This document shows positions 1 to 54,568 of a DNA stretch of 54,568 bases, piece by piece. Within the stretch, counting starts at the first letter, position 1; the number at the start of each line of letters is the position of its first letter. Origin of the DNA: a bacterium (GTDB taxonomy: Bacteria > B130-G9); contig JAGHCW010000149.1 in assembly GCA_021160245.1 (NCBI GenBank), positions 1 to 54,568 on the forward strand. The letters are read 5' to 3'. Both the position numbers and the translations under genes were made by a program. The notes below the pieces were generated by a model. The model saw only the letters and a list, made by a program, of their open reading frames with translations, was not told the DNA's origin and searched no databases.

Positions 1-1
1 G

Positions 2-1099
2 AACACGCGCCCCAATGCCGGCCGCCCCAAGAAGTGGGCCACGCCCTTGCCAACAAGCCAAATGCCGCTATCCAGCCCGGCCGCCGACCAGGACGGCAAT
101 GTATTCGTAAGCATCAGTGATGAATTCGGCTACGAGTTTGGGCGTGTGGATTCTGACGGGGTCCTCACATCGCTCTATACGGAGATCGGTGGCGGGGGAA
201 GAGCCGGCGGGCCCTGCATTGGAGCGGACGGGACCATCTACTGCCATGTTGGCTCCAAGATCATGGCGTTTGGCACACGGCGAGACCGCTCAATCGCGAT
301 CATAACTGACTCTCCCGGATACGCTGCCTGGCTTGCCTTCTGTGTCAATGTCTCCGTCATTATCACAAACGCCGAGATTGGTACGCCGCTCGATTGCTAT
401 ATTGCCTACAAGGCGGCGGATAGCGACGAGCTGCTTTTCTATCCCTTCTGGAGCCCTGACCCGACGCTCGCCGCGATGCAGTTCCGGCCGCTACCGGGTG
501 GCGCCTTCTTCGAGAAGATCGAGATAGCGCATCTATCGTTTAATAGGCTCCCAGCGGGCGACTATCAGCTCTTCGCGGGCCTCTTTGCGCCCGGCACATT
601 CAACGCCGTCGCCCCAATTGGCTTCTGCACGTTCTCCGTCGTGGGCTCGCCAAAACCGACCGACACTCGCGATTGCACAGCGCCCTCGAATGCAATGGCT
701 CAAAATACATTCGACCCGGGGCCGGTCGGAACGCAGCCTACAATCAGTATTCGCACCAACAAGGATAGCTACGTTTCAGGCGAGGTTCTTGACCTTTCCA
801 TCGGCCTTGCGAATGAAGGTTTGGGAGTCGGCTACGACCTATACATCGCGGCGATGCTTGACGATGATCCCGAAGGGAAGCTCTTCTTCTTCCCGACCTG
901 GTCAAACGACAGGATGCTAAGCGTCATCTCGTTCCAACCACTCGCACAGGGCGACTCGCTTCCTGACTGGACGATCATGCACCTTGAACTTACAGACGCG
1001 CTTCCAAAGGGCGGTTACAGATTCCTGGCAGCGTTCTTTCACATTGGCTCATTTGATCTGGCCAGCGAGATTGCCGAGGCGCACTGGACGCTGATGTAG
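2..1099 (+). CDS. Secreted beta-propeller protein with two C-terminal modules (5' end outside window)
   Basis: The frame is already open at base 2, so this is the 3' part (365 residues) of a longer gene. A TTG at 47 is internal, because residues on both sides of it align with the propeller of the paralogue at 2064-4061 (TPLSSPAAD here, TPLTSPVAD there). The first roughly 100 residues are the end of a PQQ/BamB-like propeller. Two copies of a roughly 110-residue beta-rich module follow, each with a DxYIA start, an FYPFW or FFPTW core, an IxHL motif and a GxYxFLAxxF end; the second finishes at EAHWTLM, the same C-terminus as the paralogue. No catalytic residues are seen. An extracellular or surface role is inferred from the paralogue's signal peptide. 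Ligand and function are unknown. Confidence 0.85.
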   Translation, partial: NTRPNAGRPKKWATPLPTSQMPLSSPAADQDGNVFVSISDEFGYEFGRVDSDGVLTSLYTEIGGGGRAGGPCIGADGTIYCHVGSKIMAFGTRRDRSIAIITDSPGYAAWLAFCVNVSVIITNAEIGTPLDCYIAYKAADSDELLFYPFWSPDPTLAAMQFRPLPGGAFFEKIEIAHLSFNRLPAGDYQLFAGLFAPGTFNAVAPIGFCTFSVVGSPKPTDTRDCTAPSNAMAQNTFDPGPVGTQPTISIRTNKDSYVSGEVLDLSIGLANEGLGVGYDLYIAAMLDDDPEGKLFFFPTWSNDRMLSVISFQPLAQGDSLPDWTIMHLELTDALPKGGYRFLAAFFHIGSFDLASEIAEAHWTLM

Positions 1100-1137
1100 G
1101 GATGGTTCCGCGGTTCAACACAGCGGAAGAGTAGCGA

Positions 1138-1163
1138 AAGTCGGAAAATACGTTTTTCGGCTT
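1138..1163 (+). terminator. Likely intrinsic terminator after the first propeller gene
   Basis: An 11-bp hairpin (AAGTCGGAAAA / TTTTTCGGCTT, with two G-T pairs) closes on a TACG loop 39 bases after the stop at 1099. The T-run lies inside the 3' arm rather than after it. A smaller hairpin (TTCCGC / GCGGAA, 1106-1128) precedes it. Confidence 0.45.
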
Positions 1164-1191
1164 GACAGTGTTCCCATTCTTCGGGCATGAT
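1162..1191 (+). promoter_or_regulatory. Possible sigma70-type promoter
   Basis: A perfect TTGACA at 1162-1167 is followed after 18 bases by CATGAT (1186-1191), four of six matches to the -10 consensus. It points toward the small secreted protein gene at 1589, which would leave a leader of nearly 400 bases. The -35 box overlaps the end of the preceding hairpin. Confidence 0.3.
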
Positions 1192-1588
1192 GTTAATAAT
1201 GACCAACTGAAAGGTTATGCTGTCGCGCCTAGGAGGCGCGGCAAACCCGGAGCGGATTGTGATGAATATCCTCGTATTGGACGGCAATCGTCCTTGCCCT
1301 AACGAGCAGGCCTTCCTAGCCGCCTCAGCCCCGGTTTGTGCGGGGGGGGGGCAGGCAACCTGGAAAGACTCGACCGGCAAATCGTCGCGCTCTTCCATCT
1401 TCGATTCTGCTTCCGGTCCAACTTCTCTGCGCTCTAAGCGGGAAGAGGACCCGTGGAATCGTCAGACCACGAGGCCCTCCTATTATTCCCGCAAGCCATT
1501 CTTTCGAATGGCGCCAAGTGTGAGAAAAGTGTCGCATTTACATGTAAAATTACAACACGTTTCGTTTTGAACATGAAAAGGAGTAAGA

Positions 1589-1975
1589 ATGAGACAATAC
1601 TTAATTGCTGGGATCGTCGTCTGCATGCTTGCCGCTATCGCATCTTCGGCCTCCGCGGGCTATTTCGCTACTCAAGGCTATGTAACCCCTCTCTATGGCG
1701 TAGCAGGCGAGACCGAGTTCGAATATCACGTATGTTGGCAACTGGAGGGCGAGGAGGAACCTCCTGTGATGTATGTGGGTATTCATGACGGTGATTGGTT
1801 CTATTCTTTCCATACATCGATGCAAGTCATAGATATATACAGCGGAGTTGTATATTACTGGCTTACGACGAAATTGCCCTATAGCGACGAATGGTTCTAC
1901 CGGTTCGAGCAATGGAGCTCGAATCAGTACACGAATCCGCAGGAGGGTCCATACTTAACTCCAGGCACGCCCTGA
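1589..1975 (+). CDS. Small secreted protein of unknown function
   Basis: A 128-residue protein whose first about 23 residues form a clear Sec signal peptide (MRQYLIAG, a hydrophobic stretch, then an SSASAG cleavage region). The mature part is about 105 residues, rich in Tyr, Trp and acidic residues, with one Cys, and looks like a single small beta-sandwich. The start is fixed by AAAAGGAG 8 bases upstream. It has its own terminator directly downstream, so it is probably a separate transcript lying between two paralogous propeller genes. I do not recognise the family. A surface-associated role with its neighbours is inference from location only. Confidence 0.75.
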   Translation: MRQYLIAGIVVCMLAAIASSASAGYFATQGYVTPLYGVAGETEFEYHVCWQLEGEEEPPVMYVGIHDGDWFYSFHTSMQVIDIYSGVVYYWLTTKLPYSDEWFYRFEQWSSNQYTNPQEGPYLTPGTP

Positions 1976-1990
1976 CTATTCAAAAACGCG

Positions 1991-2024
1991 GAAGGCGGGC
2001 CTCGGTCCGCCTTTCGCTCTTTCT
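1991..2024 (+). terminator. Intrinsic terminator after the small secreted protein
   Basis: GAAGGCGG (1991-1998) pairs with CCGCCTTT (2007-2014) around an 8-base loop, followed by the T-rich CGCTCTTTCTT. It lies 15 bases past the stop at 1975. Confidence 0.7.
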
Positions 2025-2063
2025 TCCCTCAATTAAATGTACAAACAGAAGAGGTGAATAGTA

Positions 2064-4061
2064 ATGAGTTGCACAAGGATTACATCAGCGGGATTATTCC
2101 TTTTGTTGTGTGCATTTTCGGCATTGGCTGGATCATCTTGGCCGATGTTCCAGCATGATTTCGGCCACATGGGTGTCGCGCCAGTTTCCACGGCAGAGAA
2201 TTTACAACTATTGTGGGAAAGAGGTGTGGGAAACCATGTGAACCAGCATATTGTTCTGGGAAATGACGACTGTCTGTGGCTAATGGGGACGATTATGCAA
2301 AAATTCTCCAGAGAGGGCGACCACATTCTTGATATCGTAGCGACAGATGGTTATTTCGCTTGTGAACCTGGGGCGCCCGCGGTTCTTGAGGACGGCGCGT
2401 TGGTCGCTCTTGGCAGTGTGAGAGACGAAAACCAGCAGTTCGTTCCGAGACTTTATGTAATCGAGGATTGCGGAGATGTCCGATGGACCCTTCCGTTGGA
2501 CAGCACAGTCAGTAGATCAATAATCACCCTGGGCCCGGAGGGAACAATTTATTGCGCGTGTTCCGAGAATGTATATTCCGTATCGAGCGCTGGCGCCATT
2601 AACTGGTCATACTTGTGTGACTCAAAGGTCATTACAATCCCGGGATGCGCCCCCGATAACACACTATTCGTGGGGACAATAGGTGGAGTCCTCTATTCCC
2701 TCTCTTCACAGGGAGCGCTAAATTGGACCTTTGCCGGTGATGGAGCGGGAATCTTATCTGCCCCAACAACTGACGAGGATGGGAATGTCTATTTCGTGAG
2801 ATCACGAGATGCTTTCTATTGCCTACAAAGCAACGGCGACGTGGCTTTTTCCTATCCTGTATCTGGATTCAGTTACACCAGCCCCATATTACTCAACGAT
2901 GGCTCTGTCGTCTTCTGTGCTGGTCAGATTGGCGGCGGTCCCTCTCAGGTGATATGCATTGACTCCGGAGGCAGCGAGAAGTGGAAGACGAATCTTTTCG
3001 GTGACCAGACCCCACTTACAAGCCCTGTGGCCGATAAGGTTGGAAACGTCTATCTGGCTTATCCGTCCTCCGATTCGATGCGAACCACAACATATAGCAT
3101 TCATTTCGCAAGAATCGACCGCGATGGCGAGTATGAGGAGATCGATACATACATAATCGAGGGATACTCTGTCGCGGGTGGCACCTGTATAGGCTCCGAT
3201 GGGACATTGTACCTTTATATGGGGGATATGTTGAGAGCATACGGCGCCGCCCCCGAATCGGTGAATATCGAGATCTCGACGGAGCTCAAGGCAGATGATC
3301 CCGAATTGGGCTGGATACGCGCGGCATCCATTTCGCTGACTAACACGACGCATGATCTAGACCTAGATTGCTATGTCGCATACCGAGAAGTCGGCAGCGA
3401 CGAACTGTTCTTCTATCCCTTCTGGTCAAACGAGCCGGCAAACTGTGCCCTGGAGTTCAGACCCCTGCCCGCGGACGCCCAATTCCCCAAGATAGAGTTG
3501 ATACATCTTCAGGAGCGCACTCTTGAGACTGGGGAGTACGAATTCCTCGCCGGGCTCTTTGAGCCGGGAACGTTCGATCCGTTATGCGAGATCGCCTTGT
3601 GTTCATTCACAGTGCTGGCCCAGCCCATTTCCGATGCCGATTCCGGCGATTCCCGACGGGATAAGTCCGTCATTGGTTCAGATTCGAATGGGACCCCACC
3701 AGCAATACAAGTTTGGACTGACAAGCGAGATTACACGGCGGGCGAGACGCTTAATCTCTCACTCAGCTTTGATAATCAGGGCTTCGGAATGCCTTATGAC
3801 TTCTACATCGCGGCGAGGCTGGATGCCGACCCGACTGGGACGCTATTCTTCTTCCCGACCTGGGCAACCGATCCGAGTTTCACTAACATATCCTTTCTGC
3901 CGCTCGTGCAGGGCGCCCTTCTGCCAGAGCTGACGATCATGCACCTTGAGCTTCCGGCCTCGTTTCCAAAAGGCGACTACACGTTCCTGGCGGCCTTCTT
4001 CGTCTCGGGCAGATTCGATCTCGCAAGCGAGATTGCTGAGGCGCACTGGACGCTGATGTAG
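2064..4061 (+). CDS. Secreted PQQ-like beta-propeller protein with two C-terminal modules
   Basis: 665 residues. A signal peptide (about 1-22, ending SALAGSS) is followed by SWPMFQHDFGHMG, the entry motif typical of PQQ/quinoprotein-type propellers. Blades with recurring GxxxW, DG.VY and SSxG patterns run to about residue 395. Residues about 400-515 and 547-665 are two copies of the beta-rich module also found in the partial gene at 2-1099 and, once, at the end of the subtilase at 29537. The start is supported by AGAGGTGA upstream. No quinoprotein active-site residues are recognisable, so a structural or binding role is more likely than dehydrogenase activity. Other Cys residues are scattered, fitting an exported protein. 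It converges on the radical SAM gene 22 bases downstream with no obvious terminator between. Confidence 0.85.
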   Translation: MSCTRITSAGLFLLLCAFSALAGSSWPMFQHDFGHMGVAPVSTAENLQLLWERGVGNHVNQHIVLGNDDCLWLMGTIMQKFSREGDHILDIVATDGYFACEPGAPAVLEDGALVALGSVRDENQQFVPRLYVIEDCGDVRWTLPLDSTVSRSIITLGPEGTIYCACSENVYSVSSAGAINWSYLCDSKVITIPGCAPDNTLFVGTIGGVLYSLSSQGALNWTFAGDGAGILSAPTTDEDGNVYFVRSRDAFYCLQSNGDVAFSYPVSGFSYTSPILLNDGSVVFCAGQIGGGPSQVICIDSGGSEKWKTNLFGDQTPLTSPVADKVGNVYLAYPSSDSMRTTTYSIHFARIDRDGEYEEIDTYIIEGYSVAGGTCIGSDGTLYLYMGDMLRAYGAAPESVNIEISTELKADDPELGWIRAASISLTNTTHDLDLDCYVAYREVGSDELFFYPFWSNEPANCALEFRPLPADAQFPKIELIHLQERTLETGEYEFLAGLFEPGTFDPLCEIALCSFTVLAQPISDADSGDSRRDKSVIGSDSNGTPPAIQVWTDKRDYTAGETLNLSLSFDNQGFGMPYDFYIAARLDADPTGTLFFFPTWATDPSFTNISFLPLVQGALLPELTIMHLELPASFPKGDYTFLAAFFVSGRFDLASEIAEAHWTLM

Positions 4062-4083
4062 CGCGTGTTGTGCCGAGGCGGGA

Positions 4084-5508
4084 TTAGGAGTGGCGCTTGA
4101 TGCGGCGGCCTATCTTCCGCAGGAAGAAGCGCGGGTGCCTGATATGCCTTTTCAGGCGACTTGAGAACTTGATATAGGTATCATTCGCCCTTCTGAGGCC
4201 CGCCTCAAGGTCCTCTTTCGAGAGCGCCTCAGTTCGTATGACCGCCATGCTATTGCCGTCGTATTCGGCGAAATTGTGCGAGAGCAGAAAGCCCTCGCGC
4301 TCAAGCTGCTTGTAGAACTTCGTGCCCGGCCAGGGGGTGGCAATGGAGAACTGCATGGAGTCGGGGCAGAGCTCAAGCGAGAGGTCGATTGTCTTCTGCA
4401 TAGTCTCCTGCGTCTCGCCCGGCAGGCCCAACATGAAGGTTAGGTGGACCCATATACCCATCTTTTTCGTGAGCAGCACCATCTCCCTGACCTTCTTGAG
4501 ATCGAGCGACTTTCCGCAGCGGTCCACTATTTCTTGTGAGCCGGACTCGACGCCGTATTTTAGGCCCTTCAGTCCGGCCTTCTTGAGCGCTGTGAGCAGC
4601 TCCTTGTCCATTGTGTCGGCCCTGGCCATGATCGACCAGGGGACGTTCAACCGCCGCCTCGTGATCTCCGAGCAGAGATTCAGTATCCGCTCCTTGCCGA
4701 TGTTGAATGTGTCGTCATCGAAGAAGAATGACTTAATACCCATCTCTTGGACGAGGCTCTGCATCTCATCGACGATTTTGATCGGGTCCCTCGCCCTGTA
4801 TTTCTTGCTGCCATACATTATCTGAGGCCATGCGCAATAGACGCAATTGTATGGACATCCCCTTGAGGCCCACATCTGCGCGCTCGGCATCGGTATCTCA
4901 CCCGGAGTATCGCAATAGACATCCATTGGCAGGAAGTGCCTCGCGGGCCAAGGCAGCTCATCTATGTTCTCAATGAGAGGACGATCACCCGTGAACTTCG
5001 GGCCGTTGCTCGAGCGATAAAGAAGGCCGCTGACCGCATCGAGCGAGCTGCCATCGCAGAGAGCCTTCACAAGGTCACGGAGGATGTATTCGTACTCCCC
5101 CTTCATCACAAAATCCACGTCCGGATGCTCGTTAAGGAACTCCGGCTCGAACATTTCAGTGTGCATTCCGCAGAAGACTATCTTCGCATTGGGACAAGCT
5201 CCCCGGACGCGCCTCGCACAGGCTATGTCCGTCTCAATCGAGATTGTGGAGACCTCAAGCACCACGAGCTCCGGGTCGAACTCCCTGACGCGGCCGATAA
5301 ACTGCTCGTCCGTCAACTTCTCCGCAATACCGTCAACGAGAAGGACGTCAACGCCCTGTCGCTCCAAAACGGCCGTCGCATAGGCGAGAAAAAACGGGAA
5401 GGGCATATACTTGCTGCTATTGCACTGGAAATGCGGCCACCTTGAGCCGGCCCTAACGCCGTAAAAACCCTCCTTTTGCCAGGGCGAATTGCCCAGAAAA
5501 ACCCTCAA
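4084..5508 (-). CDS. B12-binding-domain radical SAM protein (copy 2 of a tandem pair)
   Basis: 474 residues. The N-terminal about 150 residues are a cobalamin-binding-type Rossmann domain (LAYATAVLERQG, VDVLLVDG, FCGMHTEMF), and the radical SAM core carries the CxxxCxxC cluster motif in SRGCPYNCVYC (Cys218, Cys222, Cys225). A conserved DELPWPAR linker lies between them. The C-terminal about 70 residues are basic. The start is TTG, fixed by TAGGAGG five bases upstream. The family (BchE/P-methylase-like class B enzymes) does methylations or ring-forming chemistry on varied substrates; the substrate here cannot be read from sequence. It closely resembles the protein at 5759-7234 over its whole length, and a tiny membrane protein gene sits between them, so they look like a duplicated unit in one operon. 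Confidence 0.9.
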   Translation of the reverse strand: MRVFLGNSPWQKEGFYGVRAGSRWPHFQCNSSKYMPFPFFLAYATAVLERQGVDVLLVDGIAEKLTDEQFIGRVREFDPELVVLEVSTISIETDIACARRVRGACPNAKIVFCGMHTEMFEPEFLNEHPDVDFVMKGEYEYILRDLVKALCDGSSLDAVSGLLYRSSNGPKFTGDRPLIENIDELPWPARHFLPMDVYCDTPGEIPMPSAQMWASRGCPYNCVYCAWPQIMYGSKKYRARDPIKIVDEMQSLVQEMGIKSFFFDDDTFNIGKERILNLCSEITRRRLNVPWSIMARADTMDKELLTALKKAGLKGLKYGVESGSQEIVDRCGKSLDLKKVREMVLLTKKMGIWVHLTFMLGLPGETQETMQKTIDLSLELCPDSMQFSIATPWPGTKFYKQLEREGFLLSHNFAEYDGNSMAVIRTEALSKEDLEAGLRRANDTYIKFSSRLKRHIRHPRFFLRKIGRRIKRHS

Positions 5509-5521
5509 TTAAACCTCCTAA

Positions 5522-5725
5522 TCAGCCCCGCGGCTTGAACAGCGCGGCATCAAGAATCGACCACAGGTGAATAATCCAGCCTAGGAAGAAAAACCAGAGC
5601 ACTGCGGCCAGGACGAACTGGATGATAGCCATCAGCAATCGGCCCTGCAGAAGCTGCCCAAGTCCGGGGATTATAAAGCTGCAAAGCGCCGCTATAACAT
5701 TTCCCGCTGAGCCCTGTCCAGACAT
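5522..5725 (-). CDS. Small TM2-like membrane protein
   Basis: 67 residues with two hydrophobic segments (about 10-25 and 30-55) and the pattern AALCSFIIPGLGQLLQGR followed by WFFFLGWIIHLWSILDAALF. This resembles the short TM2-type or 'SFxIPGLGQ' membrane proteins found in many bacteria, which have no established biochemical role. It lies between the two radical SAM paralogues, 13 bases before the second one, so it is probably cotranscribed. No export signal other than the membrane segments. Identification of the fold is good; the function is unknown. Confidence 0.75.
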   Translation of the reverse strand: MSGQGSAGNVIAALCSFIIPGLGQLLQGRLLMAIIQFVLAAVLWFFFLGWIIHLWSILDAALFKPRG

Positions 5726-5758
5726 GAAATACTCCCTGTCCCGCCTGCCGTTGCCAAC

Positions 5759-7234
5759 TTAGCTGGCCTCGCGACGCTCCCTGTTCTTCCTGATCCTACG
5801 ATTCAACTTCTTCCAGAAAAGGGCGGGATGAGTTATATGGCGACGCAATCGATTGCCGAACTTGCTAAATTTCTCGCGCCTCGTGCGGACATGCTCATCC
5901 CAAAGCCTGCAAGCCTTCCGCAAGGCGCCCTCAAGGTCCTCCTTTGTAAGCGTCTCCGTCCTGATAACGGAGACATTATATCCGTCGTATTCTGCGAAGT
6001 TTTTAGAGAGCAGAAAGCCCTGCTCTTCAACCTGTTTGAAGAACTTGCTGCCCGGCCAGGGGGTTGCGATCGAAAATTGCAGAGAATCGGGGCTGAGCTC
6101 AAGAGCAAGATCGATAGTTTTGTCCATCGTCTCTTTCGTCTCGCCGCTCAACCCGAACATGAACGTGAGATGAACCCATATACCCATGTTCTTGGTGATG
6201 CGGACCATCTCCTTGACCTTTCGGAGGTCAAGCGCCTTGCCACTGCGATCGACGATCTCCTGCGAGGCGTTCTCCACGCCGAATTTCAGCGCCTCAAGCC
6301 CGGCCTTTGAGAGAGCCTTCAGCATCTCCACGTCCATCGTGTCCGCGCGGGCCATGATGGCCCATGGAACTTTGAGGCCGCGTCTTCTGATCTCCGAACA
6401 TATCTTCAAGATTCTCGGCTTGCCGATATTGAAGGTGTCGTCGTCGAAGTAAACAGACCTGAATCCCTCCTCTCTGATGAGGTGCTCCATCTCATCGACC
6501 ACATCAATCGGGTCTCTCGTCCGATATTTCTTGCTCCCGTACATAATCTGGGGCCAGGCGCAATAAACGCACCCATAAGGGCATCCCCTGGAGGCCCACA
6601 TCTGCACGCTCGGCCTCGGGATCTCCCCGGGAGTGTCGCAGTATTTCGCCATAGGAAGGAAGTGCCTCGCCGGCCAGGGAAGCTCGTCGATGTTCTCGAT
6701 AAGCGGCCTGTCGCCGGTGAAGACCACATCGCCATCTGAGCGAAAGAGAATGCCCGCAACGTCGGCGACTGGCATATCATTGCTGAGCGCCTTCGTCAGG
6801 TCTCGAAGCGTGTACTCGTATTCGCCCTTCATGACGTAGTCTATGTCATCGTGGTTCCGCAAAAACTCCGGACTGAACATGTCGGTATGAACGCCGCAGA
6901 AGACGATCTTTGCACTCGGGCAAGCCGCCCGCATCCTCTTCGCGAAGGCGAGGTCAACCTCAATTGAGATCGTGGAGACCTCCAGAACAATGACTTCGGG
7001 ATCGAGGCCTTTGGCCCGGCCCAGGAAGTCGTCCTCGCTTATGCCCTCGGCAATCCCATCCACCATCAGAACGTCGTGCTTCTCCTGCTCCAAAACTGCC
7101 GCGGCGTAAGCAAGAAAGAACGGGAAGGGCATGTAGCCCGCATCACACTTCTCAAAATGGGGCCACCTTGAACCGGCTCGAACGCCATAGAAGCCATCCT
7201 TCCGCCAGGGCGAGTTGCCCAGAAAAACCCTCAA
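5759..7234 (-). CDS. B12-binding-domain radical SAM protein (copy 1 of a tandem pair)
   Basis: 491 residues with the same layout as its downstream paralogue: cobalamin-binding-type domain (about 1-150), then a radical SAM core with SRGCPYGCVYC (Cys218, Cys222, Cys225). Motif positions match the paralogue residue for residue; the main differences are a longer basic C-terminal tail here (about 420-491, very Arg/Lys-rich). The start is a TTG preceded by GGGAGG. It is the first gene of the radical SAM unit, 43 bases downstream of the end of the metallo-hydrolase at 7278. Substrate unknown. Its duplication with high similarity suggests either recent amplification or two enzymes acting on related substrates. 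Confidence 0.9.
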   Translation of the reverse strand: MRVFLGNSPWRKDGFYGVRAGSRWPHFEKCDAGYMPFPFFLAYAAAVLEQEKHDVLMVDGIAEGISEDDFLGRAKGLDPEVIVLEVSTISIEVDLAFAKRMRAACPSAKIVFCGVHTDMFSPEFLRNHDDIDYVMKGEYEYTLRDLTKALSNDMPVADVAGILFRSDGDVVFTGDRPLIENIDELPWPARHFLPMAKYCDTPGEIPRPSVQMWASRGCPYGCVYCAWPQIMYGSKKYRTRDPIDVVDEMEHLIREEGFRSVYFDDDTFNIGKPRILKICSEIRRRGLKVPWAIMARADTMDVEMLKALSKAGLEALKFGVENASQEIVDRSGKALDLRKVKEMVRITKNMGIWVHLTFMFGLSGETKETMDKTIDLALELSPDSLQFSIATPWPGSKFFKQVEEQGFLLSKNFAEYDGYNVSVIRTETLTKEDLEGALRKACRLWDEHVRTRREKFSKFGNRLRRHITHPALFWKKLNRRIRKNRERREAS

Positions 7235-7277
7235 TCTAACCTCCCGTCTCTTGCGTTATGTGCGAATAGTTCGCTCG

Positions 7278-8063
7278 TTATAGCCCAGCGCCACAGATGA
7301 ATTCTTGCATGTCCGAGGCCGCGACTATCTCCTTGTCAAAAAAACTCGCCGCCTCACGCACGCACTGGACTGTATCCTCTGCCTTGCTCCCAAAATGTGT
7401 AAGAATTAGCCGCTCTACATCTGCTCTCCTCGCAACAAAGCCGGCCTGCTTGGCCGTTGAATGCCCCGTTGCGCGGGACGCCTCTTCCTGGTCGCAGAAC
7501 GTGCAGTCGTGTATAAGATCAGATGCACCGGAAGCGAAGCTAACCAAGCCATCACACGGGCTTGTGTCCGACGAATAAACAAGTGAATTAGCCGTCTTCC
7601 TCTCAACGAACTTAACTGCTACTGTTTCTGGACCGTGCTCAACCGGATTCGTGAGGATTTGAGCATCACTGGTCTCCAAAAGCAAGTGGTTTTCTACAGG
7701 CCGTATCGGGATGAGCGAGACGTAATCCACCACCCGTTCCCTCTGCCAGAATGCGTTTAATAGCTTCGAGATGACGGCTATCGTCTCATCTGGGGCATAG
7801 ATGTTCAACGGTGGCAGTTCGCCTGAACAGATCATTCTGGAATGCAGCAGGGCGGGAAGGCCGTAAAGATGGTCTGGATGCCGGTGTGTTATGATGACCG
7901 CGAGACTCGCTCTGTAGTCGCCGCCGGCGCGGAGTAATCGCTGAACCGGACTGCCGCTGCAATCGACGAGGTATTGCTCGTGCTCGATTCTCACTAGCAA
8001 GGACACGTTGTCACGTGTGGATGTCGCGACCGCCCCAGCTGTTCCCAATGTCCAGAACCTCAT
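7278..8063 (-). CDS. MBL-fold metallo-hydrolase, RNase Z-like
   Basis: 261 residues. The metal-binding HxHxDH motif is seen as THRHPDHLYG (His60, His62, Asp64, His65), with further conserved elements LVYSSDT, LIHDCTF and LILTHFGS typical of the RNase Z/ElaC branch of the metallo-beta-lactamase superfamily. At 261 residues it is a little shorter than most RNase Z proteins, and the long flexible arm that grips tRNA is not obvious, so a role in tRNA 3' maturation is possible but not certain; a small-molecule hydrolase of the same branch is the alternative. The ATG start has only a weak upstream GGCAGG. It is the first gene of the minus-strand run leading to the radical SAM pair. Confidence 0.8.
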   Translation of the reverse strand: MRFWTLGTAGAVATSTRDNVSLLVRIEHEQYLVDCSGSPVQRLLRAGGDYRASLAVIITHRHPDHLYGLPALLHSRMICSGELPPLNIYAPDETIAVISKLLNAFWQRERVVDYVSLIPIRPVENHLLLETSDAQILTNPVEHGPETVAVKFVERKTANSLVYSSDTSPCDGLVSFASGASDLIHDCTFCDQEEASRATGHSTAKQAGFVARRADVERLILTHFGSKAEDTVQCVREAASFFDKEIVAASDMQEFICGAGL

Positions 8064-8125
8064 TGTCCTGCCCCAGCCTCTTTGAGTGGCTCATATCCGC
8101 CCGATTATTCAGTTACAGATTTATT

Positions 8126-8167
8126 GCAAAAAAATAGGGGCGCTCTGCCTTAAAAGCCCGGCGCCCC
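8126..8167 (-). terminator. Intrinsic terminator of the winged-helix membrane protein gene
   Basis: On the minus strand GGGGCGC pairs with GCGCCCC (plus-strand positions 8161-8167 and 8137-8143) around a 17-base loop, followed by TATTTTTTT. It lies 30 bases after the stop at 8198 and separates that gene from the metallo-hydrolase. Confidence 0.8.
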
Positions 8168-8197
8168 TTCTCTCATCTACGAGAATTTTCGATGTTC

Positions 8198-9331
8198 TTA
8201 CCTGGACACAGATTCCGTATATTCAGCCAAGAGGCCGTCGATAAGCTGCTGGACAGCGACTTTTGTGTTGGCTATTCTCTTGCGGGTATCGGGATTGTCG
8301 GTCATGCCGGCCAGCCCGTCCAGATGAGTCACAGTTGCCTTTAGATCGATGATCTGCTGGTTGAAGAAGGTGTTCAGAACCATCTTGTCGGCCAGTTTGA
8401 ATCTCTTCTCGATATTCATATTGACCCTGCTCTCAATCCCCTCAATAACCTTCAACCGCTGATCAACTTTCTTGTTGATCATATCGATTGACTGGGTGAC
8501 ATCTGTGGTTTTGCTCCAGAAACTCAAACAGAGAATGAGTGAGGCAAGAGCGATAAGGAGCGCGAACCAGGCCACTCCCTTGCCGGTCTTGACCTTTTGG
8601 GGTGGGCGATAGGCCGGCTTTACGGTCGGCCTAGGCGTCGTATGCGGTATCTTCTTCTCAGGCGCCTTCTTCAATTCAGGCTTCGGCGCGGCCGGCTTCT
8701 GAACTGGCGATTTCCCAGTAAGCAAGTACAAAAGACCTTCTTTCTTAACCTCTCCGCTCTTGATGTGGTCTTTCAGGAGACCGTCGATATCCACCATCTT
8801 GATCTTGGTCTTGTCCGCAAGGTCCGTAAGCTTCAAACCTTTAGGAGCGGCCTTGAGCACATCAAGTAACTTCTCCCAAAGGACTTTCGTTTGGTCAACT
8901 GGAGCCGCCGGTTTAGCCTTGTCTATCATATAAACTACCCTCTCATTCTTCTCCGTTTTCTTAACCTGATTGCTCTTGATGAGCTTGTCGATCACATAAG
9001 TCAGCCTTGAACTCGAGATACCGAGTGAGTTTGCTAGGTCAGCAGACCGCATCCCATCCGGTGCCTTACTGAGCTTCAAGAGCAATGCAACCCGCAGTCT
9101 ATTTGCCTCCTCAGGTGTTACTCTGCTCTTTGATTTGGCGTCAGCTTTAGCTGCAATTGGCTTGGGCTTAGTTGGCTTTGGCGCAGTTGGCTTTGGCGCA
9201 GATGGCTTGACTGTGCCGGATCCAACTTGAGCCTGCGCAGACGGTTTCTGTGAGGGGCTAGCGGCAGGCGTAATAGGCTTTTCTGACTTGGGGGCCTCAG
9301 TGGTCTTCTTGTCCAGAGGCTTCTCCTCCAT
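8198..9331 (-). CDS. Membrane-anchored double winged-helix protein
   Basis: 377 residues in a striking order. Residues 1-70 are a disordered Pro/Lys/Ala-rich tail with a PKPTAPKPTKPKP stretch. Residues about 77-137 look like one winged helix-turn-helix (LLLKLSKAPDGMRSADLANS, then SSRLTYVIDKLIKSNQV). Residues about 150-206 look like a second (LLDVLKAAPKGLKLTDLAD). A further Pro/Lys linker leads to one transmembrane segment (about 252-271), then a coiled coil (about 277-330) and a short helical end. Positive-inside charge puts the DNA-binding-like part in the cytoplasm and the coiled coil outside. It is a single-gene unit with GGAGGAG before ATG and its own terminator. It could be a membrane-tethered regulator or a chromosome-to-envelope link. 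I do not recognise a named family. Confidence 0.75.
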   Translation of the reverse strand: MEEKPLDKKTTEAPKSEKPITPAASPSQKPSAQAQVGSGTVKPSAPKPTAPKPTKPKPIAAKADAKSKSRVTPEEANRLRVALLLKLSKAPDGMRSADLANSLGISSSRLTYVIDKLIKSNQVKKTEKNERVVYMIDKAKPAAPVDQTKVLWEKLLDVLKAAPKGLKLTDLADKTKIKMVDIDGLLKDHIKSGEVKKEGLLYLLTGKSPVQKPAAPKPELKKAPEKKIPHTTPRPTVKPAYRPPQKVKTGKGVAWFALLIALASLILCLSFWSKTTDVTQSIDMINKKVDQRLKVIEGIESRVNMNIEKRFKLADKMVLNTFFNQQIIDLKATVTHLDGLAGMTDNPDTRKRIANTKVAVQQLIDGLLAEYTESVSR

Positions 9332-9371
9332 TTTTCTCCTCCCAATTCTTGAGATTAATCAGACAGTTGTT

Positions 9372-9411
9372 GATCCTACATAAGGATCAATAAGACTATC
9401 TTCGTAGGATC
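9372..9411. repeat. Spaced inverted repeat upstream of the winged-helix gene
   Basis: GATCCTAC (9372-9379) and GTAGGATC (9404-9411) form a perfect 8-bp inverted repeat with 24 bases between; a third GGATC lies at 9384-9388. It sits about 40-80 bases upstream of the ATG at 9331, where an operator would be expected, but it is also downstream of lpxB and could be part of a hairpin there. The rest of the gap 9332-9620 shows nothing else I can support. Confidence 0.45.
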
Positions 9412-9620
9412 CAGACAGAACGTTTAACGACTAATGAACATCACTCCCAGGAAATGCTATGTGTATCACCGATGTAGGCGGCTTGCATCTTCTGGAGGTC
9501 AGCCAACTCGTCTCAAACATCCAGATGACTTTTACCGCCCACTCCGAGTCTGCCACGGGCGAAGCCCCGAGCAAGTGAGTCGATCTTGAGTGGTATGCTA
9601 CCTCGGGCAATCGTATGGGG

Positions 9621-10841
9621 TCAAGCGGAATCTCCGCGCGCCCGCCGCGGGTCACCCCAGGGGTCCGGGTGGGTATCGAGAAAATCGCATGTGGCCACAG
9701 CGGCTCGCCGGGCGGCGCCGGGCTCACCAAGCGAGTTTTTGACTTTCGCAAGCTCTATCCTCTGCTTCTGCGCGGCGTTCTTGCCCTTCAATAGTCGAAG
9801 TAGTGCTTCCGCAAGCCTGGTCGGATTCAGCTCATGCTGGATGAACTCCGGCACGGAGGCCTCACCAGTTATTATGTTCGGCAGCGCGACATGGTCTAGA
9901 TTTATCAGCAGACGGCCTAGTAAGTATGTGGACCCGGACACCTTGTATCCCACAACCATGGGAACACCCAAGATGGCTGCCTCAAGAGTCGCCGTGCCCG
10001 AGGCGACTAGAGTCACGTCGGACGAGGCGAGCGCATCGTAAGTCTGGCCCTTGACGCATATCACATCGGGGTAGGGTCTCAGCATGGGGGCTACGATGTC
10101 ATGCTCAATTGTGTCAGCAAGGGCAAGTATCACCTGAGGCGGTTGGTCGGCCATCTCGGAGCGCGCGACCGAGGCGGCCTTGAGAAAGACCGGCAGAAGC
10201 CTCCGCACCTCCCCCGTCCGGCTACCGGGCAGAAGGGAGGCGACCCGCCTTGTGGGGTCGAGGTTGAGACTGGTCAGGAACTCGTTTCTTTGTAACCGAG
10301 GCTGAACAGCGTCAAGAAGAGGATGTCCGACGAACTCAACGCTCATGCCAGCTCGCTCGTAGAACTCCTGCTCAAAGCGAAAAAGGACCAGCATCTTGTC
10401 CACAGTTTTTGCGATTGTCTTGGTCCGGGAGGGTCTCCATGCCCAGACCTGTGGGCTGATAAAATAGAGGACGGGGATGCCGCACTTGTGTGCGTGCTTG
10501 GCGAGTTTGAGGTTGAACTCCGGGTAATCGACGAATATGGCGGCCCTCAGAGTGTTAGAGTAGATCATCCTCTTGGCGCTTCTATAGGCTGAGATTATCC
10601 GAAACAGCTTGCCGAAAACCTCGGAGACGCCGACTACAGCCAATTCCCTAACGTGCGCGAGCAACTGAACCCCTTGTGCTCGCATGTTCTCCCCGCCGAT
10701 GCCCACGAATGAGAGCTCCGGCCGCTTGGTCTTGAGCTCCGCAATCAGCGATGCACAGTGAAGATCGCTTGAGGCCTCTCCGGCTATCACAAGGACTTGT
10801 TTGGATGGCTCTCTTTCCGCAAGCTCGCTGACGTTCATCAA
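9621..10841 (-). CDS. lpxB: Lipid-A-disaccharide synthase
   Basis: 406 residues. LpxB joins UDP-2,3-diacylglucosamine and lipid X to form the lipid A disaccharide at the inner membrane. The sequence shows the family hallmarks: an N-terminal VLVIAGEASSDLH, then FVGIGGENM, FVDYPEFNLKLAK, YFISPQVWAWRPSR, VGHPLLDAV, LLPGSRTGEV and, in the C-terminal half, ASGTATLEAAILGVPMVVGYK. Length is near the family norm. The ATG overlaps the stop of the upstream oxidoreductase gene (ATGA), which suggests translational coupling. It is the last gene of the envelope operon. No terminator is obvious after it. Confidence 0.95.
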   Translation of the reverse strand: MMNVSELAEREPSKQVLVIAGEASSDLHCASLIAELKTKRPELSFVGIGGENMRAQGVQLLAHVRELAVVGVSEVFGKLFRIISAYRSAKRMIYSNTLRAAIFVDYPEFNLKLAKHAHKCGIPVLYFISPQVWAWRPSRTKTIAKTVDKMLVLFRFEQEFYERAGMSVEFVGHPLLDAVQPRLQRNEFLTSLNLDPTRRVASLLPGSRTGEVRRLLPVFLKAASVARSEMADQPPQVILALADTIEHDIVAPMLRPYPDVICVKGQTYDALASSDVTLVASGTATLEAAILGVPMVVGYKVSGSTYLLGRLLINLDHVALPNIITGEASVPEFIQHELNPTRLAEALLRLLKGKNAAQKQRIELAKVKNSLGEPGAARRAAVATCDFLDTHPDPWGDPRRARGDSA

Positions 10842-11824
10842 GTGGGATTTGCAGCGAATAATCTGAAGTGCTCGTCAATGGACTGCTTGATGGCGAAAGC
10901 CCAATCGAGAGCTCTTAGGCCATCCTCGCCTGAGACGACCTCGGGGGTGTTGTTCAGGATGCACTTCAAGAACGCCTCAAGCTCTGCCGCAAGAGGCTCA
11001 AACTTCGCCACTCGCACAGGCGCAGACTTCAGCAGCGTCGATAGCCGCATCATCGAGAGCGGTTTCTCGAGATCAACCTGACCCGTTCTGCGATACATCT
11101 TGACCTTGTGGGTCATCAGGTCGGCCGAGATATAAGTATCAGGTTGAAAAAGCCGGATCTTGCGAAGAGGCGATAAACTTGTTCTGCTGGCTATTAGGTT
11201 GGCTACAGAGCCATTCGGGAACTCTAGGCGGGCGTTGGCCATGTCAACACTGTCAGAAAGGACTGGAACACCCACGGCGGATATGGAACACGGCTCGGCT
11301 GGAAAACAGCTGGCCACGAGGTCAATGTCATGGATCATCAAGTCCAGAACGACATCGACATCCAGACCTCGCTGCCCGAACTTAGCCAATCGGTTCGTCT
11401 CTATAAATCGCGGTCCGTTGATGAACTTGCTGACTGCAACGAACGCGGGATTGAACCTCTCCGAGTGACCCACTTGCAGTTTGACGCCAAGTCGCCTGGC
11501 ATGGCCTATCATGCGCTGGGCGGAGTCGAGACTGTCGGCGATTGGTTTTTCGACCAAGACTGATTTGTCCCGCTCAAGATAGAAACTGGCCACGTCGCAA
11601 TGGGCTTTCGTGGGCGTTGCGACCACCACGGCGTCAACTGCCTCCGCCATGTCCTCGTTCCGGTCGAACGATTTGCAGCCATACTTATTGGCGATTCTTT
11701 TCGAGGCGTCGTCATTGATGTCGAGGACACCCACGAAATCTGCGTCAGGCAGCTTGCTAAGTATCCTTGCGTGGTGCGAACCCAAGTAGCCGACGCCGAC
11801 AACGCCGATACGGACTTTTGTCAT
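10838..11824 (-). CDS. Gfo/Idh/MocA-family oxidoreductase in the lipid A operon
   Basis: 328 residues with an N-terminal NAD(P)-binding Rossmann motif (GVVGVGYLGSHHARIL) and the EKPIADS motif of the family (EKP, catalytic-region lysine), followed by the usual alpha/beta substrate domain. A gene of this family between lpxA and lpxB is seen in a number of Gram-negative genomes. In some species a member of this family, GnnA, oxidises UDP-GlcNAc at C3 so that the aminotransferase GnnB can make the diamino sugar used for amide-linked lipid A. No gnnB-like aminotransferase is present here, so GnnA is a hypothesis rather than an assignment. It starts 33 bases after lpxA (GAGGG before ATG) and overlaps lpxB. 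Confidence 0.85.
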   Translation of the reverse strand: MTKVRIGVVGVGYLGSHHARILSKLPDADFVGVLDINDDASKRIANKYGCKSFDRNEDMAEAVDAVVVATPTKAHCDVASFYLERDKSVLVEKPIADSLDSAQRMIGHARRLGVKLQVGHSERFNPAFVAVSKFINGPRFIETNRLAKFGQRGLDVDVVLDLMIHDIDLVASCFPAEPCSISAVGVPVLSDSVDMANARLEFPNGSVANLIASRTSLSPLRKIRLFQPDTYISADLMTHKVKMYRRTGQVDLEKPLSMMRLSTLLKSAPVRVAKFEPLAAELEAFLKCILNNTPEVVSGEDGLRALDWAFAIKQSIDEHFRLFAANPT

Positions 11825-11857
11825 CCAGACAATCCCTCGTTTGCCGTCAATAGACTA

Positions 11858-12634
11858 TTAAGGCGAGCAAAGACCGCGCTTTGAGCGCCGGATAAACTCG
11901 ACAATATGCCGCGCCTCCTCGTGCTCACCAAATTCCTTGCTAATCTGCTCAAGCGCCTCCTCGCGTTTGAGGTTCGCCTTAAACAGCAGGTGATAAATCT
12001 CCTTCAGCATACCGATCTTATCTGGTGGAAAACCGGCCCGTCGAAGCCCCGTAAGATTGAGTCCGAAGAGCCTGGCGCGGTTGCCCGCAGCTTGCGAGAA
12101 CGGGAGGATATCCCTATCGACGCCTGAGCAACCCCCGACAATGGAGTATCTCCCAATTTGGACGAATTGGTGAATGCCGGCGAGGCCGCCGATAACGGAA
12201 TGGCTCTCCACATCGATGTGTCCCGCGAGTGAAGAAGCATTCGCAAGGGCGAGGCTATTACCCAGTTGGCAATCATGGGCGACATGAGAATAGGCCATCA
12301 GAAGGTTGTTGTTACCGATTCGGGTGACCCCACCGCCGCCGGCAGTGCCTTTATGGATGGTCACAAACTCCCGTATGGTGTTGTTGTCTCCGATGACAAC
12401 GGAGGTCGGCTCCCCGGCGAACTTGAGGTCTTGGGGACCGATGCCGATGATGGCGTAAGGAAATATCTTGCAGTCCTTACCGATGGTCGTGTCGCCGGTA
12501 ATATAGGCGCCGACCTGAACGCTTGTGCCCTCGCCAATCTTTGCGCCCTCGTCTATGACGCAATTGGGCCCGACTTCAACATTGTCCGCAAGCTGAGCAT
12601 TTGGGGATATAATCGCTGTTTTATGTATCATCAT
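11858..12634 (-). CDS. lpxA: Acyl-[ACP]-UDP-N-acetylglucosamine O-acyltransferase
   Basis: 258 residues. LpxA performs the first acylation of lipid A synthesis. The N-terminal two thirds are left-handed beta-helix hexapeptide repeats (AIISPNAQLADNVEVG, then repeated I-G-x4 units), with the family motifs YSHVAHDCQLGN (catalytic His in the AHD context), GGLAGIHQFVQIG and a helical C-terminus (FPPDKIGMLKEIYHLLF). I choose the ATG at 12634, whose ATGA overlaps the fabZ stop; a longer frame reaches back to 12700 but that part is out of family. Length is close to the usual about 260 residues. Acyl-chain and sugar preference cannot be read directly. Confidence 0.95.
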   Translation of the reverse strand: MMIHKTAIISPNAQLADNVEVGPNCVIDEGAKIGEGTSVQVGAYITGDTTIGKDCKIFPYAIIGIGPQDLKFAGEPTSVVIGDNNTIREFVTIHKGTAGGGGVTRIGNNNLLMAYSHVAHDCQLGNSLALANASSLAGHIDVESHSVIGGLAGIHQFVQIGRYSIVGGCSGVDRDILPFSQAAGNRARLFGLNLTGLRRAGFPPDKIGMLKEIYHLLFKANLKREEALEQISKEFGEHEEARHIVEFIRRSKRGLCSP

Positions 12635-13086
12635 TTCTTGGGCTTGTCCACGACGGCCGACGTCATGTTGGCCTCCGTTACTAGGTTGTCGCCCACCCAC
12701 ACCTTGCCTTCCATCTTGGAGTAGCTGCCGCGCACCACCGTCTGCTTAACCTCAAGCCGAAGCTGGTCGCCCGGGACGACAGGTTTCCGGAACTTGGCTT
12801 TCTCGATTGTCATAAAATAGACGAGCTTGTCATCGCACAGATCGCCAAGCTGCTTCATCAAGAGGACGCCACCTGTCTGGGCGAGCGCCTCAACAATCAG
12901 AACGCCTGGCATAACCTTCTGGGAGGGGAAGTGGCCCTGGAAGAACCATTCATTTATAGTAACATTCTTCAACCCGACAATCACGCCACCGTCGGCATCG
13001 AGCTCGGCTATCCTATCCACCATGATGAACGGAATCCTGTGCGGAAGAAGCCGCATGATCCCCTCAATGTCTATAACATTCTCCAT
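12631..13086 (-). CDS. fabZ: 3-hydroxyacyl-[ACP] dehydratase
   Basis: 151 residues with the hot-dog fold signature: LLPHRIPFIMVDRI near the N-terminus, QGHFPSQKVMPGVLIVEALAQTGG carrying the catalytic His (GHFP) and Glu (VEALAQ). FabZ dehydrates 3-hydroxyacyl-ACP in fatty acid synthesis and so competes with LpxA and LpxD for the same acyl chains, which explains its place between lpxD and lpxA. GGAGG precedes the ATG at 13086 and its stop overlaps the lpxA start. Confidence 0.95.
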   Translation of the reverse strand: MENVIDIEGIMRLLPHRIPFIMVDRIAELDADGGVIVGLKNVTINEWFFQGHFPSQKVMPGVLIVEALAQTGGVLLMKQLGDLCDDKLVYFMTIEKAKFRKPVVPGDQLRLEVKQTVVRGSYSKMEGKVWVGDNLVTEANMTSAVVDKPKK

Positions 13087-13124
13087 AAAAAGGCCTCCGT
13101 GCTAACAGCTCATCCAAATGAAAG

Positions 13125-14159
13125 TCATTTTTCGTCGAGTCGCTCCTTGAGCGTCTTGAGTTCCCTTTTCAGTTTCTTAAACTCCTTGAGCATCTCCGGT
13201 AACCTCAACATGCCCGCCATCTGCCTTCGCCAGAGATCAACTGGAACAGCTGGGATGCCTCCGATCACCGCTCCGTCGGGCACGTCCCGAGGAACACCGG
13301 ACTTGCTAGCGACAATGACGCCGTTGCCGATAGAGATGTGCCCTGCCACACCGACTTGCCCGGCAAGTATGCTATTCTTCCCGATTATCGTGCTGCCAGC
13401 GATGCCGACTTGCGCAACTAGAAGGGCATTCTCACCAACGAAGACGTTGTGGGCTATGTGCACGAGATTGTCTATCTTGCAGCCGGACTCTATTCTGGTG
13501 CTGCCGAAGGTGGCGCGGTCAACGGTTACGTTCGCGCCTATCTCGACGTCATCCCCAACAACCACATTGCCTATCTGGGGTATCTTGACGTGTTTCCCAC
13601 CATCATTTATGAACCCATACCCGTCACTGCCCAGAACCGCGCCCGAATGGATAGTACATCTTGATCCGATCTCGGTATCGCTCTGTATCGAGACTTGCGG
13701 CTTGATAATGGTTCCGGCGCCGATTTGGACATTTCTGCCAATATAGGCTTGGGGATATATGATGCAGTCCGGTCCAATCGATGCGCCCTCGTCCACAACG
13801 CTCAATGCGCCAATGCTGGTCGATGGATCGACCGATGCGCCGTCCATAACGACTGCGCTCGGATGCACACCGCCTTCCGGCCTAAACTGCGGGACAAAGA
13901 GCTCCACGAGGCGCACGAATGAGAGATAGGGGTTGGGCGATTTGATGTGGGGTATCGGGCAGTCCTCGACATCATCAAAGACTATTGCCGCGCCGGCTCG
14001 CGTCGTCCCCAGGTTCGCCAAATGTTTCCTGTCCTGAACGAACGAGATGTCGCTCTTACCCGCTGCTTCGAGTGACGCTACGCCTGATATCTCGGTCTCT
14101 TTTGGCCCGAAACACTCAAGACCGAGTTCTTCTCCTATATCGCCAAGGCTCATCTTCAT
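13125..14159 (-). CDS. lpxD: UDP-3-O-acylglucosamine N-acyltransferase
   Basis: 344 residues from the chosen start. LpxD adds the second acyl chain in lipid A synthesis. An N-terminal uridine-binding domain (LGDIGEELGLECFG, ISGVASLEAAGKSDISF) is followed by a long left-handed beta-helix of hexapeptide repeats with DGYGF, KIPQIGNVVVGDDVEIGANVTVDRA and IDNLVHIAHNVFVG (catalytic His), then a short C-terminal coiled helix. I choose the ATG at 14159 because the protein then begins as family members do; a GTG at 14225 would add 22 out-of-family residues. It lies between the Skp-like genes and fabZ, the common arrangement. Confidence 0.95.
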   Translation of the reverse strand: MKMSLGDIGEELGLECFGPKETEISGVASLEAAGKSDISFVQDRKHLANLGTTRAGAAIVFDDVEDCPIPHIKSPNPYLSFVRLVELFVPQFRPEGGVHPSAVVMDGASVDPSTSIGALSVVDEGASIGPDCIIYPQAYIGRNVQIGAGTIIKPQVSIQSDTEIGSRCTIHSGAVLGSDGYGFINDGGKHVKIPQIGNVVVGDDVEIGANVTVDRATFGSTRIESGCKIDNLVHIAHNVFVGENALLVAQVGIAGSTIIGKNSILAGQVGVAGHISIGNGVIVASKSGVPRDVPDGAVIGGIPAVPVDLWRRQMAGMLRLPEMLKEFKKLKRELKTLKERLDEK

Positions 14160-14246
14160 ATCGTGTATCCCAGTTATCCGTAATTCCCTTCGGCAGGTTT
14201 CGGCAAGCCGCCTGGGCAATCTCACATCATAGACAGTCCTGTGGTC

Positions 14247-14858
14247 TTATTCTGGCTGAGCCCCCGGAAGTGGGTTCGCAGATGGACTTGACGCATTCTC
14301 ATTTAGCCATTTCGCGTCAAAAGCCTCAAGCACCTGGCCGCTCACATCCAATGTGGCCATCGCATAGACCGTAGTGGGCATCGAATTGCCCAGCACGAAG
14401 TCATAGCCGTTTTTTAAGGCGATGTCTTCGATGACTTCCTGGATTCCCTTGGCCAGCGATTCCATGATCCTGTCTTCCTTTCGCCCCAGAGTCTCCTGAG
14501 TCTCGTCGATTAGGTATTTCAGCCGGAGCTTCTCTTTCTCGAATGTTCTCTGCTTCCTTTGCAGCTCATCCCGGCTCAATGCCCCGGGGTTCATTAGCTG
14601 TTCGTTTAATCTACCGAGGCTCTCGTTTTTCTCGTCCACAAGTGCCTTGGCCTCGCGCACCGTCTCCCTGAATCTAACCTGTGCGGCCTTGCTCGCCATG
14701 CTGTTTGTCAGGATCATCTTGAGGTCCACGGTTACTATTACCTGCCCCTCTTTAGATGCCAATTTCGAGTCGCTATATGTGCTTACGGCGAGCAATAATC
14801 CCAAGAGAACGCAGGGCACGAGAAAGGCCTTTTTGTAACGAGACATAATGATCGTCAT
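14247..14858 (-). CDS. OmpH/Skp-family periplasmic chaperone, second copy
   Basis: 203 residues: an N-terminal hydrophobic signal segment (AFLVPCVLLGLLLAVSTYS), a VDLKMILTNS strand typical of the Skp body, two long charged helices (about 60-145) that form the tentacle-like coiled coil, and the DIALKNGYDFVLG return strand. It ends with a Pro/Asn-rich tail. Skp-type proteins hold unfolded outer-membrane proteins for BamA. Its ATG overlaps the stop of the first copy (ATGA), so the pair is translationally coupled. The two copies are clearly divergent, so this is an old duplication. Confidence 0.85.
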   Translation of the reverse strand: MTIIMSRYKKAFLVPCVLLGLLLAVSTYSDSKLASKEGQVIVTVDLKMILTNSMASKAAQVRFRETVREAKALVDEKNESLGRLNEQLMNPGALSRDELQRKQRTFEKEKLRLKYLIDETQETLGRKEDRIMESLAKGIQEVIEDIALKNGYDFVLGNSMPTTVYAMATLDVSGQVLEAFDAKWLNENASSPSANPLPGAQPE

Positions 14859-15418
14859 TTTGCCCCCTGCTCCTTCTGCTTTCGCGTCCTCTCGTTGATC
14901 AAACGAATTACATCGTCGGTGACGTCGTATTTCGGGTTACCATAGAGAACGACACCCATCTTCTCCAGAATAATCGCATAGCCCTTCTGCTTAGCAGTAA
15001 CGGAGACGGTCTCCTCAACCAGCTTGCGGATTTTCTTCACATTCTTCTTGTTTATCGCCTCGGCCTCTTCATACGCCTCGTTGACGAAAATCTCCATGTC
15101 TGTCTTCTTCATGCGCTGTTCTCGCCTGAGATTGTCTCGAGCCTCATCCGTAAGTGGTAGCAACTCGTTAGAGATTTTCTCAGACAGAGCCTTCAGCTCC
15201 TGCTCCATCCTGTCCATTTCAGCCTGCTTCCTGTTCTGAAGAGACTTCATGTTCTCCTGAGCCCCTTTCCCAACGTCGGTCTCGAGAAGCACTCTCTGCT
15301 GGTCGATGAAGCCGATCTTAAAAACAGGAGATATCGGCGCAGAGCCAATTGTCGGAACAGCAACAAGAAGGACAACCAGGGCCGCACAGCAAAGCATAGC
15401 CAACATATCCCTCATCAA
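14855..15418 (-). CDS. OmpH/Skp-family periplasmic chaperone, first copy
   Basis: 187 residues with a signal peptide (about 1-27, ending VPTIGSA), a KIGFIDQQRVLLET strand, a long charged coiled coil (about 55-135) and the return strand KGYAIILEKMGVVLYGNP followed by VTDDVIRLINER, the classic OmpH ending. It lies 27 bases downstream of bamA, as in many genomes, and hands client barrels to it. Confidence 0.9.
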   Translation of the reverse strand: MMRDMLAMLCCAALVVLLVAVPTIGSAPISPVFKIGFIDQQRVLLETDVGKGAQENMKSLQNRKQAEMDRMEQELKALSEKISNELLPLTDEARDNLRREQRMKKTDMEIFVNEAYEEAEAINKKNVKKIRKLVEETVSVTAKQKGYAIILEKMGVVLYGNPKYDVTDDVIRLINERTRKQKEQGAK

Positions 15419-15445
15419 CTTACTACCTCCTAACCACTATTTTCA

Positions 15446-17893
15446 CTAGAATCCAAGACCTATTGCAAAGTCGAAATTCGTTTTGTCCTCGTCTTCAAGC
15501 GGCTTCCGCTTTATACCATATACTAGTCTTATTGGATAGATGAACATCGGCACAAATATCCGCAATTCAACGCCATAGCTAGTCCGTAGGCGCTCGAGAT
15601 CGAAGTCCTCGCCCTCACTATAGACCTGACCCGCGTCCCAGAAGACGCCGAGATGTATGGGGTCTGCCAGAATGTAGAAGATCTCATTACAGAAGAGCAT
15701 AGACTTGTTGCCGCCGGCTGAGTTTCCGTGCCTGTCCTTAGGGCCAAGCTCATAAGAGTCAAAGCCCCGGCCACCCAGCATAGCGCCTCCTAAGTAGTAC
15801 CTCTCGAAAAGAGGCAGCTCGTCTCCGCCGATGCCGTCTCCATACTCAATCCTGTTTCTGGTCGTGAAAATGAGCCGTTCAAGAAGCGGATAGTGATAGG
15901 CAAGCTCGCCCTTGAGCTTATAGAAATCTCGGTCGCCGCCAAAGACCACACCCGCAAGTCTTCCGCTGGCAAGCGCATGAAGGCCGCGAGTCGGCTTCAT
16001 CCAATTGTCTCGTGAATCCCACCAAATACTTACCGCGTCACTGCTGGTTAGACTAGTCTCCTCCTCATATTGTAGGTCGCTCTCAAGAGGCGCCAATCGC
16101 TGGTCCGCGTCAACGCCAGGGTCCCAATGAATGTCCCAGTTGTTGGGGCGAAACTCATACTCCGCAATGTCGGTTATTTGGACGTTCTCGAGTCGATAGG
16201 TGTTCGAGATGTGGATATATTCCGAGAGTTTCCTTCCGAGGGTGATCCTTCCGCCTGCGGACTCCTTGGTGTACCACTGGTACTCCATTTTGTGGTTATA
16301 GAGGCCGGCGCCAAACGAATAATTGGTGTCAAGAAAGTAAGGCTCGTTGAAGTTAAGCTCGTAAGTCTGGGTCTTGTCGCTAACACTTCCTGATATGCCG
16401 AATGTTTGTCCGTATCCTAGGAAATTGTGCTCAACAATGCTGCCACCTATGCCGAATCTCTGGTACTTGCCATAAGAGGCCTGAAAGCGGAACTCGTGCA
16501 GTCGCCCCTCCTTGACCTTAACATTAACATCAGCTGTCTTGGTCTTCGTGTCAAGATCGACGTCCGGCCTGACATCCGGCTCTATGAATCCCAGATTCTG
16601 TATCTTGCTGATGCTGCGCTGGAACTTAGACATATCGAATATGTCGCCCTCGACCAGCCGGAACTCGCGCCTCAGCACTTTGTCGCGAGTCCTTGTGTTG
16701 CCGGAGAATGAGAGCTGCCCCAATCGGTATTGCTCGTCCTCAAGGACTAGCAGCGTGATATCGACCGTGCCATTCTCCTTATTCAGGACGTGGGAGACTT
16801 CCACTCTCGAGTTGAGATAGCCCTTGTTCGTGTAATCCGCTCTGATCCCGCCAACGGCAGTCTCCTCAACGCCAAGACTATAGTCGCTGCCCGGAGTCAG
16901 CTCGCGCTCGTTCGCTCTGAAGAATCCAAATCTCATCTTCCCCGGCAGCGCAATGTGCTTAAGGTCGGTCTCTATCTTCTCTGTGGGAATCACCGTATTG
17001 CCCTCGATCCGGACTGAGCCCACTTTGTAATGTTTCCCCTCGTCTATATTGAATCTGACGATGAGGCCCTTGCGTTCTTCGCTGAACTCGACGTTTGGCT
17101 CGCTGACCTTCACCTCCAAATAGCCGTGATGCTTGTAGAACCGTTCCAGGAGAAGCCGGTCAAGCTCGAGCTTATCAGGTTCGTACTTTCCAAGGTCAGA
17201 AAAGAAGAATCGAACGCCGGTGAAAGGGTGCTTCAAGAAGCGTTCCCGGGTTGCTATCTGGCCCTTGAGCTTGAAGCTCGAGAGCGACTCGTTGCCTGTA
17301 ATAATAATGTCGCTCACCTTGACCTTCGCTCGCTCTTCAATCTGGAAAACCAGCTCAACGGATGATGGTGAGACCTTGTGGACCTCGGGCGTGATCTTGG
17401 CGTATGCGTAGCCCTTCTCTACATACAGCCGCCTGATTGCATCGACGCTTTCGGCTAGCTTCGCCTTGTCCAGCGGCTTCTTAAGCTCGCAGGTTATCTT
17501 CTTACTTATCGTCGCTCCCTTGATCTCATCGTTGCCAGTCGTCCTGATTGCGCCGACTATCGGTCTCTCAACGACTCTGAAGATGAGGATTATTCCGCCA
17601 TCCTCGAGCCTGGAATAGACCCTGATGTCCTCAAAGAAGCCTAGCGAATAAAGGTCCTTTATCTGTTCCGAAAGGACAGTTGGTGAGAAGACGTCGCCGG
17701 GCCTTATTTTTATATAGTATAGGGTCGCGTCAACCGATAGCCTCTTTGTCCCCTCAACCTCAATGCCCTTCACGACCAGCCCTGACGCTTGGGTGGGGCC
17801 CGCCGCAAAAACAAAAAGGCCGATTGCCAAAACCATAGCGACAGCGACGGAAGAGGTGAATATAGGTCTGCCTTTACTTGCCGCTATCCACAC
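15446..17893 (-). CDS. bamA: Outer membrane protein assembly factor BamA
   Basis: About 815 residues. BamA is the core barrel of the machine that inserts outer-membrane proteins. A signal peptide (ending GPTQASG) is followed by five POTRA domains (about 35-420, e.g. VVKGIEVEGTKRLS, VSDIIITGNESLS, VGSVRIEGNTVIP, LGQLSFSGNTRTRD) and a C-terminal barrel with SIWWDSRDNWMKPTRGL, the GGRGF version of the VRGF lid motif and a terminal Phe (FAIGLGF). The start is uncertain: I use GTG 17893 (AAGG five bases upstream), which overlaps the clpC end by 20 bases; TTG 17908 is the alternative. Confidence 0.95.
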   Translation of the reverse strand: MWIAASKGRPIFTSSVAVAMVLAIGLFVFAAGPTQASGLVVKGIEVEGTKRLSVDATLYYIKIRPGDVFSPTVLSEQIKDLYSLGFFEDIRVYSRLEDGGIILIFRVVERPIVGAIRTTGNDEIKGATISKKITCELKKPLDKAKLAESVDAIRRLYVEKGYAYAKITPEVHKVSPSSVELVFQIEERAKVKVSDIIITGNESLSSFKLKGQIATRERFLKHPFTGVRFFFSDLGKYEPDKLELDRLLLERFYKHHGYLEVKVSEPNVEFSEERKGLIVRFNIDEGKHYKVGSVRIEGNTVIPTEKIETDLKHIALPGKMRFGFFRANERELTPGSDYSLGVEETAVGGIRADYTNKGYLNSRVEVSHVLNKENGTVDITLLVLEDEQYRLGQLSFSGNTRTRDKVLRREFRLVEGDIFDMSKFQRSISKIQNLGFIEPDVRPDVDLDTKTKTADVNVKVKEGRLHEFRFQASYGKYQRFGIGGSIVEHNFLGYGQTFGISGSVSDKTQTYELNFNEPYFLDTNYSFGAGLYNHKMEYQWYTKESAGGRITLGRKLSEYIHISNTYRLENVQITDIAEYEFRPNNWDIHWDPGVDADQRLAPLESDLQYEEETSLTSSDAVSIWWDSRDNWMKPTRGLHALASGRLAGVVFGGDRDFYKLKGELAYHYPLLERLIFTTRNRIEYGDGIGGDELPLFERYYLGGAMLGGRGFDSYELGPKDRHGNSAGGNKSMLFCNEIFYILADPIHLGVFWDAGQVYSEGEDFDLERLRTSYGVELRIFVPMFIYPIRLVYGIKRKPLEDEDKTNFDFAIGLGF

Positions 17894-20333
17894 CGACCTT
17901 AGTCTCAACCGTTCTCTCAGAACTACTCCATTCGAATATGATATTGTCTTCGCTAACCGTGACGATTACGCTGTCGCCTGGTCTGATGTCACCATTAATG
18001 AACTTGTCGGCAAGCGCGTCCTCGATGTGCCGTTGAACAAGCCGCCGAAGTGGCCTCGCGCCTCCCTTTTTCGGCAGAACACGGGCGACCAGCCATTGCA
18101 GAGCTTTCTCATCCGCCTCCACCGCAAGCCCGAGCCGCTCGATGTTGCTGCGGATCTCGCCAATGAAGAGCGCGGCAATCTTCAGAAGGTCGGCCTTTTT
18201 AAGCTCGTTGAATACCACGATCTCGTCGATTCGATTGATGAACTCGGGCGCGAATTTCGACGTGACCTCCTTCAGAAGAGTCTCTTTGATCGCCCTGTTC
18301 CCTTCATCTGACGCGCCATCTGCGAATCCGACGGTCAGACCTTTGCTGAGCATCTTGCCGCCGATATTCGATGTCATAATTAGGATACAATTCCGGAAAT
18401 CCACGAGGCGCCCCATGCCATCTGTAAGTCTGCCGTCTTCAAGCACCTGAAGCAAGACATTGAGAATGTCCGGATGCGCTTTTTCTATCTCATCAAGAAG
18501 CAGCACGCAGTATGGCCTATGCCTCACCTTCTCCGTCAGCTGACCGCCCTCACCGTATCCAATATAGCCGGGAGGAGAGCCTATGAGGCGCGAGACTGTG
18601 TGTTTCTCCATGAACTCCGACATATCAAGTCGGATGAGTGAATTATCAGAGTGAAACATTGTTAAAGCAAGAGCTCCCGCGAGTTTCGTCTTGCCAACAC
18701 CGGTAGGCCCCAGAAATAAAAATGCGCCAATTGACCTATCGGGGCTCTTGAAGCCGGCTCTTGAACGCCTGACTGCGCGGCATATCGATGATATAGCGTC
18801 ATCCTGGCCAATTACCTGCGCGCGCAAGTCCTGCTCCATGCCCTTGAACTTAGCGGTCTCGCCGCCCGCAAGCTTCGTGAGTGGAATGCCAGTCCAGCGC
18901 GAGACGATGAACTCCACGTCGGAACGGTCGAGCGTCATCTTCGTATTCTTGCAGGCCATGCGCCAGCTCGCTCGTTCTGTTGATAGACGCTTTGAGAGCT
19001 CGATTTCTTTGTCTCTCAGTTCTGCCGCCCGCTCGAAGTCTTGGCTGCTGACAAGTTCTGTCTTTTGCCTGCTGACAGCTTCCAATTGCCTCTCAAGGTC
19101 TTGTATCTTCGGGGGCAACGAGGCGCCAGCGAAACGCTTGCGCGCGCAAGCCTCATCCATCACATCGATGGCCTTGTCCGGCAGGAAGCGGTCCGTGATG
19201 TATTGGTCGGCGAGGTAGATGGCGGACTCTATGGCCTCGTCCTTAATCATGACATTGTGATATTCTTCGTATCTAGGCCTTAGCCCTTTCAGGATGGGGA
19301 TTGTCTCCTCAACTGAAGGGGCGTCCACGAGTATGGTCTGGAACCTCCGCTCCAGCGCACCATCCTTGCCGATTATTCGCCGATACTCGCTAATCGTTGT
19401 GGCGCCGAAGCACTGTATTTCCCCTCGCGCAAGGGCCGGCTTGAGCATGTTTGCGGCGTCAATTGAGCCCTCCGCAGAGCCCGCGCCCACCAGAGTATGC
19501 AGCTCGTCAACGAAAATGATGATGTTCTTCGCGTCAATGATCTCTTTCAAAAAGGTTTTTACGCGCTCCTCGAACTGGCCTCTATACTTAGTCCCGGCCA
19601 CGAGCGCTCCAACATCCAAAGCCACAAGCCGTTTGTCGCGAAGAGTATCAGGAACATCTTTTTTAACTAGCAACTGGGCAAGGCCCTCGGCAATCGCCGT
19701 CTTGCCCACACCCGGCTCGCCAATTAGGACCGGATTGTTCTTGGTCCGACGGCAGAGTATCTGCATCGCTCGTTCGATCTCGTCTTTCCTTCCTATAACA
19801 GGGTCGAGTTTACCTCCGGCCGCCAGTCTCGTGAGGTCGCGGCCTATTTCATCCAGAGCTGGCGTGGCTGAACGCTCCTGGGGTGCGCGCCTCTTTACTG
19901 CCGTCGTTTCGAGTATTCGTCGCTTCACCGCAAGCAGGTTCACGCCTATCTCGTGCAGGACATCCGAGGCGAGGCCGCTTCGCTCGCGGATAAGCCCGAG
20001 CAGCAGATGCTCAGTGCCCACATAGCGGTGATTCATAGATAGCGCCTCTTGCTTAGCATATTTCAGCACCCGCTTCGCAGAAACGCTAAAGGGGATTTCC
20101 TGGCTGGATGGGCTTACAACCGCAGTTGTCATTCTCAAGGACAACTTGGCCCTGATCGCGCGCGGGTCGATGCCGCACTCCCTTAAAACAGCGGAGCTGG
20201 TATTGTCCGGGTCCTTCAGAAGGCCGAGTAGGATGTGTTCCGTCCTGAGAGATGGATGCCCACAGCGCTGCGCCTCTTTCTTGGCGTAATAGACAGACTT
20301 TCTGGCGCCTTCGGTGTACTTATCCATGAACAT
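17874..20333 (-). CDS. clpC: ATP-dependent Clp protease ATP-binding subunit ClpC
   Basis: 819 residues. It is an AAA+ unfoldase that feeds ClpP or remodels proteins. Two Clp-N repeats ([22 protein letters not shown]) open the protein; AAA-1 has GEPGVGKT (about 205-212) and [12 protein letters not shown]; a short middle domain holds a UVR-like [18 protein letters not shown]-2 has [20 protein letters not shown] and TSNIG. The short middle domain separates it from ClpB. I choose ATG 20333 (AGGA nine bases upstream); a frame reaching back to 20384 is out of family. No clpP, ctsR or CIRCE element is seen nearby. Its place inside an envelope operon between lolD and bamA is notable. Confidence 0.95.
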
Positions 20334-20540
20334 AGATGATAATCCTATTCTAAATCCCACATAGCAATATGCCCCTGGGTCCATATTGAGCGATGCCCGA
20401 TGCCATCACCCTGTAAACCCGCGACACCTTCGCCTTCATCAACACCCCATCGCATACCGTCGGAAACCGCTCAAAGTAAGCGGCCTTCATAAATCCCATT
20501 ACACTTACAGTGTTGAAGATACTCAATGCTGGCCGCAATA
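20334..20540. other. Gap between lolD and clpC with small inverted repeats
   Basis: ACACT-TAC-AGTGT (20501-20513) is a short palindrome and CCGCT-7-AGCGG (20467-20483) a hairpin, both in the clpC leader on the minus strand. A 46-codon frame (ATG 20490 to stop 20350, beginning MKAAYFERFPT) is open here but has no ribosome binding site and no family I recognise, so I do not call it a gene. Confidence 0.4.
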
Positions 20541-21227
20541 TCAAGGTTGAGCTGAAACGTGCCTTTCAGTGCCGATCTTGAGAACCTGATCGGCGCTGGA
20601 AGCCAGCTCCAAATTATGAGTTACAACTACAAGAACCTTGCCTCGACTTACCGTCATCTCCGTAAGCAACGAGAAAATCTGCCGACCCGTCTCTTGGTCG
20701 AGATTCCCGGTCGGCTCATCCGCGAGGATTACGTCCGGATCGCCGACTAAGGCTCTTGCGACCGCAACCCGCTGCTGTTCGCCGAAGGAGAGCTCGCAAG
20801 GACGATGACGGAGCCGGTGGCCAAGACCGACTCTCTCGAGCAGAGAGTCTGCTTTCCGAAGCGCCTCATCAGGCGCTGTTCGCCGAATAAGAAGTGGCAT
20901 AGCGACATTCTCCTGAGCACTGAACTCCGGCAGAAGATGATGAAACTGGAATACGAAGCCGATGAGGCGGTTGCGGAGACCTATGAGCTCTCGTTCGGAA
21001 GACTTGAAAACGTCCCTTCCATTATAGAATATTTTGCCCGAAGTAGGACGTAAAAGCGTGCCAAGAATGTGCAGAAGCGTCGTCTTGCCGGCGCCTGATG
21101 CTCCTAGCACGCATACGAAGTGGCCGGATTCTATATCGGTTGATATATCTCTTAGAACCTCGACCTCCGTGTCCCCAGTCACAAATTTCTTACAGAGCGA
21201 TTGAACGCTAATCGTCGGATCACTCAT
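20541..21227 (-). CDS. lolD: LolD-type ABC transporter ATPase
   Basis: 228 residues. The ATPase powers release of lipoproteins from the inner membrane with the LolC/E permease. Walker A is GASGAGKTT, the signature is LSFGEQQ (Phe in place of the common Gly), Walker B is VILADEPTGNLD, and the switch His lies in VVTHNLEL. I choose ATG 21227, which overlaps the permease stop by 8 bases; an upstream frame to 21311 lies inside lolC and is out of family. MacB-type exporters use the same ATPase family; the permease next door favours Lol. Confidence 0.9.
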   Translation of the reverse strand: MSDPTISVQSLCKKFVTGDTEVEVLRDISTDIESGHFVCVLGASGAGKTTLLHILGTLLRPTSGKIFYNGRDVFKSSERELIGLRNRLIGFVFQFHHLLPEFSAQENVAMPLLIRRTAPDEALRKADSLLERVGLGHRLRHRPCELSFGEQQRVAVARALVGDPDVILADEPTGNLDQETGRQIFSLLTEMTVSRGKVLVVVTHNLELASSADQVLKIGTERHVSAQP

Positions 21228-22506
21228 ATCTAATCGCCTCAACTGGATCGAGTTTGGCCGCCTGACGAGATGGATAGATTGTGGAGACAAAGCTGATAAG
21301 CACCGAGCCAATACAGATCATCGCGAAATCGAGCGGAATTATCCTAAAGGGGAGATAGCTCAAGTAATACACGTCGCCGCTGAGGTTGATGAGCTGGTAC
21401 TTGTCCGCTATATGACAGGCCACGACGCCGAAAACTGCGCCAATGAACATCCCAATCACGCCGATCAGAGTTCCCTCTAGCATGAATATGGCCATGATAC
21501 TTCGATTGCTCGCGCCCATCGACTTGAGAATGCCGATATCCCTATGCCGCTCCATCACCATCATTATTAGAGTGCTGGCGATGTTGAAACCCGCTACAAG
21601 AACGATAAGCGTGAGAATTATGAACATCGCGATCTTCTCAAGTCTCATGGCGGCGAAGAGATTCTTGTTCATCTCCTGCCAATCAGTTGCTCTCAGACCT
21701 GTATCGGTTACATCCACGATCGTCTTTGCAATTGGCCTCGCCTGATAGATATCGTCAACCTTAACCTCGTAACCGGTTATCTCGTCTCCCATGTCAAAAA
21801 AATCTTGAGCAGCAATAAGTGAAATGTAGGCGAGGCTGGAATCGAACTCGTACATTCCAGACTTAAAGATACCAACCACAACCATCGACCTCAGTTTCGG
21901 TACAAGGCCCGCCGGGGTCTGTCTCCCAAATGGAGAGATTACTGCTACTTTGTCATTCATGTAGAGCCCGAGGTTGGTTGCCAGCTGCTGTCCGATGATT
22001 ATGCCGTCGTATGCGGCCAGTGGCTCGTCTTCGGGCTTCAAATCCCTTCTCAGCAGTTGGTTTATGCTCCCCTCAACAATATTCTTACCGAGGTCGCTTA
22101 CTTGGACCTCAAGCATGGGGTCTATGCCGCGAATCGCGATCCCCTGTGTCCTGTAAGGCGACCTGATCATCACTTGCCCGAATGCAAAGGGCGCAACGCC
22201 GAGAACGCCATCGACTTCCCGGACCTTGGCCATCACGTCCTTCGAGAGAAGCAGCTGAGATGAATCTTCCCACGGCTTTCTGGTCAATACGATATGCGCT
22301 CTTGTGCCCAATATCTTCGTCTTTAGGTCCTGCTCAAATCCCGTCATCACGGCAAGGACGATAATGAGAGCGGCTACGCCAAGCGCAATGCCGCCAACTG
22401 AAATGACCGTGATGATCGAGATGAACGCCTGCTTCCGACGGGCCCGAAGGTACCGCAATGCCAGCATCATCTCGTAAGCTCTTGTCAGGAACTTGTGACC
22501 CTTCAC
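21220..22506 (-). CDS. lolC: LolC/LolE-type lipoprotein-releasing permease
   Basis: 428 residues. One transmembrane helix near the N-terminus (ISIITVISVGGIALGVAALIIV) is preceded by ALRYLRARRKQAF, a start typical of LolC/E. A large periplasmic domain (about 55-275) follows, then three helices in the FtsX-like domain (IILTLIVLVAGFNIASTLIM, LEGTLIGVIGMFIGAVFG, FAMICIGSVLISFVSTIYPS). Only one permease gene is present, so the complex may be a homodimer (LolF-like) or use a second copy elsewhere. The start is GTG 22506 behind GAGG; ATG 22470 or 22467 is possible. Confidence 0.9.
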   Translation of the reverse strand: MKGHKFLTRAYEMMLALRYLRARRKQAFISIITVISVGGIALGVAALIIVLAVMTGFEQDLKTKILGTRAHIVLTRKPWEDSSQLLLSKDVMAKVREVDGVLGVAPFAFGQVMIRSPYRTQGIAIRGIDPMLEVQVSDLGKNIVEGSINQLLRRDLKPEDEPLAAYDGIIIGQQLATNLGLYMNDKVAVISPFGRQTPAGLVPKLRSMVVVGIFKSGMYEFDSSLAYISLIAAQDFFDMGDEITGYEVKVDDIYQARPIAKTIVDVTDTGLRATDWQEMNKNLFAAMRLEKIAMFIILTLIVLVAGFNIASTLIMMVMERHRDIGILKSMGASNRSIMAIFMLEGTLIGVIGMFIGAVFGVVACHIADKYQLINLSGDVYYLSYLPFRIIPLDFAMICIGSVLISFVSTIYPSRQAAKLDPVEAIRYE

Positions 22507-22512
22507 CGGTTT

Positions 22513-23304
22513 CTACCTCGACGCCTTCAAGATGGCTTTGAGCCTCGACACGCTGCGGAGCACCTTCTCCGCGTCGTGCGACTCAATTGTCAACATGGGC
22601 TCAACTTGTAGATCAGAGAGAATACGAAAGAGCCCCTTGAAATCGACATTCCCATCGCCAATTGCGTTATGCTCATCGGTTCTTCCTTTGTTATCATGCA
22701 GATGAATCTCGAGCAGTCGGCTGCCTATTTTCGACAGCCATTTCAAGAGCTCGCATTTGCCGAGAATATTGAAATGACCAATATCGAAACAGTGGCCGAA
22801 TATATCGCTGTCGAGGCGCGAGACCAGACTGTGCAAAATGTCGGGCGTTTCCTCAAACGTGTTCTCCAGGGCAAAGACAACTCCCATTTCCCCGGCAATA
22901 TCCCCCAGTTCATTTAGCAAATGCACGCAGTTATTCAGCCAACGCTCCTTGATGTAATCATACTTGAAGGGTTCGTATCCGGGATGCAGCACTAGCGTTC
23001 TGGCCTGAAGGCTTGAGGCGACATGAACGGCCTGAATGATTCTCTCCTTGGTGACGGCCTTTATCTTGGGGTCGGAGGCTCCTATGCACAAATCGCCATA
23101 AGGGCCATGGACGGAGCACGAAAGGCCAACCTCATTGAGCGCGGACTTGACGCTCGAGAGATCATTCCGGTTCACAGAGTCGAGTTCACCATAGGGCAAA
23201 TAGAACTCCGGATTCAGACCCTCTCGAATCGCCAGCGGTAGATACTTCTCACGGTCTCTAAACGGGATGTGGACAAATATGTTCGAGTTTTCGACGCTAA
23301 CCAC
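22513..23304 (-). CDS. Xylose isomerase-like TIM-barrel enzyme
   Basis: 263 residues of the AP-endonuclease-2/sugar isomerase superfamily. Metal-ligand motifs are in order: VLHPGYEP, VFALENTFEETPD, GHCFDIGHFNIL, EIHLHDNKGRTDEHNAIGDG and a final LTIESHD. Such proteins include sugar-phosphate isomerases/epimerases and endonuclease IV relatives; endonuclease IV has more metal ligands than I can place here, so an isomerase-type function is more likely. The substrate is unknown. A GTG start at 23304 follows AGGA. It lies 15 bases after the prepilin peptidase and 6 before lolC, so it is cotranscribed without an obvious functional link. Confidence 0.8.
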   Translation of the reverse strand: MVSVENSNIFVHIPFRDREKYLPLAIREGLNPEFYLPYGELDSVNRNDLSSVKSALNEVGLSCSVHGPYGDLCIGASDPKIKAVTKERIIQAVHVASSLQARTLVLHPGYEPFKYDYIKERWLNNCVHLLNELGDIAGEMGVVFALENTFEETPDILHSLVSRLDSDIFGHCFDIGHFNILGKCELLKWLSKIGSRLLEIHLHDNKGRTDEHNAIGDGNVDFKGLFRILSDLQVEPMLTIESHDAEKVLRSVSRLKAILKASR

Positions 23305-23319
23305 TCAGCTTTTCCTCAC

Positions 23320-24180
23320 CTACAACATTCCTAGATACCATTCGATCAGACTCTTGCCCAGGAAAAGCGACACTATCGCGCCGAATGAGAGCAAAGGCCC
23401 AAAGCGAATTTCGGTCCTTCGCCCCACTCGTCCTCTTACTAAAGCGGGCAGGTAACAGAGAGTTCCGGCCACACTCGCAATCAGGACAGAGAGCAGAGCA
23501 AGCTGCCAGCCCATATAGACGCCTAAGAGGGCCCCAATCCGAATATCGCCACCGCCCATCATTCTTCCCCTGCTCACAAGAACAATCGCCAGAAAGAATC
23601 CGCCTCCAACGATTAGGCCCACAAGCGATTCCAACGGGGACCGAGCGAATGGCGATGGTAGGAACCGTCCGAGCTTTGCACAACCGCCGGTTGCCCAAAG
23701 CAATGTGGATAGAGTAAAACCGCAGACGATCCCCGGCAAGCTAACGCAGTCGGGCACAAGTCCAGTGTGACGGTCAATGGCCGCGATCAGCACCGCAAAA
23801 AAGCATAGCGACAGGAACATTAGCGATTCGACTATCCTGGGTAGCATCGGCTCTATTCTAAGCATTCTCAAATCAAGTCCCACAGCAATCGCTGTCGATG
23901 CGCAGAGCACGCCCATGAGCAATTCGATGATCGGATATTCCGGTGATATCCCTATCTTGCAATAACGGCATCTGCCTCGAAGCAGGAGATAGCTAAGCAC
24001 CGGGATGTTGTCAAGCGTTGCGAGCGGCGTCTTGCAGCTTGGGCACCGCGAGGCGGGTCGGACGATGGACTCTCCGGTCGCAATCCTGAATGAGCAGACG
24101 TTGAGGAAACTGCCTATTGAAAGGCCCACAACAAAGAATATGAGTAGCTCTGACAGAAATAGGAGGTCATGCGGGAACAT
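23320..24180 (-). CDS. pilD: Prepilin leader peptidase/N-methyltransferase
   Basis: 286 residues. This membrane aspartyl protease trims and methylates type IV pilins and type II secretion pseudopilins. The N-terminal GSFLNVCSFR and CPSC/CRYC zinc-binding pairs (Cys46, Cys49, Cys71, Cys74) with DNIPVLSYLLLRGRC are the methyltransferase region. The two catalytic aspartates lie in AAIDRHTGLVPD and MGGGDIRIGALLG. About seven to eight membrane segments are visible. It is the first gene of the envelope operon. No pilin genes are in the window. Confidence 0.95.
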   Translation of the reverse strand: MFPHDLLFLSELLIFFVVGLSIGSFLNVCSFRIATGESIVRPASRCPSCKTPLATLDNIPVLSYLLLRGRCRYCKIGISPEYPIIELLMGVLCASTAIAVGLDLRMLRIEPMLPRIVESLMFLSLCFFAVLIAAIDRHTGLVPDCVSLPGIVCGFTLSTLLWATGGCAKLGRFLPSPFARSPLESLVGLIVGGGFFLAIVLVSRGRMMGGGDIRIGALLGVYMGWQLALLSVLIASVAGTLCYLPALVRGRVGRRTEIRFGPLLSFGAIVSLFLGKSLIEWYLGML

Positions 24181-24760
24181 AGCAATTCCATTCTCAGATT
24201 CTTAAATAAGCGTCAATAGAGCGACAGCATCTTCGCGGCATCCTAGGTTTTAAGCCTTCATAAGAATAGACGCAAATTATATTATCGCAAGCTAAGAGCG
24301 CATCACATTGGGAACGTTGCTGATGGCTGTCTTTTTGCGGCGAGCGGTCTCTTGGCTATTTGAGAGGGCGTTTGATGATAGTGTTATATATTGGCTCACC
24401 TTGCCAATGGCTGAGTTTGCAGAAACTGGCAGAGCGACGTTGCCAACCTTGCAGGACGAAAAAAACATTTGACACCTCGCGCCCTTGTCATTTAGTATGA
24501 TTGCCCGGTGCGCAAGCCCTTAGTAAATTGTGCATTTGGTATGAAACTTACCAAAGGAATGTCTAGCGTTAGAATATGGGCAAGAACGTAGATGGGGAGG
24601 TGATGGGCTAGGTTTTGGCGCCCGGCAATGGATGACGGACGGAGAGAGCATCCTCGCGGCAAAGAGCTCGATTCGCTTTCATTCGCACGGGTCGGAGCTC
24701 GGATTTAGTGAGGCGTTTTAATGTAAATCTCAAACAATTCAGGAAGGAGACACACGGGCG
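24181..24760. other. Divergent regulatory region between pilD and the porin
   Basis: 580 bases with no gene I can support. It must hold the promoter of the minus-strand envelope operon and that of the plus-strand porin. Visible elements are the TTGACA-type promoter at 24469-24498, a hairpin TTTGGTA-TGAAACT-TACCAAA at 24535-24555 just downstream of it, and a two-codon ATG-GGC-TAG behind GGGGAGGTG at 24594-24612. These would all lie in a roughly 250-base porin leader. Confidence 0.5.
24469..24498 (+). promoter_or_regulatory. Likely sigma70-type promoter for the porin gene
   Basis: TTGACA (24469-24474), 18 bases, then TAGTAT (24493-24498), with TATGAT overlapping it at 24496-24501. It points at the porin ATG 263 bases downstream and lies just before a 7-bp hairpin. 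Confidence 0.4.
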
Positions 24761-25900
24761 ATGACAAGGACAACCGTGATTTGGCTTTTTGTGGTGGCTT
24801 TTAGCCTCATGGGAAGCTGCGTATTTGGCGAAATCTTGACCGTGCAGCACGCCCACGGCGAGCTCAGTCTGAACGGAGTGATTCAGACCTACTATGCGGA
24901 ATATGAGAACGATGACATGGCCGACACGTTTGACCTCAGGCGTGTGTGGATGAACGTCTCGGGCCAAGCTTATGATAAGTTTTACTTCAATTTCATGTAC
25001 ATGTTCAGCGGTAACAACCAGTTCAGCGGTAACAACCAGAGGTTGCTTGATGCTTTCATAACCATGAAGTTTATCCCCAATCTGGACATCTCTGTTGGCC
25101 AGATGTGGAAGCCGGTAACCTATGAGGCGATTGGATCGACGACGACGCTCCCGTTCATCAGGTACGCCCTACCGACTACGTTCTACATGGGTCGTATCGA
25201 CAATGTGGTTGTCGTGTGCCGCGACATTGGCGCTAAGCTGACGTTCCATCTTGAGAAGGACGATTTTGATATGTTGCTGTTCGAGGGCGGTGTCTTCAAC
25301 GGAACCGGTATCAACACATCTGACAATAACGATCAGAAGGATTACATTGCAAGGGCTCAGATTCAGCCAGTTAAGGGCCTGAAGTTCCTTGGCAACTACA
25401 CCTACGGGAGTTACGGCGATAAAGCCCCCGAGGGCGTCAATCAGACTCAGTTTTTTGGTCATGAGGAGTATCAGCAGTACAGCGGTGGCATCGCAGTTGA
25501 CATAGCCGGCATCGACTTTATCAGCGAGTGGATTGCCATGAGAAGAGAGTATCTCCACAACCCGTTCAATCAGGGCATAGTGGCCTTGAATAACCGCGGT
25601 TGGGACTCCTACGGCTGGTATGCCCACTTTGGTTACAAGATTGATACAGGTGGCGATTATTTCCACGAGATAGAGCCAATTGTCCGTTACGAGTACATGG
25701 ACCCGAATCGAGAGGTTATCAATGACCTGATGAGAGTTGTTACTTACGGTGTCAACGTCGCGATCGACAAGAAATATGCGAGACTCCAGCTCAACTACAT
25801 CCAGAATTTCAACGATAGCTGCTCCCACGATCTTGGTGGAACCTCGAATCCAGAGCTGGCTGACAACGTCTTCATAGCACAGCTGCAGGCGGCATTCTAG
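24761..25900 (+). CDS. Outer-membrane porin, phosphate-selective porin O/P type
   Basis: 379 residues. A signal peptide (about 1-24, ending GSCVFGE) leads into GELSLNGVIQTYYAEY, then alternating amphipathic strands typical of a 16-18 strand porin: FDLRRVWMNVSG, FYFNFMYMFSG, DAFITMKFIPNLDISVGQMWKP (the conserved GQ.KxP segment of Porin_O_P), and a C-terminal strand ending in Phe (FIAQLQAAF) as BamA substrates do. The substrate cannot be read from sequence. AAGGAG lies 11 bases before the ATG. A direct 18-base tandem duplication (25004-25039) adds one FSGNNQ in what is probably a loop. A terminator follows. Confidence 0.85.
   Translation: MTRTTVIWLFVVAFSLMGSCVFGEILTVQHAHGELSLNGVIQTYYAEYENDDMADTFDLRRVWMNVSGQAYDKFYFNFMYMFSGNNQFSGNNQRLLDAFITMKFIPNLDISVGQMWKPVTYEAIGSTTTLPFIRYALPTTFYMGRIDNVVVVCRDIGAKLTFHLEKDDFDMLLFEGGVFNGTGINTSDNNDQKDYIARAQIQPVKGLKFLGNYTYGSYGDKAPEGVNQTQFFGHEEYQQYSGGIAVDIAGIDFISEWIAMRREYLHNPFNQGIVALNNRGWDSYGWYAHFGYKIDTGGDYFHEIEPIVRYEYMDPNREVINDLMRVVTYGVNVAIDKKYARLQLNYIQNFNDSCSHDLGGTSNPELADNVFIAQLQAAF
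25004..25039 (+). repeat. 18-bp perfect tandem duplication in the porin gene
   Basis: TTCAGCGGTAACAACCAG occurs twice in a row and encodes FSGNNQ twice. It keeps frame, so expansion or contraction would only change a loop length. Confidence 0.9.
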
Positions 25901-25951
25901 AGAACGAAGCATGACAACCCAATTGGGTATTGTGCATAACTGTTAATATGC

Positions 25952-25994
25952 AGAGGGCAGGTAGCGCATCAGCTGTCTGCCCTCTTTGATTTTG
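25952..25994 (+). terminator. Intrinsic terminator after the porin
   Basis: AGAGGGCAG (25952-25960) pairs perfectly with CTGCCCTCT (25977-25985) around a 16-base loop, followed by TTGATTTTG. It ends just before the mazG ribosome binding site. Confidence 0.85.
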
Positions 25995-26009
25995 TTGGAG
26001 AGACCAGAC

Positions 26010-26825
26010 TTGATCAACCCGGAAATGCCCCGCGAACGCGCCTCCGAAATCGCCGACATCTTCCTCAAGCTCGTCGATGTTATCGCCGCCTTGAGGGGCG
26101 AGAACGGCTGTCCATGGGACAAGGAACAGACGAGGGATTCTGTCAAAATGAACCTCGTTGAGGAGGCTTATGAGGCGCTTGATGCTATCCGCGAAGCCAT
26201 TCCCTCGAAGATCGCGTCGGAGTTGGGCGACCTTATGATACAGGTTCTATTCCATTCGCAGATATCGCAAGAGCTGGGCGAGTTTGACGTGGGCGATGTT
26301 CTCTCGGCGGCAATTGACAAGCTCGTGAGGCGGCATCCGCACGTATTCTCGGACGCTAAGGTCAGCGATTCGAAGGAAGTTTTGAAGAACTGGGAGGACA
26401 TTAAGAAGGTCGAGCGTGGTGGCGAGTCCGTTCTGGCGGACATCCCTCAATCACTCCCCGGTTTCCTGCGCGCGCTTGTCGTGCAGGACAAAGTCGGTCG
26501 CGTCGGCTTCGAGTGGCCGGACAAGAAAGGCGCCATTTTGAAGGTCCGCGAGGAGCTCGCGGAGCTGGAAGAGGCCCTTGCAAGCGGCAGGAAGGATAGG
26601 ATAGACGCCGAGTATGGTGACTTGATCCTAATTGTCCTCAATCTCGGCAGGTATATCGGCTCAAATCCCGACGACGCTCTGCGCGATGCTGTGATGCGCT
26701 TTGAGGAGAGATTCAAGTGTGTTGAACTGGCGCTTAAAAGGGCGGGAATGACGCCGTCTGAGGCAACGCTTGAATTGATGGACTCGCTTTGGGATGAATG
26801 CAAGTCAAAAGAGCGACGTGGATAA
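26010..26825 (+). CDS. mazG: Nucleoside triphosphate pyrophosphohydrolase MazG
   Basis: 271 residues. It hydrolyses (d)NTPs to monophosphates and pyrophosphate as a housecleaning enzyme. The family signature GENGCPWDKEQT opens the first MazG domain, with EExYE-type NLVEEAYEALDAI and ELGDLMIQVLFHSQI supplying the metal-binding acidic residues, then RRHPHVFSD. The second domain has AELEEALASGRKDRIDAEYGDLIL. I choose TTG 26010, 7 bases after GGAGAG; ATG 26025 is the alternative, and the upstream part of the frame overlaps the preceding terminator. Confidence 0.9.
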   Translation: MINPEMPRERASEIADIFLKLVDVIAALRGENGCPWDKEQTRDSVKMNLVEEAYEALDAIREAIPSKIASELGDLMIQVLFHSQISQELGEFDVGDVLSAAIDKLVRRHPHVFSDAKVSDSKEVLKNWEDIKKVERGGESVLADIPQSLPGFLRALVVQDKVGRVGFEWPDKKGAILKVREELAELEEALASGRKDRIDAEYGDLILIVLNLGRYIGSNPDDALRDAVMRFEERFKCVELALKRAGMTPSEATLELMDSLWDECKSKERRG

Positions 26826-26840
26826 TCGCCACGCCGCCCT
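26810..26840. terminator. Bidirectional terminator between mazG and the peptide operon
   Basis: AGAGCGACGTGG (26810-26821) pairs with CCACGCCGCCCT (26829-26840); on the minus strand the two G-T positions still pair and the hairpin is followed by TCTTTTGAC, on the plus strand by TCTGGTTCTTTG. It overlaps the mazG stop codon and lies 38 bases beyond the end of the minus-strand peptide gene. Confidence 0.6.
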
Positions 26841-26878
26841 TCTGGTTCTTTGTTCTAACTTAAGGTAATTGTAGCCGC

Positions 26879-27001
26879 TCAGCAGCCGCTTGCTGACCCG
26901 CCAAAGCCTGTGCATGACAAACTCGGTCCCAACGTCGCAAGTATCGCCTCACTGTCAATCGTCAAGACTCTCGGCGCCTCATAAACTCTATTCGTCTTCA
27001 T
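26879..27001 (-). CDS. 40-residue Cys/Gly/Ser-rich peptide, possible RiPP precursor
   Basis: A short gene directly behind the beta-helix gene: ATG at 27001, stop TGA at 26879. AAGGAG lies six bases before the ATG and only 13 bases separate the ATG from the upstream stop, so translation is well supported. The peptide begins MKTNRVYEAPRV, continues through an acidic hydrophobic middle (LTIDSEAILATLGPS) and ends in SCTGFGGSASGC, with Cys30 and Cys40 as the last residue. A YxxP-type leader followed by an IL..LGP turn and a small Gly/Ser/Cys core is the look of ribosomally made, modified peptides. There is no signal peptide and no maturase next to it. Alternatives are a small regulatory or toxin peptide. 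Function is not established. Confidence 0.6.
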   Translation of the reverse strand: MKTNRVYEAPRVLTIDSEAILATLGPSLSCTGFGGSASGC

Positions 27002-27014
27002 CAATATCTCCTTC

Positions 27015-27644
27015 TTATCGAACGGTTAGCAGTTGGCTATGTAGGTCGGCTGCGTAGGACGGCCTTTTCAGGCTGTCAAGCAGGTCTATCGGGATCGTTG
27101 CCGAAGCCGGACCATGAGCCGTCCATTTGCCGCTAGTCTCGATGTCAACCAGCCAGTAGTTGTAGTTGACGCCCGGCTCTGCATTCCTATCCTGGAAGCT
27201 GTAGAAGGCGCCAAAGGCAGCGGTGCCCTGCGCTGCGATTAGACCACTTATGCTTCGATAAACGGAGCTTCCGGCCTCGGAGCGATAGAGCATAAAGCCG
27301 GCATTGTCGATCTCGGCGCCAGTTTCCCAGCTGATGCTGATGCCGCGTGCATCAGGCTTGGCCTCAAAGGAGACGAGCTCAATGAAACTTGAGCCATGCG
27401 TTATTGAGTGGTAGCCCATGTCGATAACATCATCATTGTCGGAGCCATCATAGACTCCCGTCTTGTCCGTCGTGTAGGGGTGGGGATCCTTGATGTCGGA
27501 TGCGTGATACTCGGTGTCGTCCCCTGAATCCACCGCCAGGCTATCGCGCTCGAGGAAGTAGCTGGCGCACGGAGAGCTGTCATAGACATCGAACTTCGGG
27601 TCATCAAAAACGTTCCCTGTCTGGGGATAGACCTCGCCATCTTT
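27015..27644 (-). CDS. C-terminal part of the secreted beta-helix protein, after an amber codon
   Basis: 209 residues in the same frame as the upstream part, separated from it only by TAG at 27645-27647. The first 37 residues (KDGEVYPQTGN, then VYDSSPCASYFLERDS) continue the beta-helix with the usual 'dates, SPC, DSG' ending of such proteins (LAVDSGDD). A fibronectin-like domain follows (about residues 85-190: ISISWETGAEIDNAGFMLYRSE), common at the ends of secreted bacterial proteins. An internal GTG at 27533 could serve as a start, but no ribosome binding site is evident. As translated from that GTG it would lack a signal peptide, so it is more likely the lost or read-through half of one gene. 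Confidence 0.65.
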   Translation of the reverse strand, partial: KDGEVYPQTGNVFDDPKFDVYDSSPCASYFLERDSLAVDSGDDTEYHASDIKDPHPYTTDKTGVYDGSDNDDVIDMGYHSITHGSSFIELVSFEAKPDARGISISWETGAEIDNAGFMLYRSEAGSSVYRSISGLIAAQGTAAFGAFYSFQDRNAEPGVNYNYWLVDIETSGKWTAHGPASATIPIDLLDSLKRPSYAADLHSQLLTVR

Positions 27645-28787
27645 CTACCAGATGTCCGAGTACGTCATGGGAACGCCGCCATTGTATCCATCATCGTAGA
27701 AGCCCTTCTTGTCGCCGCTCTCTCCGCCATCAGGCCAGAAGATGTTGTTGGCGCCCTTCAGGTCCGCATTTTCACAGGTGTTGTCAACATAGACCTCATA
27801 ACCATTGTTGTCCGCAACGGTCGTGCTGTAGATCCTGAACTTCTGGTTGATGCCCCAGTTGCTCATATAGACACCACCACCCAGATCGCCGTCGCCGTTA
27901 TTCCCGTATGCTGCGTCCACAATCTTGTTCTGAATGATCAGATCGTTGAAGAGAACGTGCTCGATCTTCGACCCGTTGTGGATATAGTCGAACCAGTACA
28001 CTCCTCCGCCTCTGGATGCAGAGTTGTCAAAGATGCAGCAGTCGGAAACAATCGCCGGCGTGTAGTTATGGCAGATGCCTCCGCCGCCCATTCCTGTCTC
28101 ATTGCCGTGGATTAGACAGTTATCCACGAAAACGGTCGGCTCGGAACCACTCTTGCAATTGCGCAAGTAAATACCACCACCGCCAGCTAGCGCCGGTGGG
28201 TTTTGGCCGCCCCAGTTGTAATTGCCCTCGCCATCTCGAGATGCGTACGTGCCCTTGGCGTAATTGTCGGAGATTTCACAGTCCTGAATATAAAGCTCCG
28301 TGCAGTTGTTGCAGTATATGCCGCCGCCATTGGCCACTGATACATTTGAATTGTGGTTATCGCTTGAAGTAGAGGCAACGTAGCCTCCGGTAATCGTGAA
28401 GCCTTCGAGCACGAAGTTCGATACGCCCTCGATATTCATGACTCTGGCGATGTTATTCTCGTCCGCCTCGGCATCAATGATGCTGATGCCCATGCCCTTC
28501 CCTAAGAGAGTTGTGCCATCATTTACGCTACCAACTGCGAGCGGAAATGTCTCTCCGTTGGTGGGGCTATAGACGCCGGCTCCGACGTATATTGTCGAAC
28601 CTACCGGTGCCGTGGCTAAGGCGTAAGTGAGGGTTTTCCATGCTTGAGGCCAGGTCTGGCCATCATTGCCATTGGCGCCGGTTGTCTTCACAAAGTAGTT
28701 GGCAGCGCAGGCCCCGACCACGGTGAACGCAAGCATCAATAGCACCACAGCGATGCTGGTAGAGAGGATGTTTCTACGAACCTTCAT
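27645..28787 (-). CDS. Secreted parallel beta-helix (pectate-lyase-like) protein, ends at an in-frame amber codon
   Basis: 380 residues. A signal peptide (MKVRRNILSTSIAVVLLMLAF, ending GACAANYF) is followed by VKTTGANGNDGQTWPQAWKTL, the start typical of right-handed beta-helix proteins with DUF1565-like entry. Repeated coils follow with GGGIYCNNCTELYIQDCEI, GGGIYLRNCK, GGGICHNY and GGGVYMSNWG. The start is ATG 28787 behind GGAGGAAG; a longer frame to 28949 has no such support. Translation stops at TAG 27645 in the middle of the last coil (TYSDIW), and the frame stays open for 209 more codons. Full length would be 590 residues. Catalytic residues for pectate lyase are not evident, so carbohydrate binding or cleavage is only a possibility. 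Confidence 0.8.
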   Translation of the reverse strand: MKVRRNILSTSIAVVLLMLAFTVVGACAANYFVKTTGANGNDGQTWPQAWKTLTYALATAPVGSTIYVGAGVYSPTNGETFPLAVGSVNDGTTLLGKGMGISIIDAEADENNIARVMNIEGVSNFVLEGFTITGGYVASTSSDNHNSNVSVANGGGIYCNNCTELYIQDCEISDNYAKGTYASRDGEGNYNWGGQNPPALAGGGGIYLRNCKSGSEPTVFVDNCLIHGNETGMGGGGICHNYTPAIVSDCCIFDNSASRGGGVYWFDYIHNGSKIEHVLFNDLIIQNKIVDAAYGNNGDGDLGGGVYMSNWGINQKFRIYSTTVADNNGYEVYVDNTCENADLKGANNIFWPDGGESGDKKGFYDDGYNGGVPMTYSDIW

Positions 28788-29536
28788 TCTCTTCCTCCGT
28801 TTGGTTATGTTGCGAAAGTCGCATTGTGTGAAATAGTTATTGCCTTGACTATAACCCTGAGCTCTCTCTGTGTTTTCCGTCTTGTCCTCCACGAAATTAC
28901 TGCGAATCCATTTTGCCTTGCCGAAACGCAAACCCACATAGCCGGCCAACTGAGAAAGGTCTCTACAAGAAAGGTAAGTTGGTCAGGAAGAAGGAGAGCT
29001 CGCACCACACATACCTGTTGATATGGCACTCCATCTACATGACCAGACTATTCTCGCCTTAAGACCGCAGCCTCACTGCGGTGGCCATATTCGAGTGGCG
29101 GTGGGAAGCTATCAGGCCGTTATCCACCGGTTTTCCAATAAACCGGGGTTCAATGCCCCGACATCTTCTTCTTATCCGTCATTACACCAACTAATATAGC
29201 CCAGTTTGCTAAGGGATGTCAAGCTACTGAATGATCCCGAGGGTATGATAGGTCCCAATCGCCTTCTATGTGCTGATTGAGGTCCTTGACAATCATCACA
29301 CGGGCGCTGTTGACCGGGGATTCCGGACATTTTTCGAGATTGCTTGGAGAGTTTCAGGTGCCCGTTTCTTGATGCTATTTCGGTAAAGAACGGAGAGATT
29401 GGAAGAGGCAGGATCATAATAGGGCTTGAGGATGAAGACTCCCCTTAAGAAGCGGCTTGTTCTCCGATGTTAGCTATGGCATTCTAGCTCTCTTTCTGTA
29501 CAAGAGCATTTAATACGGCAATTGGGAGGTTCAGGA
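28788..29536. other. Divergent intergenic region between the beta-helix gene and the subtilase
   Basis: 749 bases with no gene I can support. It should hold promoters for both neighbours; I see no convincing paired -35/-10 boxes. The most structured part is the hairpin cluster at 29064-29160, which would lie in the minus-strand beta-helix leader about 280-370 bases before its ATG. Short frames on both strands here lack ribosome binding sites and family resemblance. Confidence 0.5.
29064..29160. other. Cluster of overlapping hairpins, candidate structured RNA
   Basis: Hairpin 1: ACCGCAG-CCTCA-CTGCGGT (29064-29082). Hairpin 2: CGGTGG (29099-29104) with CCACCG (29124-29129). Hairpin 3: CCGGTTT (29127-29133) with AAACCGG (29140-29146). 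Hairpin 4: CGGGG-TTCAATG-CCCCG (29144-29160). Hairpins 2/3 and 3/4 share bases, so they are mutually exclusive in pairs, as in switch-like RNAs. All stems are perfect. The direction of transcription is not clear; it could be a leader element, a small RNA or a remnant of a mobile-element end. Confidence 0.4.
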
Positions 29537-32500
29537 ATGTTGAAAAAGGCTATATTCGCAGCTGTTCTCTGCGTTTTTGCTTATGTTATTGTTGTTGCCG
29601 TCTCGCCGGGCGCGGAAGAGCCTCCGCTTCTCAAATTGCGAATGGGGTCATTTGTCCCATCTGAGATGTATAAGATGGCGATACCTGGCGAGTTCTTGGC
29701 GAATTCGTATCCCCCGGAAACTGAGGGGCTTTATGTTGTCCAGTTCGCAGGTCCTCCAACACCTGCTGAGAGGCAGGCGCTGCTTGACGCGGGTGGCGAG
29801 ATTGTGGGCTATTTGCCGGACTACGCGTTTATCGTGGCAATGTTCACTGACGCTTTTGCTCAAGTCTCGCTTTGGCCCGGGGATGGCTCGTGGGGAGCGG
29901 TCTGGGCGGGATTATATCAGCCGGCATTCAAGATAAGCCCGGAGCTCGTTGTCGGTGGCTCAGGCCAAGACGAGGCGCAGAGTGTGATCATTCAGCAATT
30001 CGGTCGAGGCGCGTTCGAGCTTGAGGAGCTTTCGCAGCTGGTTCTTGAATGTGGCGCTCGCGTCGAACTGCTTGATAGCAGCATCTTCAAAGATACTCAG
30101 CGGCTTAGGGTGAGGGTGGCCGGCGAAGACCTCTTGCAGCTTGTAACGGAGGTCTCGCGCAGAAGCAACGTGCTCTGGATCGACAAATACCATCCGCCAT
30201 TCTTGCTGAACGATAACTCGCGCTGGATATGTCAGTCCTACATCTCCCCGAGAACACCCGTTTGGGACAATGGGATACACGGCGAGGGCCAGATAGTCGG
30301 CGTTGCTGATACCGGCCTCGACGCAGATATGTGTTTTTTCTACGACGAGTCTGAGGGATTGCCCAGTTCGACGGTCAACAACAACCAGCGCAAGACAATT
30401 GTCTATTATGATCTCGCCGGCAATGGTGACTGGGACGGTCATAGCCACGGGACGCACGTTGCGGGCTCGATCGCTGGGGATAATTTCCTAACGCCCAACG
30501 GCTATGACTTTGGTGACGGCATGGCATATAATGCGAAGCTGGTGGTGCAGGATGTTGGAGCCGGAGGGTCGCTTGTTGGCTTGCCCGGCGACCTAAACAC
30601 TCTCTTCGACCAGGCGATGCAGGCTGGCGCAGTCATCCACTCAAATAGTTGGGGCTCCGGCGCTAATTACTATACGCCGTCTGCTCAGGACATTGATGAG
30701 TTCATGTGGGATAACCCCGACTTCCTCATTGTCGTCGCGGCTGGCAACGCCGGGCCAGAAGTTAATACAGTTGGCTCACCATCTACTGCGAAGAATCTCG
30801 TAACGGCCGGGGCGACTCAGAACAGTTATTCCGGGCAAGACCCGGACAACGTCGCGATATTCAGCAGCAACGGTCCCACCGCTGACGGCCGGACGAAGCC
30901 GACAGTCTGCGCTCCCGGACAAACGGTCAACTCCGCCGCGTGCGATTACAACGTGAGCTCGAACAACTGCGGCCTAATGATGATGCAGGGCACCAGCATG
31001 GCTTGTCCTGTAACCGCCGGCCTTTCCGCGCTTGTGCGTCAGTACTATGTTGATGGATACTACCCCACAGGCTCAAAAGTTCCGGGCGACGCCTTCATCC
31101 CAAGTGCTGCGCTATTGAAGGCTACTCTGGTGAATTGCGCTGCAAATATGTCCGGCGATTATATTGATGGCCCCATCCCGAGCACTGGCCAGGGCTGGGG
31201 GCGCATCCTGCTTGATGATGCGCTCTTCTTTCCAGGAGACGATTGCCAGCTGATGGTCTTCGACGTCTCGCCCGGCCTGCTGCACGGCCATAGCGATACG
31301 TTTGAGATCAAGAGCAATGGCTCCTGCAAGCTCGAGATAACTCTCGTATGGACAGATTATCCATCGACGCTATCCGCATCGCAGAACATAGTCAACAACC
31401 TTGACCTTGCGCTTGTAACGCCAGATGCGGCTACCTACAAAGGCAACAACTACTCTGGCGGCGCCTCGGTTGTCGGAGGCTCCTTTGACGCGATAAACGT
31501 TGTCGAGTGCATTCAGATAAATGAGCCTATATCTGGAAACTACGAGATAGAAATAACGGGGCACAATATTCCTTACGGGCCGCAGCCCTACGCCCTGGTA
31601 ATCACCGGCGCGGTAGCCAACGAGTCCCCAATTCTGTCTGATGCAAGCGTGACGCCCAGTTCCGGGAACGAAGATGACACCTTCACTTTCTCGGTCCATT
31701 ACTTCGACGAGGACGGCGACACGGCGGCGGTTCATCAGCTCTATATTGCAGACCAGGTCTTTGATATGTCCCTCACAGCCGGCTCATCAGCTGACGGAAC
31801 TTTTACATATCAGACTCAATTGCCCGCCGGTAATTTTCACCATCACTTCCAATTCTCAGACGGTCGAGGCGGTCTGACAAGGCTTCCGGAGACGAGCTCT
31901 TACAGTGGGCCATTAGTTGATGGCGATGCGCCGAACTCCACGTGCTCGTGCAATCAGTCCTCGGGAGACCCGATCATCGTGAACTACACGGTGTCCGATG
32001 TTGGCGGCACGGTGTACAAGACCGAGCTCTATTATCGCTATCAGGATGATGACTGGGCTTATACAGGCCTCTGGCAAGGGGGCACAACAGGATTTTTCAC
32101 GTTCCACCCAGCCGATGGCGAGGGGAACTACTATTTCTATACTATCTCCAGCGATACCGCCGGCAATGTTGAGGAGCCGCCTCTCACGTTCGACACGGCG
32201 TCCGTCTATGATATCCAGGCGCCATCTTCGTCCTGCACCGGGCCGGCCTATACATCATCGCAATTCGAGCTCCCATACGCCTCAGACGACGCAGATGGCT
32301 CCGGCGTCGCTACCACCTATTTGTGGTACCGCTATGAGGGAGGCGCATGGTCAAACAGCGGCCTAAACCAAAGCGAGGCGTCTGGCTCCTTCTCCTTCAC
32401 GGCCCCCTCCGGCGATGGCACATACTCATTCTATACAATCGCAGTCGATTTGGCCGGAAACCAAGAGCCGCCACCGCCCTCTCCGGACTGCGAAGTTGCC

Positions 32501-35500
32501 TCGGAGACAGTCGCGCCTCAGTCAACCTGCTCCGCGCCGCGTATCTCAAGACAGAGCGATATTGCAATCGACTTCACCGCATCCGACGCCCAGTCCGGCA
32601 TCCAGACCGTGCATCTGTGGTACAAACTCAACCAGGGCAGCTGGACGGACACATGGCTCGCAGAGGCTGGAGATGCTGGCGCGTTTGATTACCACGTCTT
32701 GACTGGCGATGGTAGATATTACTTTTATACGATAGCAACCGACCTGGCCGGCAATGTCGAGGGTCCTCCGGGCAACCCGGACACTTTGACCATCGTCGAT
32801 ACGACGAGGCCAGAATCGACCTGTACGGCCCCCGCTGGGGTCTCGGCGCCCCTGATACCGGTCTCCTTCATCGCAAGTGATGCAGGAACTAGTATAAGCC
32901 AAACGACGCTATTCTGGCGTTTTGAGGACGGCGCATTCCAGGACTCAGGGCTGGTCGAGGCGGGATTAGCCGGCCAGTTCGATTTCACTACAGCATCCGG
33001 GGAGGGTCACTATTTCTTCTATACGATTTCGGAAGACCAGGCGGGTAACGTCGAGGAGGCCCCGAGTGGATTTGACTCCGAAACACACTTAGACACGCTG
33101 GCGCCCTCATCTTCATGTTCATCGCCGGCCGCCGCGGCAACCCCATTCACGATCGCCTTCGAGTCAGAGGACGCAGGCTCCGGAGTGGGCACAACAAGTC
33201 TCTTCTGGCGCCTCGGGCAAGGCGACTGGGAAGAGTGGGAAACCCCAGTCGCCGGGGAGATAGGTGGCTTTGAATTCGCACCCACACAGGGCGATGGCCT
33301 CTACGGTTTCTATAGCATTGCGACTGACCTAGCGGGCAATCAAGAGCCGGACCCCGGAACCCCAGACACGGAGACCCTATTCGATACGGTGCCGCCCAGC
33401 TCCTCCTGCATCTGCCCCCGATATGCGACTATTGCCAGCATTGCTGTCTCATTCATCGCCTCGGACGACTCGTCAGGGCTGCTCTCAACGTCAATGTGGT
33501 ATCAAGTAAATGACGGCGAGTTTATCGATTCCGGGCAGCACATAGCGGGATTGGAGGGAACTTTCCACTTCATCCCTGAAGACGGCGAGGCCACATACAC
33601 ATTCTATACGGCTGCCGAGGACGCAGCCGGTAACCTGGAAGACCCACCCGTAGCCCCCGACGCCTCATGTGCATACGACATTACCGCGCCTCAAGCAACC
33701 TGCACCTCCCCCGATCGGGGCAACATGTCCCCAATCGTGGTGAACTTCACGGCAGAGGATGCAGTCGCGGGAGTCGCTTCCACCAGATTGCTCTTCAAAT
33801 TCAATGGCGGAGATTGGGAGGATTCAGGCCTATCTATGGTGTCTGATTCCGGCCAATTCACCTTTGCGCCGACCCTCGGAGCAGGGACGTATAGCTTTGC
33901 CGCTATCGCCCTTGACTGGGCTGGCAACGAGCAGGCATGGCCGGTCAGCCCCGACTGCGAGACCGTCTTCGATGAGAATATGCCCATATCAAGCTGCTCG
34001 GCGCCTCCAACATCCAACGAGGCAACGATAGAGGTGACATTCGAGGCGAGCGGCGGAATAAGCGGTCTTCAGCTTGTCGAGCTCTGGTTCGCTTATGAGG
34101 GTGGCGTTGCCGAAGATAGTGGTCTTTCCACAACTGAGGCATCCGGGACACTCTTATTTGAGCCCCGCATGGGTAACGGCCATTACACTCTCTTCACGAT
34201 TGCGACGAACAATGACGCTGTGCAAGAGGTGGCGCCTGAAACACCAGATGCCTCGATTCTTATAGACACGACTGCGCCAGTTACGACCTGCGACGCGCCC
34301 GAATACGCAACAATGGCCTCCGTCGCGATTGCCTTCACCTGTTATGACGCCTTCTCGGCCATTGATTATGTCGAGCTCCAATACAGTTTCAATCAGGGGG
34401 TGTATCACTGGCGTGAACGGGTGGACGGCGCCCCGGCGGGGACGTTTGTGTTCGATTTCCCAAGTGGTGAGGGGGTCTATGATTTCGATATCCTTGCTGC
34501 CGATGCGCTTGGCAACTGCGATGCTCCGGGTGACTCGCTCTGCAGCACAACTACATACGACGTGACGCCTCCCGACTCGTCGTGCGTCTCCCCCGCCTAC
34601 TGCAGCACAGCAACCCTAGCGGTCCAATATGAAGCTTCAGATACCCACTCAGGACTTGCAGATGTGGCTCTATTCTATCAGTTCGGTGAGGCCGGGTGGG
34701 AGCTCTTCGGCTCAGTCCCCTCCAGCGATGCAGGCTCTTATGAGCTCAACATTGGAGCACAGGAGGGTGCGTGGAGCTTCTATACAACCGCCGTCGATTT
34801 GGCCGGAAATGTTGAGGCGCAGCCGCCTGAAGCTGATAGCGTAACAGTAGTTGACAGGACACCACCCGGGGTCACTCTATCGACCCTAGCATGGGCGAAT
34901 CAGGCCGTGATCGATCTTGACTATGAGGCGTCGGACAGCCTTTCGGGTCTTCATCAGGTTGCGCTGTTGTATCGTTTCGACGGGGGTAGCTGGGTGGATA
35001 CAGGCGTTACTTCGGCAGAGGCAACTGGCGTGCTCCCGTTTGAGTTTGCCGATGGCGAGGGGTCCTATGATTTTGCGCTTATGGCTTGGGATATGGCTCG
35101 TAACTCGAACGGCCAGCCAACCGAGCCCCATGCAAGCACAATCTACGATGCGACCCCACCCACGTCGAGCTGTCTAGCTCCCGAGTATGCGACAACGCCC
35201 ACGATTTCCGTGCTATTCAGCGTCTTGGATGAGCTTTCAGGCATTATCACCACACGCCTCTTCTACCGACAGGCCGGCGGGGATTGGGCACCCCTCGAAG
35301 GGCATCTAGAAGGTGTGAGTGGCCAGTTCATTTTCGTGGCGCCCGTGGATGGTGCTTACCAGTTCTATACGGTCTCAACGGACGAAGCCGGAAACTCCGA
35401 GTCTGACAAGAACGCACAATGCGAGACAGTGGTCGATACCGAGGCGCCGGCCTCCAGCTGCGAGTGCCCGGAATACTCAAGTGGGGAGTTTGAGATAACA

Positions 35501-36997
35501 TTCACTGCGAGCGATGCTGTGGGGGGAATAGCTAGCGTCTCGCTATATTACAGAAGTGACGGCGTCGATTGGCAAGATACAGGACTGGTTGAGAGCACAG
35601 CATCCGGGGCGTTTGTTTTTGACCCGCAGGATGGCGACGGAGTATATTCTTTTGTCACAATGGCCTCGGATATTGTCGGTAATGTGGAGTCGCTCTTAAA
35701 CGATCCGGATTGTTTCATACTAGTCGATACGGTGACCCCATACTCGGCGGCGGATTGCGAATCGGTTACTAATCAGGAACCGTTTGAGGTCTCATACACC
35801 GCCTCGGATGAGACGAGCGGCGTCGCATCAGTTGAGCTTTATTACTCGAAGGATGCCGCCCCCTTCGCGACGACGGGCCTGACGTCCGACGGGACATCCG
35901 GGACGCTCCAGTTTGCCCTTGTGGAAGGTGATGGGACTTATGGGTTCTACGCGATTGCGACTGATAATGCGGGCAATGTTCAGGACTCGCCTGTTGAGGC
36001 GGACTGCACGGTATTGCTCGATACTGCGTCTCCGACATCCTCCTGTGCATCACCAGAGTCCGCTACTGAAGGCCCTATTCAGGTAACTTTCACCGCGAGC
36101 GATGCGGCTAGCGGGGTTGATCAGACGCGGCTTCTCTATCGCACTTCAAGAATAACCCCATGGCAGGACACAGGCCTTTCCTCGGCAGGTGAGTTTGGCG
36201 CGTTCGATTTCGACTTCCCTGATGGTGAGGGGCTTTATGAGTTCCAGACGGTTACTACAGATGTCGCCGGCAATGTCGAACCGGAGAGCGAAGTGCCCTG
36301 TTCATCCACAGAATATCAATCAGCCGCCTCTACGTTGTGGGTGTCATTTGACTCGCACGTCTTCGAGGCTATTCAGATTGGCGAACTTGGAACTGTTGAG
36401 CTGATCGTCCGAAATGACGGCAACGCGGACCTTGTCGTAGATACGATAGAGAGCAGCGGAGTTCCCTACTGGGTGGGTGGTCCTCAGCCGTTCACTCTTA
36501 TCCCAGGCGCACAGAGAGCATTGAATCTCTTCTTCTTACCTGTAAGCGAGTTCGTCGCGTCAGGGGAGATAGTTATTAGTTCTAACGACGTGGATGCCCC
36601 AGAGAAGACTATTGCCCTGACGGGTTCTGTTATCACCGGCATCAAACCGTTCCTGACCGTCGTTACAGAGCGGCCTGAGTATCATACATCGGACAGCGTC
36701 TGGGCGCTCTATGCGCTTGGCAACTGGGGCCCGGATGTCTCAGTGGACGCGTACGTTGCGATTCGGTTCCCCGGGGATTCGCAGCTACATTTCCTGATGG
36801 ACTTTTCGGACACGGCGACGCCCATTTCGCTCTTCTTGCCTCAAGGGACCTATATTCCGCCGACGACACTGCTTCAATTCCCCATAAATAGCCCGATAGC
36901 CCAAGGAGAATACGTCATGTACGCTGCTCTTTGTGAATCTGGATCCCATTTTGTGCCATTGAGCGATATTTCCGTGGCGACTTTCACATTCGAGTGA
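29537..36997 (+). CDS. Giant secreted subtilisin-like (S8) protease with 15 Ig-like repeats
   Basis: 2486 residues from ATG 29537 (GGGAGG upstream; TTG 29522 is too early). Signal peptide 1 to about 27; propeptide-like region to about 235; S8 catalytic domain about 240-545 with Asp258 (GVADTGLD), His304 (GHSHGTHVAG), Asn404 (AAGNAGPE) and Ser487 (GTSMACP). A jelly-roll domain follows (about 560-700, KLEITLVWTDYPS), then a module beginning ESPILSDASVTPSSG, 15 Ig-like repeats of roughly 95-100 residues, an ASPM/Hydin-like domain (about 2265-2370, FTLIPGAQRALNLFF) and a final module related to the C-termini of the propeller proteins at the window start. It is secreted or surface-bound. Natural substrate unknown. 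Confidence 0.95.
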   Translation: MLKKAIFAAVLCVFAYVIVVAVSPGAEEPPLLKLRMGSFVPSEMYKMAIPGEFLANSYPPETEGLYVVQFAGPPTPAERQALLDAGGEIVGYLPDYAFIVAMFTDAFAQVSLWPGDGSWGAVWAGLYQPAFKISPELVVGGSGQDEAQSVIIQQFGRGAFELEELSQLVLECGARVELLDSSIFKDTQRLRVRVAGEDLLQLVTEVSRRSNVLWIDKYHPPFLLNDNSRWICQSYISPRTPVWDNGIHGEGQIVGVADTGLDADMCFFYDESEGLPSSTVNNNQRKTIVYYDLAGNGDWDGHSHGTHVAGSIAGDNFLTPNGYDFGDGMAYNAKLVVQDVGAGGSLVGLPGDLNTLFDQAMQAGAVIHSNSWGSGANYYTPSAQDIDEFMWDNPDFLIVVAAGNAGPEVNTVGSPSTAKNLVTAGATQNSYSGQDPDNVAIFSSNGPTADGRTKPTVCAPGQTVNSAACDYNVSSNNCGLMMMQGTSMACPVTAGLSALVRQYYVDGYYPTGSKVPGDAFIPSAALLKATLVNCAANMSGDYIDGPIPSTGQGWGRILLDDALFFPGDDCQLMVFDVSPGLLHGHSDTFEIKSNGSCKLEITLVWTDYPSTLSASQNIVNNLDLALVTPDAATYKGNNYSGGASVVGGSFDAINVVECIQINEPISGNYEIEITGHNIPYGPQPYALVITGAVANESPILSDASVTPSSGNEDDTFTFSVHYFDEDGDTAAVHQLYIADQVFDMSLTAGSSADGTFTYQTQLPAGNFHHHFQFSDGRGGLTRLPETSSYSGPLVDGDAPNSTCSCNQSSGDPIIVNYTVSDVGGTVYKTELYYRYQDDDWAYTGLWQGGTTGFFTFHPADGEGNYYFYTISSDTAGNVEEPPLTFDTASVYDIQAPSSSCTGPAYTSSQFELPYASDDADGSGVATTYLWYRYEGGAWSNSGLNQSEASGSFSFTAPSGDGTYSFYTIAVDLAGNQEPPPPSPDCEVASETVAPQSTCSAPRISRQSDIAIDFTASDAQSGIQTVHLWYKLNQGSWTDTWLAEAGDAGAFDYHVLTGDGRYYFYTIATDLAGNVEGPPGNPDTLTIVDTTRPESTCTAPAGVSAPLIPVSFIASDAGTSISQTTLFWRFEDGAFQDSGLVEAGLAGQFDFTTASGEGHYFFYTISEDQAGNVEEAPSGFDSETHLDTLAPSSSCSSPAAAATPFTIAFESEDAGSGVGTTSLFWRLGQGDWEEWETPVAGEIGGFEFAPTQGDGLYGFYSIATDLAGNQEPDPGTPDTETLFDTVPPSSSCICPRYATIASIAVSFIASDDSSGLLSTSMWYQVNDGEFIDSGQHIAGLEGTFHFIPEDGEATYTFYTAAEDAAGNLEDPPVAPDASCAYDITAPQATCTSPDRGNMSPIVVNFTAEDAVAGVASTRLLFKFNGGDWEDSGLSMVSDSGQFTFAPTLGAGTYSFAAIALDWAGNEQAWPVSPDCETVFDENMPISSCSAPPTSNEATIEVTFEASGGISGLQLVELWFAYEGGVAEDSGLSTTEASGTLLFEPRMGNGHYTLFTIATNNDAVQEVAPETPDASILIDTTAPVTTCDAPEYATMASVAIAFTCYDAFSAIDYVELQYSFNQGVYHWRERVDGAPAGTFVFDFPSGEGVYDFDILAADALGNCDAPGDSLCSTTTYDVTPPDSSCVSPAYCSTATLAVQYEASDTHSGLADVALFYQFGEAGWELFGSVPSSDAGSYELNIGAQEGAWSFYTTAVDLAGNVEAQPPEADSVTVVDRTPPGVTLSTLAWANQAVIDLDYEASDSLSGLHQVALLYRFDGGSWVDTGVTSAEATGVLPFEFADGEGSYDFALMAWDMARNSNGQPTEPHASTIYDATPPTSSCLAPEYATTPTISVLFSVLDELSGIITTRLFYRQAGGDWAPLEGHLEGVSGQFIFVAPVDGAYQFYTVSTDEAGNSESDKNAQCETVVDTEAPASSCECPEYSSGEFEITFTASDAVGGIASVSLYYRSDGVDWQDTGLVESTASGAFVFDPQDGDGVYSFVTMASDIVGNVESLLNDPDCFILVDTVTPYSAADCESVTNQEPFEVSYTASDETSGVASVELYYSKDAAPFATTGLTSDGTSGTLQFALVEGDGTYGFYAIATDNAGNVQDSPVEADCTVLLDTASPTSSCASPESATEGPIQVTFTASDAASGVDQTRLLYRTSRITPWQDTGLSSAGEFGAFDFDFPDGEGLYEFQTVTTDVAGNVEPESEVPCSSTEYQSAASTLWVSFDSHVFEAIQIGELGTVELIVRNDGNADLVVDTIESSGVPYWVGGPQPFTLIPGAQRALNLFFLPVSEFVASGEIVISSNDVDAPEKTIALTGSVITGIKPFLTVVTERPEYHTSDSVWALYALGNWGPDVSVDAYVAIRFPGDSQLHFLMDFSDTATPISLFLPQGTYIPPTTLLQFPINSPIAQGEYVMYAALCESGSHFVPLSDISVATFTFE
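31925..36319 (+). repeat. Fifteen tandem Ig-like repeats in the subtilase
   Basis: Each unit starts D.xxPxSxCxxP, continues through a [VL]xFxAxDxxSG turn, a Tyr/Arg-rich strand with GxW, a GxFxF strand, DGxGxYxFYTIAxDxAGNxE and ends in a short Pro/Asp linker. Units begin near DAPNSTC, QAPSSSC, VAPQSTC, TRPESTC, LAPSSSC, VPPSSSC, TAPQATC, NMPISSC, TAPVTTC, TPPDSSC, TPPGVTL, TPPTSSC, EAPASSC, VTPYSAA and ASPTSSC. The units have diverged at DNA level, unlike those of the C25 protease at 51732. Confidence 0.9.
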
Positions 36998-37065
36998 TCC
37001 TATCAGGGGTATTCGACGGGCGCGGATGATATAGCGCCCACACGGAAAGATGCGACCCCGAGCAC

Positions 37066-37094
37066 GGCACTCACACCATACCCGAGTGGGTGCC
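37066..37094. terminator. Possible terminator between convergent genes
   Basis: GGCACTCAC (37066-37074) pairs with GTGGGTGCC (37086-37094), with one G-T pair, around an 11-base loop in the 108-base gap after the subtilase. The plus-strand tail CCTGGTCTTGGTTATT is only moderately T-rich. Confidence 0.35.
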
Positions 37095-37105
37095 CCTGGT
37101 CTTGG

Positions 37106-38761
37106 TTATTCGATGTGATAGACTGAGTATTTGCGGCCGCTATAAACTTTCTGAAAGGCCTTTAGCGCGTTGGGATCGTTTTGCGGTTCCTTCATTACGA
37201 GCCAATGTGAGTCAAACTCACGGGCGAGCATTGAGACGCGCTTGACGTTCATCAAGCGATATCCGAGATTTACTTCAGAGTAGCCCTTGATATCGTGCCG
37301 TCCGCTTATGAGCTCCATTCGACGGAGCCATTCGTCCGCGTCTGAGGCTTTCATTGGGAAGCACTTCCAGTCCGCAACGATGGCCCGGCGGGTGAGCAGT
37401 CTGAAGCCGGGCATCTTGGGGGGGACAATGAACATCGCGTCGGATGGGGTGTTTGACCGTATCCAAGTGTAAAGGGCGAACGTCCTCGAGTGCTTATCCC
37501 GAAAGACATTCGACTCCCGAATTCCCTCCCATGCGACAAAGGCGACGACGGCGATAAGGACTATGAGAATCGCCTTGGGTATGCGGTCAGCATAGGGTGC
37601 GAGTCTCCCTCGCGTGGCGTTTGCCGCCAAAAGCGTTGCGAGGGTCAGAATAATCAGCGAATAAAACAGGAGGCCGTACTCCGGCCCCTTCATCGGCCTG
37701 ACCAGGACAGTGGTAAAGCAGATGGCGGCGAGCACTAACCAAGCGGGGATATGTCGCGAATCACGCTCCGGCGAGAGAAGCGACGCGACGGCCCCGGCAA
37801 CGGCGATGAGCGCGGCGAGCGCGACAAAGGGCGCAACTCTGAAGAGGAATAGCGCGGCGACCGGCGTAACATAGATTGCGGTTGTGAAGAGGAAACCAAT
37901 CGCAAGGAGCGCAAGCATCGATATGAGAACGACGCGAGGCGGTCCGAGATCACCCCGCTCGGGTCTGCGGACCTTTAGGCCTATCAGACCGAGCATCAAC
38001 ATACCAAAGAACGAATAATATACGCAGCGTGACCAATCAAGCGGCATGTAATGATGAGGCGAGCGGATTGAAAGGAGTATGCTCTTGTCCTGAAGCCCGC
38101 CGCCTTCGAACATAAATTGGCAGATGGTCATCGCGGTCGGCAGGGAGAGAATCGCGAAGGGGAGCGTGATGCGCAGAATCCGCCTGAGCGAGGCGCGTTT
38201 GGGGAAGAATAGAAGGGGGCCTACCGTTGGGGGTATAATCACTAAGTAGTTGGCGTGCATCAAGGCGCTTGCCCCCAGAAGGACACCTGCAAGCAGGAAT
38301 CGCTCTCGGAAGAGCATGGCGACACCAAGAAGCAATAGCGTCGTGGCTATGCTTGTGGGGAAGATGGCCTTTGGCAGCACCGGCGCGCTCAGCACCTCGT
38401 GTTTGAGGAACAACAGAATCAGGATGAGGGTTATCGTATAGGTGAAAAGGGGCCGTTCATAGAAGCGCTCGATCAAGAGCCAGACAGCCAGCGCAAAGGC
38501 AATTGAGCAAAGAAGTTGCGCCACAGTGGTCACCCAAACAATCGGGCCTAAGTAAAGAAGAGCAAGGATGAAATAGCCGAATACCGTGTGGTGATGCTCC
38601 GTTTCCCAAGTGAACCAATCGCGCCTGATGAAGTCGGGGTCCTTCATTCGCAAGCCGAACAGAAGATACTGGTTCTGGTCGGAATACGGGAAGATACAGC
38701 CGACGCCGAGCGCGAAAAGGACGGCGAGCAGGCCGACACATATTATGCGTGATCTGGTCAT
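37106..38761 (-). CDS. Polytopic membrane protein, GT-C-like
   Basis: 551 residues with about 10-12 membrane segments. After the first helix comes FPYSDQNQYLLFGLRMKDPDF, an acidic loop where GT-C glycosyltransferases carry catalytic Asp residues. The soluble C-terminal part contains NTPSDAMFIVPPKMPGFRLLTRRAIVADWKCFP, resembling the conserved end of the DUF6798-type membrane proteins. It is the last gene of a three-gene group with a methyltransferase and a GT2 transferase, overlapping the methyltransferase stop by 4 bases. Transfer of a sugar from a lipid carrier is a reasonable inference; donor and acceptor are unknown. Confidence 0.65.
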   Translation of the reverse strand: MTRSRIICVGLLAVLFALGVGCIFPYSDQNQYLLFGLRMKDPDFIRRDWFTWETEHHHTVFGYFILALLYLGPIVWVTTVAQLLCSIAFALAVWLLIERFYERPLFTYTITLILILLFLKHEVLSAPVLPKAIFPTSIATTLLLLGVAMLFRERFLLAGVLLGASALMHANYLVIIPPTVGPLLFFPKRASLRRILRITLPFAILSLPTAMTICQFMFEGGGLQDKSILLSIRSPHHYMPLDWSRCVYYSFFGMLMLGLIGLKVRRPERGDLGPPRVVLISMLALLAIGFLFTTAIYVTPVAALFLFRVAPFVALAALIAVAGAVASLLSPERDSRHIPAWLVLAAICFTTVLVRPMKGPEYGLLFYSLIILTLATLLAANATRGRLAPYADRIPKAILIVLIAVVAFVAWEGIRESNVFRDKHSRTFALYTWIRSNTPSDAMFIVPPKMPGFRLLTRRAIVADWKCFPMKASDADEWLRRMELISGRHDIKGYSEVNLGYRLMNVKRVSMLAREFDSHWLVMKEPQNDPNALKAFQKVYSGRKYSVYHIE

Positions 38762-39444
38762 CCCTTTCTACCTCGCGCCGCCATATTAAGATATATGGCC
38801 CCGAATGGGTAGCCGAACTTATCCAGAACTCGAAGCAATGGGCGCGTCGCGGCAATCACGAAAGGGAAGAGGTGCAAGCCTCTCATCTTCTCTATCTTCA
38901 TCCCGTCTCCGCTCAGCCAGCCCCTCAGCTGCCACCAGCCCGGCCAATTCTCGTGACCTTTGAATGGCCGCAAATGAAGGATTCTCGCCACCACGCAAGA
39001 CCAATACCAGAACCTGTTCGGACACGTTACGACAAGTATGCCACCGGGCTTGAGCACTCGGACAAGCTCCCCGACGGCCCGGCTGGGTGACGTCGTGTGC
39101 TCTATCGCCTCTGAGCAGAGAACAACATCAAACGTGTTGTCGCGAAACTGCATGGTTAGGATGCTGCCGGCCGTTCGAAGCGAATGGCATTTTTGTCCCA
39201 CCATCTCAAGTAACGCCGGTCCGATGTCGAGGCTCACGACATTTGCGCCTCGTTTCGCAGCCTCGGCGCTAAACCAGCCGGTTCCGCAGCCGGCGTCGAG
39301 AACGCTTGCGGAATCGAGCTCCTCGGCGGTCAACATCTCGCCGAAGACAATCTCTAGTCGCCTCTTAAGGTCGTATTCGTCCATAAGCTGGTCGAACTCG
39401 TGGGCGATGCCATTGTAGAAGCGGTCTTTATTGTGCATCGACAC
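38758..39444 (-). CDS. Class I SAM-dependent methyltransferase
   Basis: 228 residues. Motif I is VLDAGCGTGWFS (48-59), followed by VVSLDIGPALLEM, FDVVLCSEAIEHTTSP and LVRVLKPGGILVVTCPNRFW, the order of UbiE/type-11 methyltransferases. The basic C-terminal end is unusual (LNMAARGRKG). GTG 39444 is the given start (ATG 39438 is possible); it overlaps the GT2 gene by 17 bases and the next gene by 4, so the three are cotranscribed. The target is probably a sugar or lipid-linked glycan given its neighbours, but that is inference. Confidence 0.85.
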   Translation of the reverse strand: MSMHNKDRFYNGIAHEFDQLMDEYDLKRRLEIVFGEMLTAEELDSASVLDAGCGTGWFSAEAAKRGANVVSLDIGPALLEMVGQKCHSLRTAGSILTMQFRDNTFDVVLCSEAIEHTTSPSRAVGELVRVLKPGGILVVTCPNRFWYWSCVVARILHLRPFKGHENWPGWWQLRGWLSGDGMKIEKMRGLHLFPFVIAATRPLLRVLDKFGYPFGAIYLNMAARGRKG

Positions 39445-40381
39445 TGCTCGCTGATGGATTGTTGCTCTGGGCTATGACGTAAAGCGGCCGGTTGAGCTGT
39501 GAGAAGAATATCTTGCCCACATAGACGCCAACCAGCCCGAGCATCACGAGCTGGACACCACCCAGCAAGGCCACAAGCGCGATTAGCGACGTCCAGCCGG
39601 TAATGACCGCGCTATTTGTGAGCCAGACAACCAGAGCGTATGCCAGATATAAAAACGACACTATGCTGACCGCTGCCCCGACCCATATTGAGAGCCGAAG
39701 GGGCACTGTTGTGAAACTGCCAATTCCACTTGCGGCGAATGCCAACATCCGCCCGAGACCGTATTTGACCTCGCCGCCAAGCCGCTCTCCCGGTTGATAC
39801 TCAACGTAGTCGGTCTCGAAGCCAAGCCAAGGGATTAGGCCACGTAGGAAAAGAACGGAGCCTGAGTGGTGCTTTATTGCCTCGACCACCTGCCTGCTCA
39901 GAAGGCGAAAATCCGCCGAGCCAGGAGGCGTCTCAATGCCAGTTAGGCGAGAGAAAATCTGATAGAAGAGGCGCGATGTTGTCCTTTTCAGGAACGAGGC
40001 GCTTGTGCTGTCTGCGCGAACGCCTTGAACAACCACTGCCCCATCTTGCCATCTTCTTATTAGCTCCGGAATCAGGCCGGGCGGGTGCTCCCCGTCGGAG
40101 TCAAGTGTGATTACCGCATCGCCGCGCGCAGCCTTGAGCCCGGCCATCAGCGCCGCCTGATGCCCGAAGTTCCGCGTAAATCGCAGGCCGCGAATGTTCT
40201 CCATCGATTGCCCGAGGGACTCTATGGCGGCCCAGCTGCCGTCCGTGCTGCCGTCATCGACTAGTAGCAGCTCAAATCGCCAGCCAGCAAGCGACTCGAC
40301 AACCTTGCGCGCAACGGTCTCAAGCGCTGTCTCTTCGTTGAAGACCGGCATAACGACCGAAATCTGAACGTCTGTCATCAT
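39428..40381 (-). CDS. GT2 glycosyltransferase with two membrane helices (GtrB/DPM type)
   Basis: 317 residues. The GT-A domain shows VVMPVFNEE, LLLVDDGSTDGSW, the DXD-like ITLDSDGEHPPG and RSADF-like GSADFRLLSRQVVEA. Two hydrophobic helices follow (about 232-255 and 265-295: LSIWVGAAVSIVSFLYLAYALVVW; LIALVALLGGVQLVMLGLVGVYVG). Proteins of this build load a sugar onto polyprenyl phosphate at the inner membrane. That fits the neighbouring GT-C-like protein, which could then use the lipid-linked sugar. The first gene of the group; no promoter is evident in the 86-base gap before it. Confidence 0.9.
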   Translation of the reverse strand: MMTDVQISVVMPVFNEETALETVARKVVESLAGWRFELLLVDDGSTDGSWAAIESLGQSMENIRGLRFTRNFGHQAALMAGLKAARGDAVITLDSDGEHPPGLIPELIRRWQDGAVVVQGVRADSTSASFLKRTTSRLFYQIFSRLTGIETPPGSADFRLLSRQVVEAIKHHSGSVLFLRGLIPWLGFETDYVEYQPGERLGGEVKYGLGRMLAFAASGIGSFTTVPLRLSIWVGAAVSIVSFLYLAYALVVWLTNSAVITGWTSLIALVALLGGVQLVMLGLVGVYVGKIFFSQLNRPLYVIAQSNNPSASSVDAQ

Positions 40382-40467
40382 CTTACCATATCAATTCTCT
40401 AGTGCCCCGTGTGGGGTCAGTTTATCAACCGTCCCCCAAAGCTCGAGGCCATAACATCACACGTGCC

Positions 40468-41043
40468 CTAGAACTTCACGTCCGGCGCCTTCTGGGCCTC
40501 TTTCGGCGCCTCAAAATACTCGGCCTCAGAGACACCCTTTATGCGCGCGAATACGACCCCGGGGATGCCCTTGATATAAGTGTTTAACTCCCTGGCCGCC
40601 AGATTATATCGACGCCTCGCAACCGCGATCCTGTTCTCCGTGCCGGCCAGTTCGTCCTGGAGATTTAGGAAGTTCTGACTCGCCTTGAGGTCTGGATAGT
40701 TCTCGACTACAACAAGCAGTCGCCCGAGTGCCGAGGTCAGCGAGTTGTTAGCGGCGATTTTGTCCGGAATTGACTGCGCGGAACCGACCCTCGCCCTCGC
40801 CTTGGTTACTTCCGTCAGAACACCGCTTTCGTGTTTTGCATAGCCCTTGACCGTCTCTACCAGATTCGGGATCAGATCATAGCGCCGCTGAAGCTGCGTC
40901 TCGACCTGTCCCCACGCCTCGGACACGCCCTCGTCGAGTGCGACGACGTTGTTGTAGCCCCGCACAAACCATGACCCCGCCATGAGAACTAGCACTCCCA
41001 GAACGAGTACGATAATCAAGAATATCTTCAAGCCCTTCTTCAT
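40468..41043 (-). CDS. lemA: LemA-family protein
   Basis: 191 residues. One N-terminal membrane helix (GLKIFLIIVLVLGVLVLMAGSWF) is followed by the LemA body: YNNVVALDEGVSEAWGQVETQLQRRYDLIPNLVETVKGYAKHE, then ENYPDLKASQNFLNLQDELAGTENRIAVARRRYN. GGAGGG lies nine bases before ATG 41043. LemA proteins commonly sit next to TPM-domain proteins, as here, but their biochemical role is not settled. Topology: helix in the inner membrane, body outside. Confidence 0.9.
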   Translation of the reverse strand: MKKGLKIFLIIVLVLGVLVLMAGSWFVRGYNNVVALDEGVSEAWGQVETQLQRRYDLIPNLVETVKGYAKHESGVLTEVTKARARVGSAQSIPDKIAANNSLTSALGRLLVVVENYPDLKASQNFLNLQDELAGTENRIAVARRRYNLAARELNTYIKGIPGVVFARIKGVSEAEYFEAPKEAQKAPDVKF

Positions 41044-41090
41044 TTGAATCAACCCTCCTAAACTATAATCTACAATATGCGGATGAACAT

Positions 41091-41909
41091 TCACTCAGCA
41101 CTACCTACGCTCGGGAGGCGGCCCGAGAGAGCCACCAAATCCGCCTGTGCCGCTTCCGATGCCACCTCCAAATCCGCCACCGGAGCCCGGAAACGACCTC
41201 CGGAGCTAAAGCGGAAGAGGCCAAGCCAGTACGGTTCACGGCAAAATATCCGCCTGTAAATGGTCAAGTGAAGCAAGACTATGATGACCATAAGCGGAAA
41301 CAGAATTATCCACATAACTGCCTTAGCCAACACGCTGTCACTCCCATCCGCGTTATGCCAAATACTGGAGCTTCCAGCCGACATCAGAATCACCCCGTGG
41401 GCGCCGGCCACGTGCTTGGCAACGGCTACGGTCCCAAAGAAAACGCCATCGGAGTATCCGTCTTGCTTTAGACGCGGTAAAAACTGGCTGTCGATCATTT
41501 GCCTAAGATCACGGCCGGTGAGCTTCGACCTCAGCCCATATCCCACCTCGATGTGCATCTGCCTGTCTTCTTTCGCAACGAGAATCAAGACGCCTGTGTT
41601 AAATTCCACTACCTTGCCCACGTTCCACTTCTTTGCGAGCCTAATTGAATAGGTCTTGATATCAAGCGGCGCAGAAGTCTCCACAATTGCCACGACCACC
41701 TGACAGTCGGTCTTCTTCTCAAGCTCTTCCAGTATTTCCGTGAGTAACTCTTCCCGATCAGCATCCATAACGCCAACATAGTCGTTCACGTAGCCCTTGA
41801 AAGCGGGTAACTTGGTCTTCGCAATGCCGGCAGGAACCATGAGCGCCATCGACAGACGTAGAAGAATCACGCAGAGAAATCGGCATCGCCAATGGCTCCG
41901 GACTACCAC
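41091..41909 (-). CDS. TPM-domain (YgcG-like) protein, second copy, with a frameshifted tail
   Basis: 272 residues from GTG 41909, which overlaps the stop of the first copy. A signal-like segment leads to LPAFKGYVNDYVGVMDADREE, the TPM domain (QVVVAIVETSAPLDIKTYSIRLAKKW, VLILVAKEDRQMHIEVGYGL) and one or two membrane segments (about 180-205). The end reads FSSGGRFRAPVADLE, out of family. Another frame just there encodes a Gly-rich tail (PGSGGGFGGGIGSGTGGFGG) ending at 41101, matching the Gly-rich tail of the first copy; a single base lost in the AAA run at 41191-41193 (minus-strand TTT) would explain it. No RBS is obvious. Confidence 0.75.
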   Translation of the reverse strand: MVVRSHWRCRFLCVILLRLSMALMVPAGIAKTKLPAFKGYVNDYVGVMDADREELLTEILEELEKKTDCQVVVAIVETSAPLDIKTYSIRLAKKWNVGKVVEFNTGVLILVAKEDRQMHIEVGYGLRSKLTGRDLRQMIDSQFLPRLKQDGYSDGVFFGTVAVAKHVAGAHGVILMSAGSSSIWHNADGSDSVLAKAVMWIILFPLMVIIVLLHLTIYRRIFCREPYWLGLFRFSSGGRFRAPVADLEVASEAAQADLVALSGRLPSVGSAE

Positions 41910-42691
41910 GAGCCGGACGCGCCGCCTCCGCCAAACGAGCCACCTCCAAAGCCCCCAAAGCCGCCTCCAAAGCCACCGCCGCTTCCGCCGCTGCCGCCAC
42001 CAGACCAGAAGCCGCCTCTGCGACCGAGCAGCGATCCAAACAGCAACATGCCGAGGAAGCCTCGCCGGCCGAAGAACAGGATGAACAGGAGCGGAAGCAA
42101 AAGACCCCCGCAAGCGGCTCGATGCCGTGTGGTTGGTTTTTTGACTCCAGTTGACGCCCCTGAGAGAGTGACGCCGTAGATTGAGGCGATGTGCTGGGCA
42201 ACGGCTGTTGTTCCGATGAGAATGCCCTCGGAGTATCGATTTTGCTTGAAATAAGGGGTGAATGCGCTGCGGATTATTCGCCCGCTCTGACCGTCAGTGA
42301 ACTTAGGCTCTAGCCCATATCCCACCTCGATGCGCATTCGTCTGTCGTCTCGTGCAACCAAGACCAGCACACCGTTGTCTTTCCCCTTCTTACCAATACC
42401 CCACTTCTGAGCCAGATCGACGGAATAGGTTTCGAGATCAAGAGGCGCGGTTGATTTGATGATGGCGACGGCCACTTGGGCGCCAGTCTTCTTGTCGAGT
42501 TCCCCTAACAGGTTCGTGAGATACTTCTCATGATTGGCATCTAAAAGGCCAACGTAATCGTTCACGTAACCCTTGAAAGCGGGCAGCTCGGCCTTCGCAT
42601 GGACGGCAGGGACCACGAGCGCTATCAAGAGACATAAAAGAATCCCGCAAAGAAATCTGCCTCGCCAATTCGTCATATCGGCAGGTCTCAT
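41903..42691 (-). CDS. TPM-domain (YgcG-like) protein, first copy
   Basis: 262 residues. A signal peptide (ending VHAKAELPAF) leads to the TPM domain (about 35-155: YVNDYVGLLDANHEK, QVAVAIIKSTAPLDLETYSVDLAQKWGIG, VLVLVARDDRRMRIEVGYGLE), a membrane segment (about 190-215) and a Gly/Ser/Phe-rich tail of about 40 residues ending GGGASGSW. This is the usual plan of YgcG-type proteins that accompany LemA; TPM domains in some plants and bacteria have phosphatase activity, but the bacterial role is unknown. ATG 42691 overlaps the stop of the upstream gene (ATGA). Confidence 0.85.
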   Translation of the reverse strand: MRPADMTNWRGRFLCGILLCLLIALVVPAVHAKAELPAFKGYVNDYVGLLDANHEKYLTNLLGELDKKTGAQVAVAIIKSTAPLDLETYSVDLAQKWGIGKKGKDNGVLVLVARDDRRMRIEVGYGLEPKFTDGQSGRIIRSAFTPYFKQNRYSEGILIGTTAVAQHIASIYGVTLSGASTGVKKPTTRHRAACGGLLLPLLFILFFGRRGFLGMLLFGSLLGRRGGFWSGGGSGGSGGGFGGGFGGFGGGSFGGGGASGSW

Positions 42692-43431
42692 AGCTCGTCA
42701 ACAGCGATGGCGAGCTTGTCCAGCTGCGCAAGATAGCTGGCAAATATCGTATCAACAGTCTTGGCATCAGGCACTTTCATGCCCTCCTTGAGCTTCAGAA
42801 TCTTAAGGAACGGGTCAGGAGAAATCTCGAAGACCTCAGCGGTTCTCTCGATGACCTCGCGCTTCCTTTCCGGCGGCTCCTGTTCCTTCAGCCGGAGCAT
42901 GTGCCTGAAGATCGGGTTGAATGAAGTCAGCGAGTCCACAAGAAGCGAGGCGATGCCCTTTCTCAAGAGGCCTCGCTCAAGGTAGCCTTGCCGGACCCTG
43001 ATCAACTTGCCCTTGAGCTCGTGCTCGCATTGAAGTCGAACGTTTGCCTTGTCAACCTCGAGAGTGTCGAAAAGGTCTTCGCCATAGAGCGTGACGTGGT
43101 TCTCCTTGATATCCGTGAACTCGATGGGGAATACGTCCGCCGACCGCTTTATGTGATCGTCGCTTAAAAAAAGCGGGGCGACGATGCCCTTCTTCCGGCC
43201 CTTTGCCACCGTTTTGAGGCTGCTCTTTAGCGCGGGCTGCGAGACCTCTCCGAGTATGACCATCAAGTTGATGTTGGAGTGCTTTCGGACAAAGTCCGGG
43301 CCCGTTGCGCTGCCATAGAGAATGATTGCTCTGAGGTTCTTACCAAGCACGCCGATCATCTCCTCGCAGTAGCGAGAGAGTGTGTCCCTGACGTCCGGAT
43401 TGAGGTCCGAGAGTCCCTTTAAGTCTGCCAT
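42688..43431 (-). CDS. Nucleotidyltransferase-fold protein with a degenerate active site
   Basis: 247 residues. The N-terminal part has the nucleotidyltransferase entry AIILYGSATGPDF (GS at 40-41), but where active enzymes carry Asp-x-Asp this protein has Asn53-Ile-Asn55 (SNINLMVIL). A middle region includes FPIEFTDIKENHVTLYGEDLF, and the end is helical with a conserved-looking tail. Loss of both metal-binding Asp residues suggests a non-catalytic binding or structural role. It lies between guaA and the TPM genes and overlaps the latter by ATGA; GAGGG precedes its ATG. Confidence 0.7.
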   Translation of the reverse strand: MADLKGLSDLNPDVRDTLSRYCEEMIGVLGKNLRAIILYGSATGPDFVRKHSNINLMVILGEVSQPALKSSLKTVAKGRKKGIVAPLFLSDDHIKRSADVFPIEFTDIKENHVTLYGEDLFDTLEVDKANVRLQCEHELKGKLIRVRQGYLERGLLRKGIASLLVDSLTSFNPIFRHMLRLKEQEPPERKREVIERTAEVFEISPDPFLKILKLKEGMKVPDAKTVDTIFASYLAQLDKLAIAVDEL

Positions 43432-43484
43432 ATTAGTGCCCTCTTTATTCGCTTATTTGCGCAGCTATGCAATTCCCGTGTAAG

Positions 43485-45065
43485 CTACTCCCACTCGATC
43501 GTGCTGGGCGGCTTTGAGCTTATGTCATATACAACGCGATTCACACCCTTAACCTCGTTCATGATGCGGCTTGACATGCGGGCGAGGACGTCGTGCGGGA
43601 GCCGTGCCCAATCGGCGGTCATGGCATCCAAACTCTCGACAACGCGGATGGCGATTGTGTTCTCGTAAGTCCGCTCGTCGCCCATTACGCCGACGCTTTT
43701 GACGGGCAGAAGTACCGCAAACCACTGCCAAAGGTCGCTCGATAGCGATGTTCGAGACACCTCGTCCCTGACAATGGCGTCCGCCTGTCGCAGCACTTCT
43801 AATCCCTCGTCCGTGATGGGTCCCAGGATGCGAACTGCAAGGCCCGGCCCGGGGAAGGGCTGCCGCTTGAGTATCTGGTCCGGGATGCCGAGCTCTCGAC
43901 CAATCAGCCTAACCTCATCCTTGAAGAGTGGCCTAAGCGGTTCGATAAGCTTCAGATTCATCCGCTCGGGAAGGCCCCAGACATTGTGGTGGCCCTTGAT
44001 GAGCGCAGATGGCCCTTTTACGGAGACGCTTTCGATGACATCGGGATAAAGCGTCCCTTGCGCAAGGAAATCGCAGGAGCCAATCGATTCTGCCGCCTCC
44101 TCAAAGACCTCGATGAACAGATTGCCAATTATCTTGCGCTTCTTTTGCGGATCAGAGACTCCATAGAGCGCTTCAAGAAACCTTTCGGTCGCATCTATTA
44201 CAATGAGGTTGATCCCCAGCCGGTCACCGAGCAGGAGCTTGACCTCGTCAACCTCTGCCTTTCGCAACAGGCCGTTGTCAACGAAGATCGCAACGAGATT
44301 GTCGCCTACAGCTTGCGTGAGGAGCTCCGCCACAACAGTCGAGTCGACGCCACCGGATGCTGCGCAGAGCACCTTTCCGTCGCCCACGAGTTCACGGATA
44401 TATTTTGTCTGTTCCTCCACGAATGAGACGGGAGTCCAAGTCGGCTTGCATTTACAGATTTCAAAGAGGAAGTTGCGAAGCATCCCCTTCCCCTCTGGGG
44501 TATGCGCGACTTCCGGGTGGAACTGAACGCCTATTATCGGCCTGCTCAAATGCCTAATGGCGGCAAAGGGCGAGTTAGGCGTCTTGCCAATAGCCACAAA
44601 GTCAGGAGGCAGCTTGTCAACACCGTCGCCGTGGCTCATCCAGACAGGGGTCTCGCTCCCGCCGTCGTCCGGAATGTCTCTAAAAAGGCCATCCGCATCT
44701 AGAATCGACAGATCGGCGCTCCCGTATTCATGTCTCTCTGCGCGGCAAATCCGGCCCCCAAAGGCCTCCACAATAAGCTGCATCCCATAGCATATCCCGA
44801 GTATGGGTATAGAGGATTCGAGAACCCGCCTATCCAGCAGAAGCGCGTCATCGCTCGAGATGTTGGAAGGGCCGCCTGAAAGCACGATTCCCTTAACATC
44901 ATCGGCCAACACCTCACTGATTTCGGTATCGAAGGGATGAACCTCAGAGTAAACGTTCTGCTCTCGTATGCGCCTCGCGATAAGCTGCGTGTACTGTGAG
45001 CCAAAATCCAGTATCACAATACGCCCGTCGGCTGTTTGATTTGGCAGAGCTTTATGAGCGCTCAT
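43485..45065 (-). CDS. guaA: GMP synthase (glutamine-hydrolysing)
   Basis: 526 residues. It makes GMP from XMP using glutamine and ATP. The N-terminal glutaminase domain has the nucleophile Cys in GICYGMQLI and VQFHPEVAHT; the PP-loop synthase domain has AASGGVDST; the C-terminal dimerisation domain ends in the highly conserved YDISSKPPSTIEWE. Length is typical. It lies 21 bases after dnaN, in the same operon, with no guaB in sight. Confidence 0.97.
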   Translation of the reverse strand: MSAHKALPNQTADGRIVILDFGSQYTQLIARRIREQNVYSEVHPFDTEISEVLADDVKGIVLSGGPSNISSDDALLLDRRVLESSIPILGICYGMQLIVEAFGGRICRAERHEYGSADLSILDADGLFRDIPDDGGSETPVWMSHGDGVDKLPPDFVAIGKTPNSPFAAIRHLSRPIIGVQFHPEVAHTPEGKGMLRNFLFEICKCKPTWTPVSFVEEQTKYIRELVGDGKVLCAASGGVDSTVVAELLTQAVGDNLVAIFVDNGLLRKAEVDEVKLLLGDRLGINLIVIDATERFLEALYGVSDPQKKRKIIGNLFIEVFEEAAESIGSCDFLAQGTLYPDVIESVSVKGPSALIKGHHNVWGLPERMNLKLIEPLRPLFKDEVRLIGRELGIPDQILKRQPFPGPGLAVRILGPITDEGLEVLRQADAIVRDEVSRTSLSSDLWQWFAVLLPVKSVGVMGDERTYENTIAIRVVESLDAMTADWARLPHDVLARMSSRIMNEVKGVNRVVYDISSKPPSTIEWE

Positions 45066-45086
45066 AAGCCGTACCGACCCATGAGG

Positions 45087-46301
45087 CTACCGGCCCATCG
45101 GCATTAGAATGCAAAGCTGGCTAGTCTCCTCTTCATCCGGCTTTATGACGCAACCGGAGGTCGGTTCTGTGAATTCGAATATCGCATTGTCGGTCTCAAT
45201 AGTTTTGAGAATATCCTCAAGGTAGGCCGCATTATAGTCTATCTCGAGATGATCCTCGAATCCCGGCCTAGTGCTAACGCCAAGCCCCGGCTCTTGCCCC
45301 GCGGACTCTGCCGCCGCCTCGCGTTCTTTCTGCTGCTTGGCGATCAGATCGGCTAGTCCGGCGCCCTCGAGCTCGGTTTGGACGCTATCTACCGCCTCGC
45401 CTATCTCGGGATCCTCTCCAATAAGCGTCATTAGGCCCTCTTTGAGAAAAAAGCCTATGCGGTGTGTTTTCGAATCCGAACAGACCGAAACTCGCTTCAG
45501 GACAGATAAGAGCTCCACCTTGTTGAGCTTAAGCTTGAATGACGATGACTTGGGAATCACCGCCTTGTAGTCCGGAAAATCGCTGTCTATCAAGGCCGAA
45601 ACGAGAGTTATCCTATCGTTCTTGAGGATTAGTCGATGCCTGTCTATGCCCATCTGAACTGCCTGGCTATCTGTGAATAAGCGCATTAACTCATTGATGC
45701 TATTCTTCGGAATAATAGCCGGTATCACCTCGTCACCCGTGCCCTTGTGCCCAATGTCGGCCACAATATGCGATAGCCTGTGGCTATCCGTCGAAACAAA
45801 GACCGTGCCCTCCGAGGCGCCCAGCTCCATCAAACCGCCATTGAGATACTTCCTCGCGTCATTCTCGCACATCGAGGCGAATATCTTGCCAAATGCTGAC
45901 TTCAAAACTGCGAAGTTGACATCGAATAGACAAGCCCCGTCATACTCCGGCATCGGCGGAAATTCCTCTGCCGGCAGTCCCACGATCTTAAAATGCGCAC
46001 GGCCGGAGTCTAGCTTAAGCCAGTTGCCCTCAGTCTCTACCGTGACCGCTTCCGCCGGAAGCTGCCTCGCTATCTCAAAGAGCCTCTTGGCGTGAACTAC
46101 AATTGCTCCCTCATTAGATACATCCGCGTTAACAACCTCCTGAATTGACACTGAAAGGTCTGTTGAATAAACCGTGATGCCCTTATCAGTTGCCTCCAAG
46201 AGAGTCTCAGATAGCATGGGATTGATGCTTCGCTGGCCCGCTATCCCCTGGATGTCCTGCAATCCTCGTAACAAATCCGCCGCCCGGGTCACAAATTTCA
46301 T
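45087..46301 (-). CDS. dnaN: DNA polymerase III beta subunit (sliding clamp)
   Basis: 404 residues. Three clamp domains are visible from MKFVTRAADLLRGLQDIQGI through GLPAEEFPPMPEYD, KSAFGKIFASMCEND, TDSHRLS, to EFTEPTSGCVIKPDE and the end QLCILMPMGR, the usual final strand. It is about 30 residues longer than typical clamps because of a Lys/Glu/Ala-rich insertion (about 318-345, AKQQKEREAAAESAGQEPG) in domain 3. AAAGGAGG five bases before ATG is a strong ribosome binding site. dnaA and recF are not next to it, so this is not an obvious origin region. Confidence 0.97.
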   Translation of the reverse strand: MKFVTRAADLLRGLQDIQGIAGQRSINPMLSETLLEATDKGITVYSTDLSVSIQEVVNADVSNEGAIVVHAKRLFEIARQLPAEAVTVETEGNWLKLDSGRAHFKIVGLPAEEFPPMPEYDGACLFDVNFAVLKSAFGKIFASMCENDARKYLNGGLMELGASEGTVFVSTDSHRLSHIVADIGHKGTGDEVIPAIIPKNSINELMRLFTDSQAVQMGIDRHRLILKNDRITLVSALIDSDFPDYKAVIPKSSSFKLKLNKVELLSVLKRVSVCSDSKTHRIGFFLKEGLMTLIGEDPEIGEAVDSVQTELEGAGLADLIAKQQKEREAAAESAGQEPGLGVSTRPGFEDHLEIDYNAAYLEDILKTIETDNAIFEFTEPTSGCVIKPDEEETSQLCILMPMGR

Positions 46302-46413
46302 ATCATCCTCCTTTGAAACAACTCAAGCGAATTAGTATCGCGCTCAACCCATGCCCTCAAACAGCACAACGGCAAATCGCCTCAAACGAAAGGGACCAAA
46401 AAACCGCTCTGCC

Positions 46414-46722
46414 TCAAACTTCAAACCGCCTCGCGCTCGGCGGCCTGTGACTTCTTAGCCGACTCAAAAGGAGCCGACTTGCCCTCAATACGACTTTGCG
46501 CCTCGAGGTGACCGCAACTGTCTGCCCAGTCTTTGGATTTCTCCTCTGCGCGGACTCATAATCCCTCGAAAAAAACGCCCCAAATCCTCTGAACTCGACA
46601 CGCCGACCTTCAGACAATGCACAGACAACGCTTGAGAGAAACTCATCGATCATCGGCTCGATTTCATCCTCAGGCATTGGTGTTTTCGCCGCTATCGTCC
46701 TCAACAGGTCCGGCCTATTCAT
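46414..46722 (-). CDS. HU/IHF-family DNA-binding protein
   Basis: 102 residues. The HU fold is clear: NRPDLLRTIAAKT, a helix, then GRRVEFRGFGAFFSRDY and RRNPKTGQTVAVTSRRKVVLRASRLLLSRL. The DNA-gripping arm has RNPKTG as in HU/IHF. The C-terminus is extended by a basic Arg/Ser/Pro tail (RSHRPPSARRFEV). Its ATG overlaps the stop of the DUF362 gene, so expression is coupled. HU-type proteins bend and compact DNA; a specific target is not evident. Confidence 0.9.
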   Translation of the reverse strand: MNRPDLLRTIAAKTPMPEDEIEPMIDEFLSSVVCALSEGRRVEFRGFGAFFSRDYESAQRRNPKTGQTVAVTSRRKVVLRASRLLLSRLRSHRPPSARRFEV

Positions 46723-47888
46723 TTATTCACCGGCTCATCGGCCTTTTTTTGTGCCCGCACTCTGCGCAGGATTCTGCCCCAGAACGACTGCTTGAGAACG
46801 ATGGCGCCGTGCGGGCATATCTCAAAACAACAATAGCATTTTATACATCTTGAATAGTCTATCCGGCAGTATTTGTCAATCATAATAGCGCCAACTGGAC
46901 AAATCTCGGCGCACAGACCACAACTTGTGCAATATTCTTCTTGAACCAAGACCACACCCCTGTAGAGGCCCAGAAAAAGGTCAGTCAGATGCTCCAAAAG
47001 CGGATTGGCTCGCAGCAGTAGTCGAGGCGGAATATCGAACTTGCATGTAACGTCCGAAAGCGGCTCACCAACGACCTCTATGCGGTCCAATGGTTCGGCA
47101 AGTCCCCTTGAAATCGTTTCCTTAACCGTGTGAACACTCCCCGGACCAAGACCCGCCACATTGCAGGCGACAACGTCGAGGTTGGCGCAATTCTTCGAAG
47201 CCAACACAAGGCCCACCTCTTTCCGCTCCCCTGACGCCGGACCGTGCCCCTGCATACCAATCACGGCGTCCATTAGGACAAGCCCTTTGCCGATGCCGGA
47301 ATAAAGATCAACAATCGCCTCGCAAAAAGTCTCATATCGCTTCAGCCGATGAAGCCGGCGCCTCTCCGACAGAGGCAGCGCACCGAACCAGTTCTTGACC
47401 GCGCCGGTGAAGACGGTCTGGACGTGTGTTTTCATCTTTGGTAGCGAGACAATCAGCTCGGATTCAAGCAAGAGCCGCGAGACTAGGACCTTTGTTATTT
47501 TCTTTCCACCGGGAATGGGAATCTCCTTGTACCCTTTGCTCGAGAGCGTGACAATCTTGGTCCCCTCCTCAAGACACATCGCCTCGTAGCCGGAGCTTCT
47601 GAAGCACTCGTCAGTAATGGAGAGCGGGCCGGGCGAATCTGATACCGTGGGCGTCGCGCCAAGGGCTTTCAGATGCCTGATTACTGCCCTTGTGAACTCA
47701 ATATGGGTATTTGCCGGAATCTCTTCCGTGCCGCCCGAGAGGTGGTTGATCTTGACCAGAACATCTTTGCCCCGGTAGAGGTTTTTGGCATTCGGTTCAG
47801 CTAGATCAAACGACTCCGCAATTGCCGGAGATAGTTCCCCTTGATCGTAGTTTCGGCATCTAACAATCGAGACTCTGTTGTCAATCAT
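46719..47888 (-). CDS. DUF362 protein with two C-terminal 4Fe-4S clusters
   Basis: 389 residues. The DUF362 part (about 1-300) has VSIVRCRNYDQGEL, VLVKINHLSGGTEEIPANTHIEF, SLPKMKTHVQTVFTGAVKNWFG and VVACNVAGLGPG. The C-terminal ferredoxin-like part has CTSCGLCAEICP and CIKCYCCFEICPHGA, two CxxCxxCxxxCP motifs for two 4Fe-4S clusters, then a basic tail. DUF362-ferredoxin proteins are widespread in anaerobes with unknown substrate. It begins 7 bases after the kinase gene and overlaps hupA-like gene by 4 bases. Confidence 0.9.
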   Translation of the reverse strand: MIDNRVSIVRCRNYDQGELSPAIAESFDLAEPNAKNLYRGKDVLVKINHLSGGTEEIPANTHIEFTRAVIRHLKALGATPTVSDSPGPLSITDECFRSSGYEAMCLEEGTKIVTLSSKGYKEIPIPGGKKITKVLVSRLLLESELIVSLPKMKTHVQTVFTGAVKNWFGALPLSERRRLHRLKRYETFCEAIVDLYSGIGKGLVLMDAVIGMQGHGPASGERKEVGLVLASKNCANLDVVACNVAGLGPGSVHTVKETISRGLAEPLDRIEVVGEPLSDVTCKFDIPPRLLLRANPLLEHLTDLFLGLYRGVVLVQEEYCTSCGLCAEICPVGAIMIDKYCRIDYSRCIKCYCCFEICPHGAIVLKQSFWGRILRRVRAQKKADEPVNK

Positions 47889-47895
47889 CTCTCGC

Positions 47896-49290
47896 TCATC
47901 GCTTGAGTTTTCTCTGGATCAGAAAGAGCAACGCTGAGAGCACAATCAGAGCGCCAAGAAGAAAGAATATCAACACTGAAGGATGCTGCCTCGAGAAATG
48001 CTGAATATATGCAATCGCTGCTCGCACATAGAGCGAGACCGAGCCCGGAACCTCATTGATTCCGCTAATGTATGTTTGATAGGCGCCATAATAGTCGAGC
48101 TGCTCCTCGTATTGCTTAGCGACACTGATGATATGTCTGACCATACCAGAGCTCTCAAAATGGGTCCGAATGGCAATGAACGCGACGACCGCAAGAAGTA
48201 ATATGAAACAAAACAGCGCGGCGCTTAGGAGGCGCCACTTCCGATCTGCCCAAATGGGTCGCCGCGACTCCGGCGCCTTGATTATGGGCGGGCGCTGAGT
48301 CTTGACTGGAACGGGCGTAGGGCTCTCCTCATCAGGAACACCCTCCGTCTGCTCAATACTCCGCTCCATGTGCTCCAGTATCTCGGTGCTCTTCCTGAAC
48401 CGTTTGCTCGGCTTCTTCGCCATTGCCTTCAGAATCATGTAACTGATCCACGGCGGCAGCTCCGGTCGAAGCCGCTTCGGAGATTCCGGAGGCTTTCTCA
48501 GATGAGCCATGATGAGTGCGACTGATGTCTCCCCGGTGAATGGCAGCTTCCCGGTGAACATCTCGTACATCACAACACCCAGCGAATAGATGTCCGATCT
48601 TGCGTCAACAGTCTTGCCACTAACCTGCTCCGGCGACATGTAGTCGGGCGTTCCGAGTATCATCCCAGTGTGCGAAATCGATCTGCCTCCGAGATGTCTC
48701 GCCAACCCGAAATCGACTATCTTGACGCCCAGATTCTTAGTGATAAGTATGTTCTGCGGTTTAATGTCACGATGCACAACACCAACTTGATGAGCAGCAT
48801 CCAGGCCGAGGCAGACCTGTGAGATGATCGTTTTGGCTTTCTGAATATCGAACTGGCCCTCGTTCCTGATCATTTGCTTTAAGCTCTGACCCTCCACAAA
48901 CTCCATCACAATCACGCATGAGCCGGCGAGCTCCAAGACGTCAAAGGGGCGTATCACGTTGGGATGGGCGACTCGCTTCGCAATCTTGAGCTCCCCTAGG
49001 AACCTCGCATGAACTCCCTCTTCGCTCATAATCGCCGGATTCAGGACCTTGAGGGCAACTGAACGTTTCGCCTCGAGGTCCTGGGCCCGGAATACCCGAC
49101 CGAAGCCGCCTTTGCCAACCTCAGAGATGATCTCGTAACGGTCAGCGACCTTCGCGCCGCTTTCGAACGAAGGAAGCTTGTCTATTCTCGTGGGCTCATC
49201 GTCCCCTGCTAGGAGACAGCCACAGCTCGGGCAATTAGCAATCGCATCTTCGATCACATTTCCGCATTCTGGACACTGTATCATCATCAA
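47896..49290 (-). CDS. PknB-type Ser/Thr kinase with an N-terminal zinc ribbon
   Basis: 464 residues. CPECGNVIEDAIANCPSCGC (6-25) is a CxxC...CxxC zinc ribbon. The kinase domain (about 52-320) has GKGGFGRVF (ATP loop), VALKVLN (Lys81), HRDIKPQN (Asp175) and DFGLAR (193-198), then GTPDYMSPEQ; all catalytic residues are present. After a Pro-rich linker come two membrane helices (about 352-375 and 440-458) around a roughly 60-residue external loop with a short TPR-like helix pair (YYGAYQTYISGINEVPGSV). It is the first gene of the long dnaN/guaA run. A sensor role for the loop is inferred. Confidence 0.9.
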   Translation of the reverse strand: MMMIQCPECGNVIEDAIANCPSCGCLLAGDDEPTRIDKLPSFESGAKVADRYEIISEVGKGGFGRVFRAQDLEAKRSVALKVLNPAIMSEEGVHARFLGELKIAKRVAHPNVIRPFDVLELAGSCVIVMEFVEGQSLKQMIRNEGQFDIQKAKTIISQVCLGLDAAHQVGVVHRDIKPQNILITKNLGVKIVDFGLARHLGGRSISHTGMILGTPDYMSPEQVSGKTVDARSDIYSLGVVMYEMFTGKLPFTGETSVALIMAHLRKPPESPKRLRPELPPWISYMILKAMAKKPSKRFRKSTEILEHMERSIEQTEGVPDEESPTPVPVKTQRPPIIKAPESRRPIWADRKWRLLSAALFCFILLLAVVAFIAIRTHFESSGMVRHIISVAKQYEEQLDYYGAYQTYISGINEVPGSVSLYVRAAIAYIQHFSRQHPSVLIFFLLGALIVLSALLFLIQRKLKR

Positions 49291-49505
49291 GGCCTCTACA
49301 TCGCCAAATTATGGAATCCCGAAACAGAGAATAGACTCTTAATTGCACGTCTCGCAACCCCTGCAAATCTTTCGAGAATGCGAGCCAATTCTCTGCAGTC
49401 ATTTCCGGCCTTCACAATCGGAATGCTATCTGATATTCTGCTGCCTTTGGTCAGTCTATTACAGGTTTACGGTTTAACAGCAAATGATTTAAGGAGAGCC
49501 GAGAC

Positions 49506-52500
49506 ATGTTGGCAATACCAGCGAAATCGACCACTATATACATCGCGGCGCTTTGGATAGTGCTGCTTGTTCTAGGAGGCGCAGTCGCATCGGGGCGGGA
49601 GAGCATTGAGCTAGAGGTCGTAGCCGGTAGCTATGACATATCAAGCAATGTTCACCGCCTGGATGTGATTCACATGGAGGGATTCAAGACGATAGGCGCC
49701 CCGGGCTCGCCGAAGCTGCCTCGAGAGGTCCTGGACGTTGCGCTACCGCCGGACGTGGACTGGGATAGCATTAGCGTTACGACGACGGATGTTGAAAAGT
49801 CCCTACTGGACGGGAATTATGACATTGCCCCGGCGCCTCCGATAGCCGCCTGGCCAGAGGGTGGCGAGAAGATCGTCTCATGGGGCGACGCCACTCTCAT
49901 CGAGGACGGTAAGGACATGGCTATCTACCGCAAGGACGCTCATTTCCCGGCCGATAGTGTGCGGATAGAGGCTCTCTCACAGATGAGAAAGTGGAAGTTT
50001 GTCAGGATTGAGTTCACGCCTGTTGCGTATAATCCGATGAGGCGCTCATTGTTGCTGACGACGAGCGCTCGCATCATCGTGGACTACGATCGTGGCGGAG
50101 AGTCCGAATCTCTTGAGCTTCTTAAGGACACTGTCATGGACGATCTGGCCGAGAGCCGTTTTGTCAACTTCGACGAGGCCAGAAAGTGGTATTCCCCCAG
50201 TTGGAGCCTTTCCTCGCGCTTCGGGCCCGGCATTCCATCATACGATTACGTGATCATCACCACAAACGCCATTGAGGCAGGAAGCAGCAAGCTCTCAAGT
50301 TTTGTGACGCACAAGAGCTCGCAGGGCTTCAGCAACGTCGTTGTTATCACTGAAGATGAGTATTCTGGCCTAACCGGACAGGCGCCAAACGGGACCGCGG
50401 AGAAGATGCGGCAATGGCTCATTAACAACTACTCTTATGGAATCGAGTATGTGCTGTTCATTGGTGACCCTGATCCTGCCAGCGGCGACGTCCCAATGAA
50501 GATGTGCTGGCCCAGGTGGGACGAGGCATCTTACAGGGAATCCCCGACCGACTATTTTTATGCCGACTTGACCGGCAACTGGAACAAGGACGGTGATTCA
50601 TACTTTGGCGAATATGGTGACGACACGGGCACCGGTGGAGTTGATCTGACCGCTGAGGTTTATGTGGGCCGAATCCCCGTTTACGGCGGCGATTACACGA
50701 CGCTGGACAACATCTTACAGAAGACGATGGACTATCAAAACGCCACGGGAGGTTTGGCGTGGCGTGACAAGATACTGCTGCCAGAGAGCTTCTCCGATTC
50801 GACCACGGACGGCGCTTATCTTGGCGAGAGCATCATGGACGACTATCTGACGGCAGCCAGCTTCTCGTCATACAAGCTGTACCAACAGGGCGCCTGCGGG
50901 GCCAATTCTACTTTCAGTAGCGACGAGGAGCTCGTGACCAATGCGACCTGGAATCATTGGAAACAGACGGCAAACGCCTACGGGCTAGTTACATGGTGGG
51001 GCCACGGCAGCCAATCTAGCGCCTCAATTGGATACAGTGGGCAATGGTGCGGGACACTGCTTACCGCCTCCAATTGCCCCACCCTCGATGACACCAAGCC
51101 GGCCATCGTCTATCTATGCAGCTGCTTGAATGGGTATCCAGAGAACAGCGGCAACCTCGCCTTCGCCCTGCTTAAGTCCGGAGCGATCGCAGCGGTCGGC
51201 GCATCGCGCGTCTCTTGGTATGGCGTCGGTTGGAACGCGCCTACGAGCGGTTTGACAAACGCAGACCTCGGCTATCAGATGGACAAGAAGATGGCGCAGA
51301 ACTCATATCCGGTTGGCAAGGCGCTTGCGATTGCCAAATCAACTCTAGACCCCTCAACCTACGGCGAGCTCTATATGAATGCCTTTGACTTCAACGTCTA
51401 TGGCGATCCCCAAGTTCATTACGCTCAGGCTGGCAGCGGCAACCAGTATCCCGTGCTCTCAGGTGGGGATGTCGATCCAGATTACGGCAAATCAAGCACA
51501 ACGTTTACGTTCTCCGTGCATTACGACGACGCAGACAGCGACAGCCCTTCGGTCAAGCAGGTCTATATCGATGGCGCCCCTCACGACATGAGCGGCAGCG
51601 GAGCAGACTCCACATATACGTATGCAACAAGCGCTCTCGCCGCAGGCAGCCACAATTACTACTTCTATTTTGAGGACGGCAATGGCGGCTCAGACCGCGA
51701 CCCGGACTCTGGGACGCATTCAGGGCCTGCAGTCGATGACACAGCTCCCTCCTCGAGCTGCAGCAGCCCGACTTATAGCAATAGCACGAGCATCGACGTT
51801 GACTTCGACGCGTCGGATGCCGGGGGCTCCGGTCTCAAGCAGACCAAGTTGTACTACAAATATGAGTCGGGATCGTGGGGGTATCACTCTATTAAGACCG
51901 GCGCCAGCGGAACGTTCAGCTTCACAGCGTCACTCGGCAGTGGAACATACTACTTCCAGACCGTGGCAGAGGACAACGCCGGGAACTTTGAGTCTGCAGC
52001 TTCTGGCAGCGGGGATGATTCCACCATCTACGATGCGACCGATCCCTCCTCGAGCTGCAGCAGCCCGACTTATAGCAATAGCACGAGCATCGACGTTGAC
52101 TTCACAGCCTCGGATACAGGGGGCTCCGGTCTCAAGCAGACCAAGTTGTACTACAAATATGAGTCGGGATCGTGGGGGTATCACTCTACTAAGACCGGCG
52201 CCAGCGGAACGTTCAGCTTCACGGCGGCGGACGGCGAGGGAATGTACTACTTCCAGACCGTGGCAGAGGACAACGCCGGAAACACGGAGGCCGGACCATC
52301 AGGCGACGGCGACGACTCCACCATCTACGATGGGACAGTCCCCTACTCCAGCTGCTCAAGTTCCTCTTATACCAATAATTCAGCCATCACGGTTAGCTTC
52401 AATGCCGCTGACAGCGGCGGCAGCGGGTTGTTCCAGACGAAGCTCTACTACAAGTATGAATCCGATTCATGGACATATCACTCAACTAGGACCACATCGA

Positions 52501-54568
52501 GCGGAACATTCAGCTTCACAGCATCAGATGGTGAGGGCACATACTACTTCCAGACGATAGCTGAGGACCTTGCCGGAAACACGGAGGCCGGACCTGCTGG
52601 CAGCGGGGACGATGCCACTTTCTATGACATCACTGCCCCCTCCTCCAGCTGCACAAGTCCAACGTACGGCGGCGCATCTGGCATACCCGTCTCATTCAAT
52701 GCGTCCGACCCATCAGGAAGCGGAGTAAGCCAGACCGAGCTTTACTACAAGCTCGGCGCCGGCTCGTGGGCCCACTATGCGAATGAGAACGGAACCAGCG
52801 GCTCGTTCAACTTCGTGCCATCTGATGGCGAGGGGACATATTACTTCCAGACCGTCGCGGAGGACAACGCCGGCAACAAAGAGGCCGATCCCTCCGGAAA
52901 CGGCGATGACTCGACTATATATGACGAGGAAGCCCCGTCTTCAAGCTGCACCAGCCCTCAATACAGCACCGTGCCGGAAATCAGTGTGGACTTTATCGCC
53001 TCCGATACCGGCGCAAGCGGTCTTAAGACCACGGAGCTCTGGTACAGCAGAGATGGCGGCTCATGGACACTTTTCGACTCTGAAACTGGCGCCGCGGGGA
53101 CGTTCAATTTCGTCGCGCCATCTGGCGAGGGCGTCTATAATCTCCAGACGATAGCCGAAGATAACGCCGGCAACCGTGAGTCCGGCCCTTCAGGCGAAGG
53201 AGACGACTCCACAACCTACGATGCAACCGCGCCTCAGTCAGCAGGCGCCAGCCCGGAATTCGCCAATACTTCGCCGATTGCCGTGAACTTCGATTCGTCT
53301 GATGAGGTATCAGGCGTATCAGAAATCTGCCTCTTCTACCGATTTGAGGGCGGAACCTGGCAATCATACGAGTGCACATCGGCCACAGTCGGCTCATTCG
53401 ATTTCGAGCCATCTGACGGCGATGGCATCTATGAGTTTTACACGATAGCGACGGATAACACGGGCAACGTTGAGGCGGACCCGGTAGATGTGGATGATTC
53501 CACCGAATACGACACGATTGCCCCTCAGTCATCCTGCACCAGCCCGACGTGTGCCAACGCCTCTCCGATCGCCGTTGACTTCACAGCCAGTGACAGCCCG
53601 TCGTCTGGAGTGGCTGAGACCCGCCTCTTCTATAGATTCAATGGCGGCGATTGGACCGACAGCGAATTGACCGAGACCGGAACGTCTGGCAGTATCGACT
53701 TCGAGCCATCAAACGGCGAGGGCGAGTACGAGTTCTACACAATCGCGACCGATAACGCCGGCAACGTTGAGGCGGCGCCGGGGGAGGCGGACGATTCGAC
53801 TGAATACGATACGACCTCGCCACAGAGCAGCTGCTCATCACCGACGTACTCGAACTCCAACGACATTGCCGTAACCTACAACGCCTCAGACTCAGGCTCC
53901 GGTATCTCATCTGTGAATTTGTGCTACAAATTCGGAGCGGGTGGAAGTTGGACCTTTACCAACCTATTTGATATCGCCACCAGTGGGCAGCTGGATTTTG
54001 TCGCCTCGGACGGCGATGGCGCTTACTACTTCTATACAGTTGCCGAGGATTTGGCCAACAACTTCGAGGCAAACCCCTCCGGCGATGGCGACACATCGAC
54101 AATAATCGATACTGCGCCTCCTGCGAGCAGCTGCGGCAGCCCGGAGTTTGCGAACTCATCGCCGATCGCGGTGAGCTTCACAGCCAACGACAGTTCTTCT
54201 TCCGGCATCGCCTCAGTTGCCCTTTGGTATAGCATCAACGGTGGTGGTTGGACCGACAGCGGCCTTTTTGACACTGGCACAGATGGCGCATTCGATTTCA
54301 TACCGTTGGATGGTGACGGCGAATACGAGTTTTACACAATCGCGACCGATAACGCCGGAAACGTTGAGGCTGCGCCTGGGGCAGCGGACGATTCGACCGG
54401 ATACGACACAGTCGCGCCTCAGTCATCCTGCCAAAGCCCGGAGTTTGCGAACTCATCCCCAATCGCGGTGAGCTTCACAGCCAACGACAGTTCTTCTTCC
54501 GGCATCGCCTCAGTTGCCCTTTGGTATAGCATCAACGGTGGTGGTTGGACCGACAGCGGCCTTTTTGA
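49506..54568 (+). CDS. Gingipain-type (C25) secreted cysteine protease with Ig-like repeats (3' end outside window)
   Basis: 1687 codons open to the window edge without a stop. ATG 49506 follows AAGGAG by nine bases. Signal peptide about 1-30 (IYIAALWIVLLVLGGAVAS); propeptide-like region to about 230 (IGAPGSPKLPREVLDVALPPD is typical of C25 propeptides); catalytic domain about 235-640 with DYVIITTNA, VGRIPVYGG, His500 (WWGHGS) and Cys540 (CSCLNG). A module beginning YPVLSGGDVDPDYG, shared with the subtilase, precedes nine full Ig-like repeats and a tenth cut by the edge. Secretion signals at the true C-terminus are not visible. The 215-base gap before it shows no clear promoter. Confidence 0.9.
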   Translation, partial: MLAIPAKSTTIYIAALWIVLLVLGGAVASGRESIELEVVAGSYDISSNVHRLDVIHMEGFKTIGAPGSPKLPREVLDVALPPDVDWDSISVTTTDVEKSLLDGNYDIAPAPPIAAWPEGGEKIVSWGDATLIEDGKDMAIYRKDAHFPADSVRIEALSQMRKWKFVRIEFTPVAYNPMRRSLLLTTSARIIVDYDRGGESESLELLKDTVMDDLAESRFVNFDEARKWYSPSWSLSSRFGPGIPSYDYVIITTNAIEAGSSKLSSFVTHKSSQGFSNVVVITEDEYSGLTGQAPNGTAEKMRQWLINNYSYGIEYVLFIGDPDPASGDVPMKMCWPRWDEASYRESPTDYFYADLTGNWNKDGDSYFGEYGDDTGTGGVDLTAEVYVGRIPVYGGDYTTLDNILQKTMDYQNATGGLAWRDKILLPESFSDSTTDGAYLGESIMDDYLTAASFSSYKLYQQGACGANSTFSSDEELVTNATWNHWKQTANAYGLVTWWGHGSQSSASIGYSGQWCGTLLTASNCPTLDDTKPAIVYLCSCLNGYPENSGNLAFALLKSGAIAAVGASRVSWYGVGWNAPTSGLTNADLGYQMDKKMAQNSYPVGKALAIAKSTLDPSTYGELYMNAFDFNVYGDPQVHYAQAGSGNQYPVLSGGDVDPDYGKSSTTFTFSVHYDDADSDSPSVKQVYIDGAPHDMSGSGADSTYTYATSALAAGSHNYYFYFEDGNGGSDRDPDSGTHSGPAVDDTAPSSSCSSPTYSNSTSIDVDFDASDAGGSGLKQTKLYYKYESGSWGYHSIKTGASGTFSFTASLGSGTYYFQTVAEDNAGNFESAASGSGDDSTIYDATDPSSSCSSPTYSNSTSIDVDFTASDTGGSGLKQTKLYYKYESGSWGYHSTKTGASGTFSFTAADGEGMYYFQTVAEDNAGNTEAGPSGDGDDSTIYDGTVPYSSCSSSSYTNNSAITVSFNAADSGGSGLFQTKLYYKYESDSWTYHSTRTTSSGTFSFTASDGEGTYYFQTIAEDLAGNTEAGPAGSGDDATFYDITAPSSSCTSPTYGGASGIPVSFNASDPSGSGVSQTELYYKLGAGSWAHYANENGTSGSFNFVPSDGEGTYYFQTVAEDNAGNKEADPSGNGDDSTIYDEEAPSSSCTSPQYSTVPEISVDFIASDTGASGLKTTELWYSRDGGSWTLFDSETGAAGTFNFVAPSGEGVYNLQTIAEDNAGNRESGPSGEGDDSTTYDATAPQSAGASPEFANTSPIAVNFDSSDEVSGVSEICLFYRFEGGTWQSYECTSATVGSFDFEPSDGDGIYEFYTIATDNTGNVEADPVDVDDSTEYDTIAPQSSCTSPTCANASPIAVDFTASDSPSSGVAETRLFYRFNGGDWTDSELTETGTSGSIDFEPSNGEGEYEFYTIATDNAGNVEAAPGEADDSTEYDTTSPQSSCSSPTYSNSNDIAVTYNASDSGSGISSVNLCYKFGAGGSWTFTNLFDIATSGQLDFVASDGDGAYYFYTVAEDLANNFEANPSGDGDTSTIIDTAPPASSCGSPEFANSSPIAVSFTANDSSSSGIASVALWYSINGGGWTDSGLFDTGTDGAFDFIPLDGDGEYEFYTIATDNAGNVEAAPGAADDSTGYDTVAPQSSCQSPEFANSSPIAVSFTANDSSSSGIASVALWYSINGGGWTDSGLF
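51732..54568 (+). repeat. Tandem Ig-like repeats in the C25 protease, some nearly identical in DNA
   Basis: Units of about 297 bases start near 51735, 52035, 52335, 52634, 52934, 53225, 53516, 53813, 54112 and 54412. Units 1 and 2 share a 54-base block exactly (51747 and 52044, 297 apart), and units 9 and 10 are nearly identical with the same 297-base offset right up to the window end. The protein consensus matches the subtilase repeats (SSSCxxPxY, SGLxxTxLYYK, GTYYFQTVAEDNAGN). Confidence 0.9.

Follow-up and report, generated by a model that had tools for sequence, protein, structure and literature searches.

The window analysed here, a stretch of 54,568 nt from a Candidatus Coatesbacteria-type MAG (G000, with G002 and G003 in the same family), carries on its minus strand a short gene directly downstream of a gene for a secreted beta-helix protein. 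The preliminary description of this DNA had placed a 40-codon open reading frame here, with AAGGAG 6 bases before its ATG and its start 13 bases past the beta-helix stop, and the sequence agrees with it in all these respects (TAA at 27015-27017 closes the beta-helix frame). The features of the locus are as follows.

27015..28787, minus strand: partner gene, encoding a secreted beta-helix protein (DUF1565-like) with a signal-peptide-like N-terminus; likely start ATG 28787.
27087..27386, minus strand: FN3-like C-terminal domain of the partner, shared with the partners of all intact-core copies.
27008..27013, minus strand: ribosome-binding site AAGGAG, 6 bases 5′ of the ATG (from the sequence).
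26879..27001, minus strand: peptide gene of 40 codons, ATG 27001 to TGA 26879 (from the sequence, paralogues, homologues and selection).
26966..26983, minus strand: leader motif YEAPRV, residues 7-12, of YxxP type and near-invariant in the alignment; proposed RRE-binding site.
26882..26932, minus strand: core LGPSLSCTGFGGSASGC, residues 24-40, near-identical among copies (pN/pS 0.117).
26813..26832, minus strand: terminator-like hairpin 3′ of the peptide gene (consensus scan only).

The translation of the peptide gene is MKTNRVYEAPRVLTIDSEAILATLGPSLSCTGFGGSASGC. When both strands of the window were scanned for ATG-initiated ORFs of 25-80 codons with AGGAG just upstream, three were found, and the peptide ORF is the sole free-standing one because the other two lie inside or at the edge of longer ORFs. 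Neither Pfam nor NCBIfam gave a match for the peptide, and a Sec or lipoprotein signal was rejected, the sole moderately hydrophobic stretch being the core itself. The terminator had been described as bidirectional; the minus-strand hairpin (26832-26813) is there and overlaps the 3′ end of the convergent MazG gene, but the consensus scan listed no plus-strand terminator-like site near it.

Sequence searches of genomes, on which the genome-wide copy counts rest, place the peptide in a multi-copy family. Four further clear copies, 62 to 93% identical, lie on three other contigs of the window genome, and among 60 relatives searched the remaining matches were confined to three genomes of the same family. 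A profile search of 386 genomes gave totals of 5, 7, 15 and 2 in the four family genomes (29 matches) and one convincing distant match outside the family, in G139. Homologues with a conserved leader and a Cys/Gly core, proposed earlier as a check, are thus present in related genomes: the leader signature Y-E-x-P-x-V-x-T and the core LGPSxSCTGFGG...C are invariant or near-invariant in the alignment, and the peptide has the features expected of a precursor, being short with a conserved leader motif and core. The two cysteines, for which a ring or some other modification was suggested at the outset, are conserved with exceptions: Cys30 is present in 25 of the 27 full-length copies (Tyr in G001:C66, His in G002:C209), and the C-terminal Cys is missing from one full-length copy. 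Thus, either some copies can do without these residues or the copies that lost them are decaying.

Duplicated gene pairs exist, and two copies (G001:C74 and G002:C354; L041 4180-4260 and L047 540-632) retain just the 3′ part of the peptide, LGPSLSCTGFGG, without leader or start codon, which may reflect recombination remnants or assembly joins. Both observations would suit an ORF that is a by-product of duplicated intergenic DNA, either non-coding or in decay. However, pN/pS over 25 copies was 0.47 for the leader and 0.12 for the core, while synonymous differences were near saturation (pS ∼0.7). Such low pN/pS despite near-saturated pS indicates that the frame is read as protein, with the core most constrained, and, as judged from these alignments, the frame of the window ORF is under strong purifying selection, the outcome that the preliminary description had left to such a check. 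Moreover, ribosome-binding sites are conserved, since the other copies have a purine-rich site at the position equivalent to the window AAGGAG, and the peptide pattern is conserved in other lineages. The by-product explanation is already contradicted by these data and deserves practically no credence.

The beta-helix partner in the window is interrupted by an in-frame TAG (27645-27647), after which the frame is open to the normal C-terminus; this codon may be a nonsense mutation, a sequencing error or a readthrough site, and the peptide downstream of the interrupted gene is intact. All 25 intact-core copies adjoin a same-strand gene with an FN3-like domain of ∼100 residues, whose signature is W-E-T-G-A-E-I-D-N-A-G-F ... 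Y-Y-L-V-D-I-D-T-x-G-x-W-T-A-H-G-P. Peptide and partner are mostly within 135 bases of each other (upstream, downstream or on both sides; maximum ∼1.1 kb), and the bodies of the partners vary: there are beta-helix-type proteins, a protease of the papain family and one protein that has a C25 propeptide. The domain is scarce, with 14 matches in G000 and 12 in G001. The chance of the 5/5 pairing in G000 was roughly estimated at ∼1e-14 with positions treated as independent, which is only a guide because duplication of gene pairs breaks independence. The pairing persists through large divergence and in both gene orders, and some FN3-domain genes have no peptide. The window partner domain is predicted to be an FN3/Ig-like sandwich, with weak structural matches that include the peptidylarginine deiminase of P. 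gingivalis. Divergent from the partner gene, the window also encodes a predicted secreted subtilase of 2491 aa with many Ig-like repeats (29522-36997).

The C-termini of the partners have a bias of their own, as 19 of 26 peptide-adjacent partners (window, L007-L009 and L035-L049) end in Arg, compared with 12% of other ORFs at the same loci, although the copies are related and so do not count as independent. Overlap with the ribosome-binding site of the peptide gene was rejected as the sole cause, because partners with the peptide further off or upstream also end in Arg. Separately, ELPTAN(C)QLPT-like tails are found in partners at L007, L037, L042, L043, L044 and L048, encoded by a short DNA repeat just before the peptide gene.

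As the possible maturase, the preliminary description had pointed to two B12-type radical SAM genes of the window. These B12-binding radical SAM genes are present (4084-7234) but were rejected, since in other lineages it is a PqqD-SPASM radical SAM protein that is linked to the peptide; the candidate maturase is neither of the two and is encoded on another contig. Searches for PqqD and for SPASM converged on one locus per genome in 4/4 family genomes, where a PqqD protein of ∼96 residues lies beside a PqqD-radical SAM-SPASM protein of ∼463 residues (G000:C17 in the window genome), and PF05402 was above its cut-off in all four for both the stand-alone and the fused domain. Next in the operon is an HprK-like kinase. 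In the three genomes with enough contig sequence beyond it, the kinase is followed by a secreted protein of 1075-1086 residues, which in G000 was recognised as a C25 peptidase with a C25 propeptide; a signal-peptidase-like gene comes next in G000 and G001. A search for co-occurring radical SAM, PqqD/RRE and peptidase genes, as recommended earlier, therefore yields one PqqD-radical SAM locus per family genome.

CX3CX2C and the conserved SPASM cysteines are present in all seven radical SAM sequences. The top structural match of the radical SAM protein is CteB, a thioether-forming maturase with its own RRE, and the sequence profile also spans the RRE and radical SAM domains of CteB. The C25 peptidase of G000 scored 245.2 bits against PF01364 (cut-off 23), its GHG and NCLNG align with GHG and ACVNG of RgpB (the gingipain positions), and its best PDB match is PorU. 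The PqqD, radical SAM, HprK-like and C25 proteins missed the cut-offs of specific NCBIfam families: scores were 116.5/625 for StsB, 84.9/340 for PapB and 74.3/850 for AlbA among the curated radical SAM maturase models, and 257.5 and 283.9 against 420 for the PorU model NF033707. No dedicated exporter was found, and C39/PCAT export was rejected, the matches being weak and non-conserved.

The best-scoring NCBIfam model for the radical SAM protein was that of the mycofactocin maturase, TIGR03962, below cut-off at 133.6 against 265 bits. Together with a core that is almost identical over copies and genomes, this would fit a precursor of a small peptide-derived cofactor (PQQ- or mycofactocin-like) instead of a peptide acting as such. 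Yet three genomes hold 5-15 copies scattered beside beta-helix and protease genes, and no redox enzyme was recognised in the neighbourhoods examined, and we consider a cofactor precursor very improbable.

In the Coatesbacteria genomes the maturase is not adjacent to the peptide, so that their link there is one of homology and co-occurrence. In G001, the maturase operon directly adjoins porin and MazG genes that are homologous (53-66% identical) to the flankers of the window peptide (L082, G001:C167, 708-11026, compared with window 24761-27001), and the homologous flanks suggest that the maturase and peptide loci may once have been neighbours. The same genome has a separate lasso-peptide-like locus with a PqqD-type chaperone and an Asn-synthase-like cyclase (L085, G001:C54, 2534-4815), unrelated to the peptide studied here.

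Tight pairing with a secreted protein and the lack of an adjacent maturase in Coatesbacteria would also be expected if each secreted protein were made with a small companion that stays unmodified, such as a chaperone, an inhibitor or an adaptor, and the likeness to a RiPP precursor were superficial. Against this, divergent relatives of the peptide sit inside PqqD-radical SAM operons. A query with the radical SAM protein against 290 genomes found 8 genomes at 1e-30, and in three of them outside the family (G044, G139 and G189) the maturase operon itself encodes a divergent peptide, in the following orders.

G044: PqqD, peptide, secreted protein, radical SAM, HprK-like, C25, signal peptidase.
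G139: PqqD, peptide, secreted protein, radical SAM, HprK-like, contig end.
G189: peptide, radical SAM, HprK-like, secreted protein, contig end.

These peptides follow the pattern Y-x-x-P-x-V-I-T-Y ... LG(P/T)(A/V)QAC and share Y..P.V.T...G...C...C with the family. In each of the three genomes the operon peptide is the only convincing match, and none was found in five sister genomes where the radical SAM protein was not found. The secreted neighbour in the operon carries the FN3-like domain in G139 (5e-32), G189 (3e-22) and G044 (6.5e-19); in G139 this gene beside the peptide is the best match for the domain, the next best being 9e-8, and its product scores above cut-off for a T9SS type A tail as well. 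Hence, beyond the Coatesbacteria family too, shared operons and FN3-domain neighbours connect the peptide with the maturase and with the partner domain. Because two of the three divergent peptides were found via the operon, the agreement is a shared pattern and not an unbiased co-occurrence count, and the co-occurrence of peptide and maturase rests on few independent lineages. Moreover, the leader contains an RRE-type motif, and a peptide of 40 residues whose core is rich in Gly and Ser is not likely to fold; an unmodified small protein is, in our judgement, unlikely.

A second peptide type, Y-[KR]-K-P ... EEAVLG-x-CK ... GP-x-QS-x-C-x-IPQCFN-x-GS, was seen beside other FN3-domain secreted genes in G044 and G189. 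The second type is also present in G386 and G321, where the radical SAM protein of this system was not found. Weaker relatives occur in several further genomes, in operons of PqqD, a different radical SAM protein, an HprK-like protein and a signal peptidase. The second type (L136, L142, L153, L158, L161, L174 and L181-L187) has no Pfam or NCBIfam match, and the window peptide family may belong to a larger class as one of its branches.

Several known systems share parts of this arrangement. The SynChlorMet cassette (TIGR04248-04251) and HPr-rel-A (TIGR04352/04353) likewise combine a PqqD-family chaperone with an HprK-like protein, and SynChlorMet also has radical SAM/SPASM enzymes; here, however, the radical SAM protein has a PqqD domain of its own, and the system is linked to a C25 peptidase and to secreted partners with the FN3-like domain. 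Scores for both cassettes stayed below the curated cut-offs (best for SynChlorMet: ScmD 37.5/100, ScmE 120.6/400, ScmF 89/400, ScmC 12.1/125). Sactipeptide and ranthipeptide maturases (CteB, StsB, SkfB) resemble the present enzyme in uniting RRE, radical SAM and SPASM, and a core Cys is likewise common to the precursors. CteB is the closest solved fold at ∼20% identity, whereas the many scattered precursors and the tie to secreted proteins set the present system apart, and a thioether here is putative. The kinase associated with the lasso peptide paeninodin is HprK-like. Lasso peptides with such a kinase, which acts on the paeninodin precursor, have a YxxP leader and a discrete RRE as here; a lasso peptide was rejected, as the core LGPSLSCTGFGGSASGC has no Asp/Glu macrolactam acceptor and the maturase operon has neither a transglutaminase-like leader peptidase nor an Asn-synthase-like cyclase.

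On the side of the secreted proteins, the T9SS sortase PorU and its CTD cargo offer a C25-family enzyme with conserved His/Cys motifs and a C-terminal beta-sandwich domain shared by the cargo, as in the partners here. The likeness rests on the C25 enzyme and the cargo domains, whereas a peptide gene and radical SAM maturation belong to the present system. GlyGly-CTERM/rhombosortase (PMC3237569) and exosortase systems also have many scattered substrates for a single processing enzyme, but the conserved short sequence here has a gene of its own, next to that of the secreted protein, and does not form the tail of that protein. The literature searched contained no paper with LGPAQAC, GPAQAC, LGPSLSC or SCTGFGG, and none was found that describes a radical SAM RiPP operon with a C25 peptidase.

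The preliminary description had seen a RiPP-type precursor beside a secreted-protein gene, and this assignment has gained from the multi-copy conservation, the selection on the frame and the PqqD/RRE-radical SAM/SPASM operons that enclose a like peptide elsewhere. Our reading, well supported by sequence comparison, is that of a RiPP with an RRE-bound leader, modified in trans by the PqqD-radical SAM-SPASM enzyme, whose product would act with secreted FN3-domain partners (probability about 0.82). The Y-x-x-P-x-V leader would be captured by a PqqD/RRE domain; YxxP is listed among RRE recognition sequences (PMC12710340). The one radical SAM enzyme per genome (G000:C17) would then modify the LGPSLSCTGFGGS..C core, most likely at or around Cys30, so that one operon would act in trans on all peptide copies of a genome. 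As an optional step, the HprK-like kinase may phosphorylate core Ser/Thr, in the way that a kinase phosphorylates the paeninodin precursor (PMC9266682). The C25 peptidase and the signal peptidase would probably process the product during export, and, since the peptide is made together with FN3-domain secreted proteins, it probably works with these proteins at the cell surface once it is mature.

A more specific version of this RiPP reading, which we hold to be doubtful, is that the C25 (PorU-like) enzyme cuts the partners within their C-terminal region and couples the modified peptide to these proteins as a surface tag or anchor, in which case their frequent C-terminal Arg could be part of the tagging signal. 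Such chemistry is conceivable because, in P. gingivalis mutants without A-LPS, free peptides become linked to CTD proteins in a sortase-like manner (PMC4560394). If true, it would mean that a genetically encoded, post-translationally modified peptide is used in protein sorting.

A RiPP maturase usually has a single precursor, or a few, encoded next to it, and the products are regarded as antibiotics, signals or cofactors. We file the present family under RRE-dependent radical SAM RiPPs, with many precursors per maturase, the tie to secreted proteins and the C25 peptidase as its unusual features. In each genome a single maturase locus seems to act on as many as fifteen dispersed precursors, every intact precursor goes with a secreted protein that has the same C-terminal domain, and the link between peptide, maturase and partner recurs outside the family, with a PorU/gingipain-family peptidase where the sequence reaches. 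The tie to secreted proteins suggests a peptide-tailoring system linked to surface proteins, and points to peptide modification in surface-protein biogenesis in a lineage with almost no experimental biology.

Follow-up and report, generated by a model that had tools for sequence, protein, structure and literature searches.

In Bacteroidota, the type IX CTDs form a single domain family that stands C-terminally on many unrelated exported proteins, and C25 proteases are typical cargo. SLH modules are terminal as well: one to three copies sit at either terminus of proteins whose heads are unrelated. SiiE, one of the giant Ig-repeat adhesins, is exported by type I secretion. A literature search found no papers on sorting domains in candidate phyla and nothing comparable for Coatesbacteria. 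The domain described here, referred to as the terminal domain, resembles the T9SS CTD in being one family located C-terminally on many unrelated exported proteins, and resembles SLH modules in layout, as it occurs at either end, in one to three copies and on unrelated heads. Unlike the T9SS CTD, it can also follow the signal peptide directly and occur in tandem copies, no CTD model matches it and SprA was not found. Unlike SLH modules, it is a predicted β-sandwich, and the 21 members searched matched neither PF00395 nor any other Pfam or NCBIfam family beyond chance.

The window, that is, the whole stretch of DNA analysed (54,568 nt), is contig C202 in its entirety, one of 244 contigs in an assembly of 3.43 Mb. 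Three Coatesbacteria loci (L156, L157 and L159) have ORFs of 4020, 2046 and 3822 aa, and ORFs of 4020, 2046 and 3824 aa occur in G002, which belongs to the same family as the host. The host, an uncultured bacterium, is therefore probably a member of Candidatus Coatesbacteria, a phylum sampled here by four genomes (its own and three sisters, G001, G002 and G003); tests for absence were run on these four, which are 83–95% complete. Both LpxB and BamA are encoded within the window, and a diderm cell is therefore expected. The features of the window are collected in Table 1, together with the tails found on relatives of its C25 head in the four genomes.

Table 1. Coordinates of the two proteases, their modules and neighbouring genes, and tails joined to C25-type heads.
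Feature	Position or contig	Strand	Source
End of a protein with two terminal domains (278-643, 719-1096), without repeats; cut by contig start	2..1099	+	
128-aa secreted protein, signal peptide and adaptor-family module only	1589..1975	+	
β-propeller protein with two terminal domains (3255-3617, 3681-4058), without repeats	2064..4061	+	
S8 (subtilase) protease, 2486 aa	29537..36997	+	translation, Pfam/NCBIfam, HMM
S8 catalytic domain PF00082, residues 249-555	30281..31201	+	Pfam
Adaptor module (PILSDASVTPSSG...FTFSVHY) in S8 protein, ∼13 residues ahead of first repeat	31628..31891	+	
15 tandem Ig-like (Big_13-type) repeats, ∼97 aa each, S8 protein	31928..36319	+	iterated HMM
Choice-of-anchor-D / HYDIN-type Ig domain, S8 protein	36290..36595	+	sub-threshold match
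Shared terminal domain (122 aa, predicted β-sandwich), S8 protein, ending at stop codon	36629..36994	+	
C25 (gingipain-family) protease, at least 1687 aa, runs off contig end	49506..54568	+	
C25 propeptide PF08126, E 3e-13	49656..50186	+	Pfam
C25-type catalytic domain; invariant His500 (51003), Cys540 (51123)	50220..51470	+	
Adaptor module (PVLSGGDVDPDYG...FTFSVHY) in C25 protein	51450..51707	+	
C25 stalk, 9 full Ig-like repeats (51744-54410) and one cut by contig end	51744..54566	+	iterated HMM
C25-head tail: adaptor and repeats	window		
C25-head tail: adaptor modules and terminal domain, without repeats	C115, G002:C258		
C25-head tail: FnIII-like	C197, C27, G001:C57, G002:C209		
C25-head tail: β-helix, then FnIII-like tail	C154		

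The S8 protein is composed of a signal peptide, the S8 domain, an adaptor module, 15 Ig-like repeats, a choice-of-anchor-D-like domain and the terminal domain, in this order. PF00082 is matched over the full length of the profile (E 6e-42; 144 bits against a cut-off of 21.8), and D258, H304 and S487, taken as the catalytic triad by analogy with other subtilisins, were located in the sequence, placing the protein in subtilase family S8. The second protease required a less direct assignment. Its own catalytic domain did not match PF01364 in Pfam at E≤0.1 and found no match in a sequence search of the PDB. Paralogues in the same genome that align with this domain match PF01364 with E-values of 7e-58 and 2e-54, and in that alignment His500 and Cys540 are the only invariant His and Cys fitting the C25 pair. 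The protein was assigned to peptidase C25 because of its PF08126 propeptide and these PF01364-scoring paralogues that share its invariant His–Cys pair; as judged from sequence, it carries both the propeptide and a predicted catalytic domain with the His and Cys of the family. Immediately upstream of the C25 gene, the opposite strand carries a gene for a eukaryote-like Ser/Thr protein kinase (47896-49290, minus strand).

A preliminary description of this locus had proposed that the two proteases share one module and one family of repeats, 15 in S8 and at least nine in C25. This is confirmed: the adaptor module directly precedes the repeats in both proteins, and an iterated HMM started from a single repeat recovered all 15 S8 repeats and nine full plus one truncated C25 repeat as significant matches, the repeats being ∼97 residues long in both proteins. 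The adaptor module extends beyond the two proteases: 19 ORFs carry 34 copies in total, and nine proteins have its end ∼12–15 residues ahead of the first repeat. The small secreted protein built from this module sits between two terminal-domain genes at the start of the window. Terminal-domain genes on contig C201 and in the sister G001 likewise have similar small adaptor proteins encoded next to them (L070 and L073 on C201, L231 in G001); the small adaptor protein and the neighbouring terminal-domain protein may work together.

The repeats match two known families, Big_13 (PF19077; 82.6 and 76.8 bits for the two proteases against a cut-off of 27) and the OmpL47-type NF047446 (119.8 and 107 bits against a cut-off of 40), all being whole-protein scores. 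Unlike other occurrences of Big_13, they have undergone a lineage-specific expansion, reaching ∼33 repeats per protein in a sister genome. The repeat profile gave at least 151 matches in the host genome, and the regions examined there contain 204 near-complete repeats in 23 ORFs, whereas outside the host's taxonomic family a match at E≤1e-6 was seen in just 2 of 56 genomes. The preliminary description had named a generic Ig family lacking enrichment in this genome as the outcome that would speak against a common device. Half of this was found, in that the family is generic and spread over several phyla; the lack of enrichment was not, the repeat being strongly enriched. The heads of the repeat proteins, as identified by Pfam, are PQQ-type β-propellers, two-component-regulator propellers, right-handed β-helices, C25 and S8. 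Among named genomes, the best repeat matches fall in Candidatus Coatesbacteria, followed by scattered ones in Chloroflexota, Krumholzibacteria and Thermoplasmatota. Reading of the tail sequences revealed that the same repeat family precedes a T9SS-CTD-like tail in Krumholzibacteria and a transmembrane helix in Thermoplasmatota, so that one Ig stalk is combined with a terminal device that varies from phylum to phylum.

Repeat identity is 0.342 within one protein and 0.334 between proteins, and recent homogenisation was ruled out as the source of similarity for most proteins on this ground; it does hold for the C25 protein (identity 0.55) and for the array on contig C209 (0.60). A structural model of two adjacent repeats, built from those of C25, has a pLDDT of 97, and its neighbours are SiiE Ig domains (Foldseek E 1.4e-6, TM 0.59), the Deinococcus HPI S-layer protein and FnIII pairs. 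The prediction fits a rod-like stalk. SiiE differs from the proteins described here in having no exchangeable enzymatic head. At position 6 of the repeat, 55% of all copies have a cysteine (14 of the 15 S8 repeats and 8 of the 9 C25 repeats); it has no regular partner in the same repeat, a second cysteine near position 91 being present in a minority. Two long stalk proteins of G001, L251 (C84; at least 6033 aa, 31 repeats) and L252 (C120; at least 4247 aa, 33 repeats), both end in two terminal domains.

When the tails following the repeats were aligned, they formed a domain of ∼122 residues ending at the stop codon. The host genome has 131 matches to this terminal domain, and the three sister genomes have from 42 to at least 150. 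Among 96 ORFs examined in the host genome, the domain lies within 20 aa of the stop in 77, near the N-terminus after a signal peptide in 14 and elsewhere or not clearly placed in 5. A stop codon is visible in 18 repeat ORFs, of which 17 terminate with this domain; the exception, on C78, stops without the domain near a contig end. The search model was trained on C-terminal copies, and G001, which was outside the training, served as an independent check: of its 25 terminal domains, 19 lie within 12 aa of the stop, two within 18 aa, four just after the signal peptide and none centrally. In a domain-wide search of 193 genomes, 10 had any match. Genomes outside the phylum that have the domain include G050, G079 and G089, and the end preference recurs in two of these other lineages (G089 and G050). 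The domain occurs in one to three tandem copies, and its position has switched at least twice on the tree. Its cargo includes enzymes, non-enzymatic β-propellers, FG-GAP proteins and giant stalk proteins. In three host proteins (L084, L088 and L116), the order is signal peptide, terminal domain and then a domain of the sulfatase-modifying-factor (FGE) type.

Many exported proteins carry the terminal domain without repeats, and most terminal-domain proteins of the host genome have no stalk. The terminal domain, not the stalk, is the most widely shared part of this set of proteins; it had no name before and is phylum-wide here, while the other parts are of known kinds. Of the common architecture set out in the preliminary description, the module and the repeats therefore stand, with this most widely shared part missing from it. 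The further proposal that the repeats are a common stalk or anchoring device is upheld for the stalk, which is found under catalytic and non-catalytic heads alike. It is not upheld for anchoring: most terminal-domain proteins lack a stalk, which rules the stalk out as the anchor. Since other terminal devices follow the same repeat in other phyla and stalk-less terminal-domain proteins exist, the stalk looks like a portable, optional spacer and the terminal domain is the better anchor candidate.

The model of the terminal domain (pLDDT 94) is an eight-stranded β-sandwich with several conserved aromatic positions. A sequence search of the PDB returned no match. By predicted fold, the nearest solved structures are RbmA (Z 10.6 over 104 residues, rmsd 2.5) and CARDB (Z 9), and further neighbours include domains that bind carbohydrate, for instance Wzt-C and glycoside hydrolase accessory domains. 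Z values of 8–10 are common among β-sandwiches, and the likeness serves only as a lead on function. RbmA and CARDB differ from the terminal domain in sequence (∼10% identity, no common family match), and RbmA consists of two FnIII domains without a cargo head. RbmA of Vibrio cholerae binds exopolysaccharide (PMC5605196).

The window ends inside a C25 repeat, and its last ∼134 bases copy positions 54138-54271 at 99% identity; this near-identical duplicate is the likely cause of the assembly break. Four contigs start inside a repeat array. C209 is the nearest of them to the C25 repeats (mean identity 0.52 versus 0.35–0.39) and begins a few residues past the repeat point at which the window ends; it encodes seven repeats, an anchor-D-like domain and two terminal domains. 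The missing end of the C25 gene thus probably lies on C209. An intact C25-like ORF on C195 (L054) shows the same order of head, adaptor, repeats and terminal domain. Relatives of the C25 head in the four genomes bear different tails (Table 1), so that one protease head is joined to different tails even within one genome.

A hydrophobic N-terminus is present in 71 of the 78 terminal-domain proteins whose N-terminus is complete. None of 75 C-terminal copies is followed by a hydrophobic or LPxTG/PEP tail, and the exosortase family PF09721 had no match in the four genomes; exosortase/PEP-CTERM-type processing was rejected on these two results, as were LPxTG tails. Membership of T9SS was likewise rejected: TIGR04183 and TIGR04131 did not match any of the 21 terminal-domain members in NCBIfam at E≤1, and SprA was found in none of the four incomplete genomes, the Krumholzibacteria positive control scoring 509 bits. 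A T2SS operon is present on contig C4, with GspD at 446 bits against a cut-off of 351, GspG above its cut-off and close matches for GspF and GspE. To our knowledge, T2SS substrates have no recognisable sequence signal, and the assignment of a route consequently rests on which machines were found. On that basis, Sec plus T2SS would be the simplest export route. In two sisters, a secretin gene of a pilus/T2SS-like cluster adjoins a terminal-domain β-helix gene (L230:5027-9059 in G001:C108; G003:C7).

These results lead us to view the two proteases as members of a modular kit of exported proteins that would leave the cell by Sec and T2SS and be retained by the terminal domain, a reading to which we give about an even chance. 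Confidence in the kit architecture itself is high: every member has a signal peptide, a head that can be exchanged (S8, C25, β-propeller, β-helix and sulfatase-modifying-factor fold, among others) and one to three terminal domains, frequently with an adaptor module and, in some members, with a stalk of 2–33 repeats. Confidence in the terminal domain as the anchor is moderate. In the proposed mechanism, Sec would carry the protein over the inner membrane and T2SS would take it, already folded, through the outer one; the terminal domain would then hold it non-covalently, probably via a glycan, on the cell surface or in the extracellular matrix, and the stalk would set the distance between head and surface. 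A broader proposal, somewhat more tentative, is that the terminal domain is a new, unnamed surface-display module of Coatesbacteria, carried at either protein end by ∼100 proteins per genome that it would keep on the envelope or matrix, and that it takes the place of the T9SS CTD, SLH or sortase systems found in other phyla.

The preliminary description had suggested looking for a shared C-terminal sorting signal in the complete C25 gene. A C-terminal domain common to many proteins was indeed found, and it could act as the secretion or sorting signal of a dedicated system similar to the T9SS CTD, recognised at the outer membrane and then cleaved or attached. Its C-terminal placement in 77 of 96 ORFs, its phylum-wide distribution over more than 100 unrelated cargos and the status of C25 proteases as classic T9SS cargo elsewhere agree with such a role. 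The domain nevertheless follows the signal peptide directly in 14 ORFs of the host genome and in 4 of 25 cases in G001, comes in two or three tandem copies, and has changed position at least twice on the tree; SprA, detected in the Krumholzibacteria control, was not detected in the four genomes. We regard a sorting signal as improbable. As far as sequence can tell, a terminal position at either end would be a better fit for a surface-attachment module than for a C-terminal secretion signal, and the shared domain is more readily understood as the former.

Attachment need not be to the cell. The terminal domain might instead be a CBM-like binder of substrates or polymers that aims secreted enzymes at food particles, as its fold neighbours Wzt-C and the glycoside hydrolase accessory domains, together with the conserved aromatic positions, would allow. 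We consider this unlikely, if slightly less so than a sorting signal: the aromatics may be core residues, the domain is also found on non-enzymatic β-propellers, FG-GAP proteins and giant stalk proteins, and one family across unrelated heads suits a common site better than many substrates. Some terminal domains may bind substrates all the same. It is as doubtful as the sorting signal that the proteins have no common route or anchor, the lineage having just reshuffled and multiplied the Ig-like domains of its secreted proteins, with the terminal domain as one more structural bead. The repeat does belong to a generic Ig family of many phyla, and its nearly equal identity within and between proteins is what an old shuffled pool would give; a mere bead, however, would be expected in mid-protein and inside the arrays, and the terminal domain is almost only terminal.

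Retention by the terminal domain remains our preferred reading of the kit. Type IX CTD, SLH and PEP-CTERM domains allow a surface proteome to be read from the genome. With an HMM built from the terminal domain (alignment A2/A4), the likely surface proteins of an entire candidate phylum could be listed, and a testable anchor would be at hand.
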